64,000 bases of DNA from Fulvivirga sp. M361 (lineage in GTDB: Bacteria > Bacteroidota > Bacteroidia > Cytophagales > Cyclobacteriaceae): positions 1 through 64,000 of the forward strand of contig NZ_VKDC01000005.1 in assembly GCF_007097395.1 (NCBI RefSeq), in the 5' to 3' direction. Position 1 is the stretch's first letter. Each line of letters starts with the position of its first letter. Below, in pieces: positions 1 to 64,000 of the stretch. Below the pieces are notes generated by a model that worked only from the letters and a program-made list of their open reading frames with translations, ran no database searches and was not told the origin of the DNA. Made by a program: the position numbers and the translations under genes.

Positions 1-85
1 CCAACGCAAACTCCTTTTTGCTCTTGCCCGATAGCAGCCACTCTTCGTAATGCTCTTGCATCTTTGAAGCGTCGTGTCTTTTCAT
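1..85 (-). mobile_element. IS66-type accessory ORF, 5' end only
   Basis: The first 28 codons of a minus-strand reading frame start with ATG at 83-85 and run off the left edge. The peptide begins MKRHDASKMQEHYEEWLLSG and continues with KSKKEFAL. This is the style of the small helix-turn-helix accessory protein (orf1) of IS66-family elements in Bacteroidota ('...W..SGQSKKAF...'). Only the N-terminus is visible, so family assignment is tentative. It sits directly against the truncated hydrolase downstream, which fits an insertion into that gene. Terminal inverted repeats could not be defined from one end. Confidence 0.5.
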
Positions 86-121
86 CACGCAAGATTACAG
101 GGTTTAGGCCAACTTTGAAAT

Positions 122-790
122 ATGCGGTTCTTCGGATGGATACGTTTGTCTGAACACATTTCAGTTAAAGCTGATTTCCAGGTGCCAGATGATCTCTATC
201 CCTGGGTTTGGAACCCTGAAACAGGAGAAAAGATGCTTTACCCAACCAGTGGAGGCAGAAGTGAACTTGATTTAGCACTTCCCCGGGCTACTTCAATAGT
301 AATTGTTTTTGAAAGTAGCTCAATAGGAGAAAAATTTCAACCATTCGATTTCAAAAGGGAAGGAAAAGAATTATCAGGAGTATGGAAATTGCAACTTAAT
401 CATATCAACGGGGAGACAGAGCAAATAAAATTAGAAACTTTAACCGACCTGATCGAAAATAGCAAGACCAGGGATTTTGCCGGCGAGGTTATTTATGAAA
501 AAACGCTAACCATTGACTCAAACAAATACCAATACCTCAATTTAGGAGATGTTCAAGGCATTTCAGAGCTTACTATAAATGGAGAGCACATTGGAACCAA
601 ATGGTATGGTGCACATATTTTTAATATTAAAAAGGCGCTGAAAGAAGGAGAAAACAAGCTTACCATCAAATTGACAACTATCACCGGTAATTATCTTAAA
701 AGCCTGTCAGATAATAAGGTGGCACAAAATTGGACCCGACATCAGAAATATAATTCCATGGGAATTATCGGACCTGTCACAGTTATTTAA
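122..790 (+). pseudogene. 3' fragment of a glycoside hydrolase (GH106/GH2-like C-terminal beta-sandwich)
   Basis: The frame is open from just after a TGA at 116-118 to a TAA at 790, so the ATG at 122 is probably not a native start. Residues about 15-65 (ending in a WNPETGE-type strand, then SELDLALPRATSIVIVF) resemble the region just after the catalytic domain of GH106/GH2-like enzymes. Residues about 105-220 (FAGEVIYEKTLTI, LNLGDVQGISELTINGEHIG, LKEGENKLTIKL) look like the terminal galactose-binding-like sandwich. The catalytic barrel and signal peptide are absent. The IS66-type ORF begins about 35 bp upstream, so the simplest reading is a hydrolase split by an insertion. A plant- or algal-polysaccharide substrate is an inference from family only. 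Confidence 0.65.
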
Positions 791-887
791 GATGGGTTTT
801 AATGGCTGGCTTACATAAAAAAGGCATGGTAAACTGTCGAATATTAGTAGACTTCAATCACGGACTGAAATCCGGTCAAATGCCTAC

Positions 888-1670
888 TCATTCATAATGC
901 TTTCCATCCAGCCACCTTTTGAAAGCGGGAGATTTGGCCTTACTTATAATAACCTCTTCATTAAATGCCGGGTTCAGCTCTACTTTTAGCCGCTTGTTGA
1001 AGTACAAATGTATGGCCTGAATTGCATCGAGGTGTACCATTAATTGACGGTTAAGTCTAAAGAACACGGTAGGGTCAAGATTGCCTTCCAATTCTTCCAG
1101 GGTGTAATCGATCAGATATTGTCCACCGTCGTATTTCTGAAGCAGTACCATCTCATTGGTAGTATAAAAATAGGCGATCTCTTCTGTTCTAACTTTGAGC
1201 AGTTGGTCATTGTATTTCACCAGGAACCTGTCCTTATACTGTTTTTTCCCATCTTGCCTGAAGTTTTCAATTAAATCCTGCATACGAAAAAACTGGTCTT
1301 GAAGAGAAAAATCGGGGCGTAAGGTCTTATATTTTTCTATCGCAGTGCGCAGTTCCACCTGCTTGATAGGTTTCAGCAAATAATCCATTCCATTCAGCTT
1401 AAAGGCCCTGATGGCATATTGATCAAAAGAGGTGGTAAAAATGACAGGGGTCTTAATGCTGTTTTTTTCCAGTACTTCAAAGACCAATCCATCTGAAAGT
1501 TGTATGTCAGAGAAAATAAGATCGGGCATGGGATGGGTTTCAAACCATTGATTTGCTGCCGTGACAGAGCCGAGGATGGCTACCACATCAGATTCGGGAG
1601 CTACCAGTTCAACCAATTCCTGTAATCGCTCAGCAGCGGGATATTCGTCTTCAATGATCACGGTGCGCAT
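888..1670 (-). CDS. LytTR-family response regulator
   Basis: A 260-residue DNA-binding response regulator. Residues 1-120 are a receiver domain: acidic pocket E7/D8, phospho-acceptor D55 in FSDIQLSDG, T80 in the IFTTSF strand and K100 in DYLLKPI. Residues about 150-255 form a LytTR DNA-binding domain (FLVKYNDQLLKVRTEEIAYFY, FFRLNRQLMVHLDAI). Such regulators bind imperfect direct repeats in promoters. It lies 12 bp downstream of a LytS-type sensor kinase gene in the same orientation, so the two should be one operon and a cognate pair. The signal sensed and the targets are unknown. Confidence 0.9.
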   Translation of the reverse strand: MRTVIIEDEYPAAERLQELVELVAPESDVVAILGSVTAANQWFETHPMPDLIFSDIQLSDGLVFEVLEKNSIKTPVIFTTSFDQYAIRAFKLNGMDYLLKPIKQVELRTAIEKYKTLRPDFSLQDQFFRMQDLIENFRQDGKKQYKDRFLVKYNDQLLKVRTEEIAYFYTTNEMVLLQKYDGGQYLIDYTLEELEGNLDPTVFFRLNRQLMVHLDAIQAIHLYFNKRLKVELNPAFNEEVIISKAKSPAFKRWLDGKHYE

Positions 1671-1682
1671 ATTTGTAAGTAG

Positions 1683-2783
1683 TTAGGGTGTTAAGGTAGA
1701 GACATCGGGTAATGGTGCAGGAAAAGCATCCCTATGAACAAAAGGCACTTTTACGGTAAAAGAATCTTCGGACTCTATTACCTGCAGAGGTTTACCGGTG
1801 GCCATTATACAGCGACGCTTGAGGTTTTTTAACCCCATACCCGTAGAAGGTTCTAATACAGATTTAGCCCTTTTGTTATTGGTGATCACCAAATGATCCG
1901 GGGTATCAGTCACCACGATCACCAAAGGGTTACCCGGAGAAATGGCGTTATGTTTAATTGCATTTTCAAGCATTAACTGGAGCGCGTATGGTGGTAGTTG
2001 CACATCATCATCCTTAGTGTTCAACATCACTTTATAAGCCAGATCGTCTCGAAACCTGCTTTTATTTAATGAAATATAAGCTTGTGCAAAGGTGAGTTCT
2101 TCCTTCAAAGAAATGAGATGTCTGGCACGGTGCTCCAACAAGTACCTGTAAACGTCAGCCAGTTGCTCTAAATAGGTGATAGCTTTCTTATTTTTCAGAT
2201 CAATTAATGAGGAGAGTGTATTCAAACTGTTAAAAAGGAAATGTGGGTTAAGCTGGTCCCGCAAAGCGGATAGTTGTGCATCTACCAGTGCCAGCTGTAT
2301 TTCTGACTTTTCCCTTGCCAGTTTTTCTGCCTTGGTAAGGTGTACTTTCCATCCCTGATAAAAATCAACCCCCTCATAAACAGCGATAATAAGATAGCTT
2401 ACAAGAAGGCCGTATAAGAAATTGTCTTTGAATACACGGAATGAAATAGAAGGCATAACTTCAAAAAACCTAAAACCACCTAAGAATAACAGGCAAAATA
2501 GTAAGATAAATAAAGTGCAACTCAGCATCTGCCAAACTAACCGTCGAATGGTGAATTCAAACCCGGGTAGTCTTTTATTCCAAAAAGAACCTACATATCG
2601 ATTACCTTCCCAAAGGATATAAATATATCCCATGGCAATCCAGGGCTCCCAATCAACAAAATCCGGATTCCAGTTCTGCAAACTCTTCTCATCCCGAAAA
2701 AGCAGGTATAATAACGGGATAAAGAACCATTGAGGGATGCGCTCACGCACATAGGAAATAATATACTTCAGTTTTGGTGTCAT
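1683..2783 (-). CDS. LytS-type sensor histidine kinase
   Basis: A 366-residue membrane kinase of the His_kinase (PF06580) type. The N-terminal half has about four hydrophobic segments (around residues 17-30, 47-60, 85-103 and 122-138) and no separate periplasmic sensor. A coiled linker (150-175) leads to the H-box LRDQLNPHFLFNSLNTLSSL with H181 as the predicted phosphorylation site. The ATPase domain shows NAIKHN (N box) and GMGLKNLKRR (G box). ATG start at 2781-2783. It is transcribed first, followed 12 bp later by the LytTR regulator that it presumably phosphorylates. Confidence 0.9.
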   Translation of the reverse strand: MTPKLKYIISYVRERIPQWFFIPLLYLLFRDEKSLQNWNPDFVDWEPWIAMGYIYILWEGNRYVGSFWNKRLPGFEFTIRRLVWQMLSCTLFILLFCLLFLGGFRFFEVMPSISFRVFKDNFLYGLLVSYLIIAVYEGVDFYQGWKVHLTKAEKLAREKSEIQLALVDAQLSALRDQLNPHFLFNSLNTLSSLIDLKNKKAITYLEQLADVYRYLLEHRARHLISLKEELTFAQAYISLNKSRFRDDLAYKVMLNTKDDDVQLPPYALQLMLENAIKHNAISPGNPLVIVVTDTPDHLVITNNKRAKSVLEPSTGMGLKNLKRRCIMATGKPLQVIESEDSFTVKVPFVHRDAFPAPLPDVSTLTP

Positions 2784-2848
2784 AAACCGACCGTCTTTGG
2801 TTATTGAAGTTAGCTCCGGCGGCTTTGGGAACCAACATTAAGGCTGGC

Positions 2849-2900
2849 TAATTGACCCCATTTGAGCTTGAAGAAGTCCCAAAGAGGTTTTAACTGACCC
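2849..2900. repeat. Two degenerate TAAYTGACCC repeats, possible IS21-type end remnant
   Basis: TAATTGACCCC near 2850 and TAACTGACCC at 2891-2900 are near-copies about 41 bp apart, separated by a stretch with AAGAAGTCCC. Read on the minus strand they give GGGTCAGTTA and GGGGTCAATTA, reminiscent of the repeated ends of IS21-family elements in Bacteroidota. No transposase remains nearby. The rest of 2784-3091 holds no gene that I can support. Confidence 0.25.
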
Positions 2901-3091
2901 ACCTTTGTTTCTACCCTTATCATACTTTTGAATTCCAGCTTGTTACAACCATTTCTCCTTGGTTTAGGCCCTCTTCACCCCATGTTTGGCCCCGGCTCGG
3001 TACCATCAGCTTTCTACGTACAGTTGTACTCTCCAAATTTGGCACATCAAACAACAAAAAACATATCAAACTCAATCATTTACATCTACTA

Positions 3092-4180
3092 ATGTATTAT
3101 TATATAAAAATCATATATACGACCATCTTACTTGGCTTTTCCTTTTGTATTCATGCTCAAACGGATTCTACCAAACAATATAATTGGGAAATAATTCCTT
3201 TGATCAGTGTAAGCCCTGAAGTAGGTTTGTTATTAGGGGTCAATCCTATATTCAACTTCAAGACAACCCCTGAAGACACACTATTACGCTCTTCTTTTCT
3301 CAGTCCGCAGGTGTTTGGTACGTTCCGCGAACAATATGGCATACAAATACCAGGCAACCTGTTTTTTAAACAAAACGACTATTCGCTTGACCTGATGATC
3401 AGCGGTGTTAACAGTGAATGGAGGTATTATGGAACAGGCAATAATGTGGACCTTGATAAATACGACAGATACCGCTTCCGGGCACTCTCCATCGATATAG
3501 CATTGCTGCGAAAAGTAATGAAGAACGTGTACGCAGGCGCCGGTTACCGGTTCAATCACCAGGACATTTTCACTCCTCCGGAAGGAGGTATTCTGGAGAC
3601 GGACAGGCCGGTGGGCTACAGGGGTTTTACTGCGTCAGCGCCGGCACTGCTGTTAAGGTGGGAAAGCCGTGACAACATTTTAAATGCCTATCGGGGCACC
3701 TTTCTTAATTTGCGAGGAGAATTACACAGGAACGCCACCGGAAGCACCCACTCTTTTGAAGTTCTAACCGTAGATTTTCGTCATTATATACCCCTTTCAA
3801 AACGGCCTTATCATGTATTGGCCTTTCAACTGCTACACCAGGCCACCTTTGGGCGTGTTCCTTTTGCAGAGCTAGGTATGCAGGGGGGAAGTGCCATACA
3901 AAGAGGCTATTTTGCAGGAGCCTATCGTGACCGGTATTCATTGGCGTTTCAAATGGAATACCGTCAGATGCTGGGGGGAAAATTGGGAGCTGTATTCTTT
4001 GTCAGCACTGGAAATGTAATGCCGGCATATGACCGGTTAGACCTGAACGAAACTACATTTGCCGCTGGCATTGGATTGAGGTTTGCGTTGATCTCACAAA
4101 ATCGGATTAACCTCCGGTACGATCATGCTTTCGGAAATAACAGCCAAGGGCAGTATTTCGGGATTGGCGAAGCTTTCTGA
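3092..4180 (+). CDS. BamA/TamA-type outer-membrane beta-barrel protein (surface antigen D15 domain)
   Basis: A 362-residue protein with an N-terminal signal sequence (MYYYIKIIYTTILLGFSFCIHAQ) followed by alternating amphipathic strands rich in aromatic residues. The C-terminal half resembles the Omp85 barrel: SRDNILNAYRGTFLNLRGELH, FRHYIPLS, FAELGMQGGSAIQRGY and a terminal INLRYDHAFG strand. No POTRA repeats are visible, so it is a short barrel-only member, perhaps a self-standing transporter or porin rather than an insertase. It is monocistronic between the kinase and DUF983 genes. Its function is not deducible further. Confidence 0.8.
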   Translation: MYYYIKIIYTTILLGFSFCIHAQTDSTKQYNWEIIPLISVSPEVGLLLGVNPIFNFKTTPEDTLLRSSFLSPQVFGTFREQYGIQIPGNLFFKQNDYSLDLMISGVNSEWRYYGTGNNVDLDKYDRYRFRALSIDIALLRKVMKNVYAGAGYRFNHQDIFTPPEGGILETDRPVGYRGFTASAPALLLRWESRDNILNAYRGTFLNLRGELHRNATGSTHSFEVLTVDFRHYIPLSKRPYHVLAFQLLHQATFGRVPFAELGMQGGSAIQRGYFAGAYRDRYSLAFQMEYRQMLGGKLGAVFFVSTGNVMPAYDRLDLNETTFAAGIGLRFALISQNRINLRYDHAFGNNSQGQYFGIGEAF

Positions 4181-4328
4181 ATAATTAATGAAACGGCAGT
4201 AACCAGTCATGCAAGCACATTGGACCTTATCTTCATGCGACATTTTTTTAGCGAATGCCCCATACAGGAAGTAATCTTCCCTTTCAATCTAAGAGATACT
4301 GGCTGAGGTTATTATTAAATACCATCGA

Positions 4329-4715
4329 TCATTCCTGAAATATGTTCTTGCTGTCCTTCTCAAATCGTACAAATATGCTGATCCACAAAACTCTGGACCA
4401 TCTGAAAGTCAAAGGCAGAAGTCCCACTACCACCAAAATGATCGCTACCATCATTTCCAATGCACCGACTTCATCAAAGAATATATAGGACAGCATCCAG
4501 ACCCCCAAAAAGTAGGCCGCACTGAACCCGTAACTAATGAACATAGCGCCAAAATAATACCCGGGTTCCGGTTCAAAGGTCTGCCCGCAACAGGGACAGT
4601 TTTTATTCATATCCATGAACTTTTTAGGGTGATATAATGTGCCCCTGGCAAACATTCTGCCCTCACGGCATCGGGGACATCTAACGGTTAATATACTTTG
4701 CAGCAAGGAATTCAT
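4329..4715 (-). CDS. DUF983 domain-containing membrane protein
   Basis: About 128 residues from the ATG at 4713-4715; a longer in-frame extension to 4775 has no family resemblance, so the inner start is preferred. Two CxxC pairs (C13/C16 in RCPRCREGR and C40/C43 in NCPCCGQTFE) suggest a zinc ribbon. They are followed by the hallmark EPEPGYYFGAMFISYGFS and two hydrophobic segments (about 56-78 and 83-105). DUF983 proteins are common small inner-membrane proteins of unknown role. The gene lies just downstream of the AraC regulator on the same strand. Confidence 0.85.
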   Translation of the reverse strand: MNSLLQSILTVRCPRCREGRMFARGTLYHPKKFMDMNKNCPCCGQTFEPEPGYYFGAMFISYGFSAAYFLGVWMLSYIFFDEVGALEMMVAIILVVVGLLPLTFRWSRVLWISIFVRFEKDSKNIFQE

Positions 4716-4783
4716 AATGCGCTTATCAATGGTATCCACAAAGAAACGTAACCGATAAAAGCAAAACTGAGACAAATCATCCT

Positions 4784-5677
4784 TTATATAGCACGATTTA
4801 GTGTTTGCTTAAACTGTTCCGGGTTTTCGCCTACATGCTTTTTAAAAAAACGAATGAAATAGGAAGCGGAAGAGAATTTTAATTGTTCGGAAACCTGGCT
4901 TACCGTTAGATCTGAATGTGCAAACAGACGCTTTGCCTCTAATATTAATCGGTCGGATATGAGATTAGTTAACGTTTGCCCCACATGCTTCTTGCATATA
5001 CTATTTAAATAGGAAGGGGATATATGCAACAGGTCCGCATATTCGTTGGGTTTCTTCAGTTCAATGTAGTACTGATCGATCAACTGTTCCAGCTTTCTTA
5101 ACTTTTGCGTAGACGCATTGGCAAACCTCTCCTGACCGTCCTTTGGGTAATACCGGGCCAACTTCAATAGAAGAAGATCCAGGTAACTTCTCAAAATTCG
5201 CAAATCGATAGCCCTGTCCGATTTTCTAAATTCTTCATGCATCTCCGTGACTATAAAATCAATGGCATGCAATTCGGAAGGTAATTGGATCAAAGGATTG
5301 GCATTTAGCGTATGAAAAAAAGGAAATTCGATCAGGTTATTACAGTTCAGGTTCATTTGATAAAATTCCCGAAGAAAAAAAATAATGTATCCATCTGTAT
5401 CCGGTTCCAAACGCCATGAATGCACCTGGCCCGGGGTCATTAGAAAAAAACTTCCCGGTTTTACCGAATAATTTCTAAAGTCAATATTATGGGTTCCGCC
5501 TCCACTAGTAACATACAAAAGCAGGTAAAAATCATGGTTATGGGGTCGGCTGACAAATTTGTGTTTTGCAAGATGCGGCTTGAACTGTTCAATGTAAAAT
5601 GAGTTGTTGGTTGCCTTCAGGCTAAAACTGTCCAGTTTATAGAGAGGTGGAAGGTCTGAGGAGAACGATTTTTTCAT
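4784..5677 (-). CDS. AraC-family transcriptional regulator with cupin-like sensor domain
   Basis: 297 residues from the ATG at 5675-5677; the GTG two codons upstream is an alternative start. Residues about 25-140 form an AraC-type cupin ligand-binding fold (RPHNHDFYLLLYVTSG, PGSFFLMTPGQVHSW). The C-terminal 100 residues carry the double helix-turn-helix: YADLLHISPSYLNSICKKHVG and the conserved second helix region SASYFIRFFKKHVGENPEQFK. Position next to the glycosidase and sulfatase genes suggests a sugar-responsive activator of that locus, but this is inferred from context only. Confidence 0.9.
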   Translation of the reverse strand: MKKSFSSDLPPLYKLDSFSLKATNNSFYIEQFKPHLAKHKFVSRPHNHDFYLLLYVTSGGGTHNIDFRNYSVKPGSFFLMTPGQVHSWRLEPDTDGYIIFFLREFYQMNLNCNNLIEFPFFHTLNANPLIQLPSELHAIDFIVTEMHEEFRKSDRAIDLRILRSYLDLLLLKLARYYPKDGQERFANASTQKLRKLEQLIDQYYIELKKPNEYADLLHISPSYLNSICKKHVGQTLTNLISDRLILEAKRLFAHSDLTVSQVSEQLKFSSASYFIRFFKKHVGENPEQFKQTLNRAI

Positions 5678-5978
5678 ATACACTATGCTTACTTCCGGAA
5701 TGGATATTTAACGTTAATCTAACTGGAATAAAAACAAAAGATAGTATTCAATGAAGTAAGAAGATCCCTTTTCAAGAAGTTGTTTTACTCATTTCACCTT
5801 TATCGAGCCCATTGAGATGTCATGCCGCAAATCCAGTTCAACATACCTAATGAACAACTAAAAGTTATAAAGAGGCAAAAAGGGTAATCAAAACATCACC
5901 TTTATAGTAGTCGAGGTGTCATCAGCAAATATGAAGCTGAAAAGAGAATAACATTGATCTTACGACAAATATTTCGCC
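5678..5978. other. Intergenic stretch, about 300 bp, nothing certain
   Basis: AT-rich DNA between the ends of the AraC and glycosidase transcription units (both minus strand). A 21-codon plus-strand frame starting at the ATG near 5820 was seen but has no support. It must contain the AraC promoter; no clear -33/-7 pair could be assigned by eye. Confidence 0.4.
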
Positions 5979-7757
5979 TTATTTTTTATTCACCAGTACA
6001 ACCCAGTCAGATTGCGGACTATGAGGCGGCGTTCCCAAAGCATGCTTATCTCCACCTTTAAGGGTTTTGATCTCCCCTTTTTGAAGTGCTCCTCCCTTTC
6101 GGGGATCGTACCAGCTTACCGAGTATTTACCATTGATCCCGGTAAGGTCCAGTGTGGTTTCACCCCCGGATTTCAGATATATAACATAAGTGTTACCGGG
6201 ATACGTAAGGCAATAAGCATCCCCATAGGAAAGCAGACTGTTGTTAGGAGTCATCTGTGCTAAAGGAAGTTTTTGGAAGAACTCTGTAGCATAGGAAGTC
6301 ATTCTCCAGATGCGGTCACGACTGTGCCAGTCTTCACAACTCAAGTCACTATGAGGGTATTTATATCCAAAGTAATGTTCTACTCCCGAACCTCCCGCCA
6401 TGAGGTTGCCCCAGATCACCTCGCGTCGCACAGTATCCTGCTGGTCCGGATAATCATCAGGTAACACACCTCTTTGAGCAGGGCCAATCTCATCTACCCA
6501 TATTACCCAGGGGCGCCCGGATTCTATAGATCTTTTGCGCCACTTCCTGGTCGTTTCGTAAGCCCACTCCAGCTTGTGTACCTGGAAAGATACCCCTTGT
6601 AACGGACTTTTACTCCCTAGCAGAGGAGCCATAGTGTTCTCGTGGTCTTCCAGCGAGGGTAACGTGTGGATCACAACAGGGTTTCCATAGGGTTCATGTT
6701 GTACCATATAGTCGATCATTTCCTTTCTAAGCTTATCGGTTTGACCGATAGGGCTCCATTTAGCAATCCCGTTTTCTTCTCCCATATTCCATACTATACC
6801 CGGGTGGTGCGCAAAGCGTGCCATCAGTTCTCTGTAGTAAAGCTTGCGTTGAATGCCCGTTTGCCCTATGTCCAGCAAGCATTCATTTTCCGTTTCCTGT
6901 GTGATCACGTGCTTTACAAGTCCTAACTTATCCAGATGAGTAAATACAATCTCCCACTGGTCAAGTTTGCTCACATCAAACCGGTAACGCTCATGTTCAT
7001 CAGTCCAGGGCCATACGTTTTTACCATCTCCCATAACGTTCATAGTCAGGAAATAAACCGCATTGATACCTGTGGAAGCTAAGTAGTTAAGCGCTCCAAC
7101 AATATTTTTACCCTTTCCACCTTTCCAGGTAGGGTCTCCGGGTTTCCATTCCATGGCGTGGGGTTCAAAACGATGTTTCAACGGTGTATCGTCAAATTCA
7201 TAGTACCCAAGCAAATCTTCGGGGCTGTTGGCTCCCCCTTTGATAAACAACTCATCAGTACCGGTGAATTTAAAGTAAGGGCCGTTGTTATATGCCAGAC
7301 GGCCTTTATATCGTAAGTCCCGCCCTTTTTTATCCGTTTTTTGGATAGAGAGCGATCCACTGGTTCCGTCCGGATTCATGGGTATTCCAGCATTTGGGTC
7401 ATCACTAATAGAAATATTCTTACCCTTTCTAAAAGATACCTTATAATGCCATTCCCCGGCCGAAGGAGCTGCAAAACGTGCCTGCCATTTGTTCCCTGAA
7501 CGACTGCCGGTTTCAGCTGCATTGCCATCCGCTGCATAGTACCCGGGTACAGTGAGTTGCGTATCCTCTTTCGTAAAAGTCACCTGTAGCCTGTAATTCA
7601 GAAATGGATTTAGCGTATCGTACTCACTGGTTTCCGGCCCATCTAAGGTTAACGTAACTGAATGCCAGGTTTTAAGCTCTCCGGTGATTTGCTGTGCAGA
7701 CACAGCGTACATCGACATCGGCCCGATAAAAAGAGCCAGGTAAAGAATTCTATGCAT
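5979..7757 (-). CDS. DUF5060 domain-containing glycoside hydrolase
   Basis: A 592-residue secreted enzyme (signal peptide ending near VSAQQ, residues 1-22). Residues about 25-115 form the DUF5060 beta-sandwich (WHSVTLTLDGP, RLQVTFT, AGEWHYKVSF). The central (beta/alpha)8-like region holds two candidate catalytic acids: E327/E328 in VWNMGEENG and E423 in VIWVDEIGPAQ, spaced as expected for a retaining two-glutamate mechanism. The C-terminal 90 residues (YVIYLKSGGETTLDLTG, SVSWYDPRKGG, VVLVNKK) resemble the collagen-binding-like sandwich that often closes these enzymes. It is transcribed in the same direction as the sulfatase upstream, separated by 293 bp. The substrate is probably a plant or algal polysaccharide, with moderate confidence. 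Confidence 0.85.
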   Translation of the reverse strand: MHRILYLALFIGPMSMYAVSAQQITGELKTWHSVTLTLDGPETSEYDTLNPFLNYRLQVTFTKEDTQLTVPGYYAADGNAAETGSRSGNKWQARFAAPSAGEWHYKVSFRKGKNISISDDPNAGIPMNPDGTSGSLSIQKTDKKGRDLRYKGRLAYNNGPYFKFTGTDELFIKGGANSPEDLLGYYEFDDTPLKHRFEPHAMEWKPGDPTWKGGKGKNIVGALNYLASTGINAVYFLTMNVMGDGKNVWPWTDEHERYRFDVSKLDQWEIVFTHLDKLGLVKHVITQETENECLLDIGQTGIQRKLYYRELMARFAHHPGIVWNMGEENGIAKWSPIGQTDKLRKEMIDYMVQHEPYGNPVVIHTLPSLEDHENTMAPLLGSKSPLQGVSFQVHKLEWAYETTRKWRKRSIESGRPWVIWVDEIGPAQRGVLPDDYPDQQDTVRREVIWGNLMAGGSGVEHYFGYKYPHSDLSCEDWHSRDRIWRMTSYATEFFQKLPLAQMTPNNSLLSYGDAYCLTYPGNTYVIYLKSGGETTLDLTGINGKYSVSWYDPRKGGALQKGEIKTLKGGDKHALGTPPHSPQSDWVVLVNKK

Positions 7758-8050
7758 ATCCGTAATTTAGATCAAAAGATAAGATAGCAAATTGATTTAA
7801 CAGATTGAAAAGGTTTGCCCAGGGTATAAAGTATTGTATTATTCCATCAGGCTTCATACTCACCACTTTACTTTCCTAAAGTTACTGAAGGCTTACTTCT
7901 TTCCAGTACAAAATCTGATCGTTACATCAACCTTTCGGACCAGATTGAAGGGTATATCATTATTCAATACCGGCGTGATGATATCCGGCTTGTCCATGTT
8001 CAAACTTTACAAATACCTGATACATGTGTCTTACCTTCTGGCCATTTGTA

Positions 8051-9583
8051 TCATTTTTCACGCGTGGGAGCGCTTAATATCTTGTTTAGATGCTCTTCCA
8101 TCTCTTTTACCAACGCTACATTTTCTTCAGCGATGTTATTTGTTTCTCCCGGATCTTTTTCCAGGTCGAATAACATCGGAATTGTACTAAAACCAGGATC
8201 TACAAATTTATTTTTGAGCCATCCGGGTATTTCATCTCGTTGTTTTGGTTGAATGTATTTGTACTTATCTTTCCTGAGTCCGTAAGCATAAGCCTGTTCA
8301 AAAAGCACTTTCCTACCTTCTTGCTCTTTCCCCAGCCAGGCATCCAAATGATCTTCACTGTCAGGTGCATCTCCCTTATTTAATTTTTCACCTACCAGGC
8401 GGGCCAAAGATGCATACAAATCAACTTGTGAAAGAAGGGCATGGCTGGTCCCCGGCCTGATTTCTCCGGGCCATGAAACAATGGTTGGCATCCGGGTCCC
8501 TGCTTCGTAAATGGAATATTTAGAACCCCTGTAAGGTCCGCCTGGTGTATGCCTTCCTACCAGTTCACGGGCGTAATCCAGATAGCCATCGTCAAGTATC
8601 GGACCATTATCACTGGTAAAGATCACTATGGTATTGTCTTCTATAGCCAGACTCTTTAATTTATTAGTTATCTCACCCACACACCAGTCCATTTGGGCTA
8701 TAACGTCCCCCCTGGGGCCCATAGTACTGGTTTCAATGAACCTGACGTTTGCAATGCGTGGCTGGTGAATATCATGTAAAGAAAAGAAAAGGAAAAAAGG
8801 CTGCTGTTTGCTGGCCTCAATAAAGCGGACTGCCTTTTCTGAAAGTACAAATGGAATTTTTTCGTCTACCCACAGAGCGCTTTCCCCTCCTTTCATATAG
8901 CCTATCCTGCTGATTCCATTGGTCACTGCGCCAAGGTGTTGACCGTCCGCATATTGCTTTAATAATTCCGGGTGGTCCCGGCCCAAAGGGTAGCCATTAT
9001 CAACAGGCGTTTTGTAATTGACTGAAATGGGGTCTTCAGTATCTAATCCGACCACCTTTTGATCTTCCAAAAAAACGGTAGGCACCCGGTCTCCCGTCGC
9101 CGGGATCAAAAAGCTGTAGTCAAAGCCCACCTCTTTTGGGCCCGGCTCTACTCTACCATTCCAATCCGTATTTCCATCGCCAAGACCCAAATGCCATTTG
9201 CCCACTACCCCAGTTGTATACCCTGCATCTTTCAACATATCCGGAAGTGTGCGCATTTCCGTGTCAATGATGAGCGGAGCATTCCCGTTTAAAATTCCGG
9301 CCCGGTTCCTAAAGGCATAACTTCCTGTAATAAGAGAATATCGGGAAGGTGTACAGGTAGCGGCAGAAGCATGGGCATCGGTAAAATTGATCCCATTGGA
9401 AGCCAACTTATCTACGTAGGGGGTTTTTACTCCTATTGCCCCATTAACCCCTATGTCACCATATCCCAGATCATCCACATAAATAATGATAATGTTAGGG
9501 TAGGTTTTTTGAGCTTTTGAATGGGTATAAAAGCAGAAAGTTATCAATGCAACCAGATAGAGAAATTGTCTTGTCCTTTTCAT
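8051..9583 (-). CDS. S1-family sulfatase (arylsulfatase-like), secreted
   Basis: 510 residues with a signal peptide (cleavage near THSKAQ, residue 25). The formylglycine signature C77-T-P-S-R81 lies in AATCTPSRYSLITG, marking the cysteine that an anaerobic- or FGE-type maturase would oxidise. Metal-binding acids are D37/D38 (YVDDLGYGD) and the later FTSDNGP motif; GVVGKWHLG is the usual substrate/phosphate loop. The C-terminal part (DKYKYI, LFDLEKDPGETNNIAEE) is typical of S1 sulfatases. With the neighbouring glycosidase it suggests breakdown of a sulfated polysaccharide, though no SusC/SusD pair is present in the window. Confidence 0.93.
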   Translation of the reverse strand: MKRTRQFLYLVALITFCFYTHSKAQKTYPNIIIIYVDDLGYGDIGVNGAIGVKTPYVDKLASNGINFTDAHASAATCTPSRYSLITGSYAFRNRAGILNGNAPLIIDTEMRTLPDMLKDAGYTTGVVGKWHLGLGDGNTDWNGRVEPGPKEVGFDYSFLIPATGDRVPTVFLEDQKVVGLDTEDPISVNYKTPVDNGYPLGRDHPELLKQYADGQHLGAVTNGISRIGYMKGGESALWVDEKIPFVLSEKAVRFIEASKQQPFFLFFSLHDIHQPRIANVRFIETSTMGPRGDVIAQMDWCVGEITNKLKSLAIEDNTIVIFTSDNGPILDDGYLDYARELVGRHTPGGPYRGSKYSIYEAGTRMPTIVSWPGEIRPGTSHALLSQVDLYASLARLVGEKLNKGDAPDSEDHLDAWLGKEQEGRKVLFEQAYAYGLRKDKYKYIQPKQRDEIPGWLKNKFVDPGFSTIPMLFDLEKDPGETNNIAEENVALVKEMEEHLNKILSAPTREK

Positions 9584-10034
9584 GCGTTCTATATTTTAGT
9601 TTTTGCAGGAATAGAGATCGTTATATGGAGGTGTCTTTCCAGCATCCGGTTACAAAATATCTAAACTGATCTATTTCTACATCCTGTATGTTATATCCGT
9701 TCAGCCGCCCCTCAACATTGGTGCGGCACCTTGCTTAATACTCGACATACATTGTTTTTAAGCCCATCGTATTCACCTGCTTAAAGAACATCTGTAAAAA
9801 TAATACCTCAAACCCATAGGAATATAGACAAATTATACTCAAGTATGGATAATATTACTATCTAACAGGTTTTAAAAAGGTAAATAGAATAAGGGATTTG
9901 AACGCTTCTTTGTCCTTAATTCGAGTTCCTAAGACCACTGCTAATTAAAAATCAAATGCTTAACATCTCACATCGGCAAGTAACACGCCGAATAACTCAG
10001 AAATCAATATTTAATTAAAATTTCGCTTTAAGAC
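9584..10034. other. Intergenic region without a supportable gene
   Basis: About 450 bp of AT-rich DNA between the sulfatase start and the AAA-ATPase operator. All six frames are broken by frequent stops. It must hold the sulfatase promoter on the minus strand, but no convincing promoter pair was read. Confidence 0.45.
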
Positions 10035-10075
10035 AAAGGTACAATTTTAAAATTCAATTTCAAAAATGTACCTTT
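10035..10075. promoter_or_regulatory. 41-bp near-perfect palindrome abutting the AAA/DUF4143 start codon
   Basis: Arms AAAGGTACA (10035-10043) and TGTACCTTT (10067-10075) are perfect complements. The AT-rich interior is also self-complementary apart from two mismatched pairs and the central base. It ends five bases before the ATG at 10081. The layout fits either an autoregulatory operator or a long mRNA hairpin masking translation initiation. Confidence 0.7.
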
Positions 10076-10080
10076 AAAAA

Positions 10081-11244
10081 ATGATTAGTAGGAACCTCAA
10101 AGAGAAACTGCTTCAGCTCATTGAATTATTCCCCATTGTTTCGGTTACGGGACCTAGACAATCAGGGAAAACCACTTTGGTACGGAATACGTTTTCGCAT
10201 CTGCCCTATGTTTCTTTGGAAAACCCGGATCACATGCAATTTGCACAGGATGATCCCAGAAAATTTCTAGCTAATTATCCTGAAGGGGCTGTTTTTGACG
10301 AAGTACAAAGGGTTCCGGAGATATTTTCCTATTTACAGGGAATTGTAGATGAGGAACAGTCAAAAAAATATGTTCTTTCCGGCTCACAGAATTTTTTACT
10401 TGCAGAACAAATCAGTCAGAGTCTTGCAGGAAGGGTTGGTATTCTAAAATTATTACCTTTTAGTATGGCCGAATTGAAGGATGCAGAGTTACTCGACCCA
10501 TCATTTGAAAAAGTGGCCTATACTGGATTCTACCCCAGAATATTCGATCAAAATATTCAACCGAATGATTTTTATCCAAATTATGTTCAAACCTATGTTG
10601 AACGTGATGTTCGACAACTCACCCAGGTAAGTAATTTGAATACTTTTTCCACATTTTTAAAATTATGTGCCGGACGAGCAGGACAGTTACTCAACCTGTC
10701 TGAATTGTCTAACGATGTTGGTATATCTGTTAATACGGTAAAGTCATGGATCAACATACTGGAATCGAGCTATATCGTATTCAGGCTATACCCCCACTAC
10801 AAAAACTTCAATAAGCGGCTAATAAAAATGCCCAAGCTGTACTTTTATGATACCGGATTGCTCAATTATTTATTAGGCATCCGGGAATATGCTCAAATAC
10901 AAACTCATTTTGCAAAAGGGGCTATTTTTGAAAACCTGATCATTGCAGAATTATTTAAACAAAAGTATCACAGCGGAAAAGAGCCTAATCTATATTTCTG
11001 GCGAGATAATAAAGGAAAGGAAATTGATTTATTAATCGAACATGACCTGCAATTATTAATTCCTGTTGAAATCAAATCAGGTGCTACAAAATCAATGAGC
11101 TTTTTTGAAGGGTTAAAATATTGGAATCGGTTATCCGGAAATGAACCGGAAAATGCTTATGTCGTATACGGAGGTGACGAAGATCAATTGACTGGTCATG
11201 GCCACCTAATAGGTTGGAAGTCATTTATTGATCATTCATTTTAA
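10081..11244 (+). CDS. AAA_14 / DUF4143 ATP-binding protein
   Basis: 387 residues. The N-terminal P-loop ATPase has Walker A VTGPRQSGKTTLV (about residues 22-34), Walker B GAVFDEVQRVP (about 69-79) and a sensor-like YVLSGSQNFLL. Residues about 180-340 are DUF4143: a winged-helix stretch (LSNDVGISVNTVKSWINILESSYIVFRL), then YFYDTGLLNYLLG and the PD-(D/E)XK-like KGKEIDLLIEH...LIPVEIKSG. Proteins of this type are numerous in Bacteroidota and archaea and their role is unresolved. It stands alone with its own palindrome and is flanked by gene-poor DNA, consistent with an acquired or mobile single gene. Confidence 0.88.
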   Translation: MISRNLKEKLLQLIELFPIVSVTGPRQSGKTTLVRNTFSHLPYVSLENPDHMQFAQDDPRKFLANYPEGAVFDEVQRVPEIFSYLQGIVDEEQSKKYVLSGSQNFLLAEQISQSLAGRVGILKLLPFSMAELKDAELLDPSFEKVAYTGFYPRIFDQNIQPNDFYPNYVQTYVERDVRQLTQVSNLNTFSTFLKLCAGRAGQLLNLSELSNDVGISVNTVKSWINILESSYIVFRLYPHYKNFNKRLIKMPKLYFYDTGLLNYLLGIREYAQIQTHFAKGAIFENLIIAELFKQKYHSGKEPNLYFWRDNKGKEIDLLIEHDLQLLIPVEIKSGATKSMSFFEGLKYWNRLSGNEPENAYVVYGGDEDQLTGHGHLIGWKSFIDHSF

Positions 11245-11514
11245 ACTGCTATTTTCTATCTCAGATCGTTTCCTGTACTTATTAAATAACGTGGGTTTCT
11301 CGTTTGAATAATTATAAAAATATTTCCCATTTGTCCATCGGAAATGAACATGACTAACATCTGGACCCATCCAAAGAATTGTATCAAATCATCGCAGATA
11401 CTTTAAAAAAGGCAAAAAAATCTCCTTCCCTTGTTTGGGAATGGGCCATACATTATGAGTTAATGCAGAGATAGCACCAGCATTTCTGTTTCTGATAATG
11501 TGTAACTTAAGGCT

Positions 11515-11934
11515 ATGGAATTAATCAGTGAACCTCAAGTAGCGGATGTTTTTAAAGGCTACGCTCCGGACATTCGCCAAAAAATACAGCATCTTCGTCA
11601 GGTCATTATTGACACCGCTTCTGAAACGGAAGGGTTGAAAAAACTAACAGAAACGTTAAAATGGGGAGAACCCAGTTATGTTACCAAAAGAGGCAGTCCC
11701 ATTCGAATAGATTGGAAAAGGTCCAACCCTCAGTACTACGCCATGTACTTTATTTGCACCACTACCCTGGTGGAAACATTCAGGATGGTTTATGGAGATC
11801 TTTTCCAATACCAGGGTAATAGAGCGATCCTTTTCCACCTTGATGACAAGATTCCTGTTACGGAATTAAAACATTGCATTTCCCTGGCCTTAACGTATCG
11901 GCAAATCAAGCACCTTCCTATGTTGGGGGTTTAG
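11515..11934 (+). CDS. DUF1801 domain-containing protein
   Basis: 139 residues from an ATG at 11515. The motif series VFKGYAPDIRQKIQHLRQVIIDTA, LTETLKWGEPSYVTKRGSPIRIDWK, YYAMYFICTT and YQGNRAILFHLDDKIPVTELKHCISLALTY matches DUF1801 (YdhG-like alpha/beta fold, of unknown biochemistry). It is monocistronic. Flanking DNA is non-coding apart from a 37-codon open stretch just upstream (11355-11475) that lacks a start and was not called. Confidence 0.8.
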   Translation: MELISEPQVADVFKGYAPDIRQKIQHLRQVIIDTASETEGLKKLTETLKWGEPSYVTKRGSPIRIDWKRSNPQYYAMYFICTTTLVETFRMVYGDLFQYQGNRAILFHLDDKIPVTELKHCISLALTYRQIKHLPMLGV

Positions 11935-12172
11935 GTAGGTCAATTTTGTATACCCGAAACATTGGAAAATCTATCCTTACTTCCTGATAAAAGTTTACCG
12001 CCACATCAGTACACCCCCTATCTCTTCAGAACTGAAAGAGTTGTACTTTAAAGTATTAGGTCGTGACAAAGCATAAAGCCAATCTTAATAACCGACCGTA
12101 GAGAAGCCATCTAAAACAGACTTAGCTAAAAGACAGACTTTCTTTGGCCCTCAAAAAAATTTGTATTTCTAT
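11935..12172. other. Intergenic stretch before the small-lipoprotein promoter region
   Basis: No open frame of note. It separates the DUF1801 gene from the regulatory elements at 12173-12270. Confidence 0.4.
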
Positions 12173-12190
12173 TGTAGCATAATTTCTACA
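12173..12190. promoter_or_regulatory. TGTAG-N8-CTACA inverted repeat (putative activator site)
   Basis: TGTAG at 12173-12177 and CTACA at 12186-12190 form the same spaced inverted repeat seen upstream of dps. About 63 bp downstream lies a weak -24/-12-like element (TGGATCGATTTTTTAA, 12253-12268) that lacks the usual G of the -12 box. It is the proposed binding site for the window's NtrC-type activator, by analogy with the other sites. Confidence 0.4.
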
Positions 12191-12293
12191 TGTTTTAAGA
12201 AAAGGAATGCTGTAAAGTAGCTTAAACCTCGTCTCGGTGGGTAAAATCAACCTGGATCGATTTTTTAACTAGTGCTTAAGTAAAATAAACACT

Positions 12294-12539
12294 ATGAATA
12301 TGAAGGCTAAAAAATCATGGCTATATAGTATTTACACTTTGATCTTCCTCATCATTCTTTCAGGATGTTTCTCTAACGAAGAAAAAAGTCAAGATGAACC
12401 TCTCACGAAAACGGTCATACCTCAACAGCCGGACCACCTGACCATAACACAGTATGTAAAAGATGGTGTACGTTATGACAATAAGGATACTGTGGTTGCA
12501 AAAGAATTACCGGTGGACACAGCCCTCATTTTAAAATAA
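12294..12539 (+). CDS. Small lipoprotein of unknown function
   Basis: 81 residues with a basic N-terminus, a hydrophobic stretch (LYSIYTLIFLIILSGCF) and a clear lipobox LSGC giving a lipidated cysteine near residue 25. The mature part is short, charged and without a recognised domain (LTITQYVKDGVRYDNKDTVV). It lies 76 bp ahead of the formate/nitrite-type transporter gene and may be co-transcribed. No homologue is recognised. Confidence 0.65.
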   Translation: MNMKAKKSWLYSIYTLIFLIILSGCFSNEEKSQDEPLTKTVIPQQPDHLTITQYVKDGVRYDNKDTVVAKELPVDTALILK

Positions 12540-12615
12540 TGCAACTAAAAGATCAGAAGTGTTGCTTATTGCTCGTCTATTCCCATTAACTTTCATCCAA
12601 CAAACTAATCCATAG

Positions 12616-13434
12616 ATGCTCAATTTCCCCCGTCGAAAAAAAGACGTTAATGTAGCTTCAGACAAACCCAAAGAAGTTCGTCAAATTTTAGATGAGCAAA
12701 TAGAAGCGGGTCTCAATGAATTTAATCGCTCCAATCTGGGCTTGTTTATATCGGCTTTTGCAGCCGGATTGGAAGTAGGCTTTAGTGTTTTATTTATGTG
12801 TACTTTATATAGCCTGTTTGGTGGTACCATTAGCACTGAATCATTACATCTCTATCTCGCTCTGAGCTATCCTATCGGCTTCATTTTCGTAATTATAGGC
12901 CGTTCTGAGCTTTTTACTGAACACACTGCGTTGGCTATATTACCCGTATTGAGTGGATCTGTACGTTTGAAACAGCTATTCAAATTGTGGGGCACGGTTT
13001 ACTCAGGTAATCTTATAGGTGGATACGTCTTTAGTTTCCTTATTTCGGAGATAGGCAATCAGGTTGGTTTTATAGAACCCTCTTCTTATGCTTACCTGGC
13101 CCATCATATGGTAGATTACGACTGGAAAACCATCTTACTGAGCGCACTATTGGCCGGATGGATGATGGGGCTGTTGGGATGGCTGGTAACCTCTGCACAG
13201 GAAACTCTCAGCCGTATTTTTGTAATCATACTTGTCACTTTTATCATTGGCGTGGCAGGCCTGCACCATTGCATTGTAGGTTCAATAGAAGTATTCCTTG
13301 GTGTGATCACAAGTGACGAGATAACGTTTACGGATTATTTGCGTTTCCAGGTTTGGGCTACCATTGGAAATGCCATTGGCGGCGCCGTCTTTGTGGCCAT
13401 TTTAAAATACAGCCACGTTCGTCTGAACAAATAA
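12616..13434 (+). CDS. Formate/nitrite transporter (FNT) family channel
   Basis: 272 residues with about six membrane helices. Typical FNT stretches include LGLFISAFAAGLEVGFSVLFM near the first helix, YPIGFIFVIIGRSELFTEHTALAILPVL with the conserved helix break, LWGTVYSGNLIGGYVFSF, and LHHCIVGSIEVFLGV carrying the central-pore histidine. FNT channels move small monovalent acids such as formate, nitrite or hydrosulfide across the inner membrane. The hydrophilic N-terminal 35 residues are longer than in FocA. The gene converges with trkH, with a 10-bp gap. Confidence 0.88.
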   Translation: MLNFPRRKKDVNVASDKPKEVRQILDEQIEAGLNEFNRSNLGLFISAFAAGLEVGFSVLFMCTLYSLFGGTISTESLHLYLALSYPIGFIFVIIGRSELFTEHTALAILPVLSGSVRLKQLFKLWGTVYSGNLIGGYVFSFLISEIGNQVGFIEPSSYAYLAHHMVDYDWKTILLSALLAGWMMGLLGWLVTSAQETLSRIFVIILVTFIIGVAGLHHCIVGSIEVFLGVITSDEITFTDYLRFQVWATIGNAIGGAVFVAILKYSHVRLNK

Positions 13435-13444
13435 CCTCAGGGTA

Positions 13445-14770
13445 TTATAAAGCTATATTTTCAGGAGGTTTTGTTTTCCCGTAACCTTCTTCCGTATGGA
13501 GTAAACTTAGGCCAAAGGTCAGGGCACCAATACGGCCTAAAAACATGAGCAAGATCACTACCAATTTCCCCATTACAGAAAGATCTCCGGTGATACCGGC
13601 GCTTAAACCCACCGTACCCAGCGCTGAAATAGCTTCAAAAATCAGGTGATATGCGTTACCGGTTTCTGTTAAAAGTAATAGAAAAATACCAACGCCTACA
13701 ATAGCAAAATAAAAAAAGAAATTAGCCACAGCCATCCTGAGTCGTATGATAGGAATGCGTACTCCCATAAATGTAACATCGTTCTGGCCCTTTAATGTGC
13801 AACGCGTGATCGCAAACATCGCTGATATGGTGGTAGATTTAATTCCTCCTCCAGTACCGGCAGGTGAAGCGCCGGATAGCATCAGTATAGTAATAAAAAA
13901 GAGTGAAGCATTGGCCAGTTCGTCTATCGGCACTGTATTAAAACCGACCGTGGTCACTGCTGTCATAGTTTGAAAAAAAGCGAGTAGCCATTGTTGCTGG
14001 GTAGGATAATCGGACCAAGATGACTCTGAGATGAATAGAATGAACGTGGCAATTGTCAATATCCAAAAGGTGAACCGGAAAATGATCTTACTTGTAAACG
14101 TGATCGCTTTTGTGTTTTTAACTATTCTCTTATAAAGGTCCACAAATACAATAAATCCAATACACCCTGCCATAGATAATACAGTTATCGTGGCATTAAA
14201 AGCCAGATTATCTGAATACCGTACAAACCCATTAGTAAATAAGCTAAAACCCGCTGTACAATAAGCCGAGATACTATGAAAAAGGGAAAACCAAACCGGT
14301 TGGTCCAGGCCTGAGCTTTTAAAAATGAAATAGAGTACCAAAGCGCCAAGGACTTCTATGATCAGTGAAAACCAGAATACTATCCTCACAAAACTTCTGA
14401 GGTCATACTTTTCAGAAAGGTCAAACTCCGTTTTTAAGAGCCGTGTATTAAACTCGGAAAGTTTTTTCCTACCTCCTATTACAATAAATGAAGCTATCGA
14501 CATATACCCTATGCCTCCAACCTGCATCATTACCATAATAATGAGCTGGCCAAACCAATTGTAATGATCAACAATACTAAAAGACGTCAGACCCGTTGTG
14601 GAAGTTGCAGACGTCACGATAAATAATGTATCAATTCCTGCCACATTTTCTTTCTGGGTAATGGATAGCGACAACAGGACAGATCCTATCAGCATAATAC
14701 AGAGATACCCCAGGATCAGGATGGTAGAAGGCTGAAAACCCGAAATAGTGTTTTTGACTGCGGCTTTCAT
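13445..14770 (-). CDS. TrkH/KtrB-type potassium uptake membrane protein
   Basis: 441 residues with repeated M1-P-M2 units. Four pore-loop filters are visible: TSATSTTGLTSF, SAYCTAGFSLF, MTAVTTVGFNTV and ISALGTVGLSAG, with the filter glycines intact. The length and GASPAGTGGGIKSTT linker fit KtrB/TrkH. No regulatory KtrA/TrkA (RCK) gene is adjacent, so the gating partner must be elsewhere. The neighbours (FNT channel, antiporter, CorA, MscS) make this a cluster for ion and pH homeostasis. Confidence 0.92.
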   Translation of the reverse strand: MKAAVKNTISGFQPSTILILGYLCIMLIGSVLLSLSITQKENVAGIDTLFIVTSATSTTGLTSFSIVDHYNWFGQLIIMVMMQVGGIGYMSIASFIVIGGRKKLSEFNTRLLKTEFDLSEKYDLRSFVRIVFWFSLIIEVLGALVLYFIFKSSGLDQPVWFSLFHSISAYCTAGFSLFTNGFVRYSDNLAFNATITVLSMAGCIGFIVFVDLYKRIVKNTKAITFTSKIIFRFTFWILTIATFILFISESSWSDYPTQQQWLLAFFQTMTAVTTVGFNTVPIDELANASLFFITILMLSGASPAGTGGGIKSTTISAMFAITRCTLKGQNDVTFMGVRIPIIRLRMAVANFFFYFAIVGVGIFLLLLTETGNAYHLIFEAISALGTVGLSAGITGDLSVMGKLVVILLMFLGRIGALTFGLSLLHTEEGYGKTKPPENIAL

Positions 14771-14943
14771 ATTACGGAACTTATGGTCAGTTTTTCACTG
14801 TTGAAGCAGGTCACAATTTTAATTTCCGTTGCCTTCATAGGTTTGTTTTCTTTGCCTGTATAAAGCGTGTACTGGCTAGTTAAATGTCAGGATCAATCTG
14901 TAGTTTTTGTTATCATATTCCAAACATGGACGTAAAAGAGCTT

Positions 14944-14967
14944 GAATGTAGAGTTTATTCTACATTC
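14944..14967. promoter_or_regulatory. GAATGTAGA-N6-TCTACATTC palindrome upstream of dps (putative activator site)
   Basis: Perfect 9-bp inverted arms at 14944-14952 and 14959-14967. The centre lies about 72 bp upstream of the -24 element of dps. It contains the TGTAG-N8-CTACA core found also at 12173-12190. Distance and symmetry are those expected for an enhancer site of an NtrC-type activator. Confidence 0.6.
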
Positions 14968-15026
14968 TGTTTCCTGATTTACTCATAAACCTTTGTCCGT
15001 TTTCCCATCTTGAACAATGCAAGTAT

Positions 15027-15042
15027 TGGAATGTTTTATGCT
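15027..15042 (+). promoter_or_regulatory. sigma54-type -24/-12 promoter of dps
   Basis: TGGAATGTTTTATGCT has the invariant GG (15028-15029) and GC (15040-15041) exactly ten bases apart, the core of a sigma54 promoter. The predicted transcription start is about 20 bases before the ATG at 15074. A palindromic putative activator site lies upstream at 14944-14967. Confidence 0.6.
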
Positions 15043-15073
15043 TATTCCAAGGTAACTAAAAAGATAATATAAT

Positions 15074-15592
15074 ATGGAAAACGCAACAGTAGAGAAAGCA
15101 ATTGAGAAAAAAACCAAACCGTTTGTTAAACTTGGGTATTCAAAACTGGAAACTGCCGAGTTAGTCACCGTTATGAATGAATTACTGGCTAACTATAGTG
15201 TACATTATCAAAAACTCAGGAATTTTCATTGGAACGTCAAGGGCCCGGATTTTTTCGACATACATGAAAAGTTTGAGGACCAATATAATAAAGCAAAAGT
15301 AGCTATCGATGACATAGCCGAGCGTATCCGGGTGTTTGGTCAAACACCGTTGAGTACTATGAAAGACTACCTGGAAGTAGCTGTTATTAAAGAGTCAGAC
15401 ACTAACCTGCCGGCCATGGATATGGTAGCGGAAATACTAAACGACTACACGATTCTATTAGAACATATGTTTAACACAGTAGAAATGGCTATTGAACATG
15501 GCGACAGTGGCACCGAAGATATGGTGAAAGGTTTTATTAAAGAAATGGAAAAAGACCATTGGATGTTCACAGCCTTTTCTTCCAAGCAATAG
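15074..15592 (+). CDS. dps: Dps family DNA-protection/ferroxidase protein
   Basis: 172 residues, a normal size for Dps. The inter-subunit ferroxidase signature is intact: FHWNVKGPDFFDIHEKFEDQY followed by IDDIAERIRVFG, giving the paired histidines and acidic ligands. Dps dodecamers store iron, consume peroxide and coat DNA in stress. The N-terminal 18 residues are lysine-rich, as in DNA-binding members. It is monocistronic, with its own promoter region and a strong terminator at 15612-15650. The sigma54-type element suggests induction by an activator rather than only by OxyR-type control. Confidence 0.95.
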   Translation: MENATVEKAIEKKTKPFVKLGYSKLETAELVTVMNELLANYSVHYQKLRNFHWNVKGPDFFDIHEKFEDQYNKAKVAIDDIAERIRVFGQTPLSTMKDYLEVAVIKESDTNLPAMDMVAEILNDYTILLEHMFNTVEMAIEHGDSGTEDMVKGFIKEMEKDHWMFTAFSSKQ

Positions 15593-15611
15593 ACCCATTA
15601 GAACATTTGAT

Positions 15612-15650
15612 AAAATCCTTGTAGGCGTCCCTGCAATCTACAAGGATTTT
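15612..15650 (+). terminator. Rho-independent terminator after dps
   Basis: A 13-bp perfect stem, AAAATCCTTGTAG (15612-15624) with CTACAAGGATTTT (15638-15650), is followed by a T-rich tract. Confidence 0.85.
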
Positions 15651-15699
15651 ATTTTTACCTTTATGCTGCTTATATACTTAATACTATTTTTCGCACACT

Positions 15700-16209
15700 G
15701 TGGACATCATTGTTAACTACCTTCAACCACACATTATCCAGTTGTCTATTACCATAGGCCTGGTGTTATTCCTGATATTGGTTCGCTCGCTTACCCTTCG
15801 GCTGGTAAGAAAACATGGGAACAAGAACAGCGTAGCGGTATCACGTGAAGTATACGTTCGAAAACTCATTACCATTACACTTATTTTGCTTTTCGCCACC
15901 TTGATCGGAACGGTTTGGGAAGTATCGGTGAAAGGGTTATCTGTTTATTTTGCCTCCATTTTCACCATCGTAGGTGTGGCATTATTTGCTACCTGGTCTG
16001 TACTCAGTAATATGACCGCTTCCGTTATTTTGTTTTTCTTTTTCCCTTATCGTATTGGAAACACCATCAAAATAATCGACGGTGATAATTCTGTCGAAGG
16101 TATTATTTCAGATATCACCTTATTTTACATTGTAATTACCGACGAAGAAGGCAAGTCATATTCCTATCCTAATAACCTGGTCATTCAAAAACCAGTGAAG
16201 TTCGCATAA
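15700..16209 (+). CDS. Small mechanosensitive channel (MscS-domain) protein
   Basis: 169 residues starting on GTG at 15700; no ATG fits. Three hydrophobic segments (about 12-30, 52-72 and 82-112) are followed by a short MscS-like beta domain: LIRNTIKIID-type strand (YRIGNTIKIIDGDNSVEGIISDI) and SYPNNLVIQKPV, matching the YPNN signature of MscS. It is much shorter than E. coli MscS and lacks the alpha/beta cage, as in other minimal MscS-like proteins of Bacteroidota. It probably releases osmolytes or ions on hypo-osmotic shock. It converges with the antiporter gene, 3 bp away. Confidence 0.8.
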   Translation: MDIIVNYLQPHIIQLSITIGLVLFLILVRSLTLRLVRKHGNKNSVAVSREVYVRKLITITLILLFATLIGTVWEVSVKGLSVYFASIFTIVGVALFATWSVLSNMTASVILFFFFPYRIGNTIKIIDGDNSVEGIISDITLFYIVITDEEGKSYSYPNNLVIQKPVKFA

Positions 16210-16212
16210 GTT

Positions 16213-17394
16213 TTATTTTCTCCCGCTCAATCGGGACGTAAGGACATTTACCACTTTAATCCAGACAGGACTCAATAGTAAAGTGAGTGATATAACGCAT
16301 ACGATCATCTGGTAGCCATATTCGTTGATGATCTGGTTAAAATAAGCCAGGTTTCCAAGTACAAAACTGAATTCTCCAATTTGAGAAAGTAGTGCTCCGG
16401 CATAAATGCTATCTCCCCAACTCATTTTAAAGCTTTTCATTATAGCCGAATTGATCAGATTATTCGCCAGAAAAATGACCAGAACCAGTGCAGCAATCAG
16501 TGCCCAGTTCTCTATCAGGAAATTCACATCGATCAACATGCCCACAGAGATAAAAAACAAGGCGACAAAGATGACTTTCAAGCTATAAAGACTATCATGA
16601 AACCATTCCGTAGATTTAGAAGTAGCTACCAGGATACCGGCGATGAATGACCCTAAAGCGGTCGACAACCCAAAAAAACCGGTAATCGCAGAAAAACCAA
16701 AACATAAACCAAAGGCAAAGAATACCTGTATTTCATGGTCTTTATTCAACAGGCGATGAAAAGGCATTTTAACTTCCTTTTTATACAATAAGTAGATGAC
16801 AAACGCAGTGATAAGGACAGCGCCTACTACTTGCAAAATTACTTCTGAAGATGAGGTTGGGGCGCCCGAGATATAGCCCAACGTAATCAACATAGGGACA
16901 ATCAGTATATCCTGGACGAGTAACACGCCCAATACATTTTGTCCCACCCGGTTTTCCATTTGTTGACTATCTTGTAATAACCTGACAATAACCGCCGTAC
17001 TACTAATGCTGATTACAAAGCCTAAGGTTAAAACCCTGGTTAGTGGCCAGTCAAAAAACTGACCTATTACCCACACTACTAAAACACTCAATATGACCTG
17101 AAAAATAGTACCGATCACAGATACTCTCCAATTAGCCACCAATGATTGCAGGGAAATTTCCATCCCAATAAAAAACAGCAACAGGATAAGCCCTAAAGAA
17201 CCCAAAGAACTGATCAATTCAGTATCCGGAACCAATTCTAAAACATACGGACCGATCAATACTCCTGTTAGAATATAAATAATGACGTGTGTCTGACGGA
17301 TCATCCGAAGTAAAAACCCCATGATCACCACCCCAAAGGCTATGATCAGAAACTTCAGTAATATTGGGTTACTCTCAATAGCAGCTAGAATCAT
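16213..17394 (-). CDS. CPA2-family cation:proton antiporter (Kef-type, membrane domain only)
   Basis: 393 residues with about 11-12 membrane helices: ILTGVLIGPYVLELVPDTELI, LGLILLLFFIGMEISL, LTLGFVISISSTAVIVRLLQ (CPA2 helix with the STA motif), LGVLLVQDILIVPML (conserved QD) and GSFIAGILVATS. The cytosolic RCK/TrkA-N part of KefB/C is missing, so this is the short antiporter type. It is adjacent to a UspA protein gene one base upstream, so the pair is an operon; UspA proteins are often paired with such antiporters and may regulate them. Confidence 0.9.
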   Translation of the reverse strand: MILAAIESNPILLKFLIIAFGVVIMGFLLRMIRQTHVIIYILTGVLIGPYVLELVPDTELISSLGSLGLILLLFFIGMEISLQSLVANWRVSVIGTIFQVILSVLVVWVIGQFFDWPLTRVLTLGFVISISSTAVIVRLLQDSQQMENRVGQNVLGVLLVQDILIVPMLITLGYISGAPTSSSEVILQVVGAVLITAFVIYLLYKKEVKMPFHRLLNKDHEIQVFFAFGLCFGFSAITGFFGLSTALGSFIAGILVATSKSTEWFHDSLYSLKVIFVALFFISVGMLIDVNFLIENWALIAALVLVIFLANNLINSAIMKSFKMSWGDSIYAGALLSQIGEFSFVLGNLAYFNQIINEYGYQMIVCVISLTLLLSPVWIKVVNVLTSRLSGRK

Positions 17395-17395
17395 T

Positions 17396-18244
17396 TTAGT
17401 ATTTAGTGTTAAAATGGTACGTCAGCACAGGACGATAGGTATGTTCATTCACTTCTTCTACTATAGACCCGCCACTTATCAATCTTCTAAAACCACTTTT
17501 TTCATTGATTCCCATGGCAATGAGGTCAGCATTTTTTTTATCTGCAAAGTAGACAATGCCATATTCCTCATCTTCATGGCTATAGCTATTCAGGGTATAC
17601 CCTTTTAAATGGAATTTTTCTACCAGTTGCAACAGCTCTTCCTCAACGTCCAGGTCATTTTTAAAATTCTTCCTGGTATTGATCTTCACCAAATGGATAG
17701 TAGCATCAAATAATGTTTGAAAAGTAACCAGCAACGAAAGCAGTTGTTTGTGGTCTTTTTTTAAGTCTGTCGCATATACTATATGAGCAAACTGATCTTC
17801 ACTTACTAATTCCTTGACCGTAATAACCGGCACAGGGACAGCTCTGACAATTTTATCCGTTAAGGATCCTAAAAAGAATTCTTCGGCATCCGTAATGCCT
17901 TTGGCTCCAATAATGACAAGGTCAGCCTGCACATGCCGGATGGCCTTTTTAATTTCTCTGTAAGCTACTCCTACTTTCAGGTCTGTTTTTACCTCGATTT
18001 GCCGGTCTTCACTCTCCCGCTTCAAATCCGCCATCTTACTATTAAGCAATTTTACCAGGTCCTCCATGTATCTTTTGTTAAGAGGATCATCCATGTCTTC
18101 CATGAAGTTATAGTTATTCCGGGGAGTTTCTATCACATGAATGATATGCAACGTGCTTCCGGCTTTTTTCGCAATGGTCCTGGCAAGCGCAAGGGCATTA
18201 AGTGACTTAATGGAAAAGTCTACCGGAACTAAAATATTCTGCAT
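17396..18244 (-). CDS. Universal stress protein, tandem UspA domains
   Basis: 282 residues with two Usp domains. Domain 1 (1-145) starts MQNILVPVDFSIKSLNALALA and has the nucleotide-binding signature VIIGAKGITDAEEFFLGSLTDKIV. Domain 2 (about 150-280) is weaker, with MGINEKSGFRRLISGGSIVEEV. It is co-transcribed with the Kef-type antiporter, whose start is one base beyond this stop. The likely role is an ATP-dependent stress sensor or regulator of the transporter; this is inferred from the pairing. Confidence 0.92.
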   Translation of the reverse strand: MQNILVPVDFSIKSLNALALARTIAKKAGSTLHIIHVIETPRNNYNFMEDMDDPLNKRYMEDLVKLLNSKMADLKRESEDRQIEVKTDLKVGVAYREIKKAIRHVQADLVIIGAKGITDAEEFFLGSLTDKIVRAVPVPVITVKELVSEDQFAHIVYATDLKKDHKQLLSLLVTFQTLFDATIHLVKINTRKNFKNDLDVEEELLQLVEKFHLKGYTLNSYSHEDEEYGIVYFADKKNADLIAMGINEKSGFRRLISGGSIVEEVNEHTYRPVLTYHFNTKY

Positions 18245-18368
18245 ATACGGATGATGGTTTTGGCGGACGGAAAGTTCTTACAGATATCGATTTCATGGAT
18301 TTCTTACAATGTGCTATCTTACCTTTCCAAAGCTTTAATATAGCAATTTCAAATACAAAAAACCCGCT

Positions 18369-19496
18369 ATGAATAGTAATGACTTTACGCGGCCGGATAA
18401 ACTGCTTCTGAAAAGCCTTCGTGCTTTAACAGGATTAAGCACTGACTTATTTGCCAATGAAAAAGCAGCTGCCAAAGCAAAGGCTGAACTCATCTACATC
18501 GGAGAAGAGAAAACGACTGAAGTGAGCAGCCAATGGCATCGTTATAATCAAACAGAATGCGCCGTAGAGGAAGAGATGGAAAACTTCCAGTTTTTAAGAA
18601 AGCTGGAACCGACTACCAATCATTGGGTTAACCTGCACGGTGTTCATGACGTAGAGCTCATCAGGGAAATTTCTGAAGCGGTGGATCTGGACCGAATGAC
18701 CGTAAGGCAAGTATTAGATACCACCCAACGTCCACGCGTACAGGATTTCGATCATTATTTATTTTTTAATACCAGGTCAATCCTCAAAAAGGCTTTAGGT
18801 GACATAACCATTGAGCAGATCAGCTTTGTTTTAGGACCTAACTACATTTTATCCTTCCAGGAAGAACGTGGCGATCACTTTGACGGCATCCGGCATAAGT
18901 TAAGTGAAGGCATCGGATTTCTGAGGAAAAGGGGTAGTGACTATCTTTTATCTCAGCTCATAGATTCCATCCTGGATAACTACTTTGAATCGATCGATAA
19001 CATAAACAAAGAAATTTCGGTAATAGAATCTAACGTGTTATCTAACCCTGACAAATCTGCACTCCTGCTGCTGGAAACCCAAAAACGTTCGGCGCAGTTA
19101 ATAAAAAAATCGCTGAATCCGCTCAAAGAAGGTCTTCAAAGTGTTAATAATGGTCATTCACCTCTTATTGGTAAGCGTAACCTGAAATACTTCAAAGACC
19201 TCCTCAATTCCGTAATGGCCGCACTGGAAGAGGTGGATAGCACACTAAAAACACTGGAAGGCCTTACCAATATTTATTTTGCATCTCTGAGTCAAAAAAT
19301 GAATGAAACCATGAAAGTTTTGACCACAGTGGCCACCATTTTTATACCCTTAACTTTTATCGCTGGCATTTATGGAATGAACTTCACTTATATGCCTGAA
19401 TTACAATACAGGTATGGATATTACGCCATATGGGGTGTGATGCTTCTCATCGGGCTGATCATGCTGATATATTTTAAAAGAAAAAAATGGATCTAG
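18369..19496 (+). CDS. corA: CorA-type magnesium/cobalt transporter
   Basis: 375 residues. A soluble N-terminal funnel domain (about 75-310) with a long helix region (SVIESNVLSNPDKSALLLLETQKRSAQLIKKS) precedes two C-terminal membrane helices. The hallmark GMN selectivity motif lies in FIAGIYGMNFTYMPEL between TM1 and TM2, and the tail is basic (YFKRKKWI). CorA pentamers import Mg2+ and some divalent metals. The N-terminal 60 residues are longer than in E. coli CorA. It is divergent from the UspA-antiporter operon, with a 124-bp shared region. Confidence 0.93.
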   Translation: MNSNDFTRPDKLLLKSLRALTGLSTDLFANEKAAAKAKAELIYIGEEKTTEVSSQWHRYNQTECAVEEEMENFQFLRKLEPTTNHWVNLHGVHDVELIREISEAVDLDRMTVRQVLDTTQRPRVQDFDHYLFFNTRSILKKALGDITIEQISFVLGPNYILSFQEERGDHFDGIRHKLSEGIGFLRKRGSDYLLSQLIDSILDNYFESIDNINKEISVIESNVLSNPDKSALLLLETQKRSAQLIKKSLNPLKEGLQSVNNGHSPLIGKRNLKYFKDLLNSVMAALEEVDSTLKTLEGLTNIYFASLSQKMNETMKVLTTVATIFIPLTFIAGIYGMNFTYMPELQYRYGYYAIWGVMLLIGLIMLIYFKRKKWI

Positions 19497-19592
19497 CATT
19501 TGTCAATATACCGCTGAGTTATACTGATTTCTTTAACACTAGCATTGGATGAGTAAATGAGGTTGGTTATTATATATATGCTGTGGCGTTTG

Positions 19593-19599
19593 TTCTACA
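19593..19599. promoter_or_regulatory. TTCTACA half-site upstream of the Pmp3-lipoprotein gene
   Basis: A single TTCTACA element about 66 bp upstream of the -24 box at 19660-19676. It is the same sequence as the half-sites at 29175-29192 and 14944-14967. Confidence 0.35.
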
Positions 19600-19659
19600 C
19601 TTATTAAAAATAAACCGGGCTAAACATCATGCTGATGGCGCTTCTTCAGGTTGTTTAAG

Positions 19660-19676
19660 TTGGTAGCATATTTGAT
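19660..19676 (+). promoter_or_regulatory. sigma54-like -24/-12 element
   Basis: TTGGTAGCATATTTGAT has TTGG, seven bases, then TTTGAT. It shares spacing and the whole -12 block with the element before the lmo0937-like gene (29287-29303). The ATG at 19716 lies about 40 bases downstream. Confidence 0.5.
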
Positions 19677-19715
19677 AAATGTGTGTTTGTCACACATTTT
19701 AAAATTTTAACTTTT

Positions 19716-20339
19716 ATGCTAAAATCCAATACGCTCGGCAATCTCCTGCTTTTAAGTATCGCATTTATAGTAATGAATGCCTGCTCTCCTGATTATGGCC
19801 GACACTTCCCTTCTTCGGGCAAGTTTTATGAAAGCCATCCGTCACCTATTGACAAGGGTACCACGACTCTGACAGACACCTATGTGGCAATACCTACCCC
19901 AATAGTAACTGAAACCACATCGATAACAGGTAAACCTCGGCCTGAAAACTTGCTCGCAAGCAATGAAGAAAAATCAATACCAACTGTAAGGCCACCGGTG
20001 GCAGAGTTAATAGAGAAACATCGGGTCAGACTAGCGGATATGGAAGTTAAGCTGGCAGATAGCAAGGAAAAAGAGCGGACGATTAAACGTGAAACAAAAC
20101 AAGCCAGGGAAGAAATACGAAAGCAGCTAAAAAAGGACGTCAAGGCACTGAAAAAAGCCAATGAAAGTGATGAATACATTCTGATGATGATACTGGCATT
20201 TATCATACCTCCCCTGGGTGTAGGACTAACATACGGCCTCACAAGTGAATTTTGGATTAGCCTGTTATTAACGATTTTATTCTGGTTACCCGGAGCTATT
20301 TATTCTCTGTTTGTAGTACACCAGCATTATAAAGGGTAA
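19716..20339 (+). CDS. Lipoprotein with C-terminal Pmp3/YqaE membrane domain
   Basis: 207 residues from the ATG at 19716; an ORF extension to 19683 adds only non-signal residues. A lipoprotein signal (LLLLSIAFIVMNACSPDYG, lipidated cysteine about residue 23) is followed by a low-complexity linker, then a charged coiled-coil (about 110-155: LADMEVKLADSKEKERTIKRETKQAREEIRK). A Pmp3/UPF0057 hairpin follows (MILAFIIPPLGVGLTYG, WISLLLTILFWLPGAIYSLFVV). Stand-alone Pmp3 proteins are ~50-residue salt- and stress-induced membrane proteins affecting membrane potential. The lipid anchor plus coiled-coil is an unusual addition. A free-standing Pmp3 gene occurs at 51985. Confidence 0.8.
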   Translation: MLKSNTLGNLLLLSIAFIVMNACSPDYGRHFPSSGKFYESHPSPIDKGTTTLTDTYVAIPTPIVTETTSITGKPRPENLLASNEEKSIPTVRPPVAELIEKHRVRLADMEVKLADSKEKERTIKRETKQAREEIRKQLKKDVKALKKANESDEYILMMILAFIIPPLGVGLTYGLTSEFWISLLLTILFWLPGAIYSLFVVHQHYKG

Positions 20340-20359
20340 TTCAACTATATTTTCCCAAG

Positions 20360-20403
20360 AAAACAGAGTGCCTTTACAGCAAACAGTAATTGCACTCTGT
20401 TTT
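20360..20403 (+). terminator. Rho-independent terminator between Pmp3-lipoprotein and LpxR-like genes
   Basis: A 12-bp stem, AAAACAGAGTGC (20360-20371) with GCACTCTGTTTT (20392-20403), runs into a T-rich tail. It overlaps the longest in-frame extension of the next gene, which argues for that gene's start at 20423. Confidence 0.8.
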
Positions 20404-20422
20404 TATATACTCAATTATCAAA

Positions 20423-21397
20423 ATGAAAATTTTACCTTCCTGCTGCTGCAGGCTACTCCTGGTTGGTTGGTTATGTACGTTTACTACACCGGGAGAAGCG
20501 CAAAAGTCGTCCGGTTACAATCATGAAATACAATTTTCCAAGGACAATGATTTCTTTGTTTGGTATGCGAATTCTGATCGCTATTATACTTATGGAATGG
20601 AATTGACCTACCGTCATAATCCTAATGAAAGGGTCCGGCAAAAACACTTCATTAAAAAGCTGTTTAATAATTTAAAGGAGCTTCTGATCGATTACTCGAT
20701 ACAGATTCAGGCATTCACTCCAAGTAATTATGATTCCACGGACAGCAGATTTCGTTACGACAGGCCATTCGCCGGCTATCTTAACGGTCAATACAGTGTA
20801 AACGGCCGGCTTAAGGATGCTAACCTTAACATTGAATTTAATGCGGGTATTCTCGGCCCTGCCGTAAGAGCAGGTGAATTACAAAACGAGTTTCACAAAA
20901 TCATTGGTGATGAAAAGATCGATGGCTGGGAAAATCAAATTGAGAACCAGGTGGGGCTTCACCTGGTCGTGGATTGGCGCAAACCGGTTCTTTCGTCAAA
21001 ACTCTTCGGACTAATTTTAGAAAGTCGGGGATCGTTAGGTAATGTGTTTCTGGAAGGGTCACAATCCGCCCGATTGATCATAGGCAGGCATGCAACCGTC
21101 AATCACACCATTCTTTATGGTAATAGTTTACGATACACTTCATCGCCCGAATACTTCATTACCGTAGCAGGTGGCGCATCACTTGTAGGTTATAATGCCA
21201 CTATTCAGGGTGGTATTTTCCAAGATCAGGTTTTACCTGCCCGCGATGTAAACCGTATCATTGGACACCTTCAATTTGGCGCCTGTTTTAGTTATCATTC
21301 CGTTGCTTTAACCTATCGTATTAATCATGTCAGAGGCGCTGTGGAACAGGCTTTTGATCATAAATATGGTCAGTTGATGTTTGTAAAAAGGTTTTAA
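20423..21397 (+). CDS. Lipid A deacylase LpxR family outer-membrane protein
   Basis: 324 residues from the ATG at 20423, chosen because it opens directly onto a signal peptide (MKILPSCCCRLLLVGWLCTF...GEAQ) and because upstream codons lie in a terminator stem. The mature N-terminus has the LpxR/DUF2219 pattern: EIQFSKDNDFFVWYANSDRYYTYGMELTYRH, with the conserved ND and TxG-like residues. It is followed by a 12-strand-type barrel ending in SVALTYRINHVRG. LpxR removes the 3'-acyloxyacyl chain of lipid A in a Ca2+-dependent way. Catalytic residues were not all verified, so the family is sure but the activity is less so. Confidence 0.85.
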   Translation: MKILPSCCCRLLLVGWLCTFTTPGEAQKSSGYNHEIQFSKDNDFFVWYANSDRYYTYGMELTYRHNPNERVRQKHFIKKLFNNLKELLIDYSIQIQAFTPSNYDSTDSRFRYDRPFAGYLNGQYSVNGRLKDANLNIEFNAGILGPAVRAGELQNEFHKIIGDEKIDGWENQIENQVGLHLVVDWRKPVLSSKLFGLILESRGSLGNVFLEGSQSARLIIGRHATVNHTILYGNSLRYTSSPEYFITVAGGASLVGYNATIQGGIFQDQVLPARDVNRIIGHLQFGACFSYHSVALTYRINHVRGAVEQAFDHKYGQLMFVKRF

Positions 21398-21568
21398 CAT
21401 ATTGCATCCCATCATCCTCTTAAAGCCCAGGCTCACTCCACTCCTATCGGGCTCGTGGTACGATGGGTCATCACTCATACCGCATTGGATTTCGCCTTCA
21501 CAATGTCTCTCATCTTTATATTGAAATGGTTAAATGTGTAAAAACCATTTCCAATTAAGAAACAAAAA

Positions 21569-21595
21569 AAGCTGTTCCAACATACGAAACAGCTT
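21569..21595 (-). terminator. Rho-independent terminator for the DUF1328 gene
   Basis: AAGCTGTT (21569-21576) pairs with AACAGCTT (21588-21595). The poly-A run at 21564-21570 becomes a U-tract on the minus strand just after the stem, so it ends minus-strand transcription about 30 bp beyond the DUF1328 stop. Confidence 0.75.
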
Positions 21596-21626
21596 ATGGT
21601 GCTTTATTCTCTCTAAGTTATAAAGT

Positions 21627-21791
21627 TTAGGTCTTTCTAAAGACACTCATTACCAGCGAAATAACAAGCAGTACCAGGAAGATGAAGAAAATAATTTTAG
21701 CAATGGCAGCCGCTCCGGCAGCTATGCCTCCAAATCCAAAAAGAGCTGCTATTAAGGCGATTACAAGAAAAGTGATGGTCCAACGTAACAT
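21627..21791 (-). CDS. DUF1328 micro-protein (YtjA family)
   Basis: 54 residues: it starts [20 protein letters not shown] and continues with [18 protein letters not shown], then a second helix and an FRKT end. This is the DUF1328/YtjA pattern of a two-helix inner-membrane peptide, commonly stress-induced. ATG at 21789-21791. It has its own terminator. A -24/-12-like element (TGGCAAGGTTTTTCAT on the minus strand, 21846-21831) and a TGTAGAA site at 21897-21903 lie upstream, as for other small stress genes in this window. Confidence 0.88.
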
Positions 21792-21830
21792 ATATATAAG
21801 ATTTTAATTAAACATTTTTATATTTTATTA

Positions 21831-21846
21831 ATGAAAAACCTTGCCA
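21831..21846 (-). promoter_or_regulatory. Weak sigma54-like element of the DUF1328 gene
   Basis: The minus strand reads TGGCAAGGTTTTTCAT: a full TGGCA -24 block, but the -12 block is TTCAT instead of TTGCA. It lies 40 bp before the ATG. A TGTAGAA half-site sits 55 bp further upstream. Confidence 0.35.
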
Positions 21847-21896
21847 AAGTCATATCGGGTCATATTACGAGTATAACTATGTTTGACAGTACATAC

Positions 21897-21903
21897 TGTA
21901 GAA
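21897..21903. promoter_or_regulatory. TGTAGAA half-site upstream of the DUF1328 gene
   Basis: It is embedded in CTGTAGAATTATTTAC, which closely matches TTGTAGAAGTATTTAC before the OmpA/YiaD gene at 42844 (42703-42718). It is a putative activator site. Confidence 0.35.
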
Positions 21904-22096
21904 TTATTTACCCTATTATGGGGGCTTAGATGCTCATAATATTACGTGTATCGCCGACAGTGGAAGTCGCCTTTTTAACCTGTCATTATTATCGTGGAGT
22001 CCCTTTCTTCGGCGTGCGCCCTGACTGGCGTATATGGCTCCCTGCAACAGAAAGCCGGCTATAAGCCCTTTAGAAGACCGTCTATTGAGTAAATAA

Positions 22097-22309
22097 CTAG
22101 GTGTCATTAAGGTAATAGATAACATGAACATACTGCTTAAAAGAAGATAAACATCCGTTAAGATCAATCTTAGAAAATTCGAAGAACGACTTCAGATCAA
22201 AACAATCATTGAGCTCTGTATGTATGCCTCCAAACAATTGGTCGTAATTACTATCAGGGGAGTTTGACAGGGTGCCGTCAAATATGGAATAAGCATAGTA
22301 CCATGTTTC
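22097..22309 (-). pseudogene. Possible gene remnant, 70-codon open stretch without a start codon
   Basis: The minus-strand frame between an in-frame TAA (22310-22312) and a TAG (22097-22099) reads as a plausible globular protein fragment. It begins ETWYYAYSIFDGTLSNSP and later has LFGGIHTELND and LKSFFEFSKIDLNG. No ATG, GTG or TTG initiates it sensibly, so it may be the decayed 3' part of a lost gene. No family is recognised, and chance cannot be excluded. The remainder of 21904-22527 contains nothing I can support. Confidence 0.25.
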
Positions 22310-22527
22310 TTATCAGCACGGAAGCGAATACATTCATGCTTAAAGCACTTCAAAATAAATAAAATTATCTATTAATTAATGACCTACTGAGAGTGAAATA
22401 AAATTTCGGTGTATTATGGTTTTATAGGAATTTACCCAGGGGCATCAAATAAACTTGTTACCGATATAGAATCCGATGTATCCTCAGATCATCAATTTTA
22501 TTTTACAAACTATAAAGCCTGAGACTA

Positions 22528-23280
22528 TTAACACAAAAGGAAAGGTAGCTTGACCGTAAACGTAGTTCCTTCACCTTCTTCACTTTCAACGTCTACCTGC
22601 CCGCCTAACTTACCTACGTTCCTTTTGATCAGATACAAACCGAATCCGTGACTGTTATTGCTGTTACTGAAATTCGCCTGGAAAGATCTATTAAAGATAT
22701 TGGGCAGATCTTCTTTTCTTATGCCCAGTCCATTGTCGCTGACGGTTAAGGTAAGAACATTACCTGTTGCATGAACACTTACAATAATAATATTCATTGA
22801 CACTTCAGTACGACGGTACTTTATAGCATTCTCAATTAAGTTATGCAACACAGAGTATAATACGATCGGATCTCCCTGATAATCGTCTTCCTGATTAATA
22901 TTAATAATGAATTTGGTCCTGTCGAAACTGTCTAATGCCGAAAGAGATACTTTAATATCTTTTAGCATAGCATGGAAATCGATTTTTTCATAAGGAGCTG
23001 TGGTCTTGTCCATGGCTGAATTAAGGATTTGATCTACCTTTTTCCCCAAATCATCGCTGGACTGTAGCGCCATATCAATGATATTCAGCAGTTCCGGATC
23101 TAACCCTTTCAACTTGGCCAGTTGCAATAATGCATTGACCCTGCTTAAAGGACTTTTAATATCATGTGCCAATAGATGTATATCATCTGACGGATCATGA
23201 GAACTTTGGTTAGTCGAAGTTAATGGTGTGGTGTATGCTAACATATAGTCATCGTTTTGTACTACTATGTCAATTGCCAT
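22528..23280 (-). CDS. Sensor histidine kinase (HisKA-HATPase, cytosolic)
   Basis: 250 residues from the ATG at 23278-23280; a TTG-initiated extension to 23388 looks unlike any domain. There is no membrane segment. The HisKA domain has H39 in LLAHDIKSPLSRVNALLQLAKL. The ATPase domain has NLIENAIKYR (N box), VSDNGLGIRKEDLPNIF (G1) and GFGLYLIKRNVGKLGG (G2). It is the last gene of the seven-gene signalling operon, about 110 bp after the previous stop. The lack of an input domain suggests it reads the state of another protein of the operon. Confidence 0.9.
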   Translation of the reverse strand: MAIDIVVQNDDYMLAYTTPLTSTNQSSHDPSDDIHLLAHDIKSPLSRVNALLQLAKLKGLDPELLNIIDMALQSSDDLGKKVDQILNSAMDKTTAPYEKIDFHAMLKDIKVSLSALDSFDRTKFIININQEDDYQGDPIVLYSVLHNLIENAIKYRRTEVSMNIIIVSVHATGNVLTLTVSDNGLGIRKEDLPNIFNRSFQANFSNSNNSHGFGLYLIKRNVGKLGGQVDVESEEGEGTTFTVKLPFLLC

Positions 23281-23390
23281 GCCATTTTGATAAACCTTTA
23301 ACCTATAGAACCTTACAATATCAAAAAACTTATGGGTGTGTATTTTTTTTCTCAATCGCAGGAATAAAAATACACTACTGCGATACAACG

Positions 23391-24836
23391 CTATTCCGGG
23401 GGCAGTAAAAATACAAAGCTGGTACCTGTTCCTACCTGACTGGTGGCATGGATTGTTCCGCCATGACTGTTAATGATATTTTGTGCGGAGGTCAAACCCA
23501 GGCCCATTCCACCTTGTTTATTGGTAAAAAACGGATCGAAAAGCGTATGCAGGTGTTCTTCAGGTATTCCACTACCGTTATCGGTGATGGTCAGCTGGAT
23601 CATACCCTTATAAAGCGAACTCTCAACGGTCAGTTCACCTTTACTCTCATCCATGGCCTCCACGGCATTCACCAGCACATTAATGATGGCTATTTTGAGT
23701 TTCTCAGCATCTACCCATACCGGCTCCAAACGCTCGTCATACTGTTTATGTAATTTCATTCCCTTGAGGGTAATACGGTCCCGTATGAGGTTGACTGCGT
23801 CGTCCAGCACTTCATTGATATTATACTTCTCCTTGTGTAACTCTTTCGGTTTGGAGGAGTTAAGCATTTCGGTAATCAGTTGACCAATACGCTTTGCATT
23901 CCTCTCAATGATTCCCATAAACATAGAAATGTCTTTATCACCTTTTGGCAGTTCGTCTTCAAGCTGGTCCAACGCCAAACCCAGGTTGGTAAGAGGATTA
24001 CGTACTTCATGTGCAATACTCCTGGCAATTTTACCGGTCATAGCCAGTTTTTCCGCCATCAGCAACTCCCTTTCAGCTTTTATATGCAAGGTCATATCTC
24101 GTATAATTCCCTGATAACCAATTATTTTTCCACTAAAGTCGGTTCGTACGACCGAAGTTAGCTGGCATGCAAATGGTTGCTGATCATCCGGTTTAAGTGA
24201 TGCCTGAAAATCTTTGACCTGACCATGCTCTTTTAAATCCTCTGAAAATCTTTCAAACTCATCGGCTTTCTCAAAATACTCTTTAAGACTTTTTAAACTT
24301 GTACGCTCTGAAGTGACTCCAAACAATTGACAAAAAGAAAGGTTGACATCCTTAAGTTCGTGATTTAAATCCGATATGTATATGGCATCAATTGAGCGTT
24401 GGAACAGCTGCCGAAATTTGTCCTCCCCTTCTTTCACCATTTGAAGCGCTCTACTGTGCTTGAGGGCATAACGAATACATCGTTCCATCATTTGGGGAGT
24501 CAACTCCGATTTGACAAGAAAATCGGCAGCACCCTGCTCCATGGCCTGTCGGTCTACTTTTCTATTTCCTTTACCCGTAAGCAAAACCATAGGCGCTGAA
24601 ACACCTGCAGCGACCGACTCTTTTATAAGATCTATGCCATCCGCTTCTCCCAACCGATAATCAACAAAATAAATATCATGGTCCTGCTGCTTAATGCGGT
24701 CCAGGGCTGAGGAGAAACTTTTTTGCCATTCCAATTCAAATTCAAACTCTTCAATATCGTCCAAGATGTCCCTGGTGAGCACAAAATCATCTTCATCATC
24801 GTCTACAAGTAATATCTTAATTGATTTATTCACCAT
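23391..24836 (-). CDS. Receiver-PAS-histidine kinase hybrid
   Basis: 481 residues. An N-terminal receiver (1-125; D59 in IYFVDYRLGEADG, VLLTGKGN, FLVKSE) is followed by a PAS domain (about 135-250; FRQLFQRSIDAIYISD, GIIRDMTLHIKAE), then HisKA (SIAHEVRNPLTNLGLALDQLEDEL) and an HATPase (INVLVNAVEAMDES, TDNGSGIPEEHLHTLFDPFFTNKQGGMGLGL). The receiver-first order means the kinase activity can be gated by phosphorylation from another kinase of the cluster. It lies 14 bp after the Rcp1-like receiver gene. Confidence 0.93.
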   Translation of the reverse strand: MVNKSIKILLVDDDEDDFVLTRDILDDIEEFEFELEWQKSFSSALDRIKQQDHDIYFVDYRLGEADGIDLIKESVAAGVSAPMVLLTGKGNRKVDRQAMEQGAADFLVKSELTPQMMERCIRYALKHSRALQMVKEGEDKFRQLFQRSIDAIYISDLNHELKDVNLSFCQLFGVTSERTSLKSLKEYFEKADEFERFSEDLKEHGQVKDFQASLKPDDQQPFACQLTSVVRTDFSGKIIGYQGIIRDMTLHIKAERELLMAEKLAMTGKIARSIAHEVRNPLTNLGLALDQLEDELPKGDKDISMFMGIIERNAKRIGQLITEMLNSSKPKELHKEKYNINEVLDDAVNLIRDRITLKGMKLHKQYDERLEPVWVDAEKLKIAIINVLVNAVEAMDESKGELTVESSLYKGMIQLTITDNGSGIPEEHLHTLFDPFFTNKQGGMGLGLTSAQNIINSHGGTIHATSQVGTGTSFVFLLPPE

Positions 24837-24850
24837 TTTTTTAGATCCTG

Positions 24851-25306
24851 TTATTTTTCATAGGACGGTAAAGCCACAATACCAAACCAATACCTACCAA
24901 TCTCCCTGGTCACCTCAATAAGTTCATTAAAGCTCACCGGTTTGGAAATAAAAGAAGAAACCCCTAAATCATAACTCTTTATGATATCCTCTTCTGACTT
25001 ACTTGTAGTTAAAATCACCACCGGGATACGCTTAAGCTCCGGGTCACTTTTTATTTCCTTCAAAGCGGACCGTCCGTCTTTTTTGGGCATATTCAAGTCT
25101 AATAGTATGAGTCCGGGTTTTGGCGCATTGTCTTTATTATACCCTTTTTCATGTCTAAGGTATTGCATGAGTTGTTCACCATCATTGACAAAAACCAAAT
25201 GGTTTGCCATACGATTTTCTTCAAATGCCTCTTTGGCCATTAATTGATCATCAGGGTCATCATCGGCCATTAATATGGTGATAGGTTTTATTACTTGTGC
25301 ATTCAT
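24851..25306 (-). CDS. Stand-alone receiver (Rcp1-like response regulator)
   Basis: 151 residues, receiver only. The acidic triad is in ILMADDDPDDQLMAKEAF, D70 in LILLDLNMPKKDG, T/S in VVILTTSKSEEDI and K in SSFISKPVSF. The longer loop before D70 and the DPDD signature are typical of Rcp1-type receivers that partner phytochrome-like or PAS kinases. The upstream kinase gene ends 3 bp before this start, implying translational coupling and a likely donor-acceptor pair. Confidence 0.92.
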   Translation of the reverse strand: MNAQVIKPITILMADDDPDDQLMAKEAFEENRMANHLVFVNDGEQLMQYLRHEKGYNKDNAPKPGLILLDLNMPKKDGRSALKEIKSDPELKRIPVVILTTSKSEEDIIKSYDLGVSSFISKPVSFNELIEVTREIGRYWFGIVALPSYEK

Positions 25307-25309
25307 TTC

Positions 25310-27106
25310 TTAAACTTTAGGTAAATAAAAAGTGACAGATGCTCCCTGGCCCGGTGTTCCTTCCGCTTCTATACTGCCATTGTGATTAGCCACTATCTTT
25401 TCACATATTGCCAGGCCTATGCCGGTGCCTGAATATTCGGTACGGCCATGTAATCGTTGAAACAGGTCAAAAATTTGTTCTTTGTATTTGGGATCAAAAC
25501 CAATACCGTTGTCACTGATCGTAATTTTATGATATATTGCCTTCACCCCTAAATTAGGTTTTTCTATGGCATCTACAGAAATTATGATCTCAGGTTTTCG
25601 ATCTTTTTTGGCATATTTCAAAGCATTGGAGATCAGATTTTGTAACAATTGAATCAGTTGTATTTCATCCCCCCAAATATGGGGCAACTCGGCCGTATGA
25701 AAGAACGCTTCTTTCTTTTTTATTTCTATCTCCAGGTTATCCAGTGCTTGAAGAAGGACCGCATTAAGGTCCACGTTTTTAAAAGTACGTTCTACTCTTG
25801 AAACACGTGAAAATTCCAGTAGATCATCAATCAATATCTGCATCCTCGAAGCTGCATTTTGCATCCTAACAATATAATCCTTCCCTCTTTCGCCCAGTTC
25901 TGAGCTATACAAAGCAGATAACCGATCTCCGAACGCGCGTACTTTACGTAGTGGTTCCTGTAAATCATGTGATGCGATGTAGGCGAACTGCTCGAGCTCA
26001 AAATTACTGGCCTTTAATTCCTCTTGTTTAGCTATAAGTTTTTTCTCATAACGCTTATTGGTGGTAACATCAGAAAATGTAACTACCAGACCATCCTCGT
26101 TTTTCACGGCACTGACATCGAACCAGGCGTCAATATCATCATAATTGTAATATAATGTTTTATGATAAGCTACTCCGGTTTCCACCACTTTTCTATAGGC
26201 ATCAAAGAGACCTGCATCCCGGGTGCCGGGAACTATGTCCAACAACTTTTTACCTTCAAGATCACGTACATCCTGATTAAATACTTTGGAGCCTTCTTCA
26301 TTGATAAGCTTAAAAACAAAGTTCTCAATACTGCCATTCCCATCCCGAAGTGCATCAAAAGCAATGATACCATGCTGCGAACTTTCAAAAATACTTTTTA
26401 ACAACCTTTCCAATGTAGCCCTCTCATTGATCTCATAATTAAGCTCTTCCACTTTGACAGATTGGTCAAATGCCTTCTTCTTGTTTTGCCGGTATAGGCT
26501 GAATGTATTAATGAATAAAAAACAGATGATGCTCAAAGCGATAATAACCAGAGAAACCAGTGTGACAGGCGCCCACAGCTTTGACTTATTTACTTCCATC
26601 GACCAAGTCAGTAACAATTCGTTTTCATGCTCCCTCATACGTCTCATTTGCGTCACTATATCATCCACGAGGTATTCCTCCGTCAGCAAGACCTCTCTGG
26701 TTCGTTCCGAAAAGGCGTTTTCCACGGCCAACAAGTTCATCAATTCCAGGGCAATGATATTATGCTTTTCTAAAAGCGCCTTAAGTTCATTGAATGAAGC
26801 CTTTCTCGATGGGTCTTCACCAATCAGACTATCTAATTTGTGATTATGTCTTTGTATTCCTGTTTGTAACTGAGTTATTAGTGTCGTGTCACCGGGGCTA
26901 TTGAGTACTACGGCATTTTGAATTTGTCTTGAAAAATTTCTGGGCTGGTCTGTTAAGTTCACCAACTCATTTTTGATATTTTGTATATATCCTATTTTCT
27001 GCGCGTTGACAGAAAAATCCTGTAAAGTATGATATGACACAAACCCCACAATGAGTAAAATAAGTATAGACGTAATGAAGGCAAGCTGAAAAGTTATCCT
27101 GTTCAT
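25310..27106 (-). CDS. Membrane sensor kinase (CHASE3-like, PAS, HisKA, HATPase)
   Basis: 598 residues. TM1 (about 7-25) and TM2 (about 178-200, TLVSLVIIALSIICFLFINTF) bracket a ~150-residue helical periplasmic sensor of CHASE3 type (FSVNAQKIGYIQNIKNELVNLTDQPRNF). PAS about 235-350. The HisKA has FAYIASHDLQEPLRKVRAFGDRL, the H-box style of phytochrome-like kinases. HATPase: NLISNALKYAKK, ISDNGIGFDPKYKEQIFDLFQRLHG and GTGIGLAICEKIV. It is the only membrane-spanning kinase of the operon, so it is the probable entry point for an envelope signal. Confidence 0.93.
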   Translation of the reverse strand: MNRITFQLAFITSILILLIVGFVSYHTLQDFSVNAQKIGYIQNIKNELVNLTDQPRNFSRQIQNAVVLNSPGDTTLITQLQTGIQRHNHKLDSLIGEDPSRKASFNELKALLEKHNIIALELMNLLAVENAFSERTREVLLTEEYLVDDIVTQMRRMREHENELLLTWSMEVNKSKLWAPVTLVSLVIIALSIICFLFINTFSLYRQNKKKAFDQSVKVEELNYEINERATLERLLKSIFESSQHGIIAFDALRDGNGSIENFVFKLINEEGSKVFNQDVRDLEGKKLLDIVPGTRDAGLFDAYRKVVETGVAYHKTLYYNYDDIDAWFDVSAVKNEDGLVVTFSDVTTNKRYEKKLIAKQEELKASNFELEQFAYIASHDLQEPLRKVRAFGDRLSALYSSELGERGKDYIVRMQNAASRMQILIDDLLEFSRVSRVERTFKNVDLNAVLLQALDNLEIEIKKKEAFFHTAELPHIWGDEIQLIQLLQNLISNALKYAKKDRKPEIIISVDAIEKPNLGVKAIYHKITISDNGIGFDPKYKEQIFDLFQRLHGRTEYSGTGIGLAICEKIVANHNGSIEAEGTPGQGASVTFYLPKV

Positions 27107-27117
27107 TAAGAGAATGA

Positions 27118-28494
27118 CTAAATACTTATGTCGTAAGCTTTCAGTTTATTGTATAAGGTTTTCCTATCGATGTTCAGCGCTTTGGCTGCTTTTGTCTTAT
27201 TATAGCCTGCTTTTTTAAGCGCATCCAGGATCACCGCTCTCTGTGCATTTTTTGCGGCACCTTTCAGATTTTCATCTCCCTCATTTCTAACTGAGTCAGA
27301 CACCGACATCTGCATGAATTCAGGATGCACTAATTCTTCCGGCAAATGCTCAGGTTTTATCACATCCTGGTCACAAAGTAACACCGCTCTTTTTATTACA
27401 TTTTGTAGTTCCCTTAAGTTTCCATGCCAATAATACGAGGTCAGCTTATCCTGAGTTGCCTTACTAAAAGATTGAACATTTTTGTCCAATGAGTCATTAG
27501 CCACTTTCAAGAAATGTTCTGCAAAAACAAGGACATCCTCCGGGCGCTCTCTTAATGGGCTAAGTTCAATTTTAAACTCGTTCAGTCGATGATAAATATC
27601 TTCTCTGAATTTATGATCGCGTACCGCCTCCCGAAGATTTTCATTAGTAGCGACAATGACACGCACATCAATGGATATATCTTTATTACTTCCCAGTCTT
27701 TTAATTTTTCTTTCCTGTAAAACTCGTAATAATTTTATCTGATTGTCATAAGACAAATTACCGATCTCATCCAAAAATAAAGTGCCGCCATCAGCTACTT
27801 CAAAACTACCTTGTTTATCCGCCAGCGCACCGGTAAAGGCACCTTTCATATGCCCAAATAACTCAGACCCCGCCAGGTCTTTGGGGATGGCCCCACAATC
27901 AATCGCGACAAAAGGTTTGTCGGAACGTTTGCTCTTTTCATGGACTGCCTTGGCTATAAATTCCTTTCCCGTACCTGTTTCACCCATTATGATCACTGAC
28001 ATATCAGTAGGTGCGATCAGGTCCACATGTTTTTGAACCTGTTCAGCCTGAGGACTATGACCGTAGATAAATTTCTTTCTATTTGCCGTGTTTGGCCTTT
28101 TCTTTGTCTCTTTCGATTTGGCGATAATTACCTGCTCCGAATTAATGGCCTCTTTAATTTTCAAAAGAATTTCATCAGGATACAATGGCTTGGTTACGTA
28201 GTCATATGCTCCGTGGCGAAGCGCTTCAACGGCAATTTTAATATCGGAATATCCTGTAATGATAATGACCGCAGTATTGGGATTTAGGATTTTGATCTTA
28301 CGCAAGAGCTCCACACCATTGGCATCCGGAAGCTTATAATCGGACAACACGAGATCATACTGATTCACCTTCAATAATTTTAAGGCTTCATCACCAGTAA
28401 TGGCTGATTCCGCCTCAAAGCCGTTTTTGGTGAGAAATCTTACCAGTAAACGACATATATCCTTGTCATCGTCTATAATCAAAATTTTATTCAT
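27118..28494 (-). CDS. NtrC-family sigma54-dependent response regulator
   Basis: 458 residues from the ATG at 28492-28494; a TTG three codons upstream is less likely. The receiver (1-120) has D8-D10 and phospho-acceptor D52. The AAA+ domain (about 147-375) has Walker A GETGTGKEF, the GAFTGA loop that contacts sigma54 (GHMKGAFTGALADKQG), Walker B GTLFLDEIG and the arginine region FREDIYHRL. A Fis-type helix-turn-helix ends the protein (NKTKAAKALNIDRKTLYNKL). All residues needed for sigma54 activation are present. It is the natural candidate to act on the -24/-12 elements seen before several small stress genes in this window. Confidence 0.96.
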   Translation of the reverse strand: MNKILIIDDDKDICRLLVRFLTKNGFEAESAITGDEALKLLKVNQYDLVLSDYKLPDANGVELLRKIKILNPNTAVIIITGYSDIKIAVEALRHGAYDYVTKPLYPDEILLKIKEAINSEQVIIAKSKETKKRPNTANRKKFIYGHSPQAEQVQKHVDLIAPTDMSVIIMGETGTGKEFIAKAVHEKSKRSDKPFVAIDCGAIPKDLAGSELFGHMKGAFTGALADKQGSFEVADGGTLFLDEIGNLSYDNQIKLLRVLQERKIKRLGSNKDISIDVRVIVATNENLREAVRDHKFREDIYHRLNEFKIELSPLRERPEDVLVFAEHFLKVANDSLDKNVQSFSKATQDKLTSYYWHGNLRELQNVIKRAVLLCDQDVIKPEHLPEELVHPEFMQMSVSDSVRNEGDENLKGAAKNAQRAVILDALKKAGYNKTKAAKALNIDRKTLYNKLKAYDISI

Positions 28495-28514
28495 GCCGCT
28501 CAATTATCGTTAAT

Positions 28515-28874
28515 TTAGATGTCCGTATCCATACTGTCTATTATCTCCTTGATCATTTTCTTGGAAAAAGGCTTTCCCAGAAATTGAAAGACCCCTAATT
28601 CGAAGGCCTTTTTATGCTCTGACTTAGTATCATAGGCACTAATCACCACTATTTTGACATGTTCATTTTTGGCCTTTAAAGTAGGAATGATCTCCAACCC
28701 GTTGCCATCAGGCAGATTGATATCTAAAAACACTATATTATGCTCATCCGGATTGAACATGTTCAATCCTTCGTAAAGCGAATGTGCTTTAAAAGATCTA
28801 ATGCCTAATTTCTCCAATTGATAACTCAGCAACAAACAAATTTCTTTCTCATCGTCCACTATCAAGGCCTTCAT
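28515..28874 (-). CDS. Stand-alone receiver response regulator
   Basis: 119 residues from the ATG at 28872-28874; GTG two codons upstream is possible. CheY-like: D7/D8 (ALIVDDEKE), D51 (IVFLDINLPDGNG), S/T in VVISAYDT and K in LGKPFSKKMI. There is no output domain. It lies about 20 bp before the NtrC-type gene and belongs to the operon. It could be a phosphate relay or sink between the kinases and the activator. Confidence 0.92.
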   Translation of the reverse strand: MKALIVDDEKEICLLLSYQLEKLGIRSFKAHSLYEGLNMFNPDEHNIVFLDINLPDGNGLEIIPTLKAKNEHVKIVVISAYDTKSEHKKAFELGVFQFLGKPFSKKMIKEIIDSMDTDI

Positions 28875-28893
28875 AAACACTGGTTGTTTAGGT

Positions 28894-29082
28894 TTAACGG
28901 ATTATGCGTTTCTTTCTAAGTTTATCATAGCGTTGCATAAATTGGGCAAGCCTTTCATCGTACATCTCGGAATCCACTTTAGTAAAGAAAAGTCCAAACA
29001 ATATTCTTATTGTTAATAGGAAAACCATAAAAACAGTTATGGTGGTCGCACTCATTTTAAGTAAAGTTATTAATAAGTCCAT
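28894..29082 (-). CDS. Small membrane protein heading the signalling operon
   Basis: 62 residues with one membrane helix (about 7-33: LLKMSATTITVFMVFLLTIRILFGLFF), then a basic amphipathic tail (YDERLAQFMQRYDKLRKKRIIR). No family is recognised. It is the first gene of the operon, about 20 bp before the receiver gene, with ATG at 29080-29082. Position suggests a membrane anchor or accessory sensor for the phosphorelay; that is inference only. Confidence 0.7.
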   Translation of the reverse strand: MDLLITLLKMSATTITVFMVFLLTIRILFGLFFTKVDSEMYDERLAQFMQRYDKLRKKRIIR

Positions 29083-29174
29083 GTGTTAATGTTTTACCTC
29101 TATCTATGGCATAATCATGCCAATACCCGTTTGTAGTCTTAAAAGTTACAAGATCTGAAAAAGTGTGGATTTTT

Positions 29175-29192
29175 TTCTACAATAATGTAGAA
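29175..29192. promoter_or_regulatory. TTCTACA-ATAA-TGTAGAA palindrome between the signalling operon and lmo0937-like gene
   Basis: A perfect 7-bp inverted repeat with a four-base centre, preceded by a T-run. It is 105 bp upstream of the -24 element of the plus-strand micro-gene and about 90 bp from the operon's first start codon, so it could serve both. It is the clearest example of the TTCTACA element in the window. Confidence 0.6.
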
Positions 29193-29286
29193 TACTTAAA
29201 ATATCAATCAACAATATTTTATGAGCAAAAGGCATTTAATGACGAATATTGAACGTTTTTGACTCAAAACCAAGCATCATCTACTG

Positions 29287-29303
29287 TTGGAGACTTCTTT
29301 GAT
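29287..29303 (+). promoter_or_regulatory. sigma54-like -24/-12 element of the lmo0937-like gene
   Basis: TTGGAGACTTCTTTGAT has TTGG, seven bases, then TTTGAT, identical in layout to 19660-19676. The start codon is at 29330. Confidence 0.5.
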
Positions 29304-29329
29304 ATACTGGTGTAAAAAAACATGATACT

Positions 29330-29482
29330 ATGAGCAATTTACTTTACTTGATCGCAGTAATATTAGTTATTGGCTGGTTACTTGGTTTCTTCTATTTCAG
29401 TGTGGGTGGAATTATACACGTGTTGTTGGTTATCGCTGTTATCGCTATCTTATTTCGCTTGATAAGTGGTAGAAAGATTTAG
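29330..29482 (+). CDS. lmo0937-like membrane micro-protein
   Basis: 50 residues: MSNLLYLIAVILVIGWLLGF followed by FYFSVGGIIHVLLVIAVIAIL and a short basic tail. Two membrane helices around a conserved GGxxH turn match the lmo0937 family of ~50-residue membrane peptides. The gene is divergent from the signalling operon, has its own terminator, and carries both the palindrome and a -24/-12-like element. It is a likely stress-induced envelope peptide; its biochemical role is unknown. Confidence 0.85.
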   Translation: MSNLLYLIAVILVIGWLLGFFYFSVGGIIHVLLVIAVIAILFRLISGRKI

Positions 29483-29508
29483 CGTACCTTATCAACCTTC
29501 CGCTAATC

Positions 29509-29543
29509 ACCTGCCTGATGCACTTTGCGCCGGCAGGTTTTTT
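29509..29543 (+). terminator. Rho-independent terminator after the lmo0937-like gene
   Basis: ACCTGCC (29509-29515) pairs with GGCAGGT (29532-29538), followed by a run of six T. The minus-strand EEP gene ends immediately beyond. Confidence 0.8.
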
Positions 29544-30609
29544 ATTCCATTATCTTATCCAGTTTCTCTTCTGCTTCACGCTTATCTTCCTCCGAAAAAT
29601 CATCGGTCTCTCCATTAGTCAGGTGACCAATTACCGGCTCAAGGCTTAACTCTATATACATTGGAAAATGGTCTGACCCAACATGTTGGGCGCGTTCAAT
29701 GCGCTTGATCAAAAAGTGTGACGAATGGAACACATGGTCCAATGGCCATCGGAACAACCTGTATTTTGCATGAAAGGTATTAAAAAAACCACGACCTATA
29801 CGCGGATCCAGCAATCCGCTTAATCGTTGAAAAAGTCGTGTAGTATGCGACCAGGCCACGTCATTCAGGTCTCCCGCCACGATCACCGGATAATTGGATT
29901 TGGCAGCTTCTTTTCCGATTAAGATCAACTCAACGTCCCTTTCGGTAGACCGGTGGTTTTCCGTGGGGCTTGGAGGTTCAGGGTGGACCACGTAGAGATG
30001 GATAAGTTGTCCATTTCGTAGTTTTAACTTCGCACTGATCGAAGGTATCTCGTCTGAGACTAAAAAGTCAATGGAATGCTCCACGATTTCCAGCCGGGTA
30101 TAAAGCAACATTCCATAAGTATTATCTAAAGGATGTTTTATGGCATATGGATACATCTTTTCCAAAGATGACAGACCGTCCTCCCACTTCTTATCTGTTT
30201 CTAATGCAATCAGCACATCAGGATTATATTTTTTAACCTCTCGTATAAGACGGTCATATTCGGTATTATACATGTAAACATTAGCCTCCATAATGGCAAT
30301 ATGTTGCTCATTCTCCACACCTGACCAACTTTTCGACTGCTTCGCTGCCCATTTGGTGTAGGGATAAATGATAACGGCCTGATATATCAAGGTGATCATA
30401 CCTAATACGGCTATAAACCATTCCTGCCATACTGACCAGGAATTGGTGGCTAATGTGCCCAACAAAAAGCATAAAGTAACTGCTGTCGTCTGAATGTGGG
30501 GAAAATCCGACATCCTTATCCACCAGTCGTCTTTGCGTATGAGCTGAAGCCCGGTAAAGGCTATAGCCACGATTAACCCACTCTGAAAAACAATATTAAG
30601 TACAAACAT
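29542..30609 (-). CDS. Membrane-anchored endonuclease/exonuclease/phosphatase family protein
   Basis: 355 residues. Two to three N-terminal membrane helices (about 3-20, 40-58 and 66-84) are followed by an EEP catalytic domain. Motifs: metal-binding E in DVLIALETDKKWEDGL, the catalytic H in LYVVHPEPP, DxN in VIVAGDLNDVAWSHTT and the terminal SDH in VGSDHFPMYIEL. The substrate could be a phospholipid, phosphodiester or nucleic acid; the anchored form common in Bacteroidota is uncharacterised. It is divergent from the AsmA-like gene, with a 31-bp gap. Confidence 0.88.
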   Translation of the reverse strand: MFVLNIVFQSGLIVAIAFTGLQLIRKDDWWIRMSDFPHIQTTAVTLCFLLGTLATNSWSVWQEWFIAVLGMITLIYQAVIIYPYTKWAAKQSKSWSGVENEQHIAIMEANVYMYNTEYDRLIREVKKYNPDVLIALETDKKWEDGLSSLEKMYPYAIKHPLDNTYGMLLYTRLEIVEHSIDFLVSDEIPSISAKLKLRNGQLIHLYVVHPEPPSPTENHRSTERDVELILIGKEAAKSNYPVIVAGDLNDVAWSHTTRLFQRLSGLLDPRIGRGFFNTFHAKYRLFRWPLDHVFHSSHFLIKRIERAQHVGSDHFPMYIELSLEPVIGHLTNGETDDFSEEDKREAEEKLDKIME

Positions 30610-30640
30610 AACGGGGCATTATTATTGGGTAGGTATCATT

Positions 30641-32206
30641 ATGAAATCGAAATTTAATATAGCCATTACATTGATAATAAGTCTTGTTTTAATAGGTCTT
30701 ATTGCCTCTCTAAAGGCAGAATCGTTTTTAAAAGGTTATTTGTCTTCTCATATTCAAAAGCTGAGCCAGGATCATTATGAGTTGACCATCGACAAGCTTG
30801 ACATCTCCCTGGTCCCATTAGGATTTAAAGCACATAATCTGATCCTTAGCTCAACAGACAGCACGTACCTATCATTAGACAGTGGCCTGCATGTAATGCC
30901 CACTATTGCATTTGGGGCGCTACATTTAAACAGGTTAAATTTATACGATATTTTATTCAGGAAAAAACTTACTGCTTCTGTACATGTAGCTCAAGCCCAT
31001 TTCAATTTAGTAACTAGAAATCATGCTGAAAAAACCGTTTCGCTTCAAAAAAAAGACAATGATACACAGTTCCTCTTCCGCGTACTAACCATTGAAGATG
31101 CTGAAGTGGAATATCGTGATACTTCAGCCTTACTATCCGCAAAATTCGATCTGGATATCACGGATATTTCATCAAAGTATATCAACAGATCACTCAGAAG
31201 ATCCCTGGCTCTTAAAGCCCGGCAGGTGGTCTATCACACCGGTAACGAGCTTTACAAAATCACTTGTGATACGATGACAGTGGATGCATACAAACGCACC
31301 ATTGCGTTGAACCATTTCAGTCTGAAAAATAAGGCTGATAAATATGAGTTGGGTCAATTACTAGGACATGAGGCCGACTGGTATGACCTGAAAGTCGACA
31401 AAATAAGTATCACGAATGACAAGCCTTTTTTTCAAAAAGACTCCTTGCAAATTGACAGCCTCACCATTAAAGGATTATCAGCCAATATATTCAGAGATAA
31501 AAGACTGCAGTTCCCTTCAATACCAAACAAAGCGCTTCCGCATGAATTGATTGAAAATATTTCGATGCCTTTGATGGTGAACTCCGTTTTGATGTCGGAG
31601 AGTGATATTACCTATGAAGAACATGTCAAAGGTTCCCCTAAAGCAGGTAGCGTCAGCTTTAGTGATCTGTCTGTTAAAGGAGAAGGTATTACCAATTTTT
31701 ACCCGGACTCCACTATTACATTAAATGCCTCCGCACTGCTAATGGGCAAAGGTTTGCTGGAGCTCCGTGTCAATATTCCCCAGGCCGGCGCCGGTCTGCC
31801 TTACGTTTTGTCCGGTTATATCCATGAACAACAAATGACTGCCCTGAACCCTATGCTGAATTACGTGGCTAAAGTAACATTGATTTCCGGCCAGCTTAAA
31901 ACATCGAGGTTCAACTTTACCCATGATGCACATACCTCCTCAGGAGAAATGCACCTGTTATACGATAATTTAAAAATGAAATTCATCAACCCTGCAGGTA
32001 GTTCGACTTTGGGGAAGCTGGATGAATCCATCAAAACATTTGTTGCCAATACATTGATCATCAAAAAATCCAACCTCGATGATAAGGACATGCGGGTCGG
32101 GATCATTGAATACGAAAGGGACCCGAAAAAATCTCTTTTCAACTTTTGGTGGAAATCATTATTAAGCGGTATCAAATCAAGTACCGGAATAAAAGAAGCA
32201 CAATAA
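30641..32206 (+). CDS. AsmA/DUF748-like periplasmic protein
   Basis: 521 residues with one N-terminal membrane anchor (ITLIISLVLIGLIASL), then repeating amphipathic beta-strands of the kind that make the hydrophobic groove of AsmA-like lipid-transfer proteins (YELTIDKLDISLVPLGFKAHNLIL, HLNRLNLYDILF). The last ~75 residues (LDESIKTFVANTLIIKKSNLDDK, EYERDPKKSLFNFWWKSLLSGIKSSTG) closely resemble the C-terminus of the 1362-residue protein at 47586-51674, so the two share a terminal module. A role in phospholipid or lipoprotein transport between membranes is inferred from fold. It converges with the DUF748 gene. Confidence 0.75.
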   Translation: MKSKFNIAITLIISLVLIGLIASLKAESFLKGYLSSHIQKLSQDHYELTIDKLDISLVPLGFKAHNLILSSTDSTYLSLDSGLHVMPTIAFGALHLNRLNLYDILFRKKLTASVHVAQAHFNLVTRNHAEKTVSLQKKDNDTQFLFRVLTIEDAEVEYRDTSALLSAKFDLDITDISSKYINRSLRRSLALKARQVVYHTGNELYKITCDTMTVDAYKRTIALNHFSLKNKADKYELGQLLGHEADWYDLKVDKISITNDKPFFQKDSLQIDSLTIKGLSANIFRDKRLQFPSIPNKALPHELIENISMPLMVNSVLMSESDITYEEHVKGSPKAGSVSFSDLSVKGEGITNFYPDSTITLNASALLMGKGLLELRVNIPQAGAGLPYVLSGYIHEQQMTALNPMLNYVAKVTLISGQLKTSRFNFTHDAHTSSGEMHLLYDNLKMKFINPAGSSTLGKLDESIKTFVANTLIIKKSNLDDKDMRVGIIEYERDPKKSLFNFWWKSLLSGIKSSTGIKEAQ

Positions 32207-32208
32207 CT

Positions 32209-33267
32209 TTATTCTTTTTCTTCCAAACTAAAATTTAATGTGTCATCCGTTTTTTTATCGAAAGCCTGGATGAAAGCATTGGAAAAGATATTCCAAAGGG
32301 CAGGAAAAACCTTTGTTTTAGGGTCTGTCAAATCGCCTTTAAAAGGCACTTTAGTAGCGAACTGATCGTTTTTCTGATTCTCAAAGATTTCCAATATTAA
32401 TCCCGCTACTGACTCCCAGATTAATTGCAAAGGTTCGTCTTTATCTTCTTTCCATTTTACTATTTTCAGATTACGGATAAGTGGTTTTACATACCCCGTT
32501 AACTGACTACTGTCTATAACGATCTCACTGTACAAATTAAACATACCCCTTTCCGCATCTAACTTACCATAAACCTGCAGGAAATCATTTAGAGCAGTAA
32601 GGTCAACCTGCTCAAATTTAACGTCAATGTCCATATCCGGCACTTTTTTTAATAGGTTCATTCGACCTTCGGCTGTAAGTTTTCCACTGCCAATAGAAGT
32701 AGCAGAAACTGTTAATTGAGAGGGTAAAGTTTCCTGATCAGCACTGGCATTGGTTAGGTTAGTCGCTTGCAACGCTAAGTTATTAAGGTACAAATCGACT
32801 TTCGGCCTGCTTTGAAAATTTTTGAAGAAAATTTCCCCATTATCAATTCCTAATCTGTTGATCTGTACCGGAATAAGCTCCTTGAGTGGTTTAGTCCAAT
32901 CCACATCTTCTCCGTATTGAGATTGCGTCGTATCTTCTGCTTCAACAAAATTCAGTTGGGGATGGATCATGTCGATTTCTCCTACAATAGCACCATCAAA
33001 TAATGCACTCCACTGGAGGGACAGATCGATTCTATCCGCAGCAAAAAAAGGGACCTGAACTGAACTGTCAGCTTTGATAATGTATAAACTATCAATGGAG
33101 TAAGCTCCTTTATATAAATGAAGATCAACATCCGTTATTGCACCGTTGTATTCGGGAAGGTCTTTAAGAACCTGGTTCACATATCTAATAATACCATACG
33201 GCAAATAGATCCGGATGGCAATCAAAAGCAGTATCACCCCAAGTATAATTTTATATGGTTTTTTCAT
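32209..33267 (-). CDS. DUF748 domain-containing protein
   Basis: 352 residues. An N-terminal membrane anchor (IILGVILLLIAIRIYLPYGIIRYVN) precedes a beta-rich periplasmic region with the DUF748 pattern: DVDLHLYKGAYSIDSLYI, ADRIDLSLQWSALFDGAIVGEI, PVQINRLGIDNGEIFFKNF and NDFLQVYGKLDAERGMFNLYSEI. DUF748 proteins are part of the AsmA-like superfamily. Two bases after this start lies the end of the YihY gene on the same strand, so they are co-transcribed. A role in envelope lipid homeostasis is inferred. Confidence 0.85.
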   Translation of the reverse strand: MKKPYKIILGVILLLIAIRIYLPYGIIRYVNQVLKDLPEYNGAITDVDLHLYKGAYSIDSLYIIKADSSVQVPFFAADRIDLSLQWSALFDGAIVGEIDMIHPQLNFVEAEDTTQSQYGEDVDWTKPLKELIPVQINRLGIDNGEIFFKNFQSRPKVDLYLNNLALQATNLTNASADQETLPSQLTVSATSIGSGKLTAEGRMNLLKKVPDMDIDVKFEQVDLTALNDFLQVYGKLDAERGMFNLYSEIVIDSSQLTGYVKPLIRNLKIVKWKEDKDEPLQLIWESVAGLILEIFENQKNDQFATKVPFKGDLTDPKTKVFPALWNIFSNAFIQAFDKKTDDTLNFSLEEKE

Positions 33268-33269
33268 TG

Positions 33270-34199
33270 TTATTCTATCTTAGTAACAGACTCATGTCCT
33301 TTTTCAATCTCCTGCACTTTTACAGCTACCGCACCGTCGTTTGGACGGATGCTTCTACCTTTCAACTGGTTATAAGTAAAGGTGAATTGAGCGCCATACA
33401 GCACTATAAGTACCGAATAATATACCCACGCCAATAAAGCTACCAACGAACCTGCCGCACCATAAGCATCTCCGAGATTGCTGGTGCTTAAATAGTAGCC
33501 GATCAGGTATTTTCCGGTTATAAATAAGGCAGTGGTGACAATAGCCCCTGTCCAAACATGCTTCCACCTCACTTCTGCATCCGGCAGCACTTTAAAGATC
33601 AATGCAAACACCAATGTGATCAAAACAAGTGAAATTCCTACGTTTATAATCCATACCAGGTAGTAGGATGACCCGGCCAGTATGCCGGACATCGCTTCTT
33701 TTAAAATAGCGATCATCGTGTCCGCCATGAGGGAAACCAATAACAAAAAACCAATGGAGGCCACCATGGCCAGTGAAAGCAATCGGTTGGTCACAAATTT
33801 TAGGATCTCTTTATCGGGCTTGGGTTTTATATTCCAAATGGTATTAACACTTTGCTGTAACGAAGCAAAAACGGTAGTAGCGCTGACCAGGAGTGTAACC
33901 ACCCCTACCATTTTCATTACAAACGACTCTGCTGAGAAAAATGCTTTATTCATGAGCGTCTCGATCTGAGTAGCGCTGTTACTCCCCATCAGAAGCGTTA
34001 CCTGGTTAAGTAACTCTGTTCTGACCGCCTCCCGCTCATAAAAACTCCCGGCTACCATTACTGCGATAATTGCAATGCCGGGCATTGAAAAAATAGTATA
34101 ATATGCAATTGCTGCGCTATGCCTGAAGGGGTTGTTTTCAAAAAAAGCCTCAAATGACTTCCTGATAAGCTGCCAAACTTGTTTTATTGATAATTCCAT
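33270..34199 (-). CDS. YihY/BrkB family inner-membrane protein
   Basis: 309 residues with six membrane helices. The family signature is clear: FFENNPFRHSAAIAYYTIFSMPGIAII (first helix), NTIWNIKP, VTNRLLSLAMVASIGFLLLVSL, WKHVWTGAIVTTALFITGKYLIGYYLS and YGAAGSLVALLAWVYYSVLIVLYGAQFTF. YihY proteins were once called RNase BN; recent family knowledge places them with AsmA-like proteins in envelope lipid transport, which suits the DUF748 gene two bases downstream and the TamB/AsmA genes nearby. Confidence 0.93.
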   Translation of the reverse strand: MELSIKQVWQLIRKSFEAFFENNPFRHSAAIAYYTIFSMPGIAIIAVMVAGSFYEREAVRTELLNQVTLLMGSNSATQIETLMNKAFFSAESFVMKMVGVVTLLVSATTVFASLQQSVNTIWNIKPKPDKEILKFVTNRLLSLAMVASIGFLLLVSLMADTMIAILKEAMSGILAGSSYYLVWIINVGISLVLITLVFALIFKVLPDAEVRWKHVWTGAIVTTALFITGKYLIGYYLSTSNLGDAYGAAGSLVALLAWVYYSVLIVLYGAQFTFTYNQLKGRSIRPNDGAVAVKVQEIEKGHESVTKIE

Positions 34200-34235
34200 A
34201 CACGTTACCTCTTTCTACAGTTGCTTTTACATGAC

Positions 34236-35315
34236 CTAATTCTTCGACTTACCCTGTGTCAGGCCATCCTGTTCATACAGGCTATTGCCCAGCAACATAC
34301 TGACCGGTTTTAAGTCATCAAAATAGCCACAGATCACTTTGAGGATGGCCGTCATGGGCAGAAAAAGTATCATGCCTGCCACACCCCATAAGTAGCCACC
34401 TACAATCAGTGAAATAATAGCTGCCAATGCATTTATGTTCAGGTTGCCCCCCACTATTTTGGGGCTTAGATAATTACTTTCAATCAACTGTATGAACCAG
34501 AAAGCCAGCATTACTCCCAGCGGGATCCAATATGAACTATGTGTCATTAATGCATAAAGTACGGGTATAAGAGCCCCCAGTGTAGTTCCCACATAAGGTA
34601 TAATAGCCAGCAATGCGGCCAAAAAGCCGAAAAAGAAGGCATGATCAATACCGAAAACAAGTAAAATAAGACTGTTAGCGGTGCCTAAAATACCGATCAT
34701 TATGCTCATACCGACTAAATAATGTTGCCCCACCTTTTGGATCTCTCCCAGCATTTTAGCTGTTTTCTCCTGGTTTGGAAGACTCGCAGCACTGACAGCA
34801 ACGTTTTTCAAACCACTCCGGTAAATTAATAGTAGAAAAGTATAGACCGTCACAGCCAGCACGCCGGATAGCAAGGCGGCAGTCCTGTTGAATGTGTTGG
34901 TCATGATATCCCCACCGGATTCTTCCACCCACTCCTGTGTACTATCTATGATGTCTGTGCTGTTTATATCAGGCACCAACGCTACCCTGTTATTAATAAA
35001 GTTGACAACACTCTCAAACAAGGTAACGAGCTTATGTTCAAAATCCGTAAACTCGCTCATCAGGGATATAATCTGAGTTGAGAATAAATAAAAGACCCCA
35101 AGAGTCAGCCCTATTATGGTTATCAAAGTAGCAAGAGCTGCCACTACACGGGACAGCCCCCACCTTTCCAGCCTGGAACAGATCGGGTATAAAATAAATG
35201 ACGATAACAGCGCCATCGTCATGGTTATTAGTATAGGCTTACCCAGGTAGATCAGCGCCAACAAAGCCGCTACGCAGGCGAAGATATAAAAGGTTTTACG
35301 GAAGTGAATTTGCAT
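34236..35315 (-). CDS. AI-2E family transporter (PerM/TqsA type)
   Basis: 359 residues from the ATG at 35315; a TTG-started extension to 35378 is less likely. It has about eight membrane helices with the family pattern LIYLGKPILITMTMALLSSFILYPICSRLERWGLSRVVAAL, a long periplasmic loop, and FFGFLAALLAIIPYVGTTLGALIPVLYAL and ESNYLSPKIVGGNLNINALAAIISLIVGGYLWGVAGMILFLPM. Most members are not autoinducer exporters, and their cargo is unknown. It is upstream of yihY in the same direction, 36 bp apart. Confidence 0.93.
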   Translation of the reverse strand: MQIHFRKTFYIFACVAALLALIYLGKPILITMTMALLSSFILYPICSRLERWGLSRVVAALATLITIIGLTLGVFYLFSTQIISLMSEFTDFEHKLVTLFESVVNFINNRVALVPDINSTDIIDSTQEWVEESGGDIMTNTFNRTAALLSGVLAVTVYTFLLLIYRSGLKNVAVSAASLPNQEKTAKMLGEIQKVGQHYLVGMSIMIGILGTANSLILLVFGIDHAFFFGFLAALLAIIPYVGTTLGALIPVLYALMTHSSYWIPLGVMLAFWFIQLIESNYLSPKIVGGNLNINALAAIISLIVGGYLWGVAGMILFLPMTAILKVICGYFDDLKPVSMLLGNSLYEQDGLTQGKSKN

Positions 35316-35507
35316 GTGGTTATAAATAAAACTAAGAGCTGTAAGGAAAAAATCGATCCAAATCGAAAGTATTCTCAATTTGAGTATTCAGAGCATTTTC
35401 CATCAGGCAAGCCTGAGATTGTGGGGAATATTTTCTACACTTTTTATTATACAACTGTTGCTTTCCATTGTTGCTATGCTTGTTAGCTGGTTTTTTCCTC
35501 TGGCACA

Positions 35508-38500
35508 ATGTTTATCTTTAAACCCATAATGAAAATGAGTCCGCGAGCCAGAGCTATTCTCAAATCCACTTTGAAAGTTTTCGCATGGGCCCTCGGAATT
35601 CCGCTGGCCTTGTTGGTCGTGGCTATCATTTTAATTCGGGTACCATTCATCCAGGATAAGATCATTGATCAAACCGAACATTACCTTGAGAATACACTCG
35701 ATGCAGAGGTGAACATAGGTGGTGTATTTCTCAACTTTCCCAAAACGATTGAAATCTCTGACTTCTACCTGGAAGATCAAAAGGAAGACACTTTACTCTA
35801 CTTCCGGTCTCTCCAGGTTGACGCGGATATGTGGGCCCTGACTGACAATACTGTAGAAATAAACGATTTAAAACTTATTGGAGCCATCGGTCGTGTACAT
35901 CGTAAGGTAAACCGGTCAGATTTCAATTATCAGTTTATTATAGATGCTTTTGCACCTGCCGACACAACAATCCAGGAACGTTCCGATGCAAAACCCTGGA
36001 CATTCAACCTGGAAGCCATCCAGGTAGGTCCTTTTGACTTCAGAATGGATGACGCGCAGAATACCTCTTCACTTTACGCTTACTGGAGTGACCTTCAACT
36101 GGATTTCAATGCATTTGACCTCGACCAATCCCGTATGGACATCAAAAGAATTGACCTGTCTTCTGCTAATATAGGTTATAAGATGCAGACGGTGCCGTCT
36201 GGTCAGTCCCGGCAGGCTGGTACGTCAGAAGGATTTGATCTGAAAGTTGGGGAGGTCCGCATTAATGATTCCGATGTCCATTTCACAGACCTTCACCAGA
36301 ACGTTAATGCTTCCATACATGAGTTGGCCATCCTGGTGGAAGAGATGAATTTATCAGAATCGTTGATCGCACTTGAACAACTGGATCTGATCGAATCGAA
36401 AGTCAGCTATCAATCATTCCAAGGTGCTGATTCCACCAAGGAAAAAACTTCCGATACTCAAAACCCCTGGGAGTTATCTTTAAGAGAATTGAATTTCATA
36501 AAGAATGATGTCCGTATCGATTTAGATTCCAGCAAAACCAATTCGACTTATTTCGATCCAAACCATCTTCACGTTCAGCAGCTTACTGCTGACATTCACA
36601 ACACATCTTACTCACAGAATGAAATCCATAGCGAAATAGCAAAGCTTTCTTTTATTACTGATGAACAATCTATGAAGCTGGAAGGTATGTTTCATATGGA
36701 CAGCACACAATTGTCCGTGGCGAATGCTGCCATACACATGAATCAAACCAGCATACTGTCTGATTTTCAAGCCAAATACTCTTCTCAAAGTGATCTGGCA
36801 AATGCCTCTACCGAGCTTGACCTGCATCTAGGCTCTTCTGTCATTTACACAGAAGACCTGTCTTATTTCCTGGCCGATCCGGAGGCGATGGTATTTCCCG
36901 ACAAACTAATGCTGGAAGCCCGCATAGATGGCCGGCTGGATGCTTTGAACATTAAAACATTGGCTGCCACTACCTCTGCCACAACGTTAGATCTTTCCGG
37001 TCACCTGTATGATCTCTTAAACCCGGACAGCCTGACCTATTCTCTGGAATCTTTCGAACTCAATACTACCCAGCAGGACATTCTCAACCATTTACCTGAC
37101 TCCCTATTGCCACTACCCATACGACTGCCTAAAGACCTGAGGGTGGTTGCAAAAGGTAATGGGTCTTTAAATCACTTTAATGGCAACTTAGACTTATCCT
37201 CAGGTTATGGCCATCTAAGCTTACGGGCAGATACACTGGCCATACATAATAACATTCCGGTATATGCCATCTCGTTAAACTCCGGACATTTCGATGTCGG
37301 CAATCTTTTTCACCGGGACGACCTATTGGACAGCCTGGGATTAGACCTGGAGCTGAAAGGCAAAGGAATTGATCCAAAGACCATGGATATAACAGCTAAA
37401 GGAGTAATTACCAATATTTTGTTTAATCAACACACTTATGATAGCCTTCTCATTGACGCTACCTGGATGCGCTCAATACTTAATGGTACGTTGGCTATCT
37501 CAGACAATCACCTGGATCTCATTTTAAAAGGTGAGGTGGAAACGGGGACAGACTATTACCGCAATAACATTCAGCTAAACCTGGAAAAGGCAGACCTGGA
37601 AGCCATGAACTTTTCAAAAATGCCATTAACCATAAAAAGCAAATTTAAGGCTGATTTTGAAACAAAGGATTTCAGGCGGTTCAACGGTGATCTCGCTTTA
37701 AGGAAATTTCAGGCGGATAATGATATTGACATCTATAGAGTAGATTCCTTACTCGTAGCCAGTATTGACCAGGAAGGCAGCACGGAAATCAGTATAAATT
37801 CTGATATTATGGAGGGTGAATTTAAAGGGAACATCGATCTATTCACTGTGAGCACCGCTGTGATGCAACATATAAACCAATACTATGACCTCACAGAAAT
37901 ACCCAATGAAAATGTCCCGGAAACCAACTTCCAATTTGATTTTGACCTGAAAAATACGGATCTCATAACCGAGATTATCTTCCCGGACCTCAAAGAATTT
38001 AATCCCGGTCATTTCAAAGCGGTGTTTAACAGCACACAAGACCAACTGGATGTCAGCCTTACTATCCATCACCTTCTTTACAAAAACATAGGCATCGACA
38101 GTTTCTCGCTTACCAGCACATCACTAAATAAAACACTTCAGTCCAATTTTGATATAGAACGCATTTCATCATCTAATGCAGAGCTCAATAAGTTATCGCT
38201 TAATACCACCATGTCAAATAATACATTAGCCACGGCCCTGATCATACGCGATTCTCTTGAACACCGAAAGTATCTGATCCGAGGTTTGTTTGAAAGTATT
38301 GATAGCACCTATTCGTTCGTATTGAATAACGATTCTTTGATATTGGCTTATGACCGATGGCAGGTAGAACAAGAAAGGCCTTTTATAGTAAATGATCATG
38401 AGCATAGTGAAAGGACCTCGCTGCGATTATCGCATAAGGAACAGAGTATTACAATCGCCACCCGGGCTCCGGACTCATTATTGGTCATAGGTTTTGATCA

Positions 38501-40433
38501 TTTTCAACTGGCGACATTGGGCAAAGCCCTCCAAAAAGATAAAGATCTCATTAATGGTCAACTCGACGGTGACATAAGGCTATTATTCGCCAACCAGGGG
38601 CCGGGCATACTAGCAGATATTACTATTGAGAAACTGGTGGTTTTGGATAAGAAGTGGGGTGATTTCAAACTCACCACTGAAAAACACAAAGAAAATCGTT
38701 ATCAGGCTGACCTGAAGTTACTTTCCGCTAAGAATGATATTACGCTCCAGGCTAAATACGAGCTATCGGACCTGGATAATCTGAGCGCTGAGTTAGTCAT
38801 TAATAAGTTTCAGCTGGCCACTTTATCACCTATTGTTAAAAGTGACGTAAAGAATTTATCCGGTAACCTCTCCGGTACCATTTCTTTATCCGGAGGTTTT
38901 GATCAACCTGCTATTAACGGCTCGGTTGAACTCACGAAGGTCAGCTTTAACCCTACGGTATTGAACAACACCCTTATGATTGACAATGAGGTCATTTCAT
39001 TTAATGACTCGAAGATCCGTTTTGATCGTTTCAGGCTGATGGACCAACTTAATAATTCAGCCGTTATCAATGGTAATGTGGAAATGGTCGATCCGGCATT
39101 CTATCGCCTGGACCTGAAGATAAGTACGAATGACTTCTTAATCCTAAACACCACCCGAAAGGACAACAGTCTATTCTATGGCACTGTAAAAACAGATGGT
39201 GAGGCCATTATCACCGGCTCCAGCGCCCGCCCCAATGTCCGTCTTAATATGAAATTAACGGATGATAGTGAATTGACTTATTTAGTACCGGAAACACAAT
39301 ACACCTCGTTGAATAGCGAAAATGTAGTGCAATTCATTAATACGTCCGATGAAGAGATCGATCAACCAAAAGATATTCTCAGGGACAGCCTCAATTTCCA
39401 GGGCATGAACCTGACTACCACGCTTGAGATCGACAAGTCGGCCACTTTCAACATCATCATCGATCCGATCACCGAAGATCGGCTCACGGTGCAAGGTGCG
39501 GCTACTTTAAATCTGGCCATTGACCGCCAGGGTGACATTGAACTAAGTGGTAGATATACCGTTAAAAAAGGCGCTTATAATTTCAGCTTCTATAAACTAT
39601 TAAAAAGAGAGTTCTCCATAGAGAAAGGGAGTTCCATTACGTGGTCAGGCGATCCTTATGAAGCACGCCTGGACATACGTGCCTACAACCGTGTGGAAGC
39701 CCCTCCAATTGATCTTATGATCAACCAGATCAGCAATGCTACAAATACAGACCTTGATCGTTATAAACAGCGTCTGCCCTTCCTGGTGTACCTGGACATT
39801 GAAGGTGAATTGATGAAGCCACAGATCCGTTTTGAGCTGGACATGCCACAGGACAAACGCAATGCCTTCGGAGGAAGCATCTACTCACGAATAACAGACT
39901 TAAATTCAAGAGAATCTGATCTTAATAAACAAGTGTTTGCGCTCCTCTTGCTACAGCGCTTTATTTCCGAAGATCCGCTGAAAAGTGAAGGTGGCTATGA
40001 CATAGAGGATAAAGCAAGACGTAGCGTGAGTCGTATCCTGTCCGATCAGCTGAATCGCCTGACAGACAATATTAACGGCATTAACCTGAACCTGGACTTA
40101 CAATCGTACCAGGATTATTCTCAAGGTACGGCGCAAAGTACCACACAACTCGAATTAGGAGTATCCAAAACCTTGTTCAACGACCAACTGGAAGTCAAGG
40201 TGTCGGGAAATGTCAACCTGGAGGGTGAACAACAACAAAACTTTTCGGATTATGTCGGCGACCTGGCTTTGGAGTACAAACTTACTGATGATGGCAGATT
40301 ACGGATCACCGGCTTCAGAAGAAGTGATTTTGACGTCTTAAGCGGAGAAATTATAGAAACCGGTGCGGGAATTATCTATGTACGTGACTATAACACATTC
40401 AAGGAGCTATTTAAAAGTAGTGATGAGGAATAA
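35508..40433 (+). CDS. tamB: TamB-like translocation/assembly module protein
   Basis: 1641 residues. An N-terminal membrane helix (about 23-46: FAWALGIPLALLVVAIILIRVPFI) is followed by a very long stretch of alternating beta-strands. The conserved C-terminal TamB (DUF490) domain runs from about 1240: LSGRYTVKKGAYNFSFYKLLKREFSIEKGSSITWSGDPYEA, FLVYLDIEGELMKPQIRFELDMP and QSTTQLELGVSKTLFNDQLEVKVSGNV. TamB bridges inner and outer membranes and assists barrel assembly or lipid transport. The next gene, a TamA-like lipoprotein, overlaps its 3' end by 11 bp, giving the expected Tam pair. ATG at 35508, with 35529 also possible. Confidence 0.93.
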   Translation: MFIFKPIMKMSPRARAILKSTLKVFAWALGIPLALLVVAIILIRVPFIQDKIIDQTEHYLENTLDAEVNIGGVFLNFPKTIEISDFYLEDQKEDTLLYFRSLQVDADMWALTDNTVEINDLKLIGAIGRVHRKVNRSDFNYQFIIDAFAPADTTIQERSDAKPWTFNLEAIQVGPFDFRMDDAQNTSSLYAYWSDLQLDFNAFDLDQSRMDIKRIDLSSANIGYKMQTVPSGQSRQAGTSEGFDLKVGEVRINDSDVHFTDLHQNVNASIHELAILVEEMNLSESLIALEQLDLIESKVSYQSFQGADSTKEKTSDTQNPWELSLRELNFIKNDVRIDLDSSKTNSTYFDPNHLHVQQLTADIHNTSYSQNEIHSEIAKLSFITDEQSMKLEGMFHMDSTQLSVANAAIHMNQTSILSDFQAKYSSQSDLANASTELDLHLGSSVIYTEDLSYFLADPEAMVFPDKLMLEARIDGRLDALNIKTLAATTSATTLDLSGHLYDLLNPDSLTYSLESFELNTTQQDILNHLPDSLLPLPIRLPKDLRVVAKGNGSLNHFNGNLDLSSGYGHLSLRADTLAIHNNIPVYAISLNSGHFDVGNLFHRDDLLDSLGLDLELKGKGIDPKTMDITAKGVITNILFNQHTYDSLLIDATWMRSILNGTLAISDNHLDLILKGEVETGTDYYRNNIQLNLEKADLEAMNFSKMPLTIKSKFKADFETKDFRRFNGDLALRKFQADNDIDIYRVDSLLVASIDQEGSTEISINSDIMEGEFKGNIDLFTVSTAVMQHINQYYDLTEIPNENVPETNFQFDFDLKNTDLITEIIFPDLKEFNPGHFKAVFNSTQDQLDVSLTIHHLLYKNIGIDSFSLTSTSLNKTLQSNFDIERISSSNAELNKLSLNTTMSNNTLATALIIRDSLEHRKYLIRGLFESIDSTYSFVLNNDSLILAYDRWQVEQERPFIVNDHEHSERTSLRLSHKEQSITIATRAPDSLLVIGFDHFQLATLGKALQKDKDLINGQLDGDIRLLFANQGPGILADITIEKLVVLDKKWGDFKLTTEKHKENRYQADLKLLSAKNDITLQAKYELSDLDNLSAELVINKFQLATLSPIVKSDVKNLSGNLSGTISLSGGFDQPAINGSVELTKVSFNPTVLNNTLMIDNEVISFNDSKIRFDRFRLMDQLNNSAVINGNVEMVDPAFYRLDLKISTNDFLILNTTRKDNSLFYGTVKTDGEAIITGSSARPNVRLNMKLTDDSELTYLVPETQYTSLNSENVVQFINTSDEEIDQPKDILRDSLNFQGMNLTTTLEIDKSATFNIIIDPITEDRLTVQGAATLNLAIDRQGDIELSGRYTVKKGAYNFSFYKLLKREFSIEKGSSITWSGDPYEARLDIRAYNRVEAPPIDLMINQISNATNTDLDRYKQRLPFLVYLDIEGELMKPQIRFELDMPQDKRNAFGGSIYSRITDLNSRESDLNKQVFALLLLQRFISEDPLKSEGGYDIEDKARRSVSRILSDQLNRLTDNINGINLNLDLQSYQDYSQGTAQSTTQLELGVSKTLFNDQLEVKVSGNVNLEGEQQQNFSDYVGDLALEYKLTDDGRLRITGFRRSDFDVLSGEIIETGAGIIYVRDYNTFKELFKSSDEE

Positions 40434-42702
40434 CCACCGATATATACTGTCCTTCTTTTTACTCGCTCTAATGTGCGGTTGTACAGGTACAAAGTTCTTA
40501 GCCGAAGGAGAACGTTTCTATTCAGGGGCCGAACTGGTGTTCATCCAAGACAGCGTCAAAGTAAATAATAAACCGCTTGCCAGGGACCTACAGGTCTTGA
40601 TCCAACCTGCTCCCAATACAAAGATCCTGGGTTCACGACCGGCCGTGTGGTTTCATAACATTGCAGGTGAGCCCAAGAAAGAAAAAGGCTTTAAATACTG
40701 GGTGAAATACAAACTGGGCAAAGCGCCGGTATTGGCATCGGAAATTAAGGAGACATCAACGGCCGCAAGACTGACGAACTACCTTCATAATCATGGCTAT
40801 TTCAGGGCTTCTGTCACCAGTGGGCTCAAATCAAGAACACATTCTACTAAAGCGATCTATACGATTCGTACAGGAGTCCCTTATACCCTTCGGAATCTCA
40901 TCTATGAGGAAACTGATAGTATATATCTACCACACCAGCAATCTGTGATGAAAGAAAGTCTGCTGCAAGAAGGTGATCGCTATGAACTTGAAAAGCTGCA
41001 AGCCGAGCAAAGCCGTATCGAGAATTACCTGGAAGATCACGGCTTCTATTATTTTGATGATAATTATTTGTTATATAAGGCAGACAGCAGCGTTGGCGAT
41101 CATCAGGTGGACCTCACATTAACACTGGCTGAAGACACACCGGAAAGAGCAAAAAAAATATTTACACTCAGTGATGTCATTATCCGACCGGATTATTCGG
41201 TTTCCAATGATACGATCAAACAAGTGGATAGTACTGAGGTCCATTATGGGTATACGTTCATTAATAATGACGACTACATTCGGCCTGATATTCTTACTGA
41301 AACCGTTGTTTTTAAACCCGGAGACAACTACTCACAGCAAGCCGAGTCAAGAACACGGGAGCGGCTGATGGCCCTGGGTACGTATAAATTCGTCAATATG
41401 AAATTTGACCGGTCTGATTCTTCGTCTCTCAATTCCTCGATCTATTTAACGCCATTACCAAAAAAATCGCTGCGACTGGAAGTACAGGCATTATCCAAGT
41501 CAAACAACTTCCTGGGTCCTGCCTTGTCATTAGCGTTTCAGAACAGGAATACCTTCAGAGGCGCAGAATTATTTGAGCTAAAGCTAAATACTTCTTATGA
41601 AGTTCAGGTTGGTGGTCAAAATAACCCTCCTCTAAATGCATACGAAATTAACCTGGAGGGCAACCTGACCATACCCCGGTTGATCACACCATTTTCTTTT
41701 AATTATCGGAGTCTTCGTTTTATTCCCAGTACCAGGATCAGCCTGGGCACCCGCTTGCAACGAAGGATAAACGTCTTTCAGATCAACTCATTTGAAGCAA
41801 AATACGGTTTCCTGTGGCAAGAGACCTACACCAAACGTCATGAGCTTTATCCTGTCAATTTATCTTTTGTTCAATTAAGTCAGACGTCCGGAGAGTTTGA
41901 CCGGCGCCTGGAGACCGACCTTAACCTGGCCAGAAGCCTGGAAGATCAGTTTATCATAGGCGCACTGTATGAATATACATTCAATTCGAAAAATGCTAAA
42001 GACGCTGATGACAGGCGTCACCACTTTTTTTTCAATGGATTACTCGATATCTCAGGAAACCTTCTTAACCTGACTGAACGTGTCGTCAATCGGGAAAGAT
42101 CCGGGCAGGATGATGGCGTATCATACTCACAATACACCAAAGTGCAATTGGATTTTCGCTATTTCCAAAAGCTGGGGAGTAAAAAAACACTTGCCACCCG
42201 GTTAATTCTTGGGGCTGCTCGTGCCTATGGAAATTCCCGTGAAGTCCCTTTTATAAAACAATTCTCTGCCGGGGGCTCTAACAGTATAAGAGCATTTCGG
42301 GCAAGATCACTCGGCCCCGGAACGTCCAATACCGACAACGACGAATCTTCCATCGTACTGGATGAAACCGGGGATTTGAAAATTGAAGCTAACCTGGAAT
42401 ACCGTTCGCCCCTGATAGGTGTTTTGGAAGGTGCATTATTTTTAGACGCAGGTAATATATGGCTTTGGGACAGTCGTACGGAAAAACCCGGGGCATCGTT
42501 TGACAGTAAGTTTATGCAGGATATGGCTGTTGGGGCCGGGGCCGGCTTACGTTTCAATTTCAGTTTTTTTATACTACGTTTTGACCTCGCTTTTCCCATA
42601 AGGCAGCCTGGCAAATGGGTATTGGACGAGGTAAATCCGTTGGAAAAAAATTGGCGAAAAGACAACCTGCTTTTGAATATTGCCATAGGCTACCCTTTCT
42701 AA
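40423..42702 (+). CDS. TamL-type BamA/TamA lipoprotein of the outer membrane
   Basis: 759 residues from the ATG at 40423, which overlaps the tamB stop; the longer frame from 40363 lies inside tamB and lacks a signal. The lipoprotein signal LSFFLLALMCGCTGTKFL gives a lipidated cysteine near residue 20. POTRA-like repeats occupy about 30-370 (YFRASVTSGLKS, YEETDSIYLP, RIENYLEDHGFYYF). An Omp85 barrel follows (RNTFRGAELFELKLNTSYE, QFSAGGSNSIRAFRARSLGPG with the VRGF-like IRAF motif, and LFLDAGNIW). This is the lipid-anchored TamA variant of Bacteroidota. Overlap with tamB implies translational coupling. Confidence 0.92.
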   Translation: MRNNHRYILSFFLLALMCGCTGTKFLAEGERFYSGAELVFIQDSVKVNNKPLARDLQVLIQPAPNTKILGSRPAVWFHNIAGEPKKEKGFKYWVKYKLGKAPVLASEIKETSTAARLTNYLHNHGYFRASVTSGLKSRTHSTKAIYTIRTGVPYTLRNLIYEETDSIYLPHQQSVMKESLLQEGDRYELEKLQAEQSRIENYLEDHGFYYFDDNYLLYKADSSVGDHQVDLTLTLAEDTPERAKKIFTLSDVIIRPDYSVSNDTIKQVDSTEVHYGYTFINNDDYIRPDILTETVVFKPGDNYSQQAESRTRERLMALGTYKFVNMKFDRSDSSSLNSSIYLTPLPKKSLRLEVQALSKSNNFLGPALSLAFQNRNTFRGAELFELKLNTSYEVQVGGQNNPPLNAYEINLEGNLTIPRLITPFSFNYRSLRFIPSTRISLGTRLQRRINVFQINSFEAKYGFLWQETYTKRHELYPVNLSFVQLSQTSGEFDRRLETDLNLARSLEDQFIIGALYEYTFNSKNAKDADDRRHHFFFNGLLDISGNLLNLTERVVNRERSGQDDGVSYSQYTKVQLDFRYFQKLGSKKTLATRLILGAARAYGNSREVPFIKQFSAGGSNSIRAFRARSLGPGTSNTDNDESSIVLDETGDLKIEANLEYRSPLIGVLEGALFLDAGNIWLWDSRTEKPGASFDSKFMQDMAVGAGAGLRFNFSFFILRFDLAFPIRQPGKWVLDEVNPLEKNWRKDNLLLNIAIGYPF

Positions 42703-42703
42703 T

Positions 42704-42710
42704 TGTAGAA
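42704..42710. promoter_or_regulatory. TGTAGAA site upstream of the OmpA/YiaD operon
   Basis: It reads TTTCTA-AT-TGTAGAA, a shortened version of the 29175 palindrome, directly after the TamL stop codon. It lies 89 bp upstream of the -24 element at 42795. Confidence 0.35.
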
Positions 42711-42794
42711 GTATTTACACACAACGAGGTCGTTAGTCGCCTGTTATTGATGAATACGGGTCCCTGTATCTTTCTTTACCTCCATTTTGTCGAA

Positions 42795-42810
42795 TGGCAT
42801 CTCATTTGTC
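42795..42810 (+). promoter_or_regulatory. sigma54-like -24/-12 element of the OmpA/YiaD operon
   Basis: TGGCATCTCATTTGTC: TGGCA as -24 and TTTG as -12, with the same spacing as the dps and micro-gene elements. The first codon of the operon is at 42844. Confidence 0.5.
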
Positions 42811-42843
42811 TTTTATCATTTAGAATTTAATAATGATAAAAAA

Positions 42844-43512
42844 ATGAAATCTACATTATATAAAAAATTACTACTCTGCTCACTCGTTGCATTCTCATTA
42901 ATAGGATGTAATGCTACTAAAACACAAAAAGGTGCCGCCGTCGGTAGTGGTGGCGGCGCTGTCATTGGCGGGTTGATCGGCAAAGCAGCGGGAAATACCG
43001 CCGCAGGCGCCATTATAGGGGCAGCTGTTGGGGGTACGGCCGGAGCATTGATCGGAAGAAAAATGGATAAACAGGCCGAAGAGCTTAGGCGTGACCTGGA
43101 AGGAGCTGAAATTGAAAGAATTGGTGAAGGGATAAAAATCACCTTTGACTCAGGGCTTATGTTTGGTTTGGATTCTTATGATCTAACCAGCACCACCAGG
43201 CAAAACCTGAATGAGCTCTCCACCATACTTCAAAAATATGAGGATACGGAAATTCTTATAGAAGGTCATACAGACGCTACCGGTTCTGACAAATACAATC
43301 AGCGTCTATCAAAACGACGTGCACAAGCGGTAAAAACACATCTGACCAGCCATAATGTTGCCACAGAACGAATGACTGTGATCGGCTATGGAGAAGACCA
43401 GCCTGTTGCTGACAATGGAAGCGACTATGGAAGGCAAAAAAACCGACGTGTAGAGTTAGCCATCTATGCAAATGATAAGATGAAAAAAGCGGCTGAAAAA
43501 GGTGATCTATAA
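42844..43512 (+). CDS. OmpA-family lipoprotein with glycine-zipper (YiaD-like)
   Basis: 222 residues from the ATG at 42844; the extension to 42787 runs through the promoter element. Lipoprotein signal LLLCSLVAFSLIGCNATK. Glycine-zipper region about 30-75 (GAAVGSGGGAVIGGLIGKAAGNT, IIGAAVGGTAGALIGRKMD), as in membrane-inserting stress lipoproteins. The OmpA peptidoglycan-binding domain runs about 100-205 (FDSGLMFGLDSYDLT, ILIEGHTDATGSDKYNQRLSKRRAQAVKTHL, VIGYGEDQPVADN, NRRVELAI), with the D and R that hold diaminopimelate. It heads a run of seven plus-strand genes. Confidence 0.93.
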   Translation: MKSTLYKKLLLCSLVAFSLIGCNATKTQKGAAVGSGGGAVIGGLIGKAAGNTAAGAIIGAAVGGTAGALIGRKMDKQAEELRRDLEGAEIERIGEGIKITFDSGLMFGLDSYDLTSTTRQNLNELSTILQKYEDTEILIEGHTDATGSDKYNQRLSKRRAQAVKTHLTSHNVATERMTVIGYGEDQPVADNGSDYGRQKNRRVELAIYANDKMKKAAEKGDL

Positions 43513-43530
43513 GCTTTAAACAGGAAACAT

Positions 43531-43743
43531 ATGATTAGAAAAGGTTCTAAAGTAACGTGGTCATGGGGTACAGGAACAGCAGAAGGAAAAGTACAGGAAA
43601 CCTATACTAAAACTGTCCTCAAAACCATCAACGGTAATAAGGTAACACGCAACGGAGAGCCCGGTAACAAAGCTCTTTTTATACGACAGGAAGACGGCTC
43701 GGAAGTACTTAAGCTAGCGTCAGAAGTAAAACCGGCCAATTGA
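43531..43743 (+). CDS. DUF2945 (HVA1 Tudor-like) small protein
   Basis: 70 residues: MIRKGSKVTWSWGTGTAEGK, then VQETYTKTVLKTINGNKVTRNGEPGNKALFI and DGSEVLKLASEV. This matches the DUF2945 'hypervirulence-associated Tudor' domain, a small beta-barrel of unknown partner. It lies 18 bp after the OmpA stop, in the operon. In other bacteria these genes also sit among general-stress genes; the role is not known. Confidence 0.88.
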   Translation: MIRKGSKVTWSWGTGTAEGKVQETYTKTVLKTINGNKVTRNGEPGNKALFIRQEDGSEVLKLASEVKPAN

Positions 43744-43763
43744 TCTAACATAAGAAATCACAC

Positions 43764-44045
43764 ATGGATACATCAGATAAAAAACTTTTATTATACGGCA
43801 TCGGCAGCATATTGGTAGGAACAGTCATCCGTGCGGCAGCCCGCCAACTATGGCAATCTACCAAAGGAACACCACCCCCTGAAGATCCTGGTGACCCGGA
43901 GGTGGATACTACTCAGGCAATGGCCTGGACCGTAGGTTTGGCTGTGGTAAGCGGAGTAGCTAAACTACTGTACAGGTCGGCTTTCTCAGATCAACTGAGT
44001 GATTTAAAAGAACAATCGCCCCTAAATGATGAGGAAAATGTCTAA
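43764..44045 (+). CDS. Small membrane protein, DUF4235-like
   Basis: 93 residues with two hydrophobic helices (about 8-28: LLLYGIGSILVGTVIRAAARQLW; and about 50-70: AMAWTVGLAVVSGVAKLLYR) joined by a PPPEDPGDPEVD linker. The pattern of two helices around a proline/acidic loop resembles DUF4235, though the match is by eye. Its 3' end overlaps the next gene by 20 bp. Part of the stress-type operon. Confidence 0.7.
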   Translation: MDTSDKKLLLYGIGSILVGTVIRAAARQLWQSTKGTPPPEDPGDPEVDTTQAMAWTVGLAVVSGVAKLLYRSAFSDQLSDLKEQSPLNDEENV

Positions 44046-44475
44046 GCCATTAAAACTATTTCTGGTGACTGCATTGGGTATTGTATCCATTGCTGCTATT
44101 CTGGGATTTACCCCTGAAGTATCTGCAAATACCACACTAAAAAAGGACAAATATACCCCTGGTTATTTCCAATTGAAAGATACGATCCTTCAGGTCATTG
44201 AAGTACATGCGCACGATGTACAGATGTATGATGATCTGATTATGGCATTTGATAGAGGTAAAGGATATGCACATACCGACAAATGCTATGCGCTGCGCCA
44301 GGGACTATACCGGCAAAAAGAAGACTTAAAACAAACACTCGCCATTTTCCATAATACCTCTTTGACTACATGGTCTGCTGACAGTACAACAATTTTGAAA
44401 CGATTGACGCATCATAAAAAGCAACTTACAGACGCCAAAAATAGTATGGCTGATATGAGCATCACTAATGACTAA
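44026..44475 (+). CDS. Secreted helical protein of unknown function
   Basis: 149 residues (starts at 44026, 44029 or 44038 are all possible). A signal peptide (LFLVTALGIVSIAAILGFTPEVSAN) precedes a helical, His- and Lys-rich mature part (QLKDTILQVIEVHAHDVQMYDDLIMAFDRGKG, CYALRQGLYRQKEDLKQTLAIFH). No family is recognised. It overlaps the previous gene and lies 12 bp before the flavodoxin-like gene, so it is operonic. A four-helix periplasmic bundle is a guess from the pattern. Confidence 0.65.
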   Translation: MMRKMSKPLKLFLVTALGIVSIAAILGFTPEVSANTTLKKDKYTPGYFQLKDTILQVIEVHAHDVQMYDDLIMAFDRGKGYAHTDKCYALRQGLYRQKEDLKQTLAIFHNTSLTTWSADSTTILKRLTHHKKQLTDAKNSMADMSITND

Positions 44476-44487
44476 TTTCTTGAATTT

Positions 44488-45195
44488 ATGACACCAAAAT
44501 TTCACGCACTTAAGGCATTATACATCAACTGCACACTCAAAAAAAGTCCTGACACGAGCAATACGAAAGGCCTCATGGATGTTTCTATGAATATTATGAA
44601 AGAGGAAGGAGTATCCACTGAGTACCTGCGTTTTGCAGATCATGATATCGCTACAGGCATACAACCGGACATGACTGAACACGGATGGGATAAAGATGAA
44701 TGGCCTGCCATCTATAAAAAAATCATTGAAGCTGACATACTTATAATAGGTACGCCTATCTGGCTGGGTGAACGTTCGTCAGAATGCACAAAATTGATAG
44801 AACGAATGTATGCCATGAGTGGAGAGCAAAATGATAAGGGACAGTATATTTATTACGGAAAGGTTGGCAGTTGTGTAATAACCGGGAATGAAGATGGTGT
44901 AAAGCACTGTGCTCAGGGCATATTATACGCTATGCAACACCTGGGTTACACTATTCCGCCCCAGGCAGATTGCGGGTGGGTCGGTGAAGTAGGTCCGGGT
45001 CCAAGTTATCTGGACGAAGAGGCGAATGCCAGGGAAAATGAATTCACTAATCGTAACACTACTTTCATGACCTACAATTTGCTGCATTTAGCTAATTTAC
45101 TGAAGGCCCAGGGTGGTTATCCTGAATATGGAAATTCGAGGAAGGACTGGGATAACGGTAAACGTTGGGCATTTGAAAACCCTGAGTACAGATAA
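44488..45195 (+). CDS. Flavodoxin-fold NAD(P)H-dependent oxidoreductase
   Basis: 235 residues. Flavodoxin-like start (LKALYINCTLKKSPDTSNTKGL, phosphate loop) followed by ADILIIGTPIWLGERSSECTKLIERM, the usual FMN-binding second loop, and VGSCVITGNEDGVKHCAQGILYAMQHLGY. It resembles the flavodoxin family/NADPH-dependent FMN reductases that reduce quinones or other acceptors. The C-terminal ~60 residues (AFENPEYR end) are an extension. It precedes the PoxB-like gene by 73 bp; together they suggest redox and pyruvate metabolism under stress. Confidence 0.88.
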   Translation: MTPKFHALKALYINCTLKKSPDTSNTKGLMDVSMNIMKEEGVSTEYLRFADHDIATGIQPDMTEHGWDKDEWPAIYKKIIEADILIIGTPIWLGERSSECTKLIERMYAMSGEQNDKGQYIYYGKVGSCVITGNEDGVKHCAQGILYAMQHLGYTIPPQADCGWVGEVGPGPSYLDEEANARENEFTNRNTTFMTYNLLHLANLLKAQGGYPEYGNSRKDWDNGKRWAFENPEYR

Positions 45196-45268
45196 GGATT
45201 ATCTCATCTAAAACTCCATGCAAATAATAATTAATCCTCTTTTCTTTTTAAACCTAAATGCATAACAT

Positions 45269-47008
45269 ATGAATGTTTCCGAACAATTATTAGATATACT
45301 TATTACGGAAGGGGTACAACAAATTTTTGGAGTAGCCGGAGACGCCTTGAACCCTTTGGTATCGGCCATTGGTAAGCGTGAAGAAATTGAATGGGTACGT
45401 ATGAAACATGAGGGTAATGCGGCCTACGCTGCCTATGCACAGGGAGAATTAAACGGTAATTTAGGCGTATGTGCCAGTACTGTTGGGCCAGGGGCGTTGC
45501 ATTTGATCAATGGATTGTATAATGCTAAGAAAGAAAGGTCACCTGTACTGGCTATTACCGGTCAGATACCTGTAGAGCACATTGGAACAAGTTATCACCA
45601 GGAAGCTGATTTACAAAAGATCTATGACGACGTTTGCGAATACCAGGCAATTGTACGTTCACCGGAAGAAGCTCCCAGAGTTATGCTTCGGGCTTTACGT
45701 ATTGCGATCAATGAAAAATGTGTATGCCGTATAGAGCTTCCGGCTGACATCGCACAGATGCCCGCAGCCAATGAAGCTTTCGTTCATAAAGTTTTTCGTT
45801 CGGACTCCACTATCCTACCCTCACTTTCCGGGCTGAAAGAGGCTGCCTCTCTCATTAATAGTGCAAAAACCATAGGCATTTTGGCCGGGGCTGGTTGTAG
45901 GAATGCAAGAGAAGAAGTATTGGAATTGTCGAAATTATTGAAAGCGCCCATTACCCATTCCTTGCGTGCAGCAGATATTTTCGATCATGATACCCTCAAT
46001 GTTGTCGGATTATCCGGTCTCATCGGAAATCCGTCGGGTTATAAAGGAATAATGAAATCGCACCTTCTGATCCTGTTAGGGACAGATTTCCCCTATACTG
46101 ACTTTTTACCGGATGACACTAAAACCATTCAGATAGACATCAGGCCGGAAAATATAGGCAATCGAACGCCTGTTACGTTAGGACTTCATGGAGATATTAA
46201 AACGACTGTAAATGAACTTATAGCTTTGTGTGACGTCAAAGAAGACGCTTTGTTTCTGAACGACCTTCAGGAGGAGTTTGACCAATGGAAAGCCACCAGA
46301 AAAGAAAAAGCTGATCCAAAACGTGACCTTCAACCACTTCATCCGCAAATTTTCACGAGTTTATTGAGTGATATTGCCAGTGAAGATGCCATTTTTGTCA
46401 TTGATACGGGAACAGCAGCTATCTGGAGTTCCAATCATATGTCATTCAGAAATGACCGCAGGATACTTGGCTCCTTTAACCTTGGTTCTATGGCTGTAGG
46501 GTTACCCGCTGCTATCGGCGCTCAGATGCAGTATCCCGGACGCGAAGTTTGGGCCATTGTGGGTGACGGCTCTTTTAATATGACCTTGAATGATTACATG
46601 ACAGCGGTTGAATATAAGCTGCCTATAAAAGTGATTGTATTGAATAACAGCCAGCTGGGTTTTGTGAAAATTGAAATGGAAGAAGCCGGTTTGGCGCCAA
46701 ACCTGGATGCCCTCCATGTTGAAAACCTGAATTTCGCAGAATTTTCAGCTATGATTGGTGGTGGCGGTGCACGTGTGGATGAAAGCAAGGACATAGCTAC
46801 TTCACTTGAAATAGCCAAACAGTCAAAACTACCCTTTGTCATCAATGCCATCGTAAATGACGGAGAACTCTCTCTACCCCCAAAAATAGGTATGGAAGAA
46901 GTGATAGGGTTCGGATCTTCCAAAGTCAAAGAGCTTGTGAAAGCTATGGGAGGAGACAGAAAGCAATGGCAAAACCTGAAAAGAGAGATAGAAGCTTACT
47001 TCGACTGA
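45269..47008 (+). CDS. Thiamine-pyrophosphate enzyme, pyruvate oxidase/dehydrogenase-like
   Basis: 579 residues, the normal length for the POX/AHAS superfamily. The PYR domain has the catalytic glutamate in WVRMKHEGNAAYAAYAQGEL and the ligand loop GTSYHQEADLQKIYDDVCEY. The middle FAD/nucleotide-binding domain is about 190-330. The PP domain contains VGDGSFNMTLNDYMTAVEYKLPIKVIVLNNSQLG, the GDG-(~26)-NN Mg-ThDP motif. The pattern fits pyruvate oxidase or pyruvate:ubiquinone oxidoreductase (PoxB), giving acetate plus CO2, rather than biosynthetic acetolactate synthase. In enterobacteria poxB is stress- and stationary-phase-induced, consistent with its neighbours. Confidence 0.88.
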   Translation: MNVSEQLLDILITEGVQQIFGVAGDALNPLVSAIGKREEIEWVRMKHEGNAAYAAYAQGELNGNLGVCASTVGPGALHLINGLYNAKKERSPVLAITGQIPVEHIGTSYHQEADLQKIYDDVCEYQAIVRSPEEAPRVMLRALRIAINEKCVCRIELPADIAQMPAANEAFVHKVFRSDSTILPSLSGLKEAASLINSAKTIGILAGAGCRNAREEVLELSKLLKAPITHSLRAADIFDHDTLNVVGLSGLIGNPSGYKGIMKSHLLILLGTDFPYTDFLPDDTKTIQIDIRPENIGNRTPVTLGLHGDIKTTVNELIALCDVKEDALFLNDLQEEFDQWKATRKEKADPKRDLQPLHPQIFTSLLSDIASEDAIFVIDTGTAAIWSSNHMSFRNDRRILGSFNLGSMAVGLPAAIGAQMQYPGREVWAIVGDGSFNMTLNDYMTAVEYKLPIKVIVLNNSQLGFVKIEMEEAGLAPNLDALHVENLNFAEFSAMIGGGGARVDESKDIATSLEIAKQSKLPFVINAIVNDGELSLPPKIGMEEVIGFGSSKVKELVKAMGGDRKQWQNLKREIEAYFD

Positions 47009-47048
47009 GAAAATCTATCATGTATATATCGTTATACTCCATCAGATA

Positions 47049-47441
47049 ATGGCACCGTCCGGACAAGCCAGGCATACTCCCTTCTTATCCATAAGGGCCG
47101 TGGAAGCGCTTTCACGATTATTAGACACCAAATTTAAGTTTCCGGGAACTGACTTCAGGTTTGGATTGGACCCGATCATCAGCCTGGTTCCTGTAATCGG
47201 TGATGTGATTTCCTATGCCATTTCAGGACTATTAATAGTTACTATGTATCGGCATGGCGCCAGCGGTAAAGTGGTAAGACGTATGGTATTCAATGCCACC
47301 CTGGACGCGGTCATAGGTTCCATACCACTCATCGGAACTATTTTTGATTTTTACTTTAAGGCCAATCAAAGGAATGTACAGCTTTTGAAAGAACATTATG
47401 CCAGAGAAAATGCCAAAAAAACTATTCCTGCCATCAGTTAA
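47049..47441 (+). CDS. DUF4112 domain-containing membrane protein
   Basis: 130 residues. The DUF4112 pattern is LSRLLDTKFKFPGTDFRFGLDPIISLVPVIGDVISYAISGLLIV followed by VRRMVFNATLDAVIGSIPLIGTIFDFYFKANQRN. It has two hydrophobic hairpins around GDPIIGL/VIGD motifs. Function is unknown. It is the last gene of the plus-strand stress operon, 40 bp after the PoxB-like stop. The following 140 bp contain only a weak GGCC hairpin. Confidence 0.88.
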   Translation: MAPSGQARHTPFLSIRAVEALSRLLDTKFKFPGTDFRFGLDPIISLVPVIGDVISYAISGLLIVTMYRHGASGKVVRRMVFNATLDAVIGSIPLIGTIFDFYFKANQRNVQLLKEHYARENAKKTIPAIS

Positions 47442-47585
47442 AGCCGGATCATACATGCAATGATCAGTTACTAATCGAAGAGTTATTGGCAAACAGTGCA
47501 TGGTAGGTAAATGATAGTTGCCGGCCTTACCAGGCCGAGGATACAGGAGTTTGTAGCCATATATTTTTAATTCCGATCGAACCCC

Positions 47586-50500
47586 TTAACCAGGATCACG
47601 AATCGACAAAGAAGTTTCCATCAATTTACGTATCTCTTTTTTATGGCTTTTAAATCCAATGCTACTGGATACCCCACTCGTGAATAATTTCGATAAATAG
47701 TTAAAAATGGACTTACCTTTATTTCGCTCGTAATATATATCTCCCTTTCTAAGTCTTATAATAGCGAGATTACGTCTTTTTACTAAAAAGGTATTGGCCA
47801 CAAAAGAGGCCACAGATTCTTCAAACTTTTTTGTATCAGCGGTCTTCTTATCTACCAGCGCCACTTTGAAGTTATTGTATTGAAAATACATAGACCCAAA
47901 CCCCTTGTCATCATCTGCAAACGCTGTAAACACTAAACTTTTGCATTTACCGCTTTTTATCTGAAGAAAAGCACCATCTTCTGTGAATGGGTTGAATAAA
48001 GTCATCTCATGGGGAAACACCTTACCGGAAAATTCAAATTTATTCAGTTCACTATTCAGGTGAAATTTAAAATCCGCGATCACCGGCGCCCTACCCATAA
48101 CCTGGGTTTCGATATGCATCTTCATAACAGGTCTTTCCATAATACGATCGCTTACATTGGTAACATTCTTCACCGTAGCATTCATTTTTTCAAAACTGAT
48201 CACCCCGGGAGACGCTCCTTCTTCAGGAACTTCAGCATAGGTAATAGCTGCATTATTAACCCTTACGGAATCAATGATTACGTCCATATCTAATTCTTTT
48301 AATAATGCCGCAGGAAGGTTTTTTCTTTCGGGAATGGGATCCACGCCGTTTTTATCACGATAGACGTACACTTCAGGATCGTTTACACTCACATATGAGG
48401 CGATAAAAGCACGTTCTCTCAAAAACCGACGATAGTTGAGTCCCTCTATGTTAATCGATGGGATGGTGGTTTCTATCCAATCTGTTTCAAATCCAACATT
48501 CTCAATGTACTGCTCTTGTCCATAAAGTGGCTTGATCTTTATACCGGAAATATTCACTCCGTTGTTCCGGTTGGTCAGGTTCAACTCTCCTAATATAATT
48601 TCATTTAACCCATCACCGGTCGTAAATTTCAAATCATAGGTGCTTAAATTAATACCACTTGCTGGTATGTATGTCGTAGTTAAATTGGTGAGAGAGTCAT
48701 AGTAAAAATCATCCAATACCATATCCACCGGCTGCAGGTTGAATCGTTGATTGGTTTTGGTAACTACATCCAGCAAGGCATCGTTTACACGAACTTTAGC
48801 CAATGAAATAGTAGGCAGAATGGATTTGGCGGTGGATTGGACTGGGTTGAACCTGGCTTCTATGGTAGGTTTGGTAATAAGCAATTCATCTGCTTCGATG
48901 AAGTTGTCCTCTAAGAAACGATTAAATGCTACTTTTGTCAATTGTAAACTATCCACTTTCAGATCAATGTCATGGGCACTTTTGTCGTGATACTCTACTG
49001 AGCTGGCTGAAATCCCTGAATTAAGTAACACATTGGAAGCGGTAAAAACTTGTTGTCCCTTTTCATGAAGAATCCGCTCTACACTACCTTCTATTTGTTG
49101 CGCATAAAGCAACCCGTTGGGATTCGAATCTGCGAAGGAATTATTTGAAGTAAAATGAATATTTCGTAGCTCAAGGTTGATCTCTTCCAGTCTTTGACGG
49201 GTGGTGTTCACATCACTATTATAAAATGCATTGACCAATTTCACTTTATCAAGAGTTATCTCCGGCATTTCTTCAGGCCAGAAATTTATCAACGTAACGG
49301 GAGATCTTTGAAAGGTTTTACCTGATTTGCTGTAAACCAAATCCTCCAGTGTAAGCACTCCAAAATATAGGCTGGTATCGGCTACCGAAAGATGACGCAC
49401 ATCAAAACCTGACAATTCAGCTAATGCCACACTTCCTTTATTTACTATACTATCTGCTGAATGACTTAGTTGAACCTGTTCCACTCGTAATACTTTTTGG
49501 TCCGAACTGGTCATCATTTTGTCAATACCCAGGGACAGTGGCCCTTTTGTAAATTGAAAATCACTCATGCCCAGTTCATAGTGATCGGTAAAGAGATTCC
49601 CGGAATGATGATTTACCCCGGTTACCTGTACGACGTCCAGGTTAACTTCGAATTTATTCTGTAACCCATCTGAAAAACGTAACAAGCCATCTGAGGCTTG
49701 CATAGTGTCAACCAGGATGACAGGTAATCGTGAAGTTCTGTCGCCGGCCTGTTTTTTACGGACATCAATCACGTAGTCCTTGAAACCTAGAAATTGTAAA
49801 TGCAGACTGTCCCTGACCGGAATTAACCAATTCTCTGAATTTATCAAAACCAACTGCTTTACATTGAATTCAGCGTTGGTATTGCGAAAAGCGAACTCAT
49901 CAGATTTAATCATTCTTGTGTCAGATGAAGCGCTGACATTTCTCATTGTGAGCTTTTCTTTCTTGTCTTTTGAAGTCACTGTGAGCTCAGGCAGGTAGGT
50001 TTGGTAATACAGCGCAGTATCCAGGAAATGCACTGACTTATTATCGAAAAAAAAGTTTAACAGGGTAGCATTTCCATCTACCACCTGCATATTTCTACCC
50101 TCATGATCAAGGATAACATTTGCCTTTTCTATTATCACCTGGTCAATTTGTATGGGTTGACTTCCTTTATCAAAAGTGTTTTGAGGGGCTTGATCTGTAT
50201 TTGTTTTTTGTCCAACATGCCTGATGTAAACCTCAGGGTGTTTTAATATAAGCTTACTTAGCACAACTTTTTGATCTGTAAAATCAGCGTCATTAAGTCC
50301 GTTGATTTCCAAAGCAGGAATTGAGATGTCCAGTATATTTCCTTTCTGTATGTAGCCCACACCTGACGGCCGTATGGAAAGTGAGTCCATCTTCATGCGC
50401 TGGTCAGACGTGGCATAGTTTATTTGAGCAACTGTCATTAGATGCAAACTATCTGAAGTGGCACCAGCCACTTTTTTCAGGTTAAAAGAAGCTTGTTTAT

Positions 50501-51674
50501 AACTAAAAGCCCCTGTTTTTTCACCTCCAAAAGATAAATCACTCAGCTCAGCATCAAGTTGTTGAATAAAGAATGGCATTTTATCATCATTTATGGGTAG
50601 GTCAAAATTCATATCGCCCTGTAAGACAGTAAAATGATTGATAAAAAGACTGTCTATGACAGACGTGCTTGTTTTACCTTTTTGGATGGCTGTAGTTCCA
50701 AGCTTACTTCCCGACTTCCACACTATTTCAGGGTTTTTAAGTTCGACAGTATCAATACTCAAGATATTTTCCAGATATATTTTCTCAAGATCAATTCCAC
50801 TAAGTACTAATTGGTTGAAGTGAAAATGGGATAAATCCCGGATAGCTGCCTCACTTAACGGCTCACCTTCGATCAATGGCCTGATGAGCACATCTCTGAG
50901 TATCAATCGATTCTGCTTTAGTGAATACTCCAGCTCCTCCAGTGTGATTTTGGCAGAAGAGTCGGGCAAGACAAATGTCTGGTCCTTTAGCTGAACATAA
51001 AACCCATCGCTCTTTACATCTTCCAGGGCATCATCAGTTTGCCAACTAAATTCTGTCAACTTTAATGAAAGGTCCTCTAAATGCAGTTTTTCTTCCCGGA
51101 GATTACCGTCTTTCCGGTAAAAATGGATATCCGCATGTTGTATTTGCAATTCATCAATTTTTAATACATTGAGATGCCTGTTCAATTCATTGATCAGGTC
51201 ACCTACTTCGGTAGCAGGTTTACCTATCCGGCGTTTCTTTCGGAAAGTTATTTGTATCTCGGGCTTGTTAAGAATAGCGCGTTGCACGTCCAGGATATCA
51301 TCCATCCATAACAGCCATAAACTAGTTACATCCAGTTGCAATGAAGCAACATGGGTTCTAAACGTCTTGTTATCTTCTGTGTCGCGTTGTTCTTTCTTCG
51401 CAATAGCCAACTCAAACTCTTTGATAAAAATCTTATTTCTCCACACGTCAATGGATACACTATCAAAGTCAACGACATATCTCCCTTGAGACTGTTTGGT
51501 CACCAGGTTTTGTATAGAGGTAGCTACTACATGATTTGCATAAGCCTCGATCAACTTGCTATAGGAAATGACCGAGGCTAATATGACCGTTATGATCAAT
51601 AAAAGGATGACAATGATCCGGGATAAACGTGTTCTTCGTTGATGCCTAAGTTTAAAGTAAAATCTGGACTTCAT
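47586..51674 (-). CDS. Giant AsmA-like periplasmic protein
   Basis: 1362 residues with one N-terminal membrane helix (IIVILLLIITVILASVISYSKLI), then more than a thousand residues of short alternating beta-strands with recurrent 'FxxxxLxLxxI' spacing, as in AsmA/YhdP lipid-bridge proteins. The last ~75 residues (FEESVASFVANTFLVKRRNLAI, YYERNKGKSIFNYLSKLFTSGVSSSIG) match the C-terminus of the AsmA-like protein at 30641-32206. A function as a bridge carrying phospholipid between membranes is inferred from fold and size. It is monocistronic, and its promoter must lie in 51675-51984. Confidence 0.8.
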   Translation of the reverse strand: MKSRFYFKLRHQRRTRLSRIIVILLLIITVILASVISYSKLIEAYANHVVATSIQNLVTKQSQGRYVVDFDSVSIDVWRNKIFIKEFELAIAKKEQRDTEDNKTFRTHVASLQLDVTSLWLLWMDDILDVQRAILNKPEIQITFRKKRRIGKPATEVGDLINELNRHLNVLKIDELQIQHADIHFYRKDGNLREEKLHLEDLSLKLTEFSWQTDDALEDVKSDGFYVQLKDQTFVLPDSSAKITLEELEYSLKQNRLILRDVLIRPLIEGEPLSEAAIRDLSHFHFNQLVLSGIDLEKIYLENILSIDTVELKNPEIVWKSGSKLGTTAIQKGKTSTSVIDSLFINHFTVLQGDMNFDLPINDDKMPFFIQQLDAELSDLSFGGEKTGAFSYKQASFNLKKVAGATSDSLHLMTVAQINYATSDQRMKMDSLSIRPSGVGYIQKGNILDISIPALEINGLNDADFTDQKVVLSKLILKHPEVYIRHVGQKTNTDQAPQNTFDKGSQPIQIDQVIIEKANVILDHEGRNMQVVDGNATLLNFFFDNKSVHFLDTALYYQTYLPELTVTSKDKKEKLTMRNVSASSDTRMIKSDEFAFRNTNAEFNVKQLVLINSENWLIPVRDSLHLQFLGFKDYVIDVRKKQAGDRTSRLPVILVDTMQASDGLLRFSDGLQNKFEVNLDVVQVTGVNHHSGNLFTDHYELGMSDFQFTKGPLSLGIDKMMTSSDQKVLRVEQVQLSHSADSIVNKGSVALAELSGFDVRHLSVADTSLYFGVLTLEDLVYSKSGKTFQRSPVTLINFWPEEMPEITLDKVKLVNAFYNSDVNTTRQRLEEINLELRNIHFTSNNSFADSNPNGLLYAQQIEGSVERILHEKGQQVFTASNVLLNSGISASSVEYHDKSAHDIDLKVDSLQLTKVAFNRFLEDNFIEADELLITKPTIEARFNPVQSTAKSILPTISLAKVRVNDALLDVVTKTNQRFNLQPVDMVLDDFYYDSLTNLTTTYIPASGINLSTYDLKFTTGDGLNEIILGELNLTNRNNGVNISGIKIKPLYGQEQYIENVGFETDWIETTIPSINIEGLNYRRFLRERAFIASYVSVNDPEVYVYRDKNGVDPIPERKNLPAALLKELDMDVIIDSVRVNNAAITYAEVPEEGASPGVISFEKMNATVKNVTNVSDRIMERPVMKMHIETQVMGRAPVIADFKFHLNSELNKFEFSGKVFPHEMTLFNPFTEDGAFLQIKSGKCKSLVFTAFADDDKGFGSMYFQYNNFKVALVDKKTADTKKFEESVASFVANTFLVKRRNLAIIRLRKGDIYYERNKGKSIFNYLSKLFTSGVSSSIGFKSHKKEIRKLMETSLSIRDPG

Positions 51675-51984
51675 TATACCAACACCTTATTATACAATCA
51701 TGCCAATCTGCACTTATCCAACATCAAAAACCCAATATGGCAGAAAGCAAACTAATATCACAACTACTACGCCCTTAAGGTTCATTCGATTGGCATTATT
51801 GGGTTTTTAGCGCTTTAATCATAGTAAGGAACAATGGCAAACTCCGATCGATCGGGTAATTGCAATACCCAAATCGGGTAACAAATTACACATTTTTGTA
51901 CCTAACACCACTTCTGTCAAGCCGTTTCAGTGATTTTTCATCTATGCATGGTCTTTGGATAACACCAACTAAACAAAACAGACT
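51675..51984. promoter_or_regulatory. Divergent intergenic region with 22-bp-phased ATCGGGTAA repeats
   Basis: ATCGGGTAA occurs at 51851-51859 and again at 51873-51881, exactly 22 bp apart (two helical turns). The inverted GGGTA/TACCC pair lies between them. This suggests a protein-binding site on one face of the helix. Downstream, TGGTCTTTGGATAACA (51949-51964) is a poor -24/-12 candidate before the Pmp3 gene. No gene is present in the region. Confidence 0.4.
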
Positions 51985-52140
51985 ATGACGATTTTAGAAA
52001 TTATACTCGCTCTTCTTATCCCTCCTGTGGCAGTAGCTTTACGCAAAGGGCTGTCAGGGGCTTTTTTATTAAACCTGATACTTACTTTATTAGGTATAGT
52101 TCCCGGAATAATTCATGCATTTTATGTTCTAACCAAATAA
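51985..52140 (+). CDS. Pmp3/YqaE family membrane micro-protein
   Basis: 51 residues: MTILEIILALLIPPVAVALR, then KGLSGAFLLNLILTLLGIVPGIIHAFYVLTK. Textbook UPF0057/Pmp3 with LIPPVAV and the GxxPGIIHAFYV end. Yeast Pmp3 and bacterial homologues are small salt- and stress-induced inner-membrane proteins. It is followed four bases later by the DUF1206 gene, implying one transcript. It is a stand-alone relative of the C-terminus of the lipoprotein at 19716-20339. Confidence 0.92.
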   Translation: MTILEIILALLIPPVAVALRKGLSGAFLLNLILTLLGIVPGIIHAFYVLTK

Positions 52141-52144
52141 TATC

Positions 52145-52936
52145 GTGAGCGACGGGAAAAGAGGGAAATTTGCCAGATTCGGAATCGCTACAAAAGGTTT
52201 TGTGTATTGCCTGATAGGAGGCTTAACGGCAATGACAGCTGTGGGTTGGGGCGGTGAAAAAACCGGAAGTAGCGGAGCGTTGGATTACCTTGTCCAACAG
52301 CCCTTTGGGCAGGTAATTTTAATCGTGACTGTAGCCGGACTGGCAGGGTTTGTTTTCTGGAGATTTTACCAGGCCTTTTTTGACCCGGAAGGGCGGGGAA
52401 CGGATATCAAGGGTGTCTTGGCCCGGGCAGGCTTTTTTATTAGTGGAGCTTTTTATGGCTTCCTTGCCTATACTGCACTTTCTTTGTTACTAAACGCTTC
52501 ATCATCAAGTGGTGGGAGTAGTAGAGAGTCTTACATTGCTGATCTGCTAAGCAAGCCTTATGGTCAAATACTAGTAGCTGTTGTAGGTTTATTATTTATG
52601 GGCAAGGCGATTTACCAATTTTACATTGCCTATTCAGGTAAATTCAAAGAAAAGATAGAAGAAGCAGGATTAGGTAAACCTGCCAAAGGTATACTCCTTA
52701 AAGCCGGTATCATAGGTCACACATCTCGTGGCATTATTATCTCTATCGTGAGTTATCTGACTTTTAAAGCAGCTTTTACCTCCAACTCTGACAAAGCCGG
52801 TGGTACGGGTGACGCTCTAGATTTTTTACAAAATGAATTTGGAACGTTTGTATTAGCTATAGTAGCATTAGGATTAATGGCTTATGGTTTATTCATGTTC
52901 CTCAAAGCTAAATATTGTGAAATAAGTTTTAACTAA
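52145..52936 (+). CDS. DUF1206 domain-containing membrane protein
   Basis: 263 residues starting with GTG at 52145, four bases after the Pmp3 stop. Three repeated helix pairs follow the DUF1206 pattern: ARFGIATKGFVYCLIGGLTAM, LARAGFFISGAFYGFLAYTAL and LKAGIIGHTSRGIIISIVSYL, each with a conserved small-residue GxxxxG and aromatic end, and linked segments LVQQPFGQVILIVTVAGLAGF / LLSKPYGQILVAVVGLLFMG. Function is unknown; members are frequently near stress genes. Confidence 0.9.
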   Translation: MSDGKRGKFARFGIATKGFVYCLIGGLTAMTAVGWGGEKTGSSGALDYLVQQPFGQVILIVTVAGLAGFVFWRFYQAFFDPEGRGTDIKGVLARAGFFISGAFYGFLAYTALSLLLNASSSSGGSSRESYIADLLSKPYGQILVAVVGLLFMGKAIYQFYIAYSGKFKEKIEEAGLGKPAKGILLKAGIIGHTSRGIIISIVSYLTFKAAFTSNSDKAGGTGDALDFLQNEFGTFVLAIVALGLMAYGLFMFLKAKYCEISFN

Positions 52937-52943
52937 ATAAATA

Positions 52944-53531
52944 ATGATGAAAATTTCGAATTACCTTATATGTGCTTCAGCGGCTGTAATGCTTAGCTGT
53001 TCAATAGAAAAGAAAGACTCAGGAGAACTTCCGGAAATAGATCTGGCCATAGAAACTGAAGCCGGAGAACTTCCGGAGTATGACGTTGATTGGGCTGATG
53101 TAAACGTTGGCACGCGGACTAAAACCATTAAGGTACCTAAAGTTGTGATTGTTATGGAAGAGGAAGAAGTAGAAGTACCTTTTCTTGACATAGACATGCC
53201 TGGCACCAAAGCAGATGTGGAAGAAAGAACCATAAAAGTAGAGGCTGAAGTATCACAATATATGCACAAAATTGATATTCAAAAGGTTTATGCAACGGGT
53301 AACAGGCTTATTGTAATCTCTGAAATCACAAAAGGTAAAGATACACTCAAGGACAACCGGGTTCGAATTTCGGACCAAATCGTCCTTAACGCTCCCGATG
53401 ATCTCACAGTCAAACATTATATTATCGGGGACAAGCCAGAGGGCGGATTCAACAATGACTACAAGTACTTCAAAAATGAGTCCGACCTTTCAGGAAAAGT
53501 AGAAAATGCTAAATTAATTTATCAAGGCTAA
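52944..53531 (+). CDS. Acidic lipoprotein of unknown function with an internal repeat
   Basis: 195 residues. Lipoprotein signal (ICASAAVMLSCSIEK) with lipidated cysteine near residue 19. The mature N-terminus is very acidic and holds the repeat SGELPEIDLAIE / AGELPEYDVDW, encoded by a 14-nt direct repeat (53022-53035 and 53064-53077). The C-terminal part has a KIDIQKVYATGNRLIVISEI strand and a DNRVRISDQIVLNAP strand. No family is recognised. It lies 7 bp after DUF1206, so it is operonic. Confidence 0.72.
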   Translation: MMKISNYLICASAAVMLSCSIEKKDSGELPEIDLAIETEAGELPEYDVDWADVNVGTRTKTIKVPKVVIVMEEEEVEVPFLDIDMPGTKADVEERTIKVEAEVSQYMHKIDIQKVYATGNRLIVISEITKGKDTLKDNRVRISDQIVLNAPDDLTVKHYIIGDKPEGGFNNDYKYFKNESDLSGKVENAKLIYQG

Positions 53532-53548
53532 GTTTTGGTTTGAAGTGT

Positions 53549-53586
53549 GAATACTGCATTTCATGCATAATGAAGTGCAGTTATTC
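53549..53586. terminator. Bidirectional terminator between convergent transcripts
   Basis: An imperfect stem, ACTGCA-T-TTCAT (53553-53564) with ATGAA-G-TGCAGT (53570-53581), extended by GAATA/TTATTC, lies between the plus-strand lipoprotein and the minus-strand receiver gene, with T/A-rich flanks on both sides. Confidence 0.6.
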
Positions 53587-53606
53587 ATTTTATAATAAAC
53601 GGTACT

Positions 53607-53960
53607 TCACAAATACTCTTTGACCCGCAATTTAAAATCTTTTACATCAAACGGTTTTTTGATACATCCGTCGGCTCCGACTTCCGCACATATTTCTTCT
53701 AATTTATCGGTTGCGGAAAACAACAAGACTGGTATCTGAGTGGTCTGCTCATTCGCCTTTAGCTCTCTCACAGCTTCTTTTCCACCTATATCCGGTATCC
53801 ACAGATCCATGAGGATTAAATCCGGTTTTTCCATTAACACAAGACCTGTAATGTCTGTTATTCTATTGGAAGATGAAAAGCTGATCTTCATGGCCGAGAT
53901 GATGATCTGCATCAATGTAGTGATATCACCATCATCGTCACATAGCAGTATTTTCTTCAT
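53607..53960 (-). CDS. Stand-alone receiver response regulator
   Basis: 117 residues, receiver only: D8-D10 (ILLCDDDGD), D52 (LILMDLWIPDIGG), S in VLLFSATDK and K in GCIKKPFDVKDF. Its ATG (53958-53960) lies inside the end of the giant CheB-CheR-kinase gene, a 23-bp overlap. It is therefore translationally coupled and is the likely phospho-acceptor of that kinase. Confidence 0.92.
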   Translation of the reverse strand: MKKILLCDDDGDITTLMQIIISAMKISFSSSNRITDITGLVLMEKPDLILMDLWIPDIGGKEAVRELKANEQTTQIPVLLFSATDKLEEICAEVGADGCIKKPFDVKDFKLRVKEYL

Positions 53961-56900
53961 CCGTTGTGTGGTTTAATGGTAGTGTAAAATAGAAAATAGA
54001 TCCTTCTTTCAGCTTGCTTTCCACCCATACCTTTCCATGATGAAGATGAACAATTTCTTTGGAAATATTCAAGCCTATGCCCAGTCCGGATATTTTATTC
54101 TGATGTTCCGAAACCCTGTAAAATCGATCGAATACATTGTCTAAATCAGTCTCAGGAATACCAATACCAAAGTCCTGAACAGAGATCTCGACATAATCCA
54201 TTTTCTTTTTTAATGAAATAATCACCTCCTTCGACTCAGGAGAATATTTGATGGCATTGTTGATCAAATTTACCAGTACCTGCTCAACCCGTGCCTGGTC
54301 AGCGTGAACAAATACATTTTGCCTGCCAATTTCAGTATTGATCTTATGAGACTTTGATGTAACCTGCAGGTTGTCCACCACATTTTTAATGAGTGCTGTT
54401 ATTGACATCTGTGTTTTTTCCAGGGTAAGCTTACCCCTCTGTATCCTGGAGATATCCAGCAGATCAGAAACAAACTTCTCTAATTTCCGAACACTATTAT
54501 TCGTTTTTTCCAGGTAATTGGAGGCAAGGTCATCACCTGAATTTTCCAAATGTTCCTGCAAAAGCTGTGTATACGCCTTTACACTGGTGAGTGGCGTTTT
54601 CAACTCATGACTAGCCACTCCCATGAAATCATCTTTATTTTTCTGAGATATCTTTTGTTCATTTATATCGGTGCATGAAACCACAAGTTTTGAAAAGACA
54701 TCCTGGTCATCACGCATTGGAAGTGCATGGAGCATATGCCAGCAATACTCCCCATCCCAATTTTTAAATCGATATTCGCCTCTTACTCTTTTCCCTTCTG
54801 ACAGCGCCAAAGCCATCCTTTTCCTGAAGTCATTTTTTTCTTCAGGGTGTACACTTTCCTCAATAAAACCTAATTTTTTCACGGCCTCAAGCCCATAAAA
54901 CTTCAGTCCCGAATCATTCATAAATTCAATTTCACGTTGGGGCAACAATACCCATACATGCTGCGGAAGTGTCTCGGAGATCAGTCTCAAAAATTGCTCT
55001 TCTTCTTCTACTTTAAATCTCTTTTCAACCTGATTCGTCACATCTACTGCATGGGATATAATACTTTTAAACGGTTGGTCTTTTTCTATTATACTTCTGT
55101 AGGTGAAGTTGAAATACCGCGTCTCAACCTCTCCATTCCCTTTATAATCTATGACCGCAGCTACTTCTTTCCGGGTTATTCCCTTTCCGGTGGTTCGCAC
55201 TTTGAGCATTAAGTCCAGGAACCCCTGTTCTTCCACCTCCGGGAGTACTTTTGCCAATTGCCTGCCTGAAAGTTCCCTCTTGGGGAACAAGTTCTTGAAG
55301 CTTTTATTTGCATATGAGATCTTAAAGTCCTCACCGGAAAATATAGCGATCAGTTCAGGGGAATCATCAAACACTTTTTTCCAAAGCTTGCTCTGATCTT
55401 CCGCCTGATCGTAAGCTTGCTTTAACGCTATTTCGTACCTTTTTTTATCGGTAATATCGATAAAACTCAATGATACGTTCTCAATGAACTTGTTATTATC
55501 GCTCTCCACCGGCGTGTAATTGAACGCCAGGTACCGTTGCTGCCCTTTATTATCAATGACTTCCTGTTCAAAGGAAGTCTGCTTACCTTTTAATGCCTCT
55601 TGAAATCTTTTATGAAATTTCTGCAAATATTCACTTGGGAGAATATCAATATAGATAACCCCCTCCGTTAACCTGACATTGAATAACTCTTTGTATAAAC
55701 CAAAAGCATAATTATTGAATAACAGCACGTTATAATCTCGATTAATGAGAATAAAAGCCTGTTGTGTATTGTCTAATAAGCTTTTAAAATTATTTTGAGA
55801 TTTTTTAAGTACTACACTTTGTTCCTCGATTTTATGTGTAGCTGAGCGTAACTCGTTGTAAGCCACATTCAGTTCCTCGTTGGTAGCCTGAAGTTCTTCA
55901 TTAGAAGTCTCCAACTCTTCATTTGAAGCTTGTAATTCTTCATTTGAAGATTGTAGCTCTTCATTGAGAGACTGTAGTTCTTCGTTGGAAGTTTCCAATT
56001 CTTCCACCAGTGTATTCAGATGCTCCTTGGTAGTAGCCAGCTCATCTTCCAGTTCTGCAATAATAGGTCCGGCGTCCTTTGCGCTGTCTGACTCCATAGA
56101 ATCACGATGTGTATGATCGTTTTGATCAGCATTTTCAAAGGAAACAATAAAATAAGGCGATTTCGGTTTTGAATAAAGTGTAGGTTGCACTTTAAGGCGC
56201 GTGTATCTGACCTCATTTTCACGCTCCAGCTTCCTGTAATTACCTTTTACCATAGCCAGCGAATTATGAGCCATTCCAACCAGCGTTCGCAGGTCCAACC
56301 TCAAGTCTTTATGGATCAATTTAATAGCATTGAAATTAGGCGTGCCATGTTGCAAAGTGAGGTAGAAGCTCACATCCTTATTGATCTCGACAATATTTAA
56401 CCCATCATCCACAACGATATACGGATGCTCATACCCATTATAAAAAGTCTCCTTGACCATATCAGTGACGGTCATCACCTGGTTGAGGAGGTTTTTACTG
56501 GTTTTGGTCTTCCCAGAGCGCGCCATAGGTTGCAGCAGGGGAATATGTGAGACAGAAGAATCCGTTTGTCTTCGCCGGTAGATCTTATGCTTGAGATCCA
56601 CGGTCTCATATAGATTTTTAAACCTGCCGACTGTTTCTGATTTACCTAAAAAAAGTATGCCATTGGGTTCTAGTGTATAGTGAAAAAGTGGTAAAATTTG
56701 ATTTTGTAGGGCAGATTTAAAGTAGATCAACAGGTTTCTACAACTTACCATGTTTAACCTGAGGAAAGGTGGGTTAGAAGTAAGATCATGTTTTGAGAAC
56801 AGGATATATTTTTTTATTTCCTGGGATACAATGTATTCGTCGTTATGCTTGGTGAAATAGGTATTTTTAAAATACTCCGGCATATTTTTCACACTATTTG

Positions 56901-57996
56901 CCGTGTATTTTCCAATTCTGGCTTTGTTCAGTGGTGTTTTGTCAATATCTGTGGCAAAAATCTGGACTTGTTGTGGTTTTGGGGAGCCATTCTTTATGAG
57001 GTCATCAATGACCATGGCAATGGTATAAGCTTCCTCACCGGTAGCGCACCCCGGGACCCACACTCTAAAGTTCAAATCTGAAGGGTGTTCGCTCAAACTT
57101 TGTTTAAGGACTTCAGTAAGGTTTTCAATGGAGTCAGGGTTCCTGAAAAACTGGGTCACTCCAATTAAAAGATATAAAAACAATTGATCCAGCTCTTCCG
57201 GATTATCCTTCACCTCCAAAGCATAGTCTTCCAGTGAGGTATACCGCTTATCGTGAATACGTTTTTCCAACCTGCGATGAATGGTAGAAGTTTTATACCC
57301 GCTGAAGTCTGTTCCTGTTTTCTGATGAAGTAAATTTAAAATGCGTCTGACCGATTGGACCTCGTCCTGTGAGGCACTATTGAGTTCGTTCTCATTCAAA
57401 ATAGTGCTGCGATAATCATCATTCAGAAGCTTAGGTATCTCTTGCCCTATTTGGTCAGGACTAAGCACAAGATCGACCAGGTCTGATAAAATAGCTGAGT
57501 CAGGCATACCGGAGTAATTAGCCGTTTCCGGGTCCTGGGCTATGGTAAAGCCTCCATATTTTTTTATTTCCGAAATTCCCTGTGTGCCATCATGCCCTGT
57601 ACCCGAAATGATAACACCTATCACACTGCTTTTATAAGCTTTGGCTAAAGAGTGAAAGAGTTTATCGACACTTGGTTTTGGTCCTATCAGGCTTGGTTTT
57701 GAAAATTTGAACTTTCCACCTATCAATTGTACGTCCGTATCAGCCGGGCAGGTATAAATGAAATTAGGTTCTATGGCTAGCCCGTGTTTTGCCTCCATTA
57801 CATTCAGCCGGGTAGTTTTTTTTAACAGACTGACCAACATACTCTCATAGTTAGGACTGGTATGCTGTGCAATAATGATGGTAGTGTTACGAAGTGAATC
57901 AGGAAGCTCTTTCAGTATCGATTGCAAGGGTTCAAGTCCGCCGGCTGATGCCCCTATGGCCACAACTTGTTTCACCGCATATATACTTTTTGCCAT
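53938..57996 (-). CDS. CheB-CheR-PAS-histidine kinase fusion protein
   Basis: 1352 residues, all domains in one chain. CheB methylesterase (1-190) with catalytic triad S17 (GASAGG), H45 (AQHTSPN) and D136 (GTGHDG). CheR methyltransferase (about 215-480) with FSGYKTSTIHRRLEKRI and SAM loop VWVPGCATGEEAYTIAM. A long coiled-coil of NEEL heptads (about 660-715) is followed by three PAS domains (about 735-1105), HisKA (FMGVASHELKTPLTSVKAYTQLL) and HATPase (NLINNAIKYSPE, DFGIGIPETDLDNVFDRFYR, GLGIGLNISKEIV). It has no membrane segment. Such fusions exist in bacteria lacking chemotaxis arrays; what is methylated is unknown. The partner receiver gene overlaps its end. Confidence 0.95.
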   Translation of the reverse strand: MAKSIYAVKQVVAIGASAGGLEPLQSILKELPDSLRNTTIIIAQHTSPNYESMLVSLLKKTTRLNVMEAKHGLAIEPNFIYTCPADTDVQLIGGKFKFSKPSLIGPKPSVDKLFHSLAKAYKSSVIGVIISGTGHDGTQGISEIKKYGGFTIAQDPETANYSGMPDSAILSDLVDLVLSPDQIGQEIPKLLNDDYRSTILNENELNSASQDEVQSVRRILNLLHQKTGTDFSGYKTSTIHRRLEKRIHDKRYTSLEDYALEVKDNPEELDQLFLYLLIGVTQFFRNPDSIENLTEVLKQSLSEHPSDLNFRVWVPGCATGEEAYTIAMVIDDLIKNGSPKPQQVQIFATDIDKTPLNKARIGKYTANSVKNMPEYFKNTYFTKHNDEYIVSQEIKKYILFSKHDLTSNPPFLRLNMVSCRNLLIYFKSALQNQILPLFHYTLEPNGILFLGKSETVGRFKNLYETVDLKHKIYRRRQTDSSVSHIPLLQPMARSGKTKTSKNLLNQVMTVTDMVKETFYNGYEHPYIVVDDGLNIVEINKDVSFYLTLQHGTPNFNAIKLIHKDLRLDLRTLVGMAHNSLAMVKGNYRKLERENEVRYTRLKVQPTLYSKPKSPYFIVSFENADQNDHTHRDSMESDSAKDAGPIIAELEDELATTKEHLNTLVEELETSNEELQSLNEELQSSNEELQASNEELETSNEELQATNEELNVAYNELRSATHKIEEQSVVLKKSQNNFKSLLDNTQQAFILINRDYNVLLFNNYAFGLYKELFNVRLTEGVIYIDILPSEYLQKFHKRFQEALKGKQTSFEQEVIDNKGQQRYLAFNYTPVESDNNKFIENVSLSFIDITDKKRYEIALKQAYDQAEDQSKLWKKVFDDSPELIAIFSGEDFKISYANKSFKNLFPKRELSGRQLAKVLPEVEEQGFLDLMLKVRTTGKGITRKEVAAVIDYKGNGEVETRYFNFTYRSIIEKDQPFKSIISHAVDVTNQVEKRFKVEEEEQFLRLISETLPQHVWVLLPQREIEFMNDSGLKFYGLEAVKKLGFIEESVHPEEKNDFRKRMALALSEGKRVRGEYRFKNWDGEYCWHMLHALPMRDDQDVFSKLVVSCTDINEQKISQKNKDDFMGVASHELKTPLTSVKAYTQLLQEHLENSGDDLASNYLEKTNNSVRKLEKFVSDLLDISRIQRGKLTLEKTQMSITALIKNVVDNLQVTSKSHKINTEIGRQNVFVHADQARVEQVLVNLINNAIKYSPESKEVIISLKKKMDYVEISVQDFGIGIPETDLDNVFDRFYRVSEHQNKISGLGIGLNISKEIVHLHHGKVWVESKLKEGSIFYFTLPLNHTTDEENTAM
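55861..56010 (-). repeat. 21-bp tandem repeats coding NEEL heptads
   Basis: A run of near-identical 21-bp units inside the CheB-CheR-kinase gene encodes about seven copies of [S/T]NEELQx, a coiled-coil linker between CheR and the PAS domains. Recombination between units could change linker length in whole heptads. Confidence 0.8.
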
Positions 57997-58065
57997 AATA
58001 TCTAATACTGGTTCTTTTTGAGATTGTCAGAAAAGGCAAATATAAGATTACTAATAAATATACAC

Positions 58066-58086
58066 ATTATTAGTATTACTAATAAT
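58066..58086. promoter_or_regulatory. 21-bp palindrome with a third half-site, upstream of the CheB-CheR kinase
   Basis: ATTATTAGTA (58066-58075) and TACTAATAAT (58077-58086) are perfect inverted arms around one base. A further ATTACTAATAA copy is at 58047-58057, so the half-site occurs three times. It lies 50-90 bp upstream of the ATG at 57996, a typical operator position. The remainder of 57997-58369 is AT-rich and gene-free. Confidence 0.55.
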
Positions 58087-58369
58087 TACATTACTTTCGG
58101 CTAGTATCACTGACTATAAAGTTAAGTTTAGTAGCTAGTTATCTAAACATTCAATCCAAAATAAAAACGTATAAGGCATCATTTAGCCCCACACTCTTCC
58201 CATCATCAGACCTGTAAATACCTTACCACCAAGTATATCTATATCATCAGGATCACCACTAACCTCTCGTAAAAAGTTGCCATTTATCAATGAGATTGAT
58301 TGAGGCCATATTTCCACAAAATGTTGATAATAATAACCGCAATTCAACCTCAAGGACGGGTTAGGGTGG

Positions 58370-58402
58370 TTTTAGGGCTTCGGAATAGTTGTTGCCCTAA
58401 AA
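58370..58402 (+). promoter_or_regulatory. 5'-leader hairpin before the OmpA-TPR gene
   Basis: TTTTAGGGC (58370-58378) and GCCCTAAAA (58394-58402) form a perfect 9-bp stem with a 15-nt loop, 33 bp before the ATG at 58436. There is no T-run after it, so it looks like a leader structure or operator rather than a terminator. Confidence 0.4.
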
Positions 58403-58435
58403 AGCAAAAAGAATTGAAATTAAACCCATAATAGT

Positions 58436-60385
58436 ATGATACGGAAAATATTATCACTTCTATGCGGAGGGTTATGCTTTATCAGCTTACCTGGAATAGC
58501 ACAAAATCCGTCCGCAAAACTAGACTCAAAACCTTTAAGAGTCTATGGCGATAGCATAAAATTTGAGGCACAGATAACTGTACCAAAACATAAAGTATTC
58601 AAGAAAGAGGGAACCTATGTGATCATGCCTGAGTTGGGGGATCATAAGTTTGAACCCATTCGAATCCCATCTTCCGAATTAAACAATGCAGCCGTTAATG
58701 GTATTGCTATCACTATCAACTCCAGTGCACCTTTTGATGAAGATATGATAGGAAACGACCTGGAAATTGAACATGAATATGAGTATAAAAATGGTCGTAA
58801 AAATGTGGAATTCAGGGACATGGACGATCTGGCCGAATGTTGTATCACTACCGGAACGCTGTTTTCTTTAAACGGACAATATGAACTCATGCAATTTGAT
58901 TACCGTCCCGCTGTTCAGGTACCATTAAAGGTAGTAGCTCAAATTAATTTCCCGCTTGATGTAGCCAAATTTTCTTCCACAGAATCAACTGAGGCTGTTA
59001 ATGAAATCGGTAGATACATAAAAAAATACCCTACCTCCAGCATAAAGATCAAAGGGTTTGCTTCTCCGGAAGGTACCATGGCAAGAAATAAAGAATTAGC
59101 AGGAGCCCGGGCTCAGGCCGTGAAAACCTGGTTAGTGGAAGAACTGGATAAAAAAGGCTATAGTCCCTACTTCAATGCCGATAACATAAAAGTAACAAGT
59201 GAGCAAGAAGACTGGAAAGGATTTGAATATGTATTAACTCAATCTGACTTAAGCCCGGAAAAACAAGAGGCTGTTATGGACGCCTTAAATTCTGATCTTT
59301 CAGCTGCCGATAAGGAAAAAGCTGTACTGGCCGCTTTAGGTGGTGCGGAAAATGCTGAAAAATACCTCATGCCCCTAAGACGAACCACTGTTGTTGTGTC
59401 CGATAAATATGCCAGTCGTTCAGGATATTCTCCATATGAAATAGACTCCATTAATTCAAAGTTCTCAAAAGGTGACCTGACCTTATCGGCTATGCGGGAC
59501 ATCTACACGCAGGAAGAAATGTTACAGGCTTCACAACGAACGAAAGCCAAAGCCGGTAAGTTGACCTTACTAAGTAGTTTTTATAAGACTTATCCGGCTG
59601 ATGTAAGGGCCTACAGTAACCTGGGAGCATTAACTGCTGTAGACATGCATCGATTCGATGTGGTAGGTGGTGACGATGCACTCGTAGGGATAGGTTTTGA
59701 TCGCGACATGGTAGACATTGACGAGGAAGTTGACCTGGATGAAGGTAAGTTAAAATACAAGTACAAATACAAAGAAGAAGATATAAAAAACGGTGAAAAA
59801 TTGAAGTTTAAAATAAAAGAGGACCTGGCTGATGCTGAAGTGCTTCTAATGAAAGCATATCACAACGATACGGAAAACTTTGTAGCGCTTAACAACTTAG
59901 GCGCACACTACTTGACCGTAGGTGAGTACGCCAAAGCCAAAGAATATCTTGATAAATCCGCCCGATATCAGGACAGCGACGGTGTAAACTATAATCTGGG
60001 TGTTTACCACGCCAGAATGGGGAATTACAAAAAGGCGAGTGAACATTTCAGTAAAGCCTCTAAAGTTGAGAATATAGAATACAACAGAGGCTTGGCTAAA
60101 TTGATGACCAACGATAACAAAGGCGCATTAAAAGACTTTCAAACTTTTTCTGAAAATAATTCGGAATATGCTCTGGGGCATTATCTGACAGCCGTTGCCG
60201 CAGCCCGGGTGGGTGATATTGAAGCAATGGTGTATGGATTAGAGTATGCCATGAACAGAAACCAGCGCTTAAGTGACATCGCATCTGAAGACTTGGAATT
60301 CCGGGATTATTGGAACGATAAACGTTTCAAGGATGCAGCGGATGACGACTTTACCGAAACCGCAAAAATAGAGGTTAAAGAATAA
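58436..60385 (+). CDS. OmpA-domain protein with C-terminal TPR repeats
   Basis: 649 residues. Signal peptide (LSLLCGGLCFISLPGIAQ). Residues about 30-160 are beta-rich (KLDSKPLRVYGDSIKFEAQITVPKHKVFKKEGTYVIMPEL). An OmpA-like domain follows (about 165-310: VAQINFPLDVAKFSSTESTEAVNEIGRYI, SSIKIKGFASPEGTMARNKELAGARAQAVKTWL). The C-terminal ~280 residues carry TPR-like helices (FVALNNLGAHYLTVGEYAKAKEYLDKSARYQD, GVNYNLGVYHARMGNYKKASEHFSKASKVE). This OmpA-plus-TPR layout is common in Bacteroidota periplasmic proteins. Function is unknown; peptidoglycan binding is probable. Confidence 0.85.
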   Translation: MIRKILSLLCGGLCFISLPGIAQNPSAKLDSKPLRVYGDSIKFEAQITVPKHKVFKKEGTYVIMPELGDHKFEPIRIPSSELNNAAVNGIAITINSSAPFDEDMIGNDLEIEHEYEYKNGRKNVEFRDMDDLAECCITTGTLFSLNGQYELMQFDYRPAVQVPLKVVAQINFPLDVAKFSSTESTEAVNEIGRYIKKYPTSSIKIKGFASPEGTMARNKELAGARAQAVKTWLVEELDKKGYSPYFNADNIKVTSEQEDWKGFEYVLTQSDLSPEKQEAVMDALNSDLSAADKEKAVLAALGGAENAEKYLMPLRRTTVVVSDKYASRSGYSPYEIDSINSKFSKGDLTLSAMRDIYTQEEMLQASQRTKAKAGKLTLLSSFYKTYPADVRAYSNLGALTAVDMHRFDVVGGDDALVGIGFDRDMVDIDEEVDLDEGKLKYKYKYKEEDIKNGEKLKFKIKEDLADAEVLLMKAYHNDTENFVALNNLGAHYLTVGEYAKAKEYLDKSARYQDSDGVNYNLGVYHARMGNYKKASEHFSKASKVENIEYNRGLAKLMTNDNKGALKDFQTFSENNSEYALGHYLTAVAAARVGDIEAMVYGLEYAMNRNQRLSDIASEDLEFRDYWNDKRFKDAADDDFTETAKIEVKE

Positions 60386-60398
60386 GAACCAGATACTG

Positions 60399-60425
60399 GC
60401 CAGGGGTCCGGAAAAAGTCCCTGGC
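60399..60425 (+). terminator. Hairpin after the OmpA-TPR gene
   Basis: GCCAGGG (60399-60405) pairs with CCCTGGC (60419-60425), 14 bp after the stop codon. The poly-U tail is weak, so it may only attenuate read-through into the hemerythrin gene. Confidence 0.45.
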
Positions 60426-60461
60426 TATATTAAAATCATACCCTACTGAAAAAAAAATCAC

Positions 60462-60905
60462 ATGAATATATTCGAGGCTATAAGAGAAGATCATGAGAAG
60501 CAACGCACGTTAGTCAATTTCTTAGTGAAAACTCATGGGGATACTGAAGAACGAAAAGAACTGTTCAATACGCTGAAATTTGCATTGAAAGATCATGCTG
60601 ACGCTGAAGAAAAGTTTTTTTACGCACCACTGATCAAAAGTGACCTGACTCAGGACAAGGCAAGACATGGTATTGCGGAACATCATGAAATTGATGAAAT
60701 ACTGGCAGAATTGGATAAAACCGACATGAGTTCTCCACAATGGCTGACACTCGCGAAAAAATTAAAAAAAGAAGTCGAACACCATTTGGATGAAGAGGAA
60801 CATGGGATCTTTCAAATGGCGGGAAAAGTACTCACGGATGATCAAAAGATATTACTTGCTGAGAAATTTAATAAAGCACGCAAACATACTTCTGACGTAG
60901 ATTAA
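60462..60905 (+). CDS. Hemerythrin HHE-domain protein
   Basis: 147 residues, a four-helix HHE cation-binding fold. Probable iron ligands: H11 (IREDHEKQ), the H/E pair in LKDHADAEEKFFY, H73-type residues in GIAEHHEIDEIL, and HHLDEEEHGIF near the end. Bacterial hemerythrins bind O2 or NO, or help repair iron-sulfur clusters. There is a strong terminator after the gene. Transcribed alone or with the OmpA-TPR gene. Confidence 0.93.
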   Translation: MNIFEAIREDHEKQRTLVNFLVKTHGDTEERKELFNTLKFALKDHADAEEKFFYAPLIKSDLTQDKARHGIAEHHEIDEILAELDKTDMSSPQWLTLAKKLKKEVEHHLDEEEHGIFQMAGKVLTDDQKILLAEKFNKARKHTSDVD

Positions 60906-60931
60906 CTGAAAATAACAACTGTTTAGAAATA

Positions 60932-60974
60932 AAAAATGAGCGGTCTTTTTCGCTGGAAAAGACCGCTCATTTTT
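60932..60974 (+). terminator. Strong Rho-independent terminator after the hemerythrin gene
   Basis: An 18-bp perfect stem, 60932-60949 with 60957-60974, around a seven-base loop. It contains GAGCGGTC/GACCGCTC and is flanked by A- and T-runs, so it can work in both directions. Confidence 0.9.
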
Positions 60975-61371
60975 ATATTATACCTTCACCCGGGTTTTTC
61001 CTTCATTTGTCCTATTACTTAATACATCAAATTCTATTATTTTCTTACCCGCTTTAACGTATTCAGCAGGTACCTAGAAAATAATTTGATCATTACAGAA
61101 GTTGACATTTTTACGGCACTATTTCCTGTTGCTTTCGTTTTAAGTTGCGCATGATAATTTTATAACTGACCGTCTCGGGCACCTTCAATAACTAACGTTG
61201 AGTTACTGTGCCAAAGTTCCACGCAAAGTGGTGTTAATTCCACAATTCATAACTTATTGATAGGTAACGATTCTAAAAAAACTGCTCTTATGCTCAAATT
61301 TCAATGATCATTTCAAATCCATTCAATTGGCACAATTTGAGCATATACTTTTTGAGCTAACCCTTAATCCT
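60975..61371. promoter_or_regulatory. Long gene-free leader of the DUF2267 gene with an 11-bp inverted repeat
   Basis: No gene fits. ATGCTCAAATT (61290-61300) and AATTTGAGCAT (61334-61344) are perfect inverted arms 33 bp apart; the right arm covers the -12 part of the sigma54-type element at 61328-61343. Binding of a protein to, or pairing of, the arms would mask the promoter. Confidence 0.45.
61328..61343 (+). promoter_or_regulatory. sigma54-type -24/-12 promoter of the DUF2267 gene
   Basis: TGGCACAATTTGAGCA: GG (61329-61330), ten bases, then GC (61341-61342), and TGGCAC matches the -24 consensus. It lies 30 bp before the ATG at 61372. No TTCTACA site was found upstream of this one. Confidence 0.6.
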
Positions 61372-61797
61372 ATGAATACCCATCAAATTACCAAAGTTGA
61401 TCACATTAATCGTATCCAACAGGCCATGGGCCATGGTCAAAGAGAAGATACACGGAAAGCCATCGGACGCGTAATGCACGTTCTTAGAGATATGCTCCCT
61501 GAAAAAGACGCATACACGCTCACGTACACCCTACCCTCAGACTTGTTGATCATTTACCTGTCCGCCTGGCCTTATAAAGGTGCCAATGAGGATATCAAAC
61601 ACCTTGATGAAATGGTCAGGAAAGTAAAAGAGAAAGACGCCCTGAAAACCAACAGCATTTTGCTTACTGAAATTGACGCCTTGCAGTGCACATTACTTGT
61701 GCTGGAAACCTTAGAGAAAGAGGTGGGTATTCTATCACTACTGCCCACTTCTATCCAGCTCGAAGTTCGACACGCCCTAATACACTCAGCCGCCTAA
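61372..61797 (+). CDS. DUF2267 domain-containing protein
   Basis: 141 residues from the ATG at 61372; a TTG-started extension to 61327 would begin inside the promoter element. The DUF2267 pattern is QAMGHGQREDTRKAIGRVMHVLRDMLPEKDAYTLTYTLPSDLLIIYLSAWPYKG followed by a second helical half. DUF2267 proteins are helical and of unknown function, often found with stress genes. The stop is 10 bp before the next gene, so the two are co-transcribed. Confidence 0.85.
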   Translation: MNTHQITKVDHINRIQQAMGHGQREDTRKAIGRVMHVLRDMLPEKDAYTLTYTLPSDLLIIYLSAWPYKGANEDIKHLDEMVRKVKEKDALKTNSILLTEIDALQCTLLVLETLEKEVGILSLLPTSIQLEVRHALIHSAA

Positions 61798-61807
61798 TAA
61801 TTCTGAA

Positions 61808-62242
61808 ATGTTAAGGATCTACGATATGTCACAATTTAACCGACAGGTAAATAAGTTGCTGGACTTGCTTTACACCTCCGCTTATTCTTACAAAGAATGG
61901 AGCGTACATATGTCGAACCCAAAACTCATCACTACTTTTACTAACCTTTCTACGCGCCGAAAACTTCTGGCCCGGGAAATTGAACAGACACTTTCACAAG
62001 AAAGTATTCCGGTATGTAAGATCATAGAAAATACACCTCGTCACGCTTTTTTCAATAAACGAGAAGGTGAAGAGACAATACATCATTTCAGTATAATGGA
62101 TTCAACCATCGCGAAGCAATACACCATTGTTAGTCGCAATAATAGCTGCTCAAAAGACTTACGTGTCCTCATCCATGAGCATCAAAGTAATCTGCTGGCC
62201 GATCAAAAAGAACTTAACAGCCAGGTATTCCAGAAAATATAG
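61808..62242 (+). CDS. Helical-bundle protein, possibly DUF2383-like (ferritin-like)
   Basis: 144 residues, predicted all-helical: FNRQVNKLLDLLYTSAYSYKEWSVHMSNPKLITTFTNLSTRRKLLAREIEQTLSQ, then DSTIAKQYTIVSRNNSCSKDLRVLIHEHQSNLLADQKELNSQV. The spacing resembles the PA2169/DUF2383 four-helix family (a ferritin-like fold), but metal ligands are not clear. It is the second gene of the DUF2267 transcript. Confidence 0.55.
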   Translation: MLRIYDMSQFNRQVNKLLDLLYTSAYSYKEWSVHMSNPKLITTFTNLSTRRKLLAREIEQTLSQESIPVCKIIENTPRHAFFNKREGEETIHHFSIMDSTIAKQYTIVSRNNSCSKDLRVLIHEHQSNLLADQKELNSQVFQKI

Positions 62243-62262
62243 CGTTTAGCTATCTTATAATA

Positions 62263-62643
62263 TCAGTCAGACGGCCAACGATAAATGTTCGTAACAGCAA
62301 GGTTAATTAGGAATACGTGTTTGTCCGTCTCTTTGGTCTCGAACCAGTTTCCGTTGTTTTCATTCCAGAGTTTAGCAGCCAGCTCATCATCTTCTTCCAC
62401 TGATGCTTCCCCGGAAACCGCCAGAAAAAGTTCCTGTTCTGTATCTTGTACGGTAAGAACGAGGTTAGGTCTCCGCTCTAACTCACTCGCTATAACATTT
62501 TCCAGATAAGTAAATAACCTGATCTCTGAAGCCGATACGGATTGTATCATGGCTACACCCATGGTAAGACTGCCATCATCCGCCAGGTAGGTGATCATAC
62601 CCATTTTGGACATGACCAATTGGATCCTTAATTCTTCATTCAT
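62263..62643 (-). CDS. Pyridoxamine-5'-phosphate-oxidase-like general stress protein
   Basis: 126 residues from the ATG at 62641-62643; the extension to 62742 crosses a promoter-like element. The split-barrel FMN-binding pattern is MGMITYLADDGSLTMGVAMIQSV, IRLFTYLENVIASELERRPNLVLTVQDTEQELFLAVSGEASV and AKLWNENNGNWFE. It belongs to the general-stress-protein PNPOx-like group, which bind flavin and rarely oxidise PNP. It is divergent from the L,D-transpeptidase gene across a 259-bp region with a shared palindrome. Confidence 0.85.
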   Translation of the reverse strand: MNEELRIQLVMSKMGMITYLADDGSLTMGVAMIQSVSASEIRLFTYLENVIASELERRPNLVLTVQDTEQELFLAVSGEASVEEDDELAAKLWNENNGNWFETKETDKHVFLINLAVTNIYRWPSD

Positions 62644-62669
62644 AGTACCTAATTTAATAATGTAGGTAA

Positions 62670-62685
62670 TGTTAAAATCGTGCCA
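62670..62685 (-). promoter_or_regulatory. Possible -24/-12 element of the PNPOx-like gene
   Basis: The minus strand reads TGGCACGATTTTAACA. The -24 block TGGCACG is a full match to the sigma54 consensus, while the -12 block is TAACA instead of TTGCA. It lies 27 bp before the start codon. Confidence 0.4.
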
Positions 62686-62801
62686 TAGCCTGTTTTTTTT
62701 TCTACTATAAGAGACAGGTATGTGAAAGTATAACCTATCCATGCCATCACGAAACAGGATAGAATGTTATGGAAAATAACACTACAAGTTGAGTATTTTT
62801 T

Positions 62802-62819
62802 TCTACGTGGCGACGTAGA
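62802..62819. promoter_or_regulatory. TCTACGT-GGCG-ACGTAGA palindrome in a divergent promoter region
   Basis: Perfect 7-bp arms preceded by a T-run, exactly as at 29175-29192 but with G/C in the centre. It is 126 bp from the -24 element of the PNPOx gene and about 50 bp from a weak one (TTGGTACTTTATTTTCT, 62858-62874) before the L,D-transpeptidase, so one site could control both genes. Confidence 0.5.
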
Positions 62820-62902
62820 TCATTAAGGCAAATCACTGTATTATCCTTCATTTATCATTGGTACTTTATTTTCTTAAGGAAACTAAACCCCACATATTAA
62901 CC

Positions 62903-64000
62903 ATGAAAAGTTTTTATTTCAGGCTATTGCCGTTTGTTGTTATTATAGCAGCCTCATGCGCTTCTTCGGGAAGTGTGCAGTCCAAATTGACTTCCATTAC
63001 GGATACAGTTGCTATAAAGCATATATCTCCACAGGTCATAAAACCGAGAAAGGTAAAATTGTTTTTCGTTCACCCCCATGCCACCCGGTTAACGGCTGCA
63101 CTGTTTGTGCCTGGCAGGCCCGGGTCAGAACTCTATGAACAGATCTATAACGATTTGAAACGCTTGTACAGCTTTAGAAAATATAAACCGCTCTGGATAC
63201 ATGACCGAGGGCCGAAGCCTGTATTCAATGAACTGATAAGACAATGGAACATGGCCGAATCGCACGGAATGGACAAAGAAGATTACTACTTTTCCACACT
63301 TCTTGAACGTGTAGAGTCCTTATCATTCCTGGATGCATCGGTAGCAGAATTAATTCAATTGGACCTGGATATTACTGCCAACTATTTGCTTTTCAACTAT
63401 CATATAGTGAACGGTCGTATTAGCCCGGATAAGCTAAACGGGCATTGGTTTTCGGATCGAAAACCAATTGACCTGGCGAAATGGTTATCCACCGTCAATA
63501 AGCCCTCCACTTCAACCCGGTACTTTAACCGTTTGCTCCCTAAACGAACCGAATACAAACAAATGGTTGCTTACCTGTCCTTTTACAGAAAGATAGAGAA
63601 ACGGGGAGGATGGCCCGGCATACCCTATAAAATGCTAAAGTAATTGAGCCTGGCGGCTCCTATCCGTCAATACCGGCGATCCGTCGTCGTTTATTAATCA
63701 CAGACCCTGTAAACAGATCTGTTTCAACAGATTCATTATTTTATGATGAGCAATTGGCCCGCGCCGTGAAACGGTTCCAGCAACGCCATGGATTAGAAGT
63801 AGACGGAAGAATCGGACGGTCCACGCTAAATGCCTTAAACATCTCCGTAAGTGATAAAATCAAAATGATCGAGTTAAACCTTGAAAGGTTGAGATGGTTA
63901 CCCAAAAATTATGGACGGGAGTACCTACTGGTAAATATTCCGGAATATAAATTAAGGGCTTACCAGAAGTCTAAATTATCCCTGGTTATGGGGGTGATCG
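62903..64000 (+). pseudogene. L,D-transpeptidase (YcbB/LdtD type), frameshifted and cut by the window end
   Basis: The first frame (62903-63643, 246 residues) has a lipoprotein signal (PFVVIIAASCASSG) and the helical scaffold domain of YcbB-like L,D-transpeptidases (ADLMER-type region LYSFRKYKPLWIHDRGPKP, ANYLLFNYHIVNGRISP). It stops at KMLK, exactly where the family continues with 'WPxIPxG..LRPG'. In the -1 frame from 63640 it resumes (VIEPGGSYPSIPAIRRRL, then a peptidoglycan-binding module AVKRFQQRHGLEVDGRIGRSTLNALN, and ELNLERLRWLPKNYGREYLLVNIPEYKLRAY) and stays open to the window edge. One missing A in a short A-run at 63637-63639 accounts for the shift. The YkuD catalytic domain would lie beyond 64000. 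Confidence 0.85.

Follow-up and report, generated by a model that had tools for sequence, protein, structure and literature searches.

A Cytophagales bacterium appears to use a single sensor-regulator system, reading an 18-letter palindrome, to control stress and envelope genes

Positions 1 to 64,000 of contig NZ_VKDC01000005.1 of Fulvivirga sp. M361 (this whole stretch is called the window, and the contig C94) hold several stress- and envelope-type genes preceded by similar short DNA elements, together with an operon of kinases, which raises the question of whether these genes are under the control of a single system. The sequence evidence presented below indicates that this bacterium appears to control its stress/envelope genes via one sensor-regulator system reading an 18-letter palindrome. 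The operon at 22528-29082 very probably runs a phosphorelay-driven, autoregulated sigma54 regulon of such genes.

The earlier note on this DNA had proposed a TTCTACA/TGTAGAA element, read at seven places, as the operator. The element is present at these places within a base or two, except that position 62802 has TTCTACG/CGTAGA, and it is a real, mostly intergenic element, although the unit had to be redefined as the 18-bp dyad TGTRGA-N6-TCYACA. TTCTACA itself is not above chance in the window (12 copies, 10.05 expected from shuffling); ten of these 12 copies are intergenic in a window of which ORFs of at least 80 aa cover 88% (p 3e-8). The palindrome read at 29175-29192 consists of the right half of the dyad at 29164 and an extra half-site. 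Three other units were tried and rejected: TGTAGA-N6-TTCTACA, which has one base too many and is at chance level in the window (22 vs 21.4, up to three mismatches); TGTAGA-N4-8-TCTACA, with 7 genome places vs 4 for the backward control; and the arrangement of the earlier note, TTCYACA-N2-6-TGTRGAA, with 3 genome places (1 in the window) vs 0 backward, which was discarded because it is not kept in relatives.

The exact dyad occurs eight times in the 8.13-Mb genome, and six of these copies lie in C94:14947-101055 (p about 1e-10). When one mismatch is allowed, 61 places are found genome-wide vs 84 for the backward control, so that the count alone is no evidence and the evidence lies in position. 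Between 12 and 104 kb of C94, 11 of 13 such sites are intergenic, compared with 3 of the 37 classified sites elsewhere (Fisher test, run with 36 instead of 37 sites elsewhere, p 8e-7); this classification covers 13 + 37 of the 61 places, the other 11 being on later contigs.

The kinase operon, all on the minus strand, begins with a gene for a 62-aa protein with one hydrophobic stretch by hydropathy and no Pfam match (28894..29082). It also encodes a stand-alone receiver domain protein whose relatives adjoin the activator (28515..28880), an NtrC-type response regulator (27118..28503), a membrane sensor kinase with two hydrophobic stretches, PAS_4, HisKA and HATPase domains (25310..27106), a second stand-alone receiver (24851..25306), orthologues of which (56-71% identity) stand close to the activator at 9 of 14 loci, a REC-PAS-HisKA-HATPase kinase (23391..24836) and a HisKA + HATPase kinase (22528..23388). 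The regulator combines REC (PF00072), AAA+ (PF00158, 231.6 bits) and Fis-type HTH_8 (PF02954, 45.4 bits) domains, and its translation contains GAFTGA and the recognition helix LNIDRKTLYNKLK. The earlier note regarded it as the only GAFTGA activator in the window, which is correct; in the genome it is one of 12 sigma54 activators with more than 220 bits (19 matches over the cut-off in all). Among the NCBIfam matches listed (25 of 118 models) it is below the curated cut-off in every case, including AtoC (429.5 vs 714), NtrC (404.6 vs 558.6) and ZraR (371.2 vs 760). rpoN is present once in the genome (a single Sigma54_DBD match, 188 bits).

The candidate target genes of the window were then considered together with their operators and candidate sigma54 boxes (bits refer to the matrix described below). 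The dps operator is an exact dyad (14947..14964), followed by the candidate box TGGAATGTTTTATGCT (GG-N10-GC; 15027..15042, plus strand, 6.9 bits) 47 bp upstream of the ATG of a Dps-type ferritin gene (15074..15592, plus strand; PF00210, with all Dps-named NCBIfam models below cut-off). A dyad with one mismatch (19582..19599) and the box TGGTAGCATATTTGAT (19661..19676, plus strand, 7.4 bits) precede the gene of a protein with a C-terminal Pmp3 domain (19719..20339, plus strand; PF01679). The operator TGTAGAAGTATTTACACA, with one mismatch (42704..42721), and the candidate box TGGCATCTCATTTGTC (42795..42810, plus strand, 8.4 bits), which aligns with TGGTAYTYATTTTGGT-like boxes of eight relatives, are found upstream of a gene for a YiaD family glycine-zipper/OmpA lipoprotein (42847..43512, plus strand; NF053611 above cut-off); a second OmpA copy on contig C138 has no dyad with 0 or 1 mismatch. 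Additional one-mismatch, operator-like dyads are located upstream of a TamB-like gene (35422..35439; gene 35508-40433), where the box TGGCACAATGTTTATC overlaps the listed start codon, and at 12173..12190, upstream of an 81-aa protein gene (12294-12539) behind which stands a formate/nitrite channel gene (12616-13434). No convincing sigma54 box was found by the matrix downstream of the 12173 dyad (best 2.4 bits), and the FNT-like gene of relative G005 has an exact operator. Weak operator-like sites with three mismatches were detected at 21897..21914, upstream of a minus-strand DUF1328/UPF0391-type gene (21630-21791; PRK13682 models above cut-off, box 3.7 bits), and, with a further half-site CGTAGA, at 62790..62807, upstream of an L,D-transpeptidase-type scaffold-domain gene (62903-63643; PF20142) with the candidate box TGGTACTTTATTTTCT (62859..62874, plus strand). 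Beyond what the earlier note contained, the sites proved to be clustered in C94, and a weak site with two mismatches (61227..61244) also precedes the DUF2267 gene (ATG about 61372; PF10025), whose candidate box is TGGCACAATTTGAGCA (GG-N10-GC; 61328..61343, plus strand, 7.7 bits).

Conservation of the operator in relatives, which the earlier note named as a check, was borne out: the dyad precedes orthologues of YiaD/OmpA, lmo0937-like, Dps and formate/nitrite channel genes at other places in those genomes, and it adjoins orthologues of the window's NtrC-type activator. Regulator orthologues (59-69%) are present in 14 of 57 relatives. In these 14 genomes, 9 of 31 exact dyads lie within 15 kb of the regulator orthologue, in 8 of the 14 (p 2e-14, kinship ignored); the exact dyads number 31 vs 19 for the backward control with the regulator and 17 vs 21 without it. 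Per genome, the exact-site totals of regulator-positive relatives are only a little over the backward control. Eleven named orthologue loci (204 kb), three of which belong to genomes already counted, contain 6 exact dyads and 17 with at most one mismatch, vs 0 in the backward controls; 13 gammaproteobacterial loci with 37-43% regulators contain 0 and 2, respectively. Among 19 exact sites from relatives, five precede YiaD-OmpA orthologues and five precede other stress/envelope-type genes; six are inside genes, and the UspA site is also within a predicted 109-aa ORF. The operator at ompA is present in 9 of 13 regulator-positive genomes (absent in G013, G026, G029 and G033) vs 1 of 14 regulator-negative ones. 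One-mismatch sites precede dps in G004, G007, G012, G013 and G014, and dps operators are absent in 5 of 11. As related genomes were treated as independent, the Fisher and binomial values are optimistic.

The same association was obtained when the DNA pattern was taken as the starting point. Across the 390 genomes of the order, a composite pattern had 17 matches, spread over 16 genomes, and its backward control had 5; two of the 16 genomes (G004 and G007) represent ompA sites already known. The regulator search covered four of the other 14, chosen for an intergenic, plausible layout, and in three of the four a regulator relative was found 2.2-3.5 kb from the pattern match (in G336 it is 193 kb distant). 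The remaining ten genomes, outside this search, account for 11 places (five in genes, five intergenic and one unclassified).

An alternative is that the operator is recognized chiefly by a different activator of this class, such as the paralogue on contig C89, and that the window regulator is only one of several inputs. The genome indeed holds 12 strong sigma54 activators, and paralogues including that of C89 (51% identical) have a nearly identical recognition helix (LNIDRKTLYNKLK vs LNIDRKTLYKKLK). However, the exact operators adjoin the window regulator and its orthologues, whereas the 20 kb around the C89 paralogue contain no dyad with 0 or 1 mismatch, and in G010 and G023, which have only 48-51% relatives of the regulator, ompA is without a site within two mismatches. 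We therefore regard this alternative as improbable and favor control by the regulator of the kinase operon.

The dependence on sigma54 was evaluated from the -24/-12-type boxes. At 64 intergenic operators, the neighboring TGGYA-N6-TT boxes are directed away from the operator in 35 cases and toward it in none; a strict box is present at 29 of the 64 operators and lacking at 35. Without 12 ompA/lmo0937 sites, the counts are 22 away vs 0 toward. Spacing variants gave away:toward counts of 35:0 for N5 and 8:2 for N7, and the away-pointing TGGYA boxes are spacing-specific. For the looser box TGGHN-N6-TTK, intergenic sites gave 38 boxes directed away from the operator and 8 directed toward it; for sites within genes the corresponding numbers are 4 and 7. 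Operator and box are 39-114 bp apart (43-76 bp in 29 of 34 cases), with a phasing of about 11 bp (p 0.0002) that is weakened by shared ancestry. A T run is present before the -12 position. The GC of the -12 element itself shows no conservation, with G in 28% and C in 29% of 68 oriented TGGYA hits (G 13/32 and C 12/32 in boxes with TT). This weakens the claim of canonical promoters, and not that of the layout. In the window, TGG-N8-TTGNT occurs 13 times vs 13.1 expected by shuffling.

A box matrix was trained on the ompA and lmo0937 boxes of relatives, all from other species, and 19 own operator regions, some of them with weak operators that had been picked out visually (M48, PepSY, DUF1328, LDT and DUF2267), were compared with 99 control upstream regions. 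At least 6 bits were reached by 8 of the 19 own regions vs 8% of the 99 controls, a moderate separation. The highest value, 17.0 bits, belongs to TGGTACTTTATTTTCT (maximum among the controls, 12.3). The five TGG-N8 boxes of the earlier note are present within a base or two, with an uneven -12 element; the dps, Pmp3, OmpA and DUF2267 regions exceed the 90th percentile of the 99 controls, and the lmo0937 region is below it. The own regions of lmo0937, PRC, right-hand YtxH, GH3 and APP1 scored no better than controls.

A further possibility is that the dyad binds a conventional repressor or activator acting with the housekeeping sigma factor, the TGGYA boxes being something else. CRP/FNR-type dyads resemble it in layout (TGTGA-N6-TCACA), and the lack of -12 GC conservation counts in the same direction. 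We consider this very improbable, since the boxes face away from the operators 35:0, have a constant internal spacing and stand at an enhancer-like distance, and since the NtrC-type regulator is the sole protein with a DNA-binding domain among the seven operon proteins scanned. Coincidental motifs in AT-rich intergenic DNA are hardly credible. The window counts of TTCTACA and TGG-N8-TTGNT do equal the shuffled expectation, and the dyad with up to one mismatch is rarer than its backward control, but the intergenic location and clustering of the sites, their conservation upstream of orthologues, the orientation of the boxes and the outcome of the pattern-first search all argue against chance.

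The regulon that the earlier note tied to the kinase-operon activator is thus upheld, as far as sequence can indicate, by intergenic bias, clustering, proximity to activator orthologues and box orientation. In the proposed mechanism, a signal, presumably of stress or envelope origin, would be relayed by the kinases and both stand-alone receivers to the NtrC-type regulator (27118-28503). Once phosphorylated, the regulator would bind the dyad TGTRGA-N6-TCYACA, which in most cases lies 43-76 bp before a TGGYAY-N5-TT box. RNA polymerase held at that box by sigma54 would then be opened by the AAA+ domain of the regulator. The predicted targets are a group of small membrane and envelope proteins, namely lmo0937/DUF5670, YiaD-OmpA, the Pmp3 protein, YtxH and PRC-barrel, together with Dps, and probably also the formate/nitrite channel, DUF2267 and the L,D-transpeptidase-type gene. 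These gene families alone suggest a role in the general stress response.

The regulons of SigB (Bacillus) and EcfG/PhyR (alphaproteobacteria) include similar target families, such as Dps, CsbD- and YtxH-like, PRC-barrel and small membrane proteins. In those systems the switch is an alternative sigma70-class factor, whereas sigma54 with an NtrC-type regulator is proposed here. The window system resembles the NtrC/AtoC/ZraR class in its REC, AAA+ (GAFTGA) and Fis-type HTH architecture, in the kinases of the operon and in a dyad upstream of -24/-12-type boxes, and differs from it in its operator, in its target genes and in having two lone receivers. Tentatively, and with somewhat less than even confidence, we propose that the general/envelope stress response of Cytophagales uses sigma54 and a phosphorelay-controlled NtrC-type regulator in place of SigB, RpoS or EcfG, with relaxed -12 boxes, a regulated small RNA in some species and, in this genome, a regulon island of roughly 90 kb around the regulator. 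Sigma54 has been described as a controller of the bacterial exterior, with envelope genes under its control (PMC3162934, 2011); term searches of that article for OmpA and Bacteroidetes gave no match. A 2025 cross-phylum survey predicted sigma54 promoters in Bacteroidota (PMC12316311); it states that its ability to detect promoters departing strongly from the consensus, such as those described here, is limited, and term searches of it for Dps and OmpA gave no match. In agreement with the earlier note, no described counterpart of this operator, regulator and targets in this group was found by full-text searches of open-licence papers, several of which demanded all terms together. The analysis yields a concrete, falsifiable list of operator, regulator and targets for stress/envelope control in this group, in which families of unknown function (lmo0937/DUF5670, DUF2267, DUF1328, YtxH) are tied to one putative switch. 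It also suggests that promoter scans requiring a canonical -12 GC would miss sigma54 promoters in this group.

Autoregulation would occur at the exact operator TGTGGATTTTTTTCTACA (29164..29181), which is located between the kinase operon (minus strand) and the gene of a small membrane protein of the lmo0937 family/DUF5670 (29330..29482, plus strand; PF18919 and NF033488 above cut-off), and which may drive both. The dyad is found at the same place in relatives. Both candidate boxes at this operator are weak: TGGAGACTTCTTTGAT before the lmo0937-like gene (29288..29303, plus strand; own region -1.2 bits) and the divergent TGGCATGATTATGCCA before the kinase operon (29107..29122, minus strand; GG-N9-GC, 1.1 bits). 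The pattern used for anchoring lmo0937 caught 5 of 10 relatives and the rest were read by eye; by eye, a TGGCAY box accompanied by a run of T was seen in 8 of 13 lmo0937 loci and no TGGCAY box in L066, L067, L068 and L070. In loci L063, L064, L147 and L148, the operator is flanked by boxes on both sides.

The sequence elements on which the earlier note based a sigma54-type stress and envelope regulon were all found in the window, the first 64,000 nt of contig C94 in a genome of 8.13 Mb and 148 contigs (C94:1-64000). When counted blindly there, neither TTCTACA (12 against 10.05 expected) nor TGG-N8-TTGNT (13 against 13.1) was enriched; yet 10 of the 12 copies of TTCTACA lie between genes in a window of which ORFs of at least 80 aa cover 88%. 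The operator was defined from relatives.

Orthologues of the NtrC-type regulator (27118..28503, minus strand), 59-69% identical, were present in 14 of the 57 relatives searched, the closest among named genomes being in Fulvivirga, Chryseolinea, Marinoscillum and Cyclobacteriaceae MAGs. Up to 20 kb was retrieved around each orthologue (only 7.9 kb in G005), and in these loci the activator stays together with parts of the kinase operon. In front of the divergent lmo0937-like gene, the loci repeatedly show a dyad and, as judged by eye in 8 of 13 printed loci, a TGGCAY box with a T run. Comparison with dps in G013 and G012 settled the dyad as TGTRGA-N6-TCYACA. The palindrome previously read at 29175-29192 is present as sequence, and as a unit it resolves into the right half of this dyad plus an additional half-site.

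The exact dyad occurs at eight places in the genome (C94:14947, 29164, 65603, 76000, 85171, 101038 and 322640, and C60:47759). Allowing one mismatch there is no enrichment (61 places, where the backward control pattern has 84), so the number of sites alone is uninformative, whereas their position is informative. Among the 50 of these 61 places that were classified, 11 of the 13 within C94:12-104 kb are intergenic, compared with 3 of the 37 outside it (C60:47759, C66:16290 and C94:298843; Fisher test, P = 8e-7, run with 36 instead of 37).

The operator also tends to co-occur with its proposed regulator across genomes. The 14 relatives with an orthologue hold 31 exact sites against 19 backward matches, and 16 relatives without one hold 17 against 21. 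Nine of the 31 sites, spread over eight genomes, are at most 15 kb away from the regulator (2e-14, ignoring kinship). Eleven named loci that surround the orthologue, of which three come from genomes already counted, contained 6 exact sites, 17 with at most one mismatch and no backward match; 13 gammaproteobacterial loci around relatives of 37-43% identity contained 0 and 2, and 21 further loci 0 and 2 with 2 backward matches. The ompA operator (at most two mismatches) was found in 9 of 13 regulator-positive genomes, our own included, versus 1 of 14 negative ones, G045, which carries a 52% relative of the regulator. A search that started from the pattern (an operator separated by 45-75 bp from TGGYA-N6-TT) covered 390 genomes of the order; it found 17 places, distributed over 16 genomes, against 5 for the backward pattern. 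In four of these 16 genomes, chosen for intergenic layout, the regulator was searched for, and a relative was located 2.2 kb (G153, 62% identity), 3.5 kb (G386 and G405, 51% each) and 193 kb (G336) from the match. The match in G153 stands before a CsbD-like ORF (named by eye). In another family, G327 has an intergenic composite match (L273:1501-1586), with an OmpA-like glycine-zipper ORF beginning about 210 bp off its other side. The regulator search of G003 and G008 gave no match at E 1e-100.

Promoter boxes were counted within 150 bp of 64 distinct intergenic operators (0-1 mismatch), with 17 intragenic sites kept separate. All 35 occurrences of TGGYA-N6-TT (34 distinct boxes) were directed away from the operator and none toward it, and 29 of the 64 operators had such a box; the intragenic sites had two away and none toward. 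Excluding the 12 ompA and lmo0937 sites left 22 away and none toward, where about 4.5 each way are expected from the intergenic rate. The away:toward ratio was 35:0 with N5 as with N6, and only a weak 8:2 with N7. The operator-box distance is 43-76 bp for 29 of the 34 boxes. Beside the regulator operon in four loci (L063, L064, L147 and L148), boxes flank the operator on both sides, which argues for a putative autoregulation of the operon. The GC of the -12 element is not conserved in these boxes and the boxes of our own genome are uneven; it is on this point that the sigma54 reading is weakest. According to passages of a 2025 survey (PMC12316311), real sigma54 promoters exist far from the consensus, and its matrices are limited in finding them.

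The regulator comprises REC, AAA+ (with GAFTGA) and Fis-type HTH domains. Since the genome has one rpoN gene, and among the seven proteins scanned from the kinase operon (22528-29082) only the regulator has a DNA-binding domain (the others being three kinases, two lone receivers and a 62-aa protein), we infer a chain in which the phosphorelay would act on the regulator, and the regulator, through the enhancer dyad, on sigma54. Cross-talk is possible judging from the sequences, because the genome encodes 12 strong sigma54 activators, and a paralogue (C89:38707-40044, 51% identical) has nearly the same recognition helix. The system is of a known kind, a sigma54/two-component regulon. Among the open-licence papers listed by full-text searches, judged by titles and abstract starts, no description of such a regulon or operator was found, and within that scope and passages of PMC12316311 and PMC3162934 none of the operator, target set or relaxed -12 element.

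Intergenic sites in the window precede dps, the lmo0937-like gene and kinase operon, YiaD-OmpA, the Pmp3 protein, a TamB-like gene and the gene of an 81-aa protein, which is followed by an FNT channel; beyond it they precede a PRC-barrel gene, a divergent pair of YtxH genes, the gene of a 51-aa protein and, at a greater distance, APP1- and GH3-type genes. Of 48 exact sites in 30 relatives, 19 were retrieved with 4 kb around them: six are inside genes, three lie between genes but have no clear target, and ten stand before recognisable genes. Five of the latter are YiaD-OmpA orthologues (G001, G004, G006, G007 and G014); the other five, whose names were assigned by eye alone, are an FNT-type channel and an HD-phosphohydrolase (both G005), a lipoprotein (G011), a DUF2383-like gene (G026) and UspA (G001), this last site also lying inside a predicted 109-aa ORF. 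The dps site (at most one mismatch) was present in 6 of 11 regulator-positive genomes with a scanned locus (G000, G004, G007, G012, G013 and G014), absent from the other five (G001, G002, G006, G029 and G033) and found in none of six regulator-negative genomes (G015, G017, G020, G032, G035 and G044).

Many ion-homeostasis and stress genes lie in window 12294-21792 and C94:64-101 kb (FNT, TrkH, Dps, MscS-like, Na/H exchanger, Usp, CorA, Pmp3, LpxR and DUF1328-type and, further on, PRC-barrel and the YtxH pair). In G013 the regulator is adjoined by dps, TrkH, FNT and an OmpA-like gene (27% identical). An L,D-transpeptidase-like locus (window 62903-63643 and C94:63754-64632) may be split, by a frameshift or as a true gene split: an ORF with the scaffold domain (PF20142) runs to 63643, and it is followed at 63754 by an ORF that by eye is peptidoglycan-binding-like.

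Two loci from one genus of another family, L271:1501-1660 (G405:C14) and L272:1501-1660 (G386:C6), have operator(s) and a TTGGCACGAA box followed by a short conserved stretch instead of an obvious ORF. This stretch, a candidate sigma54-driven small RNA, had no match in Rfam up to E 1; its core is present in 2 of 390 genomes. At its end are a hairpin of 12 bp and a T run (z -5.1 in L271 and -3.8 in L272), and it lies 3.5 kb from the regulator relative.
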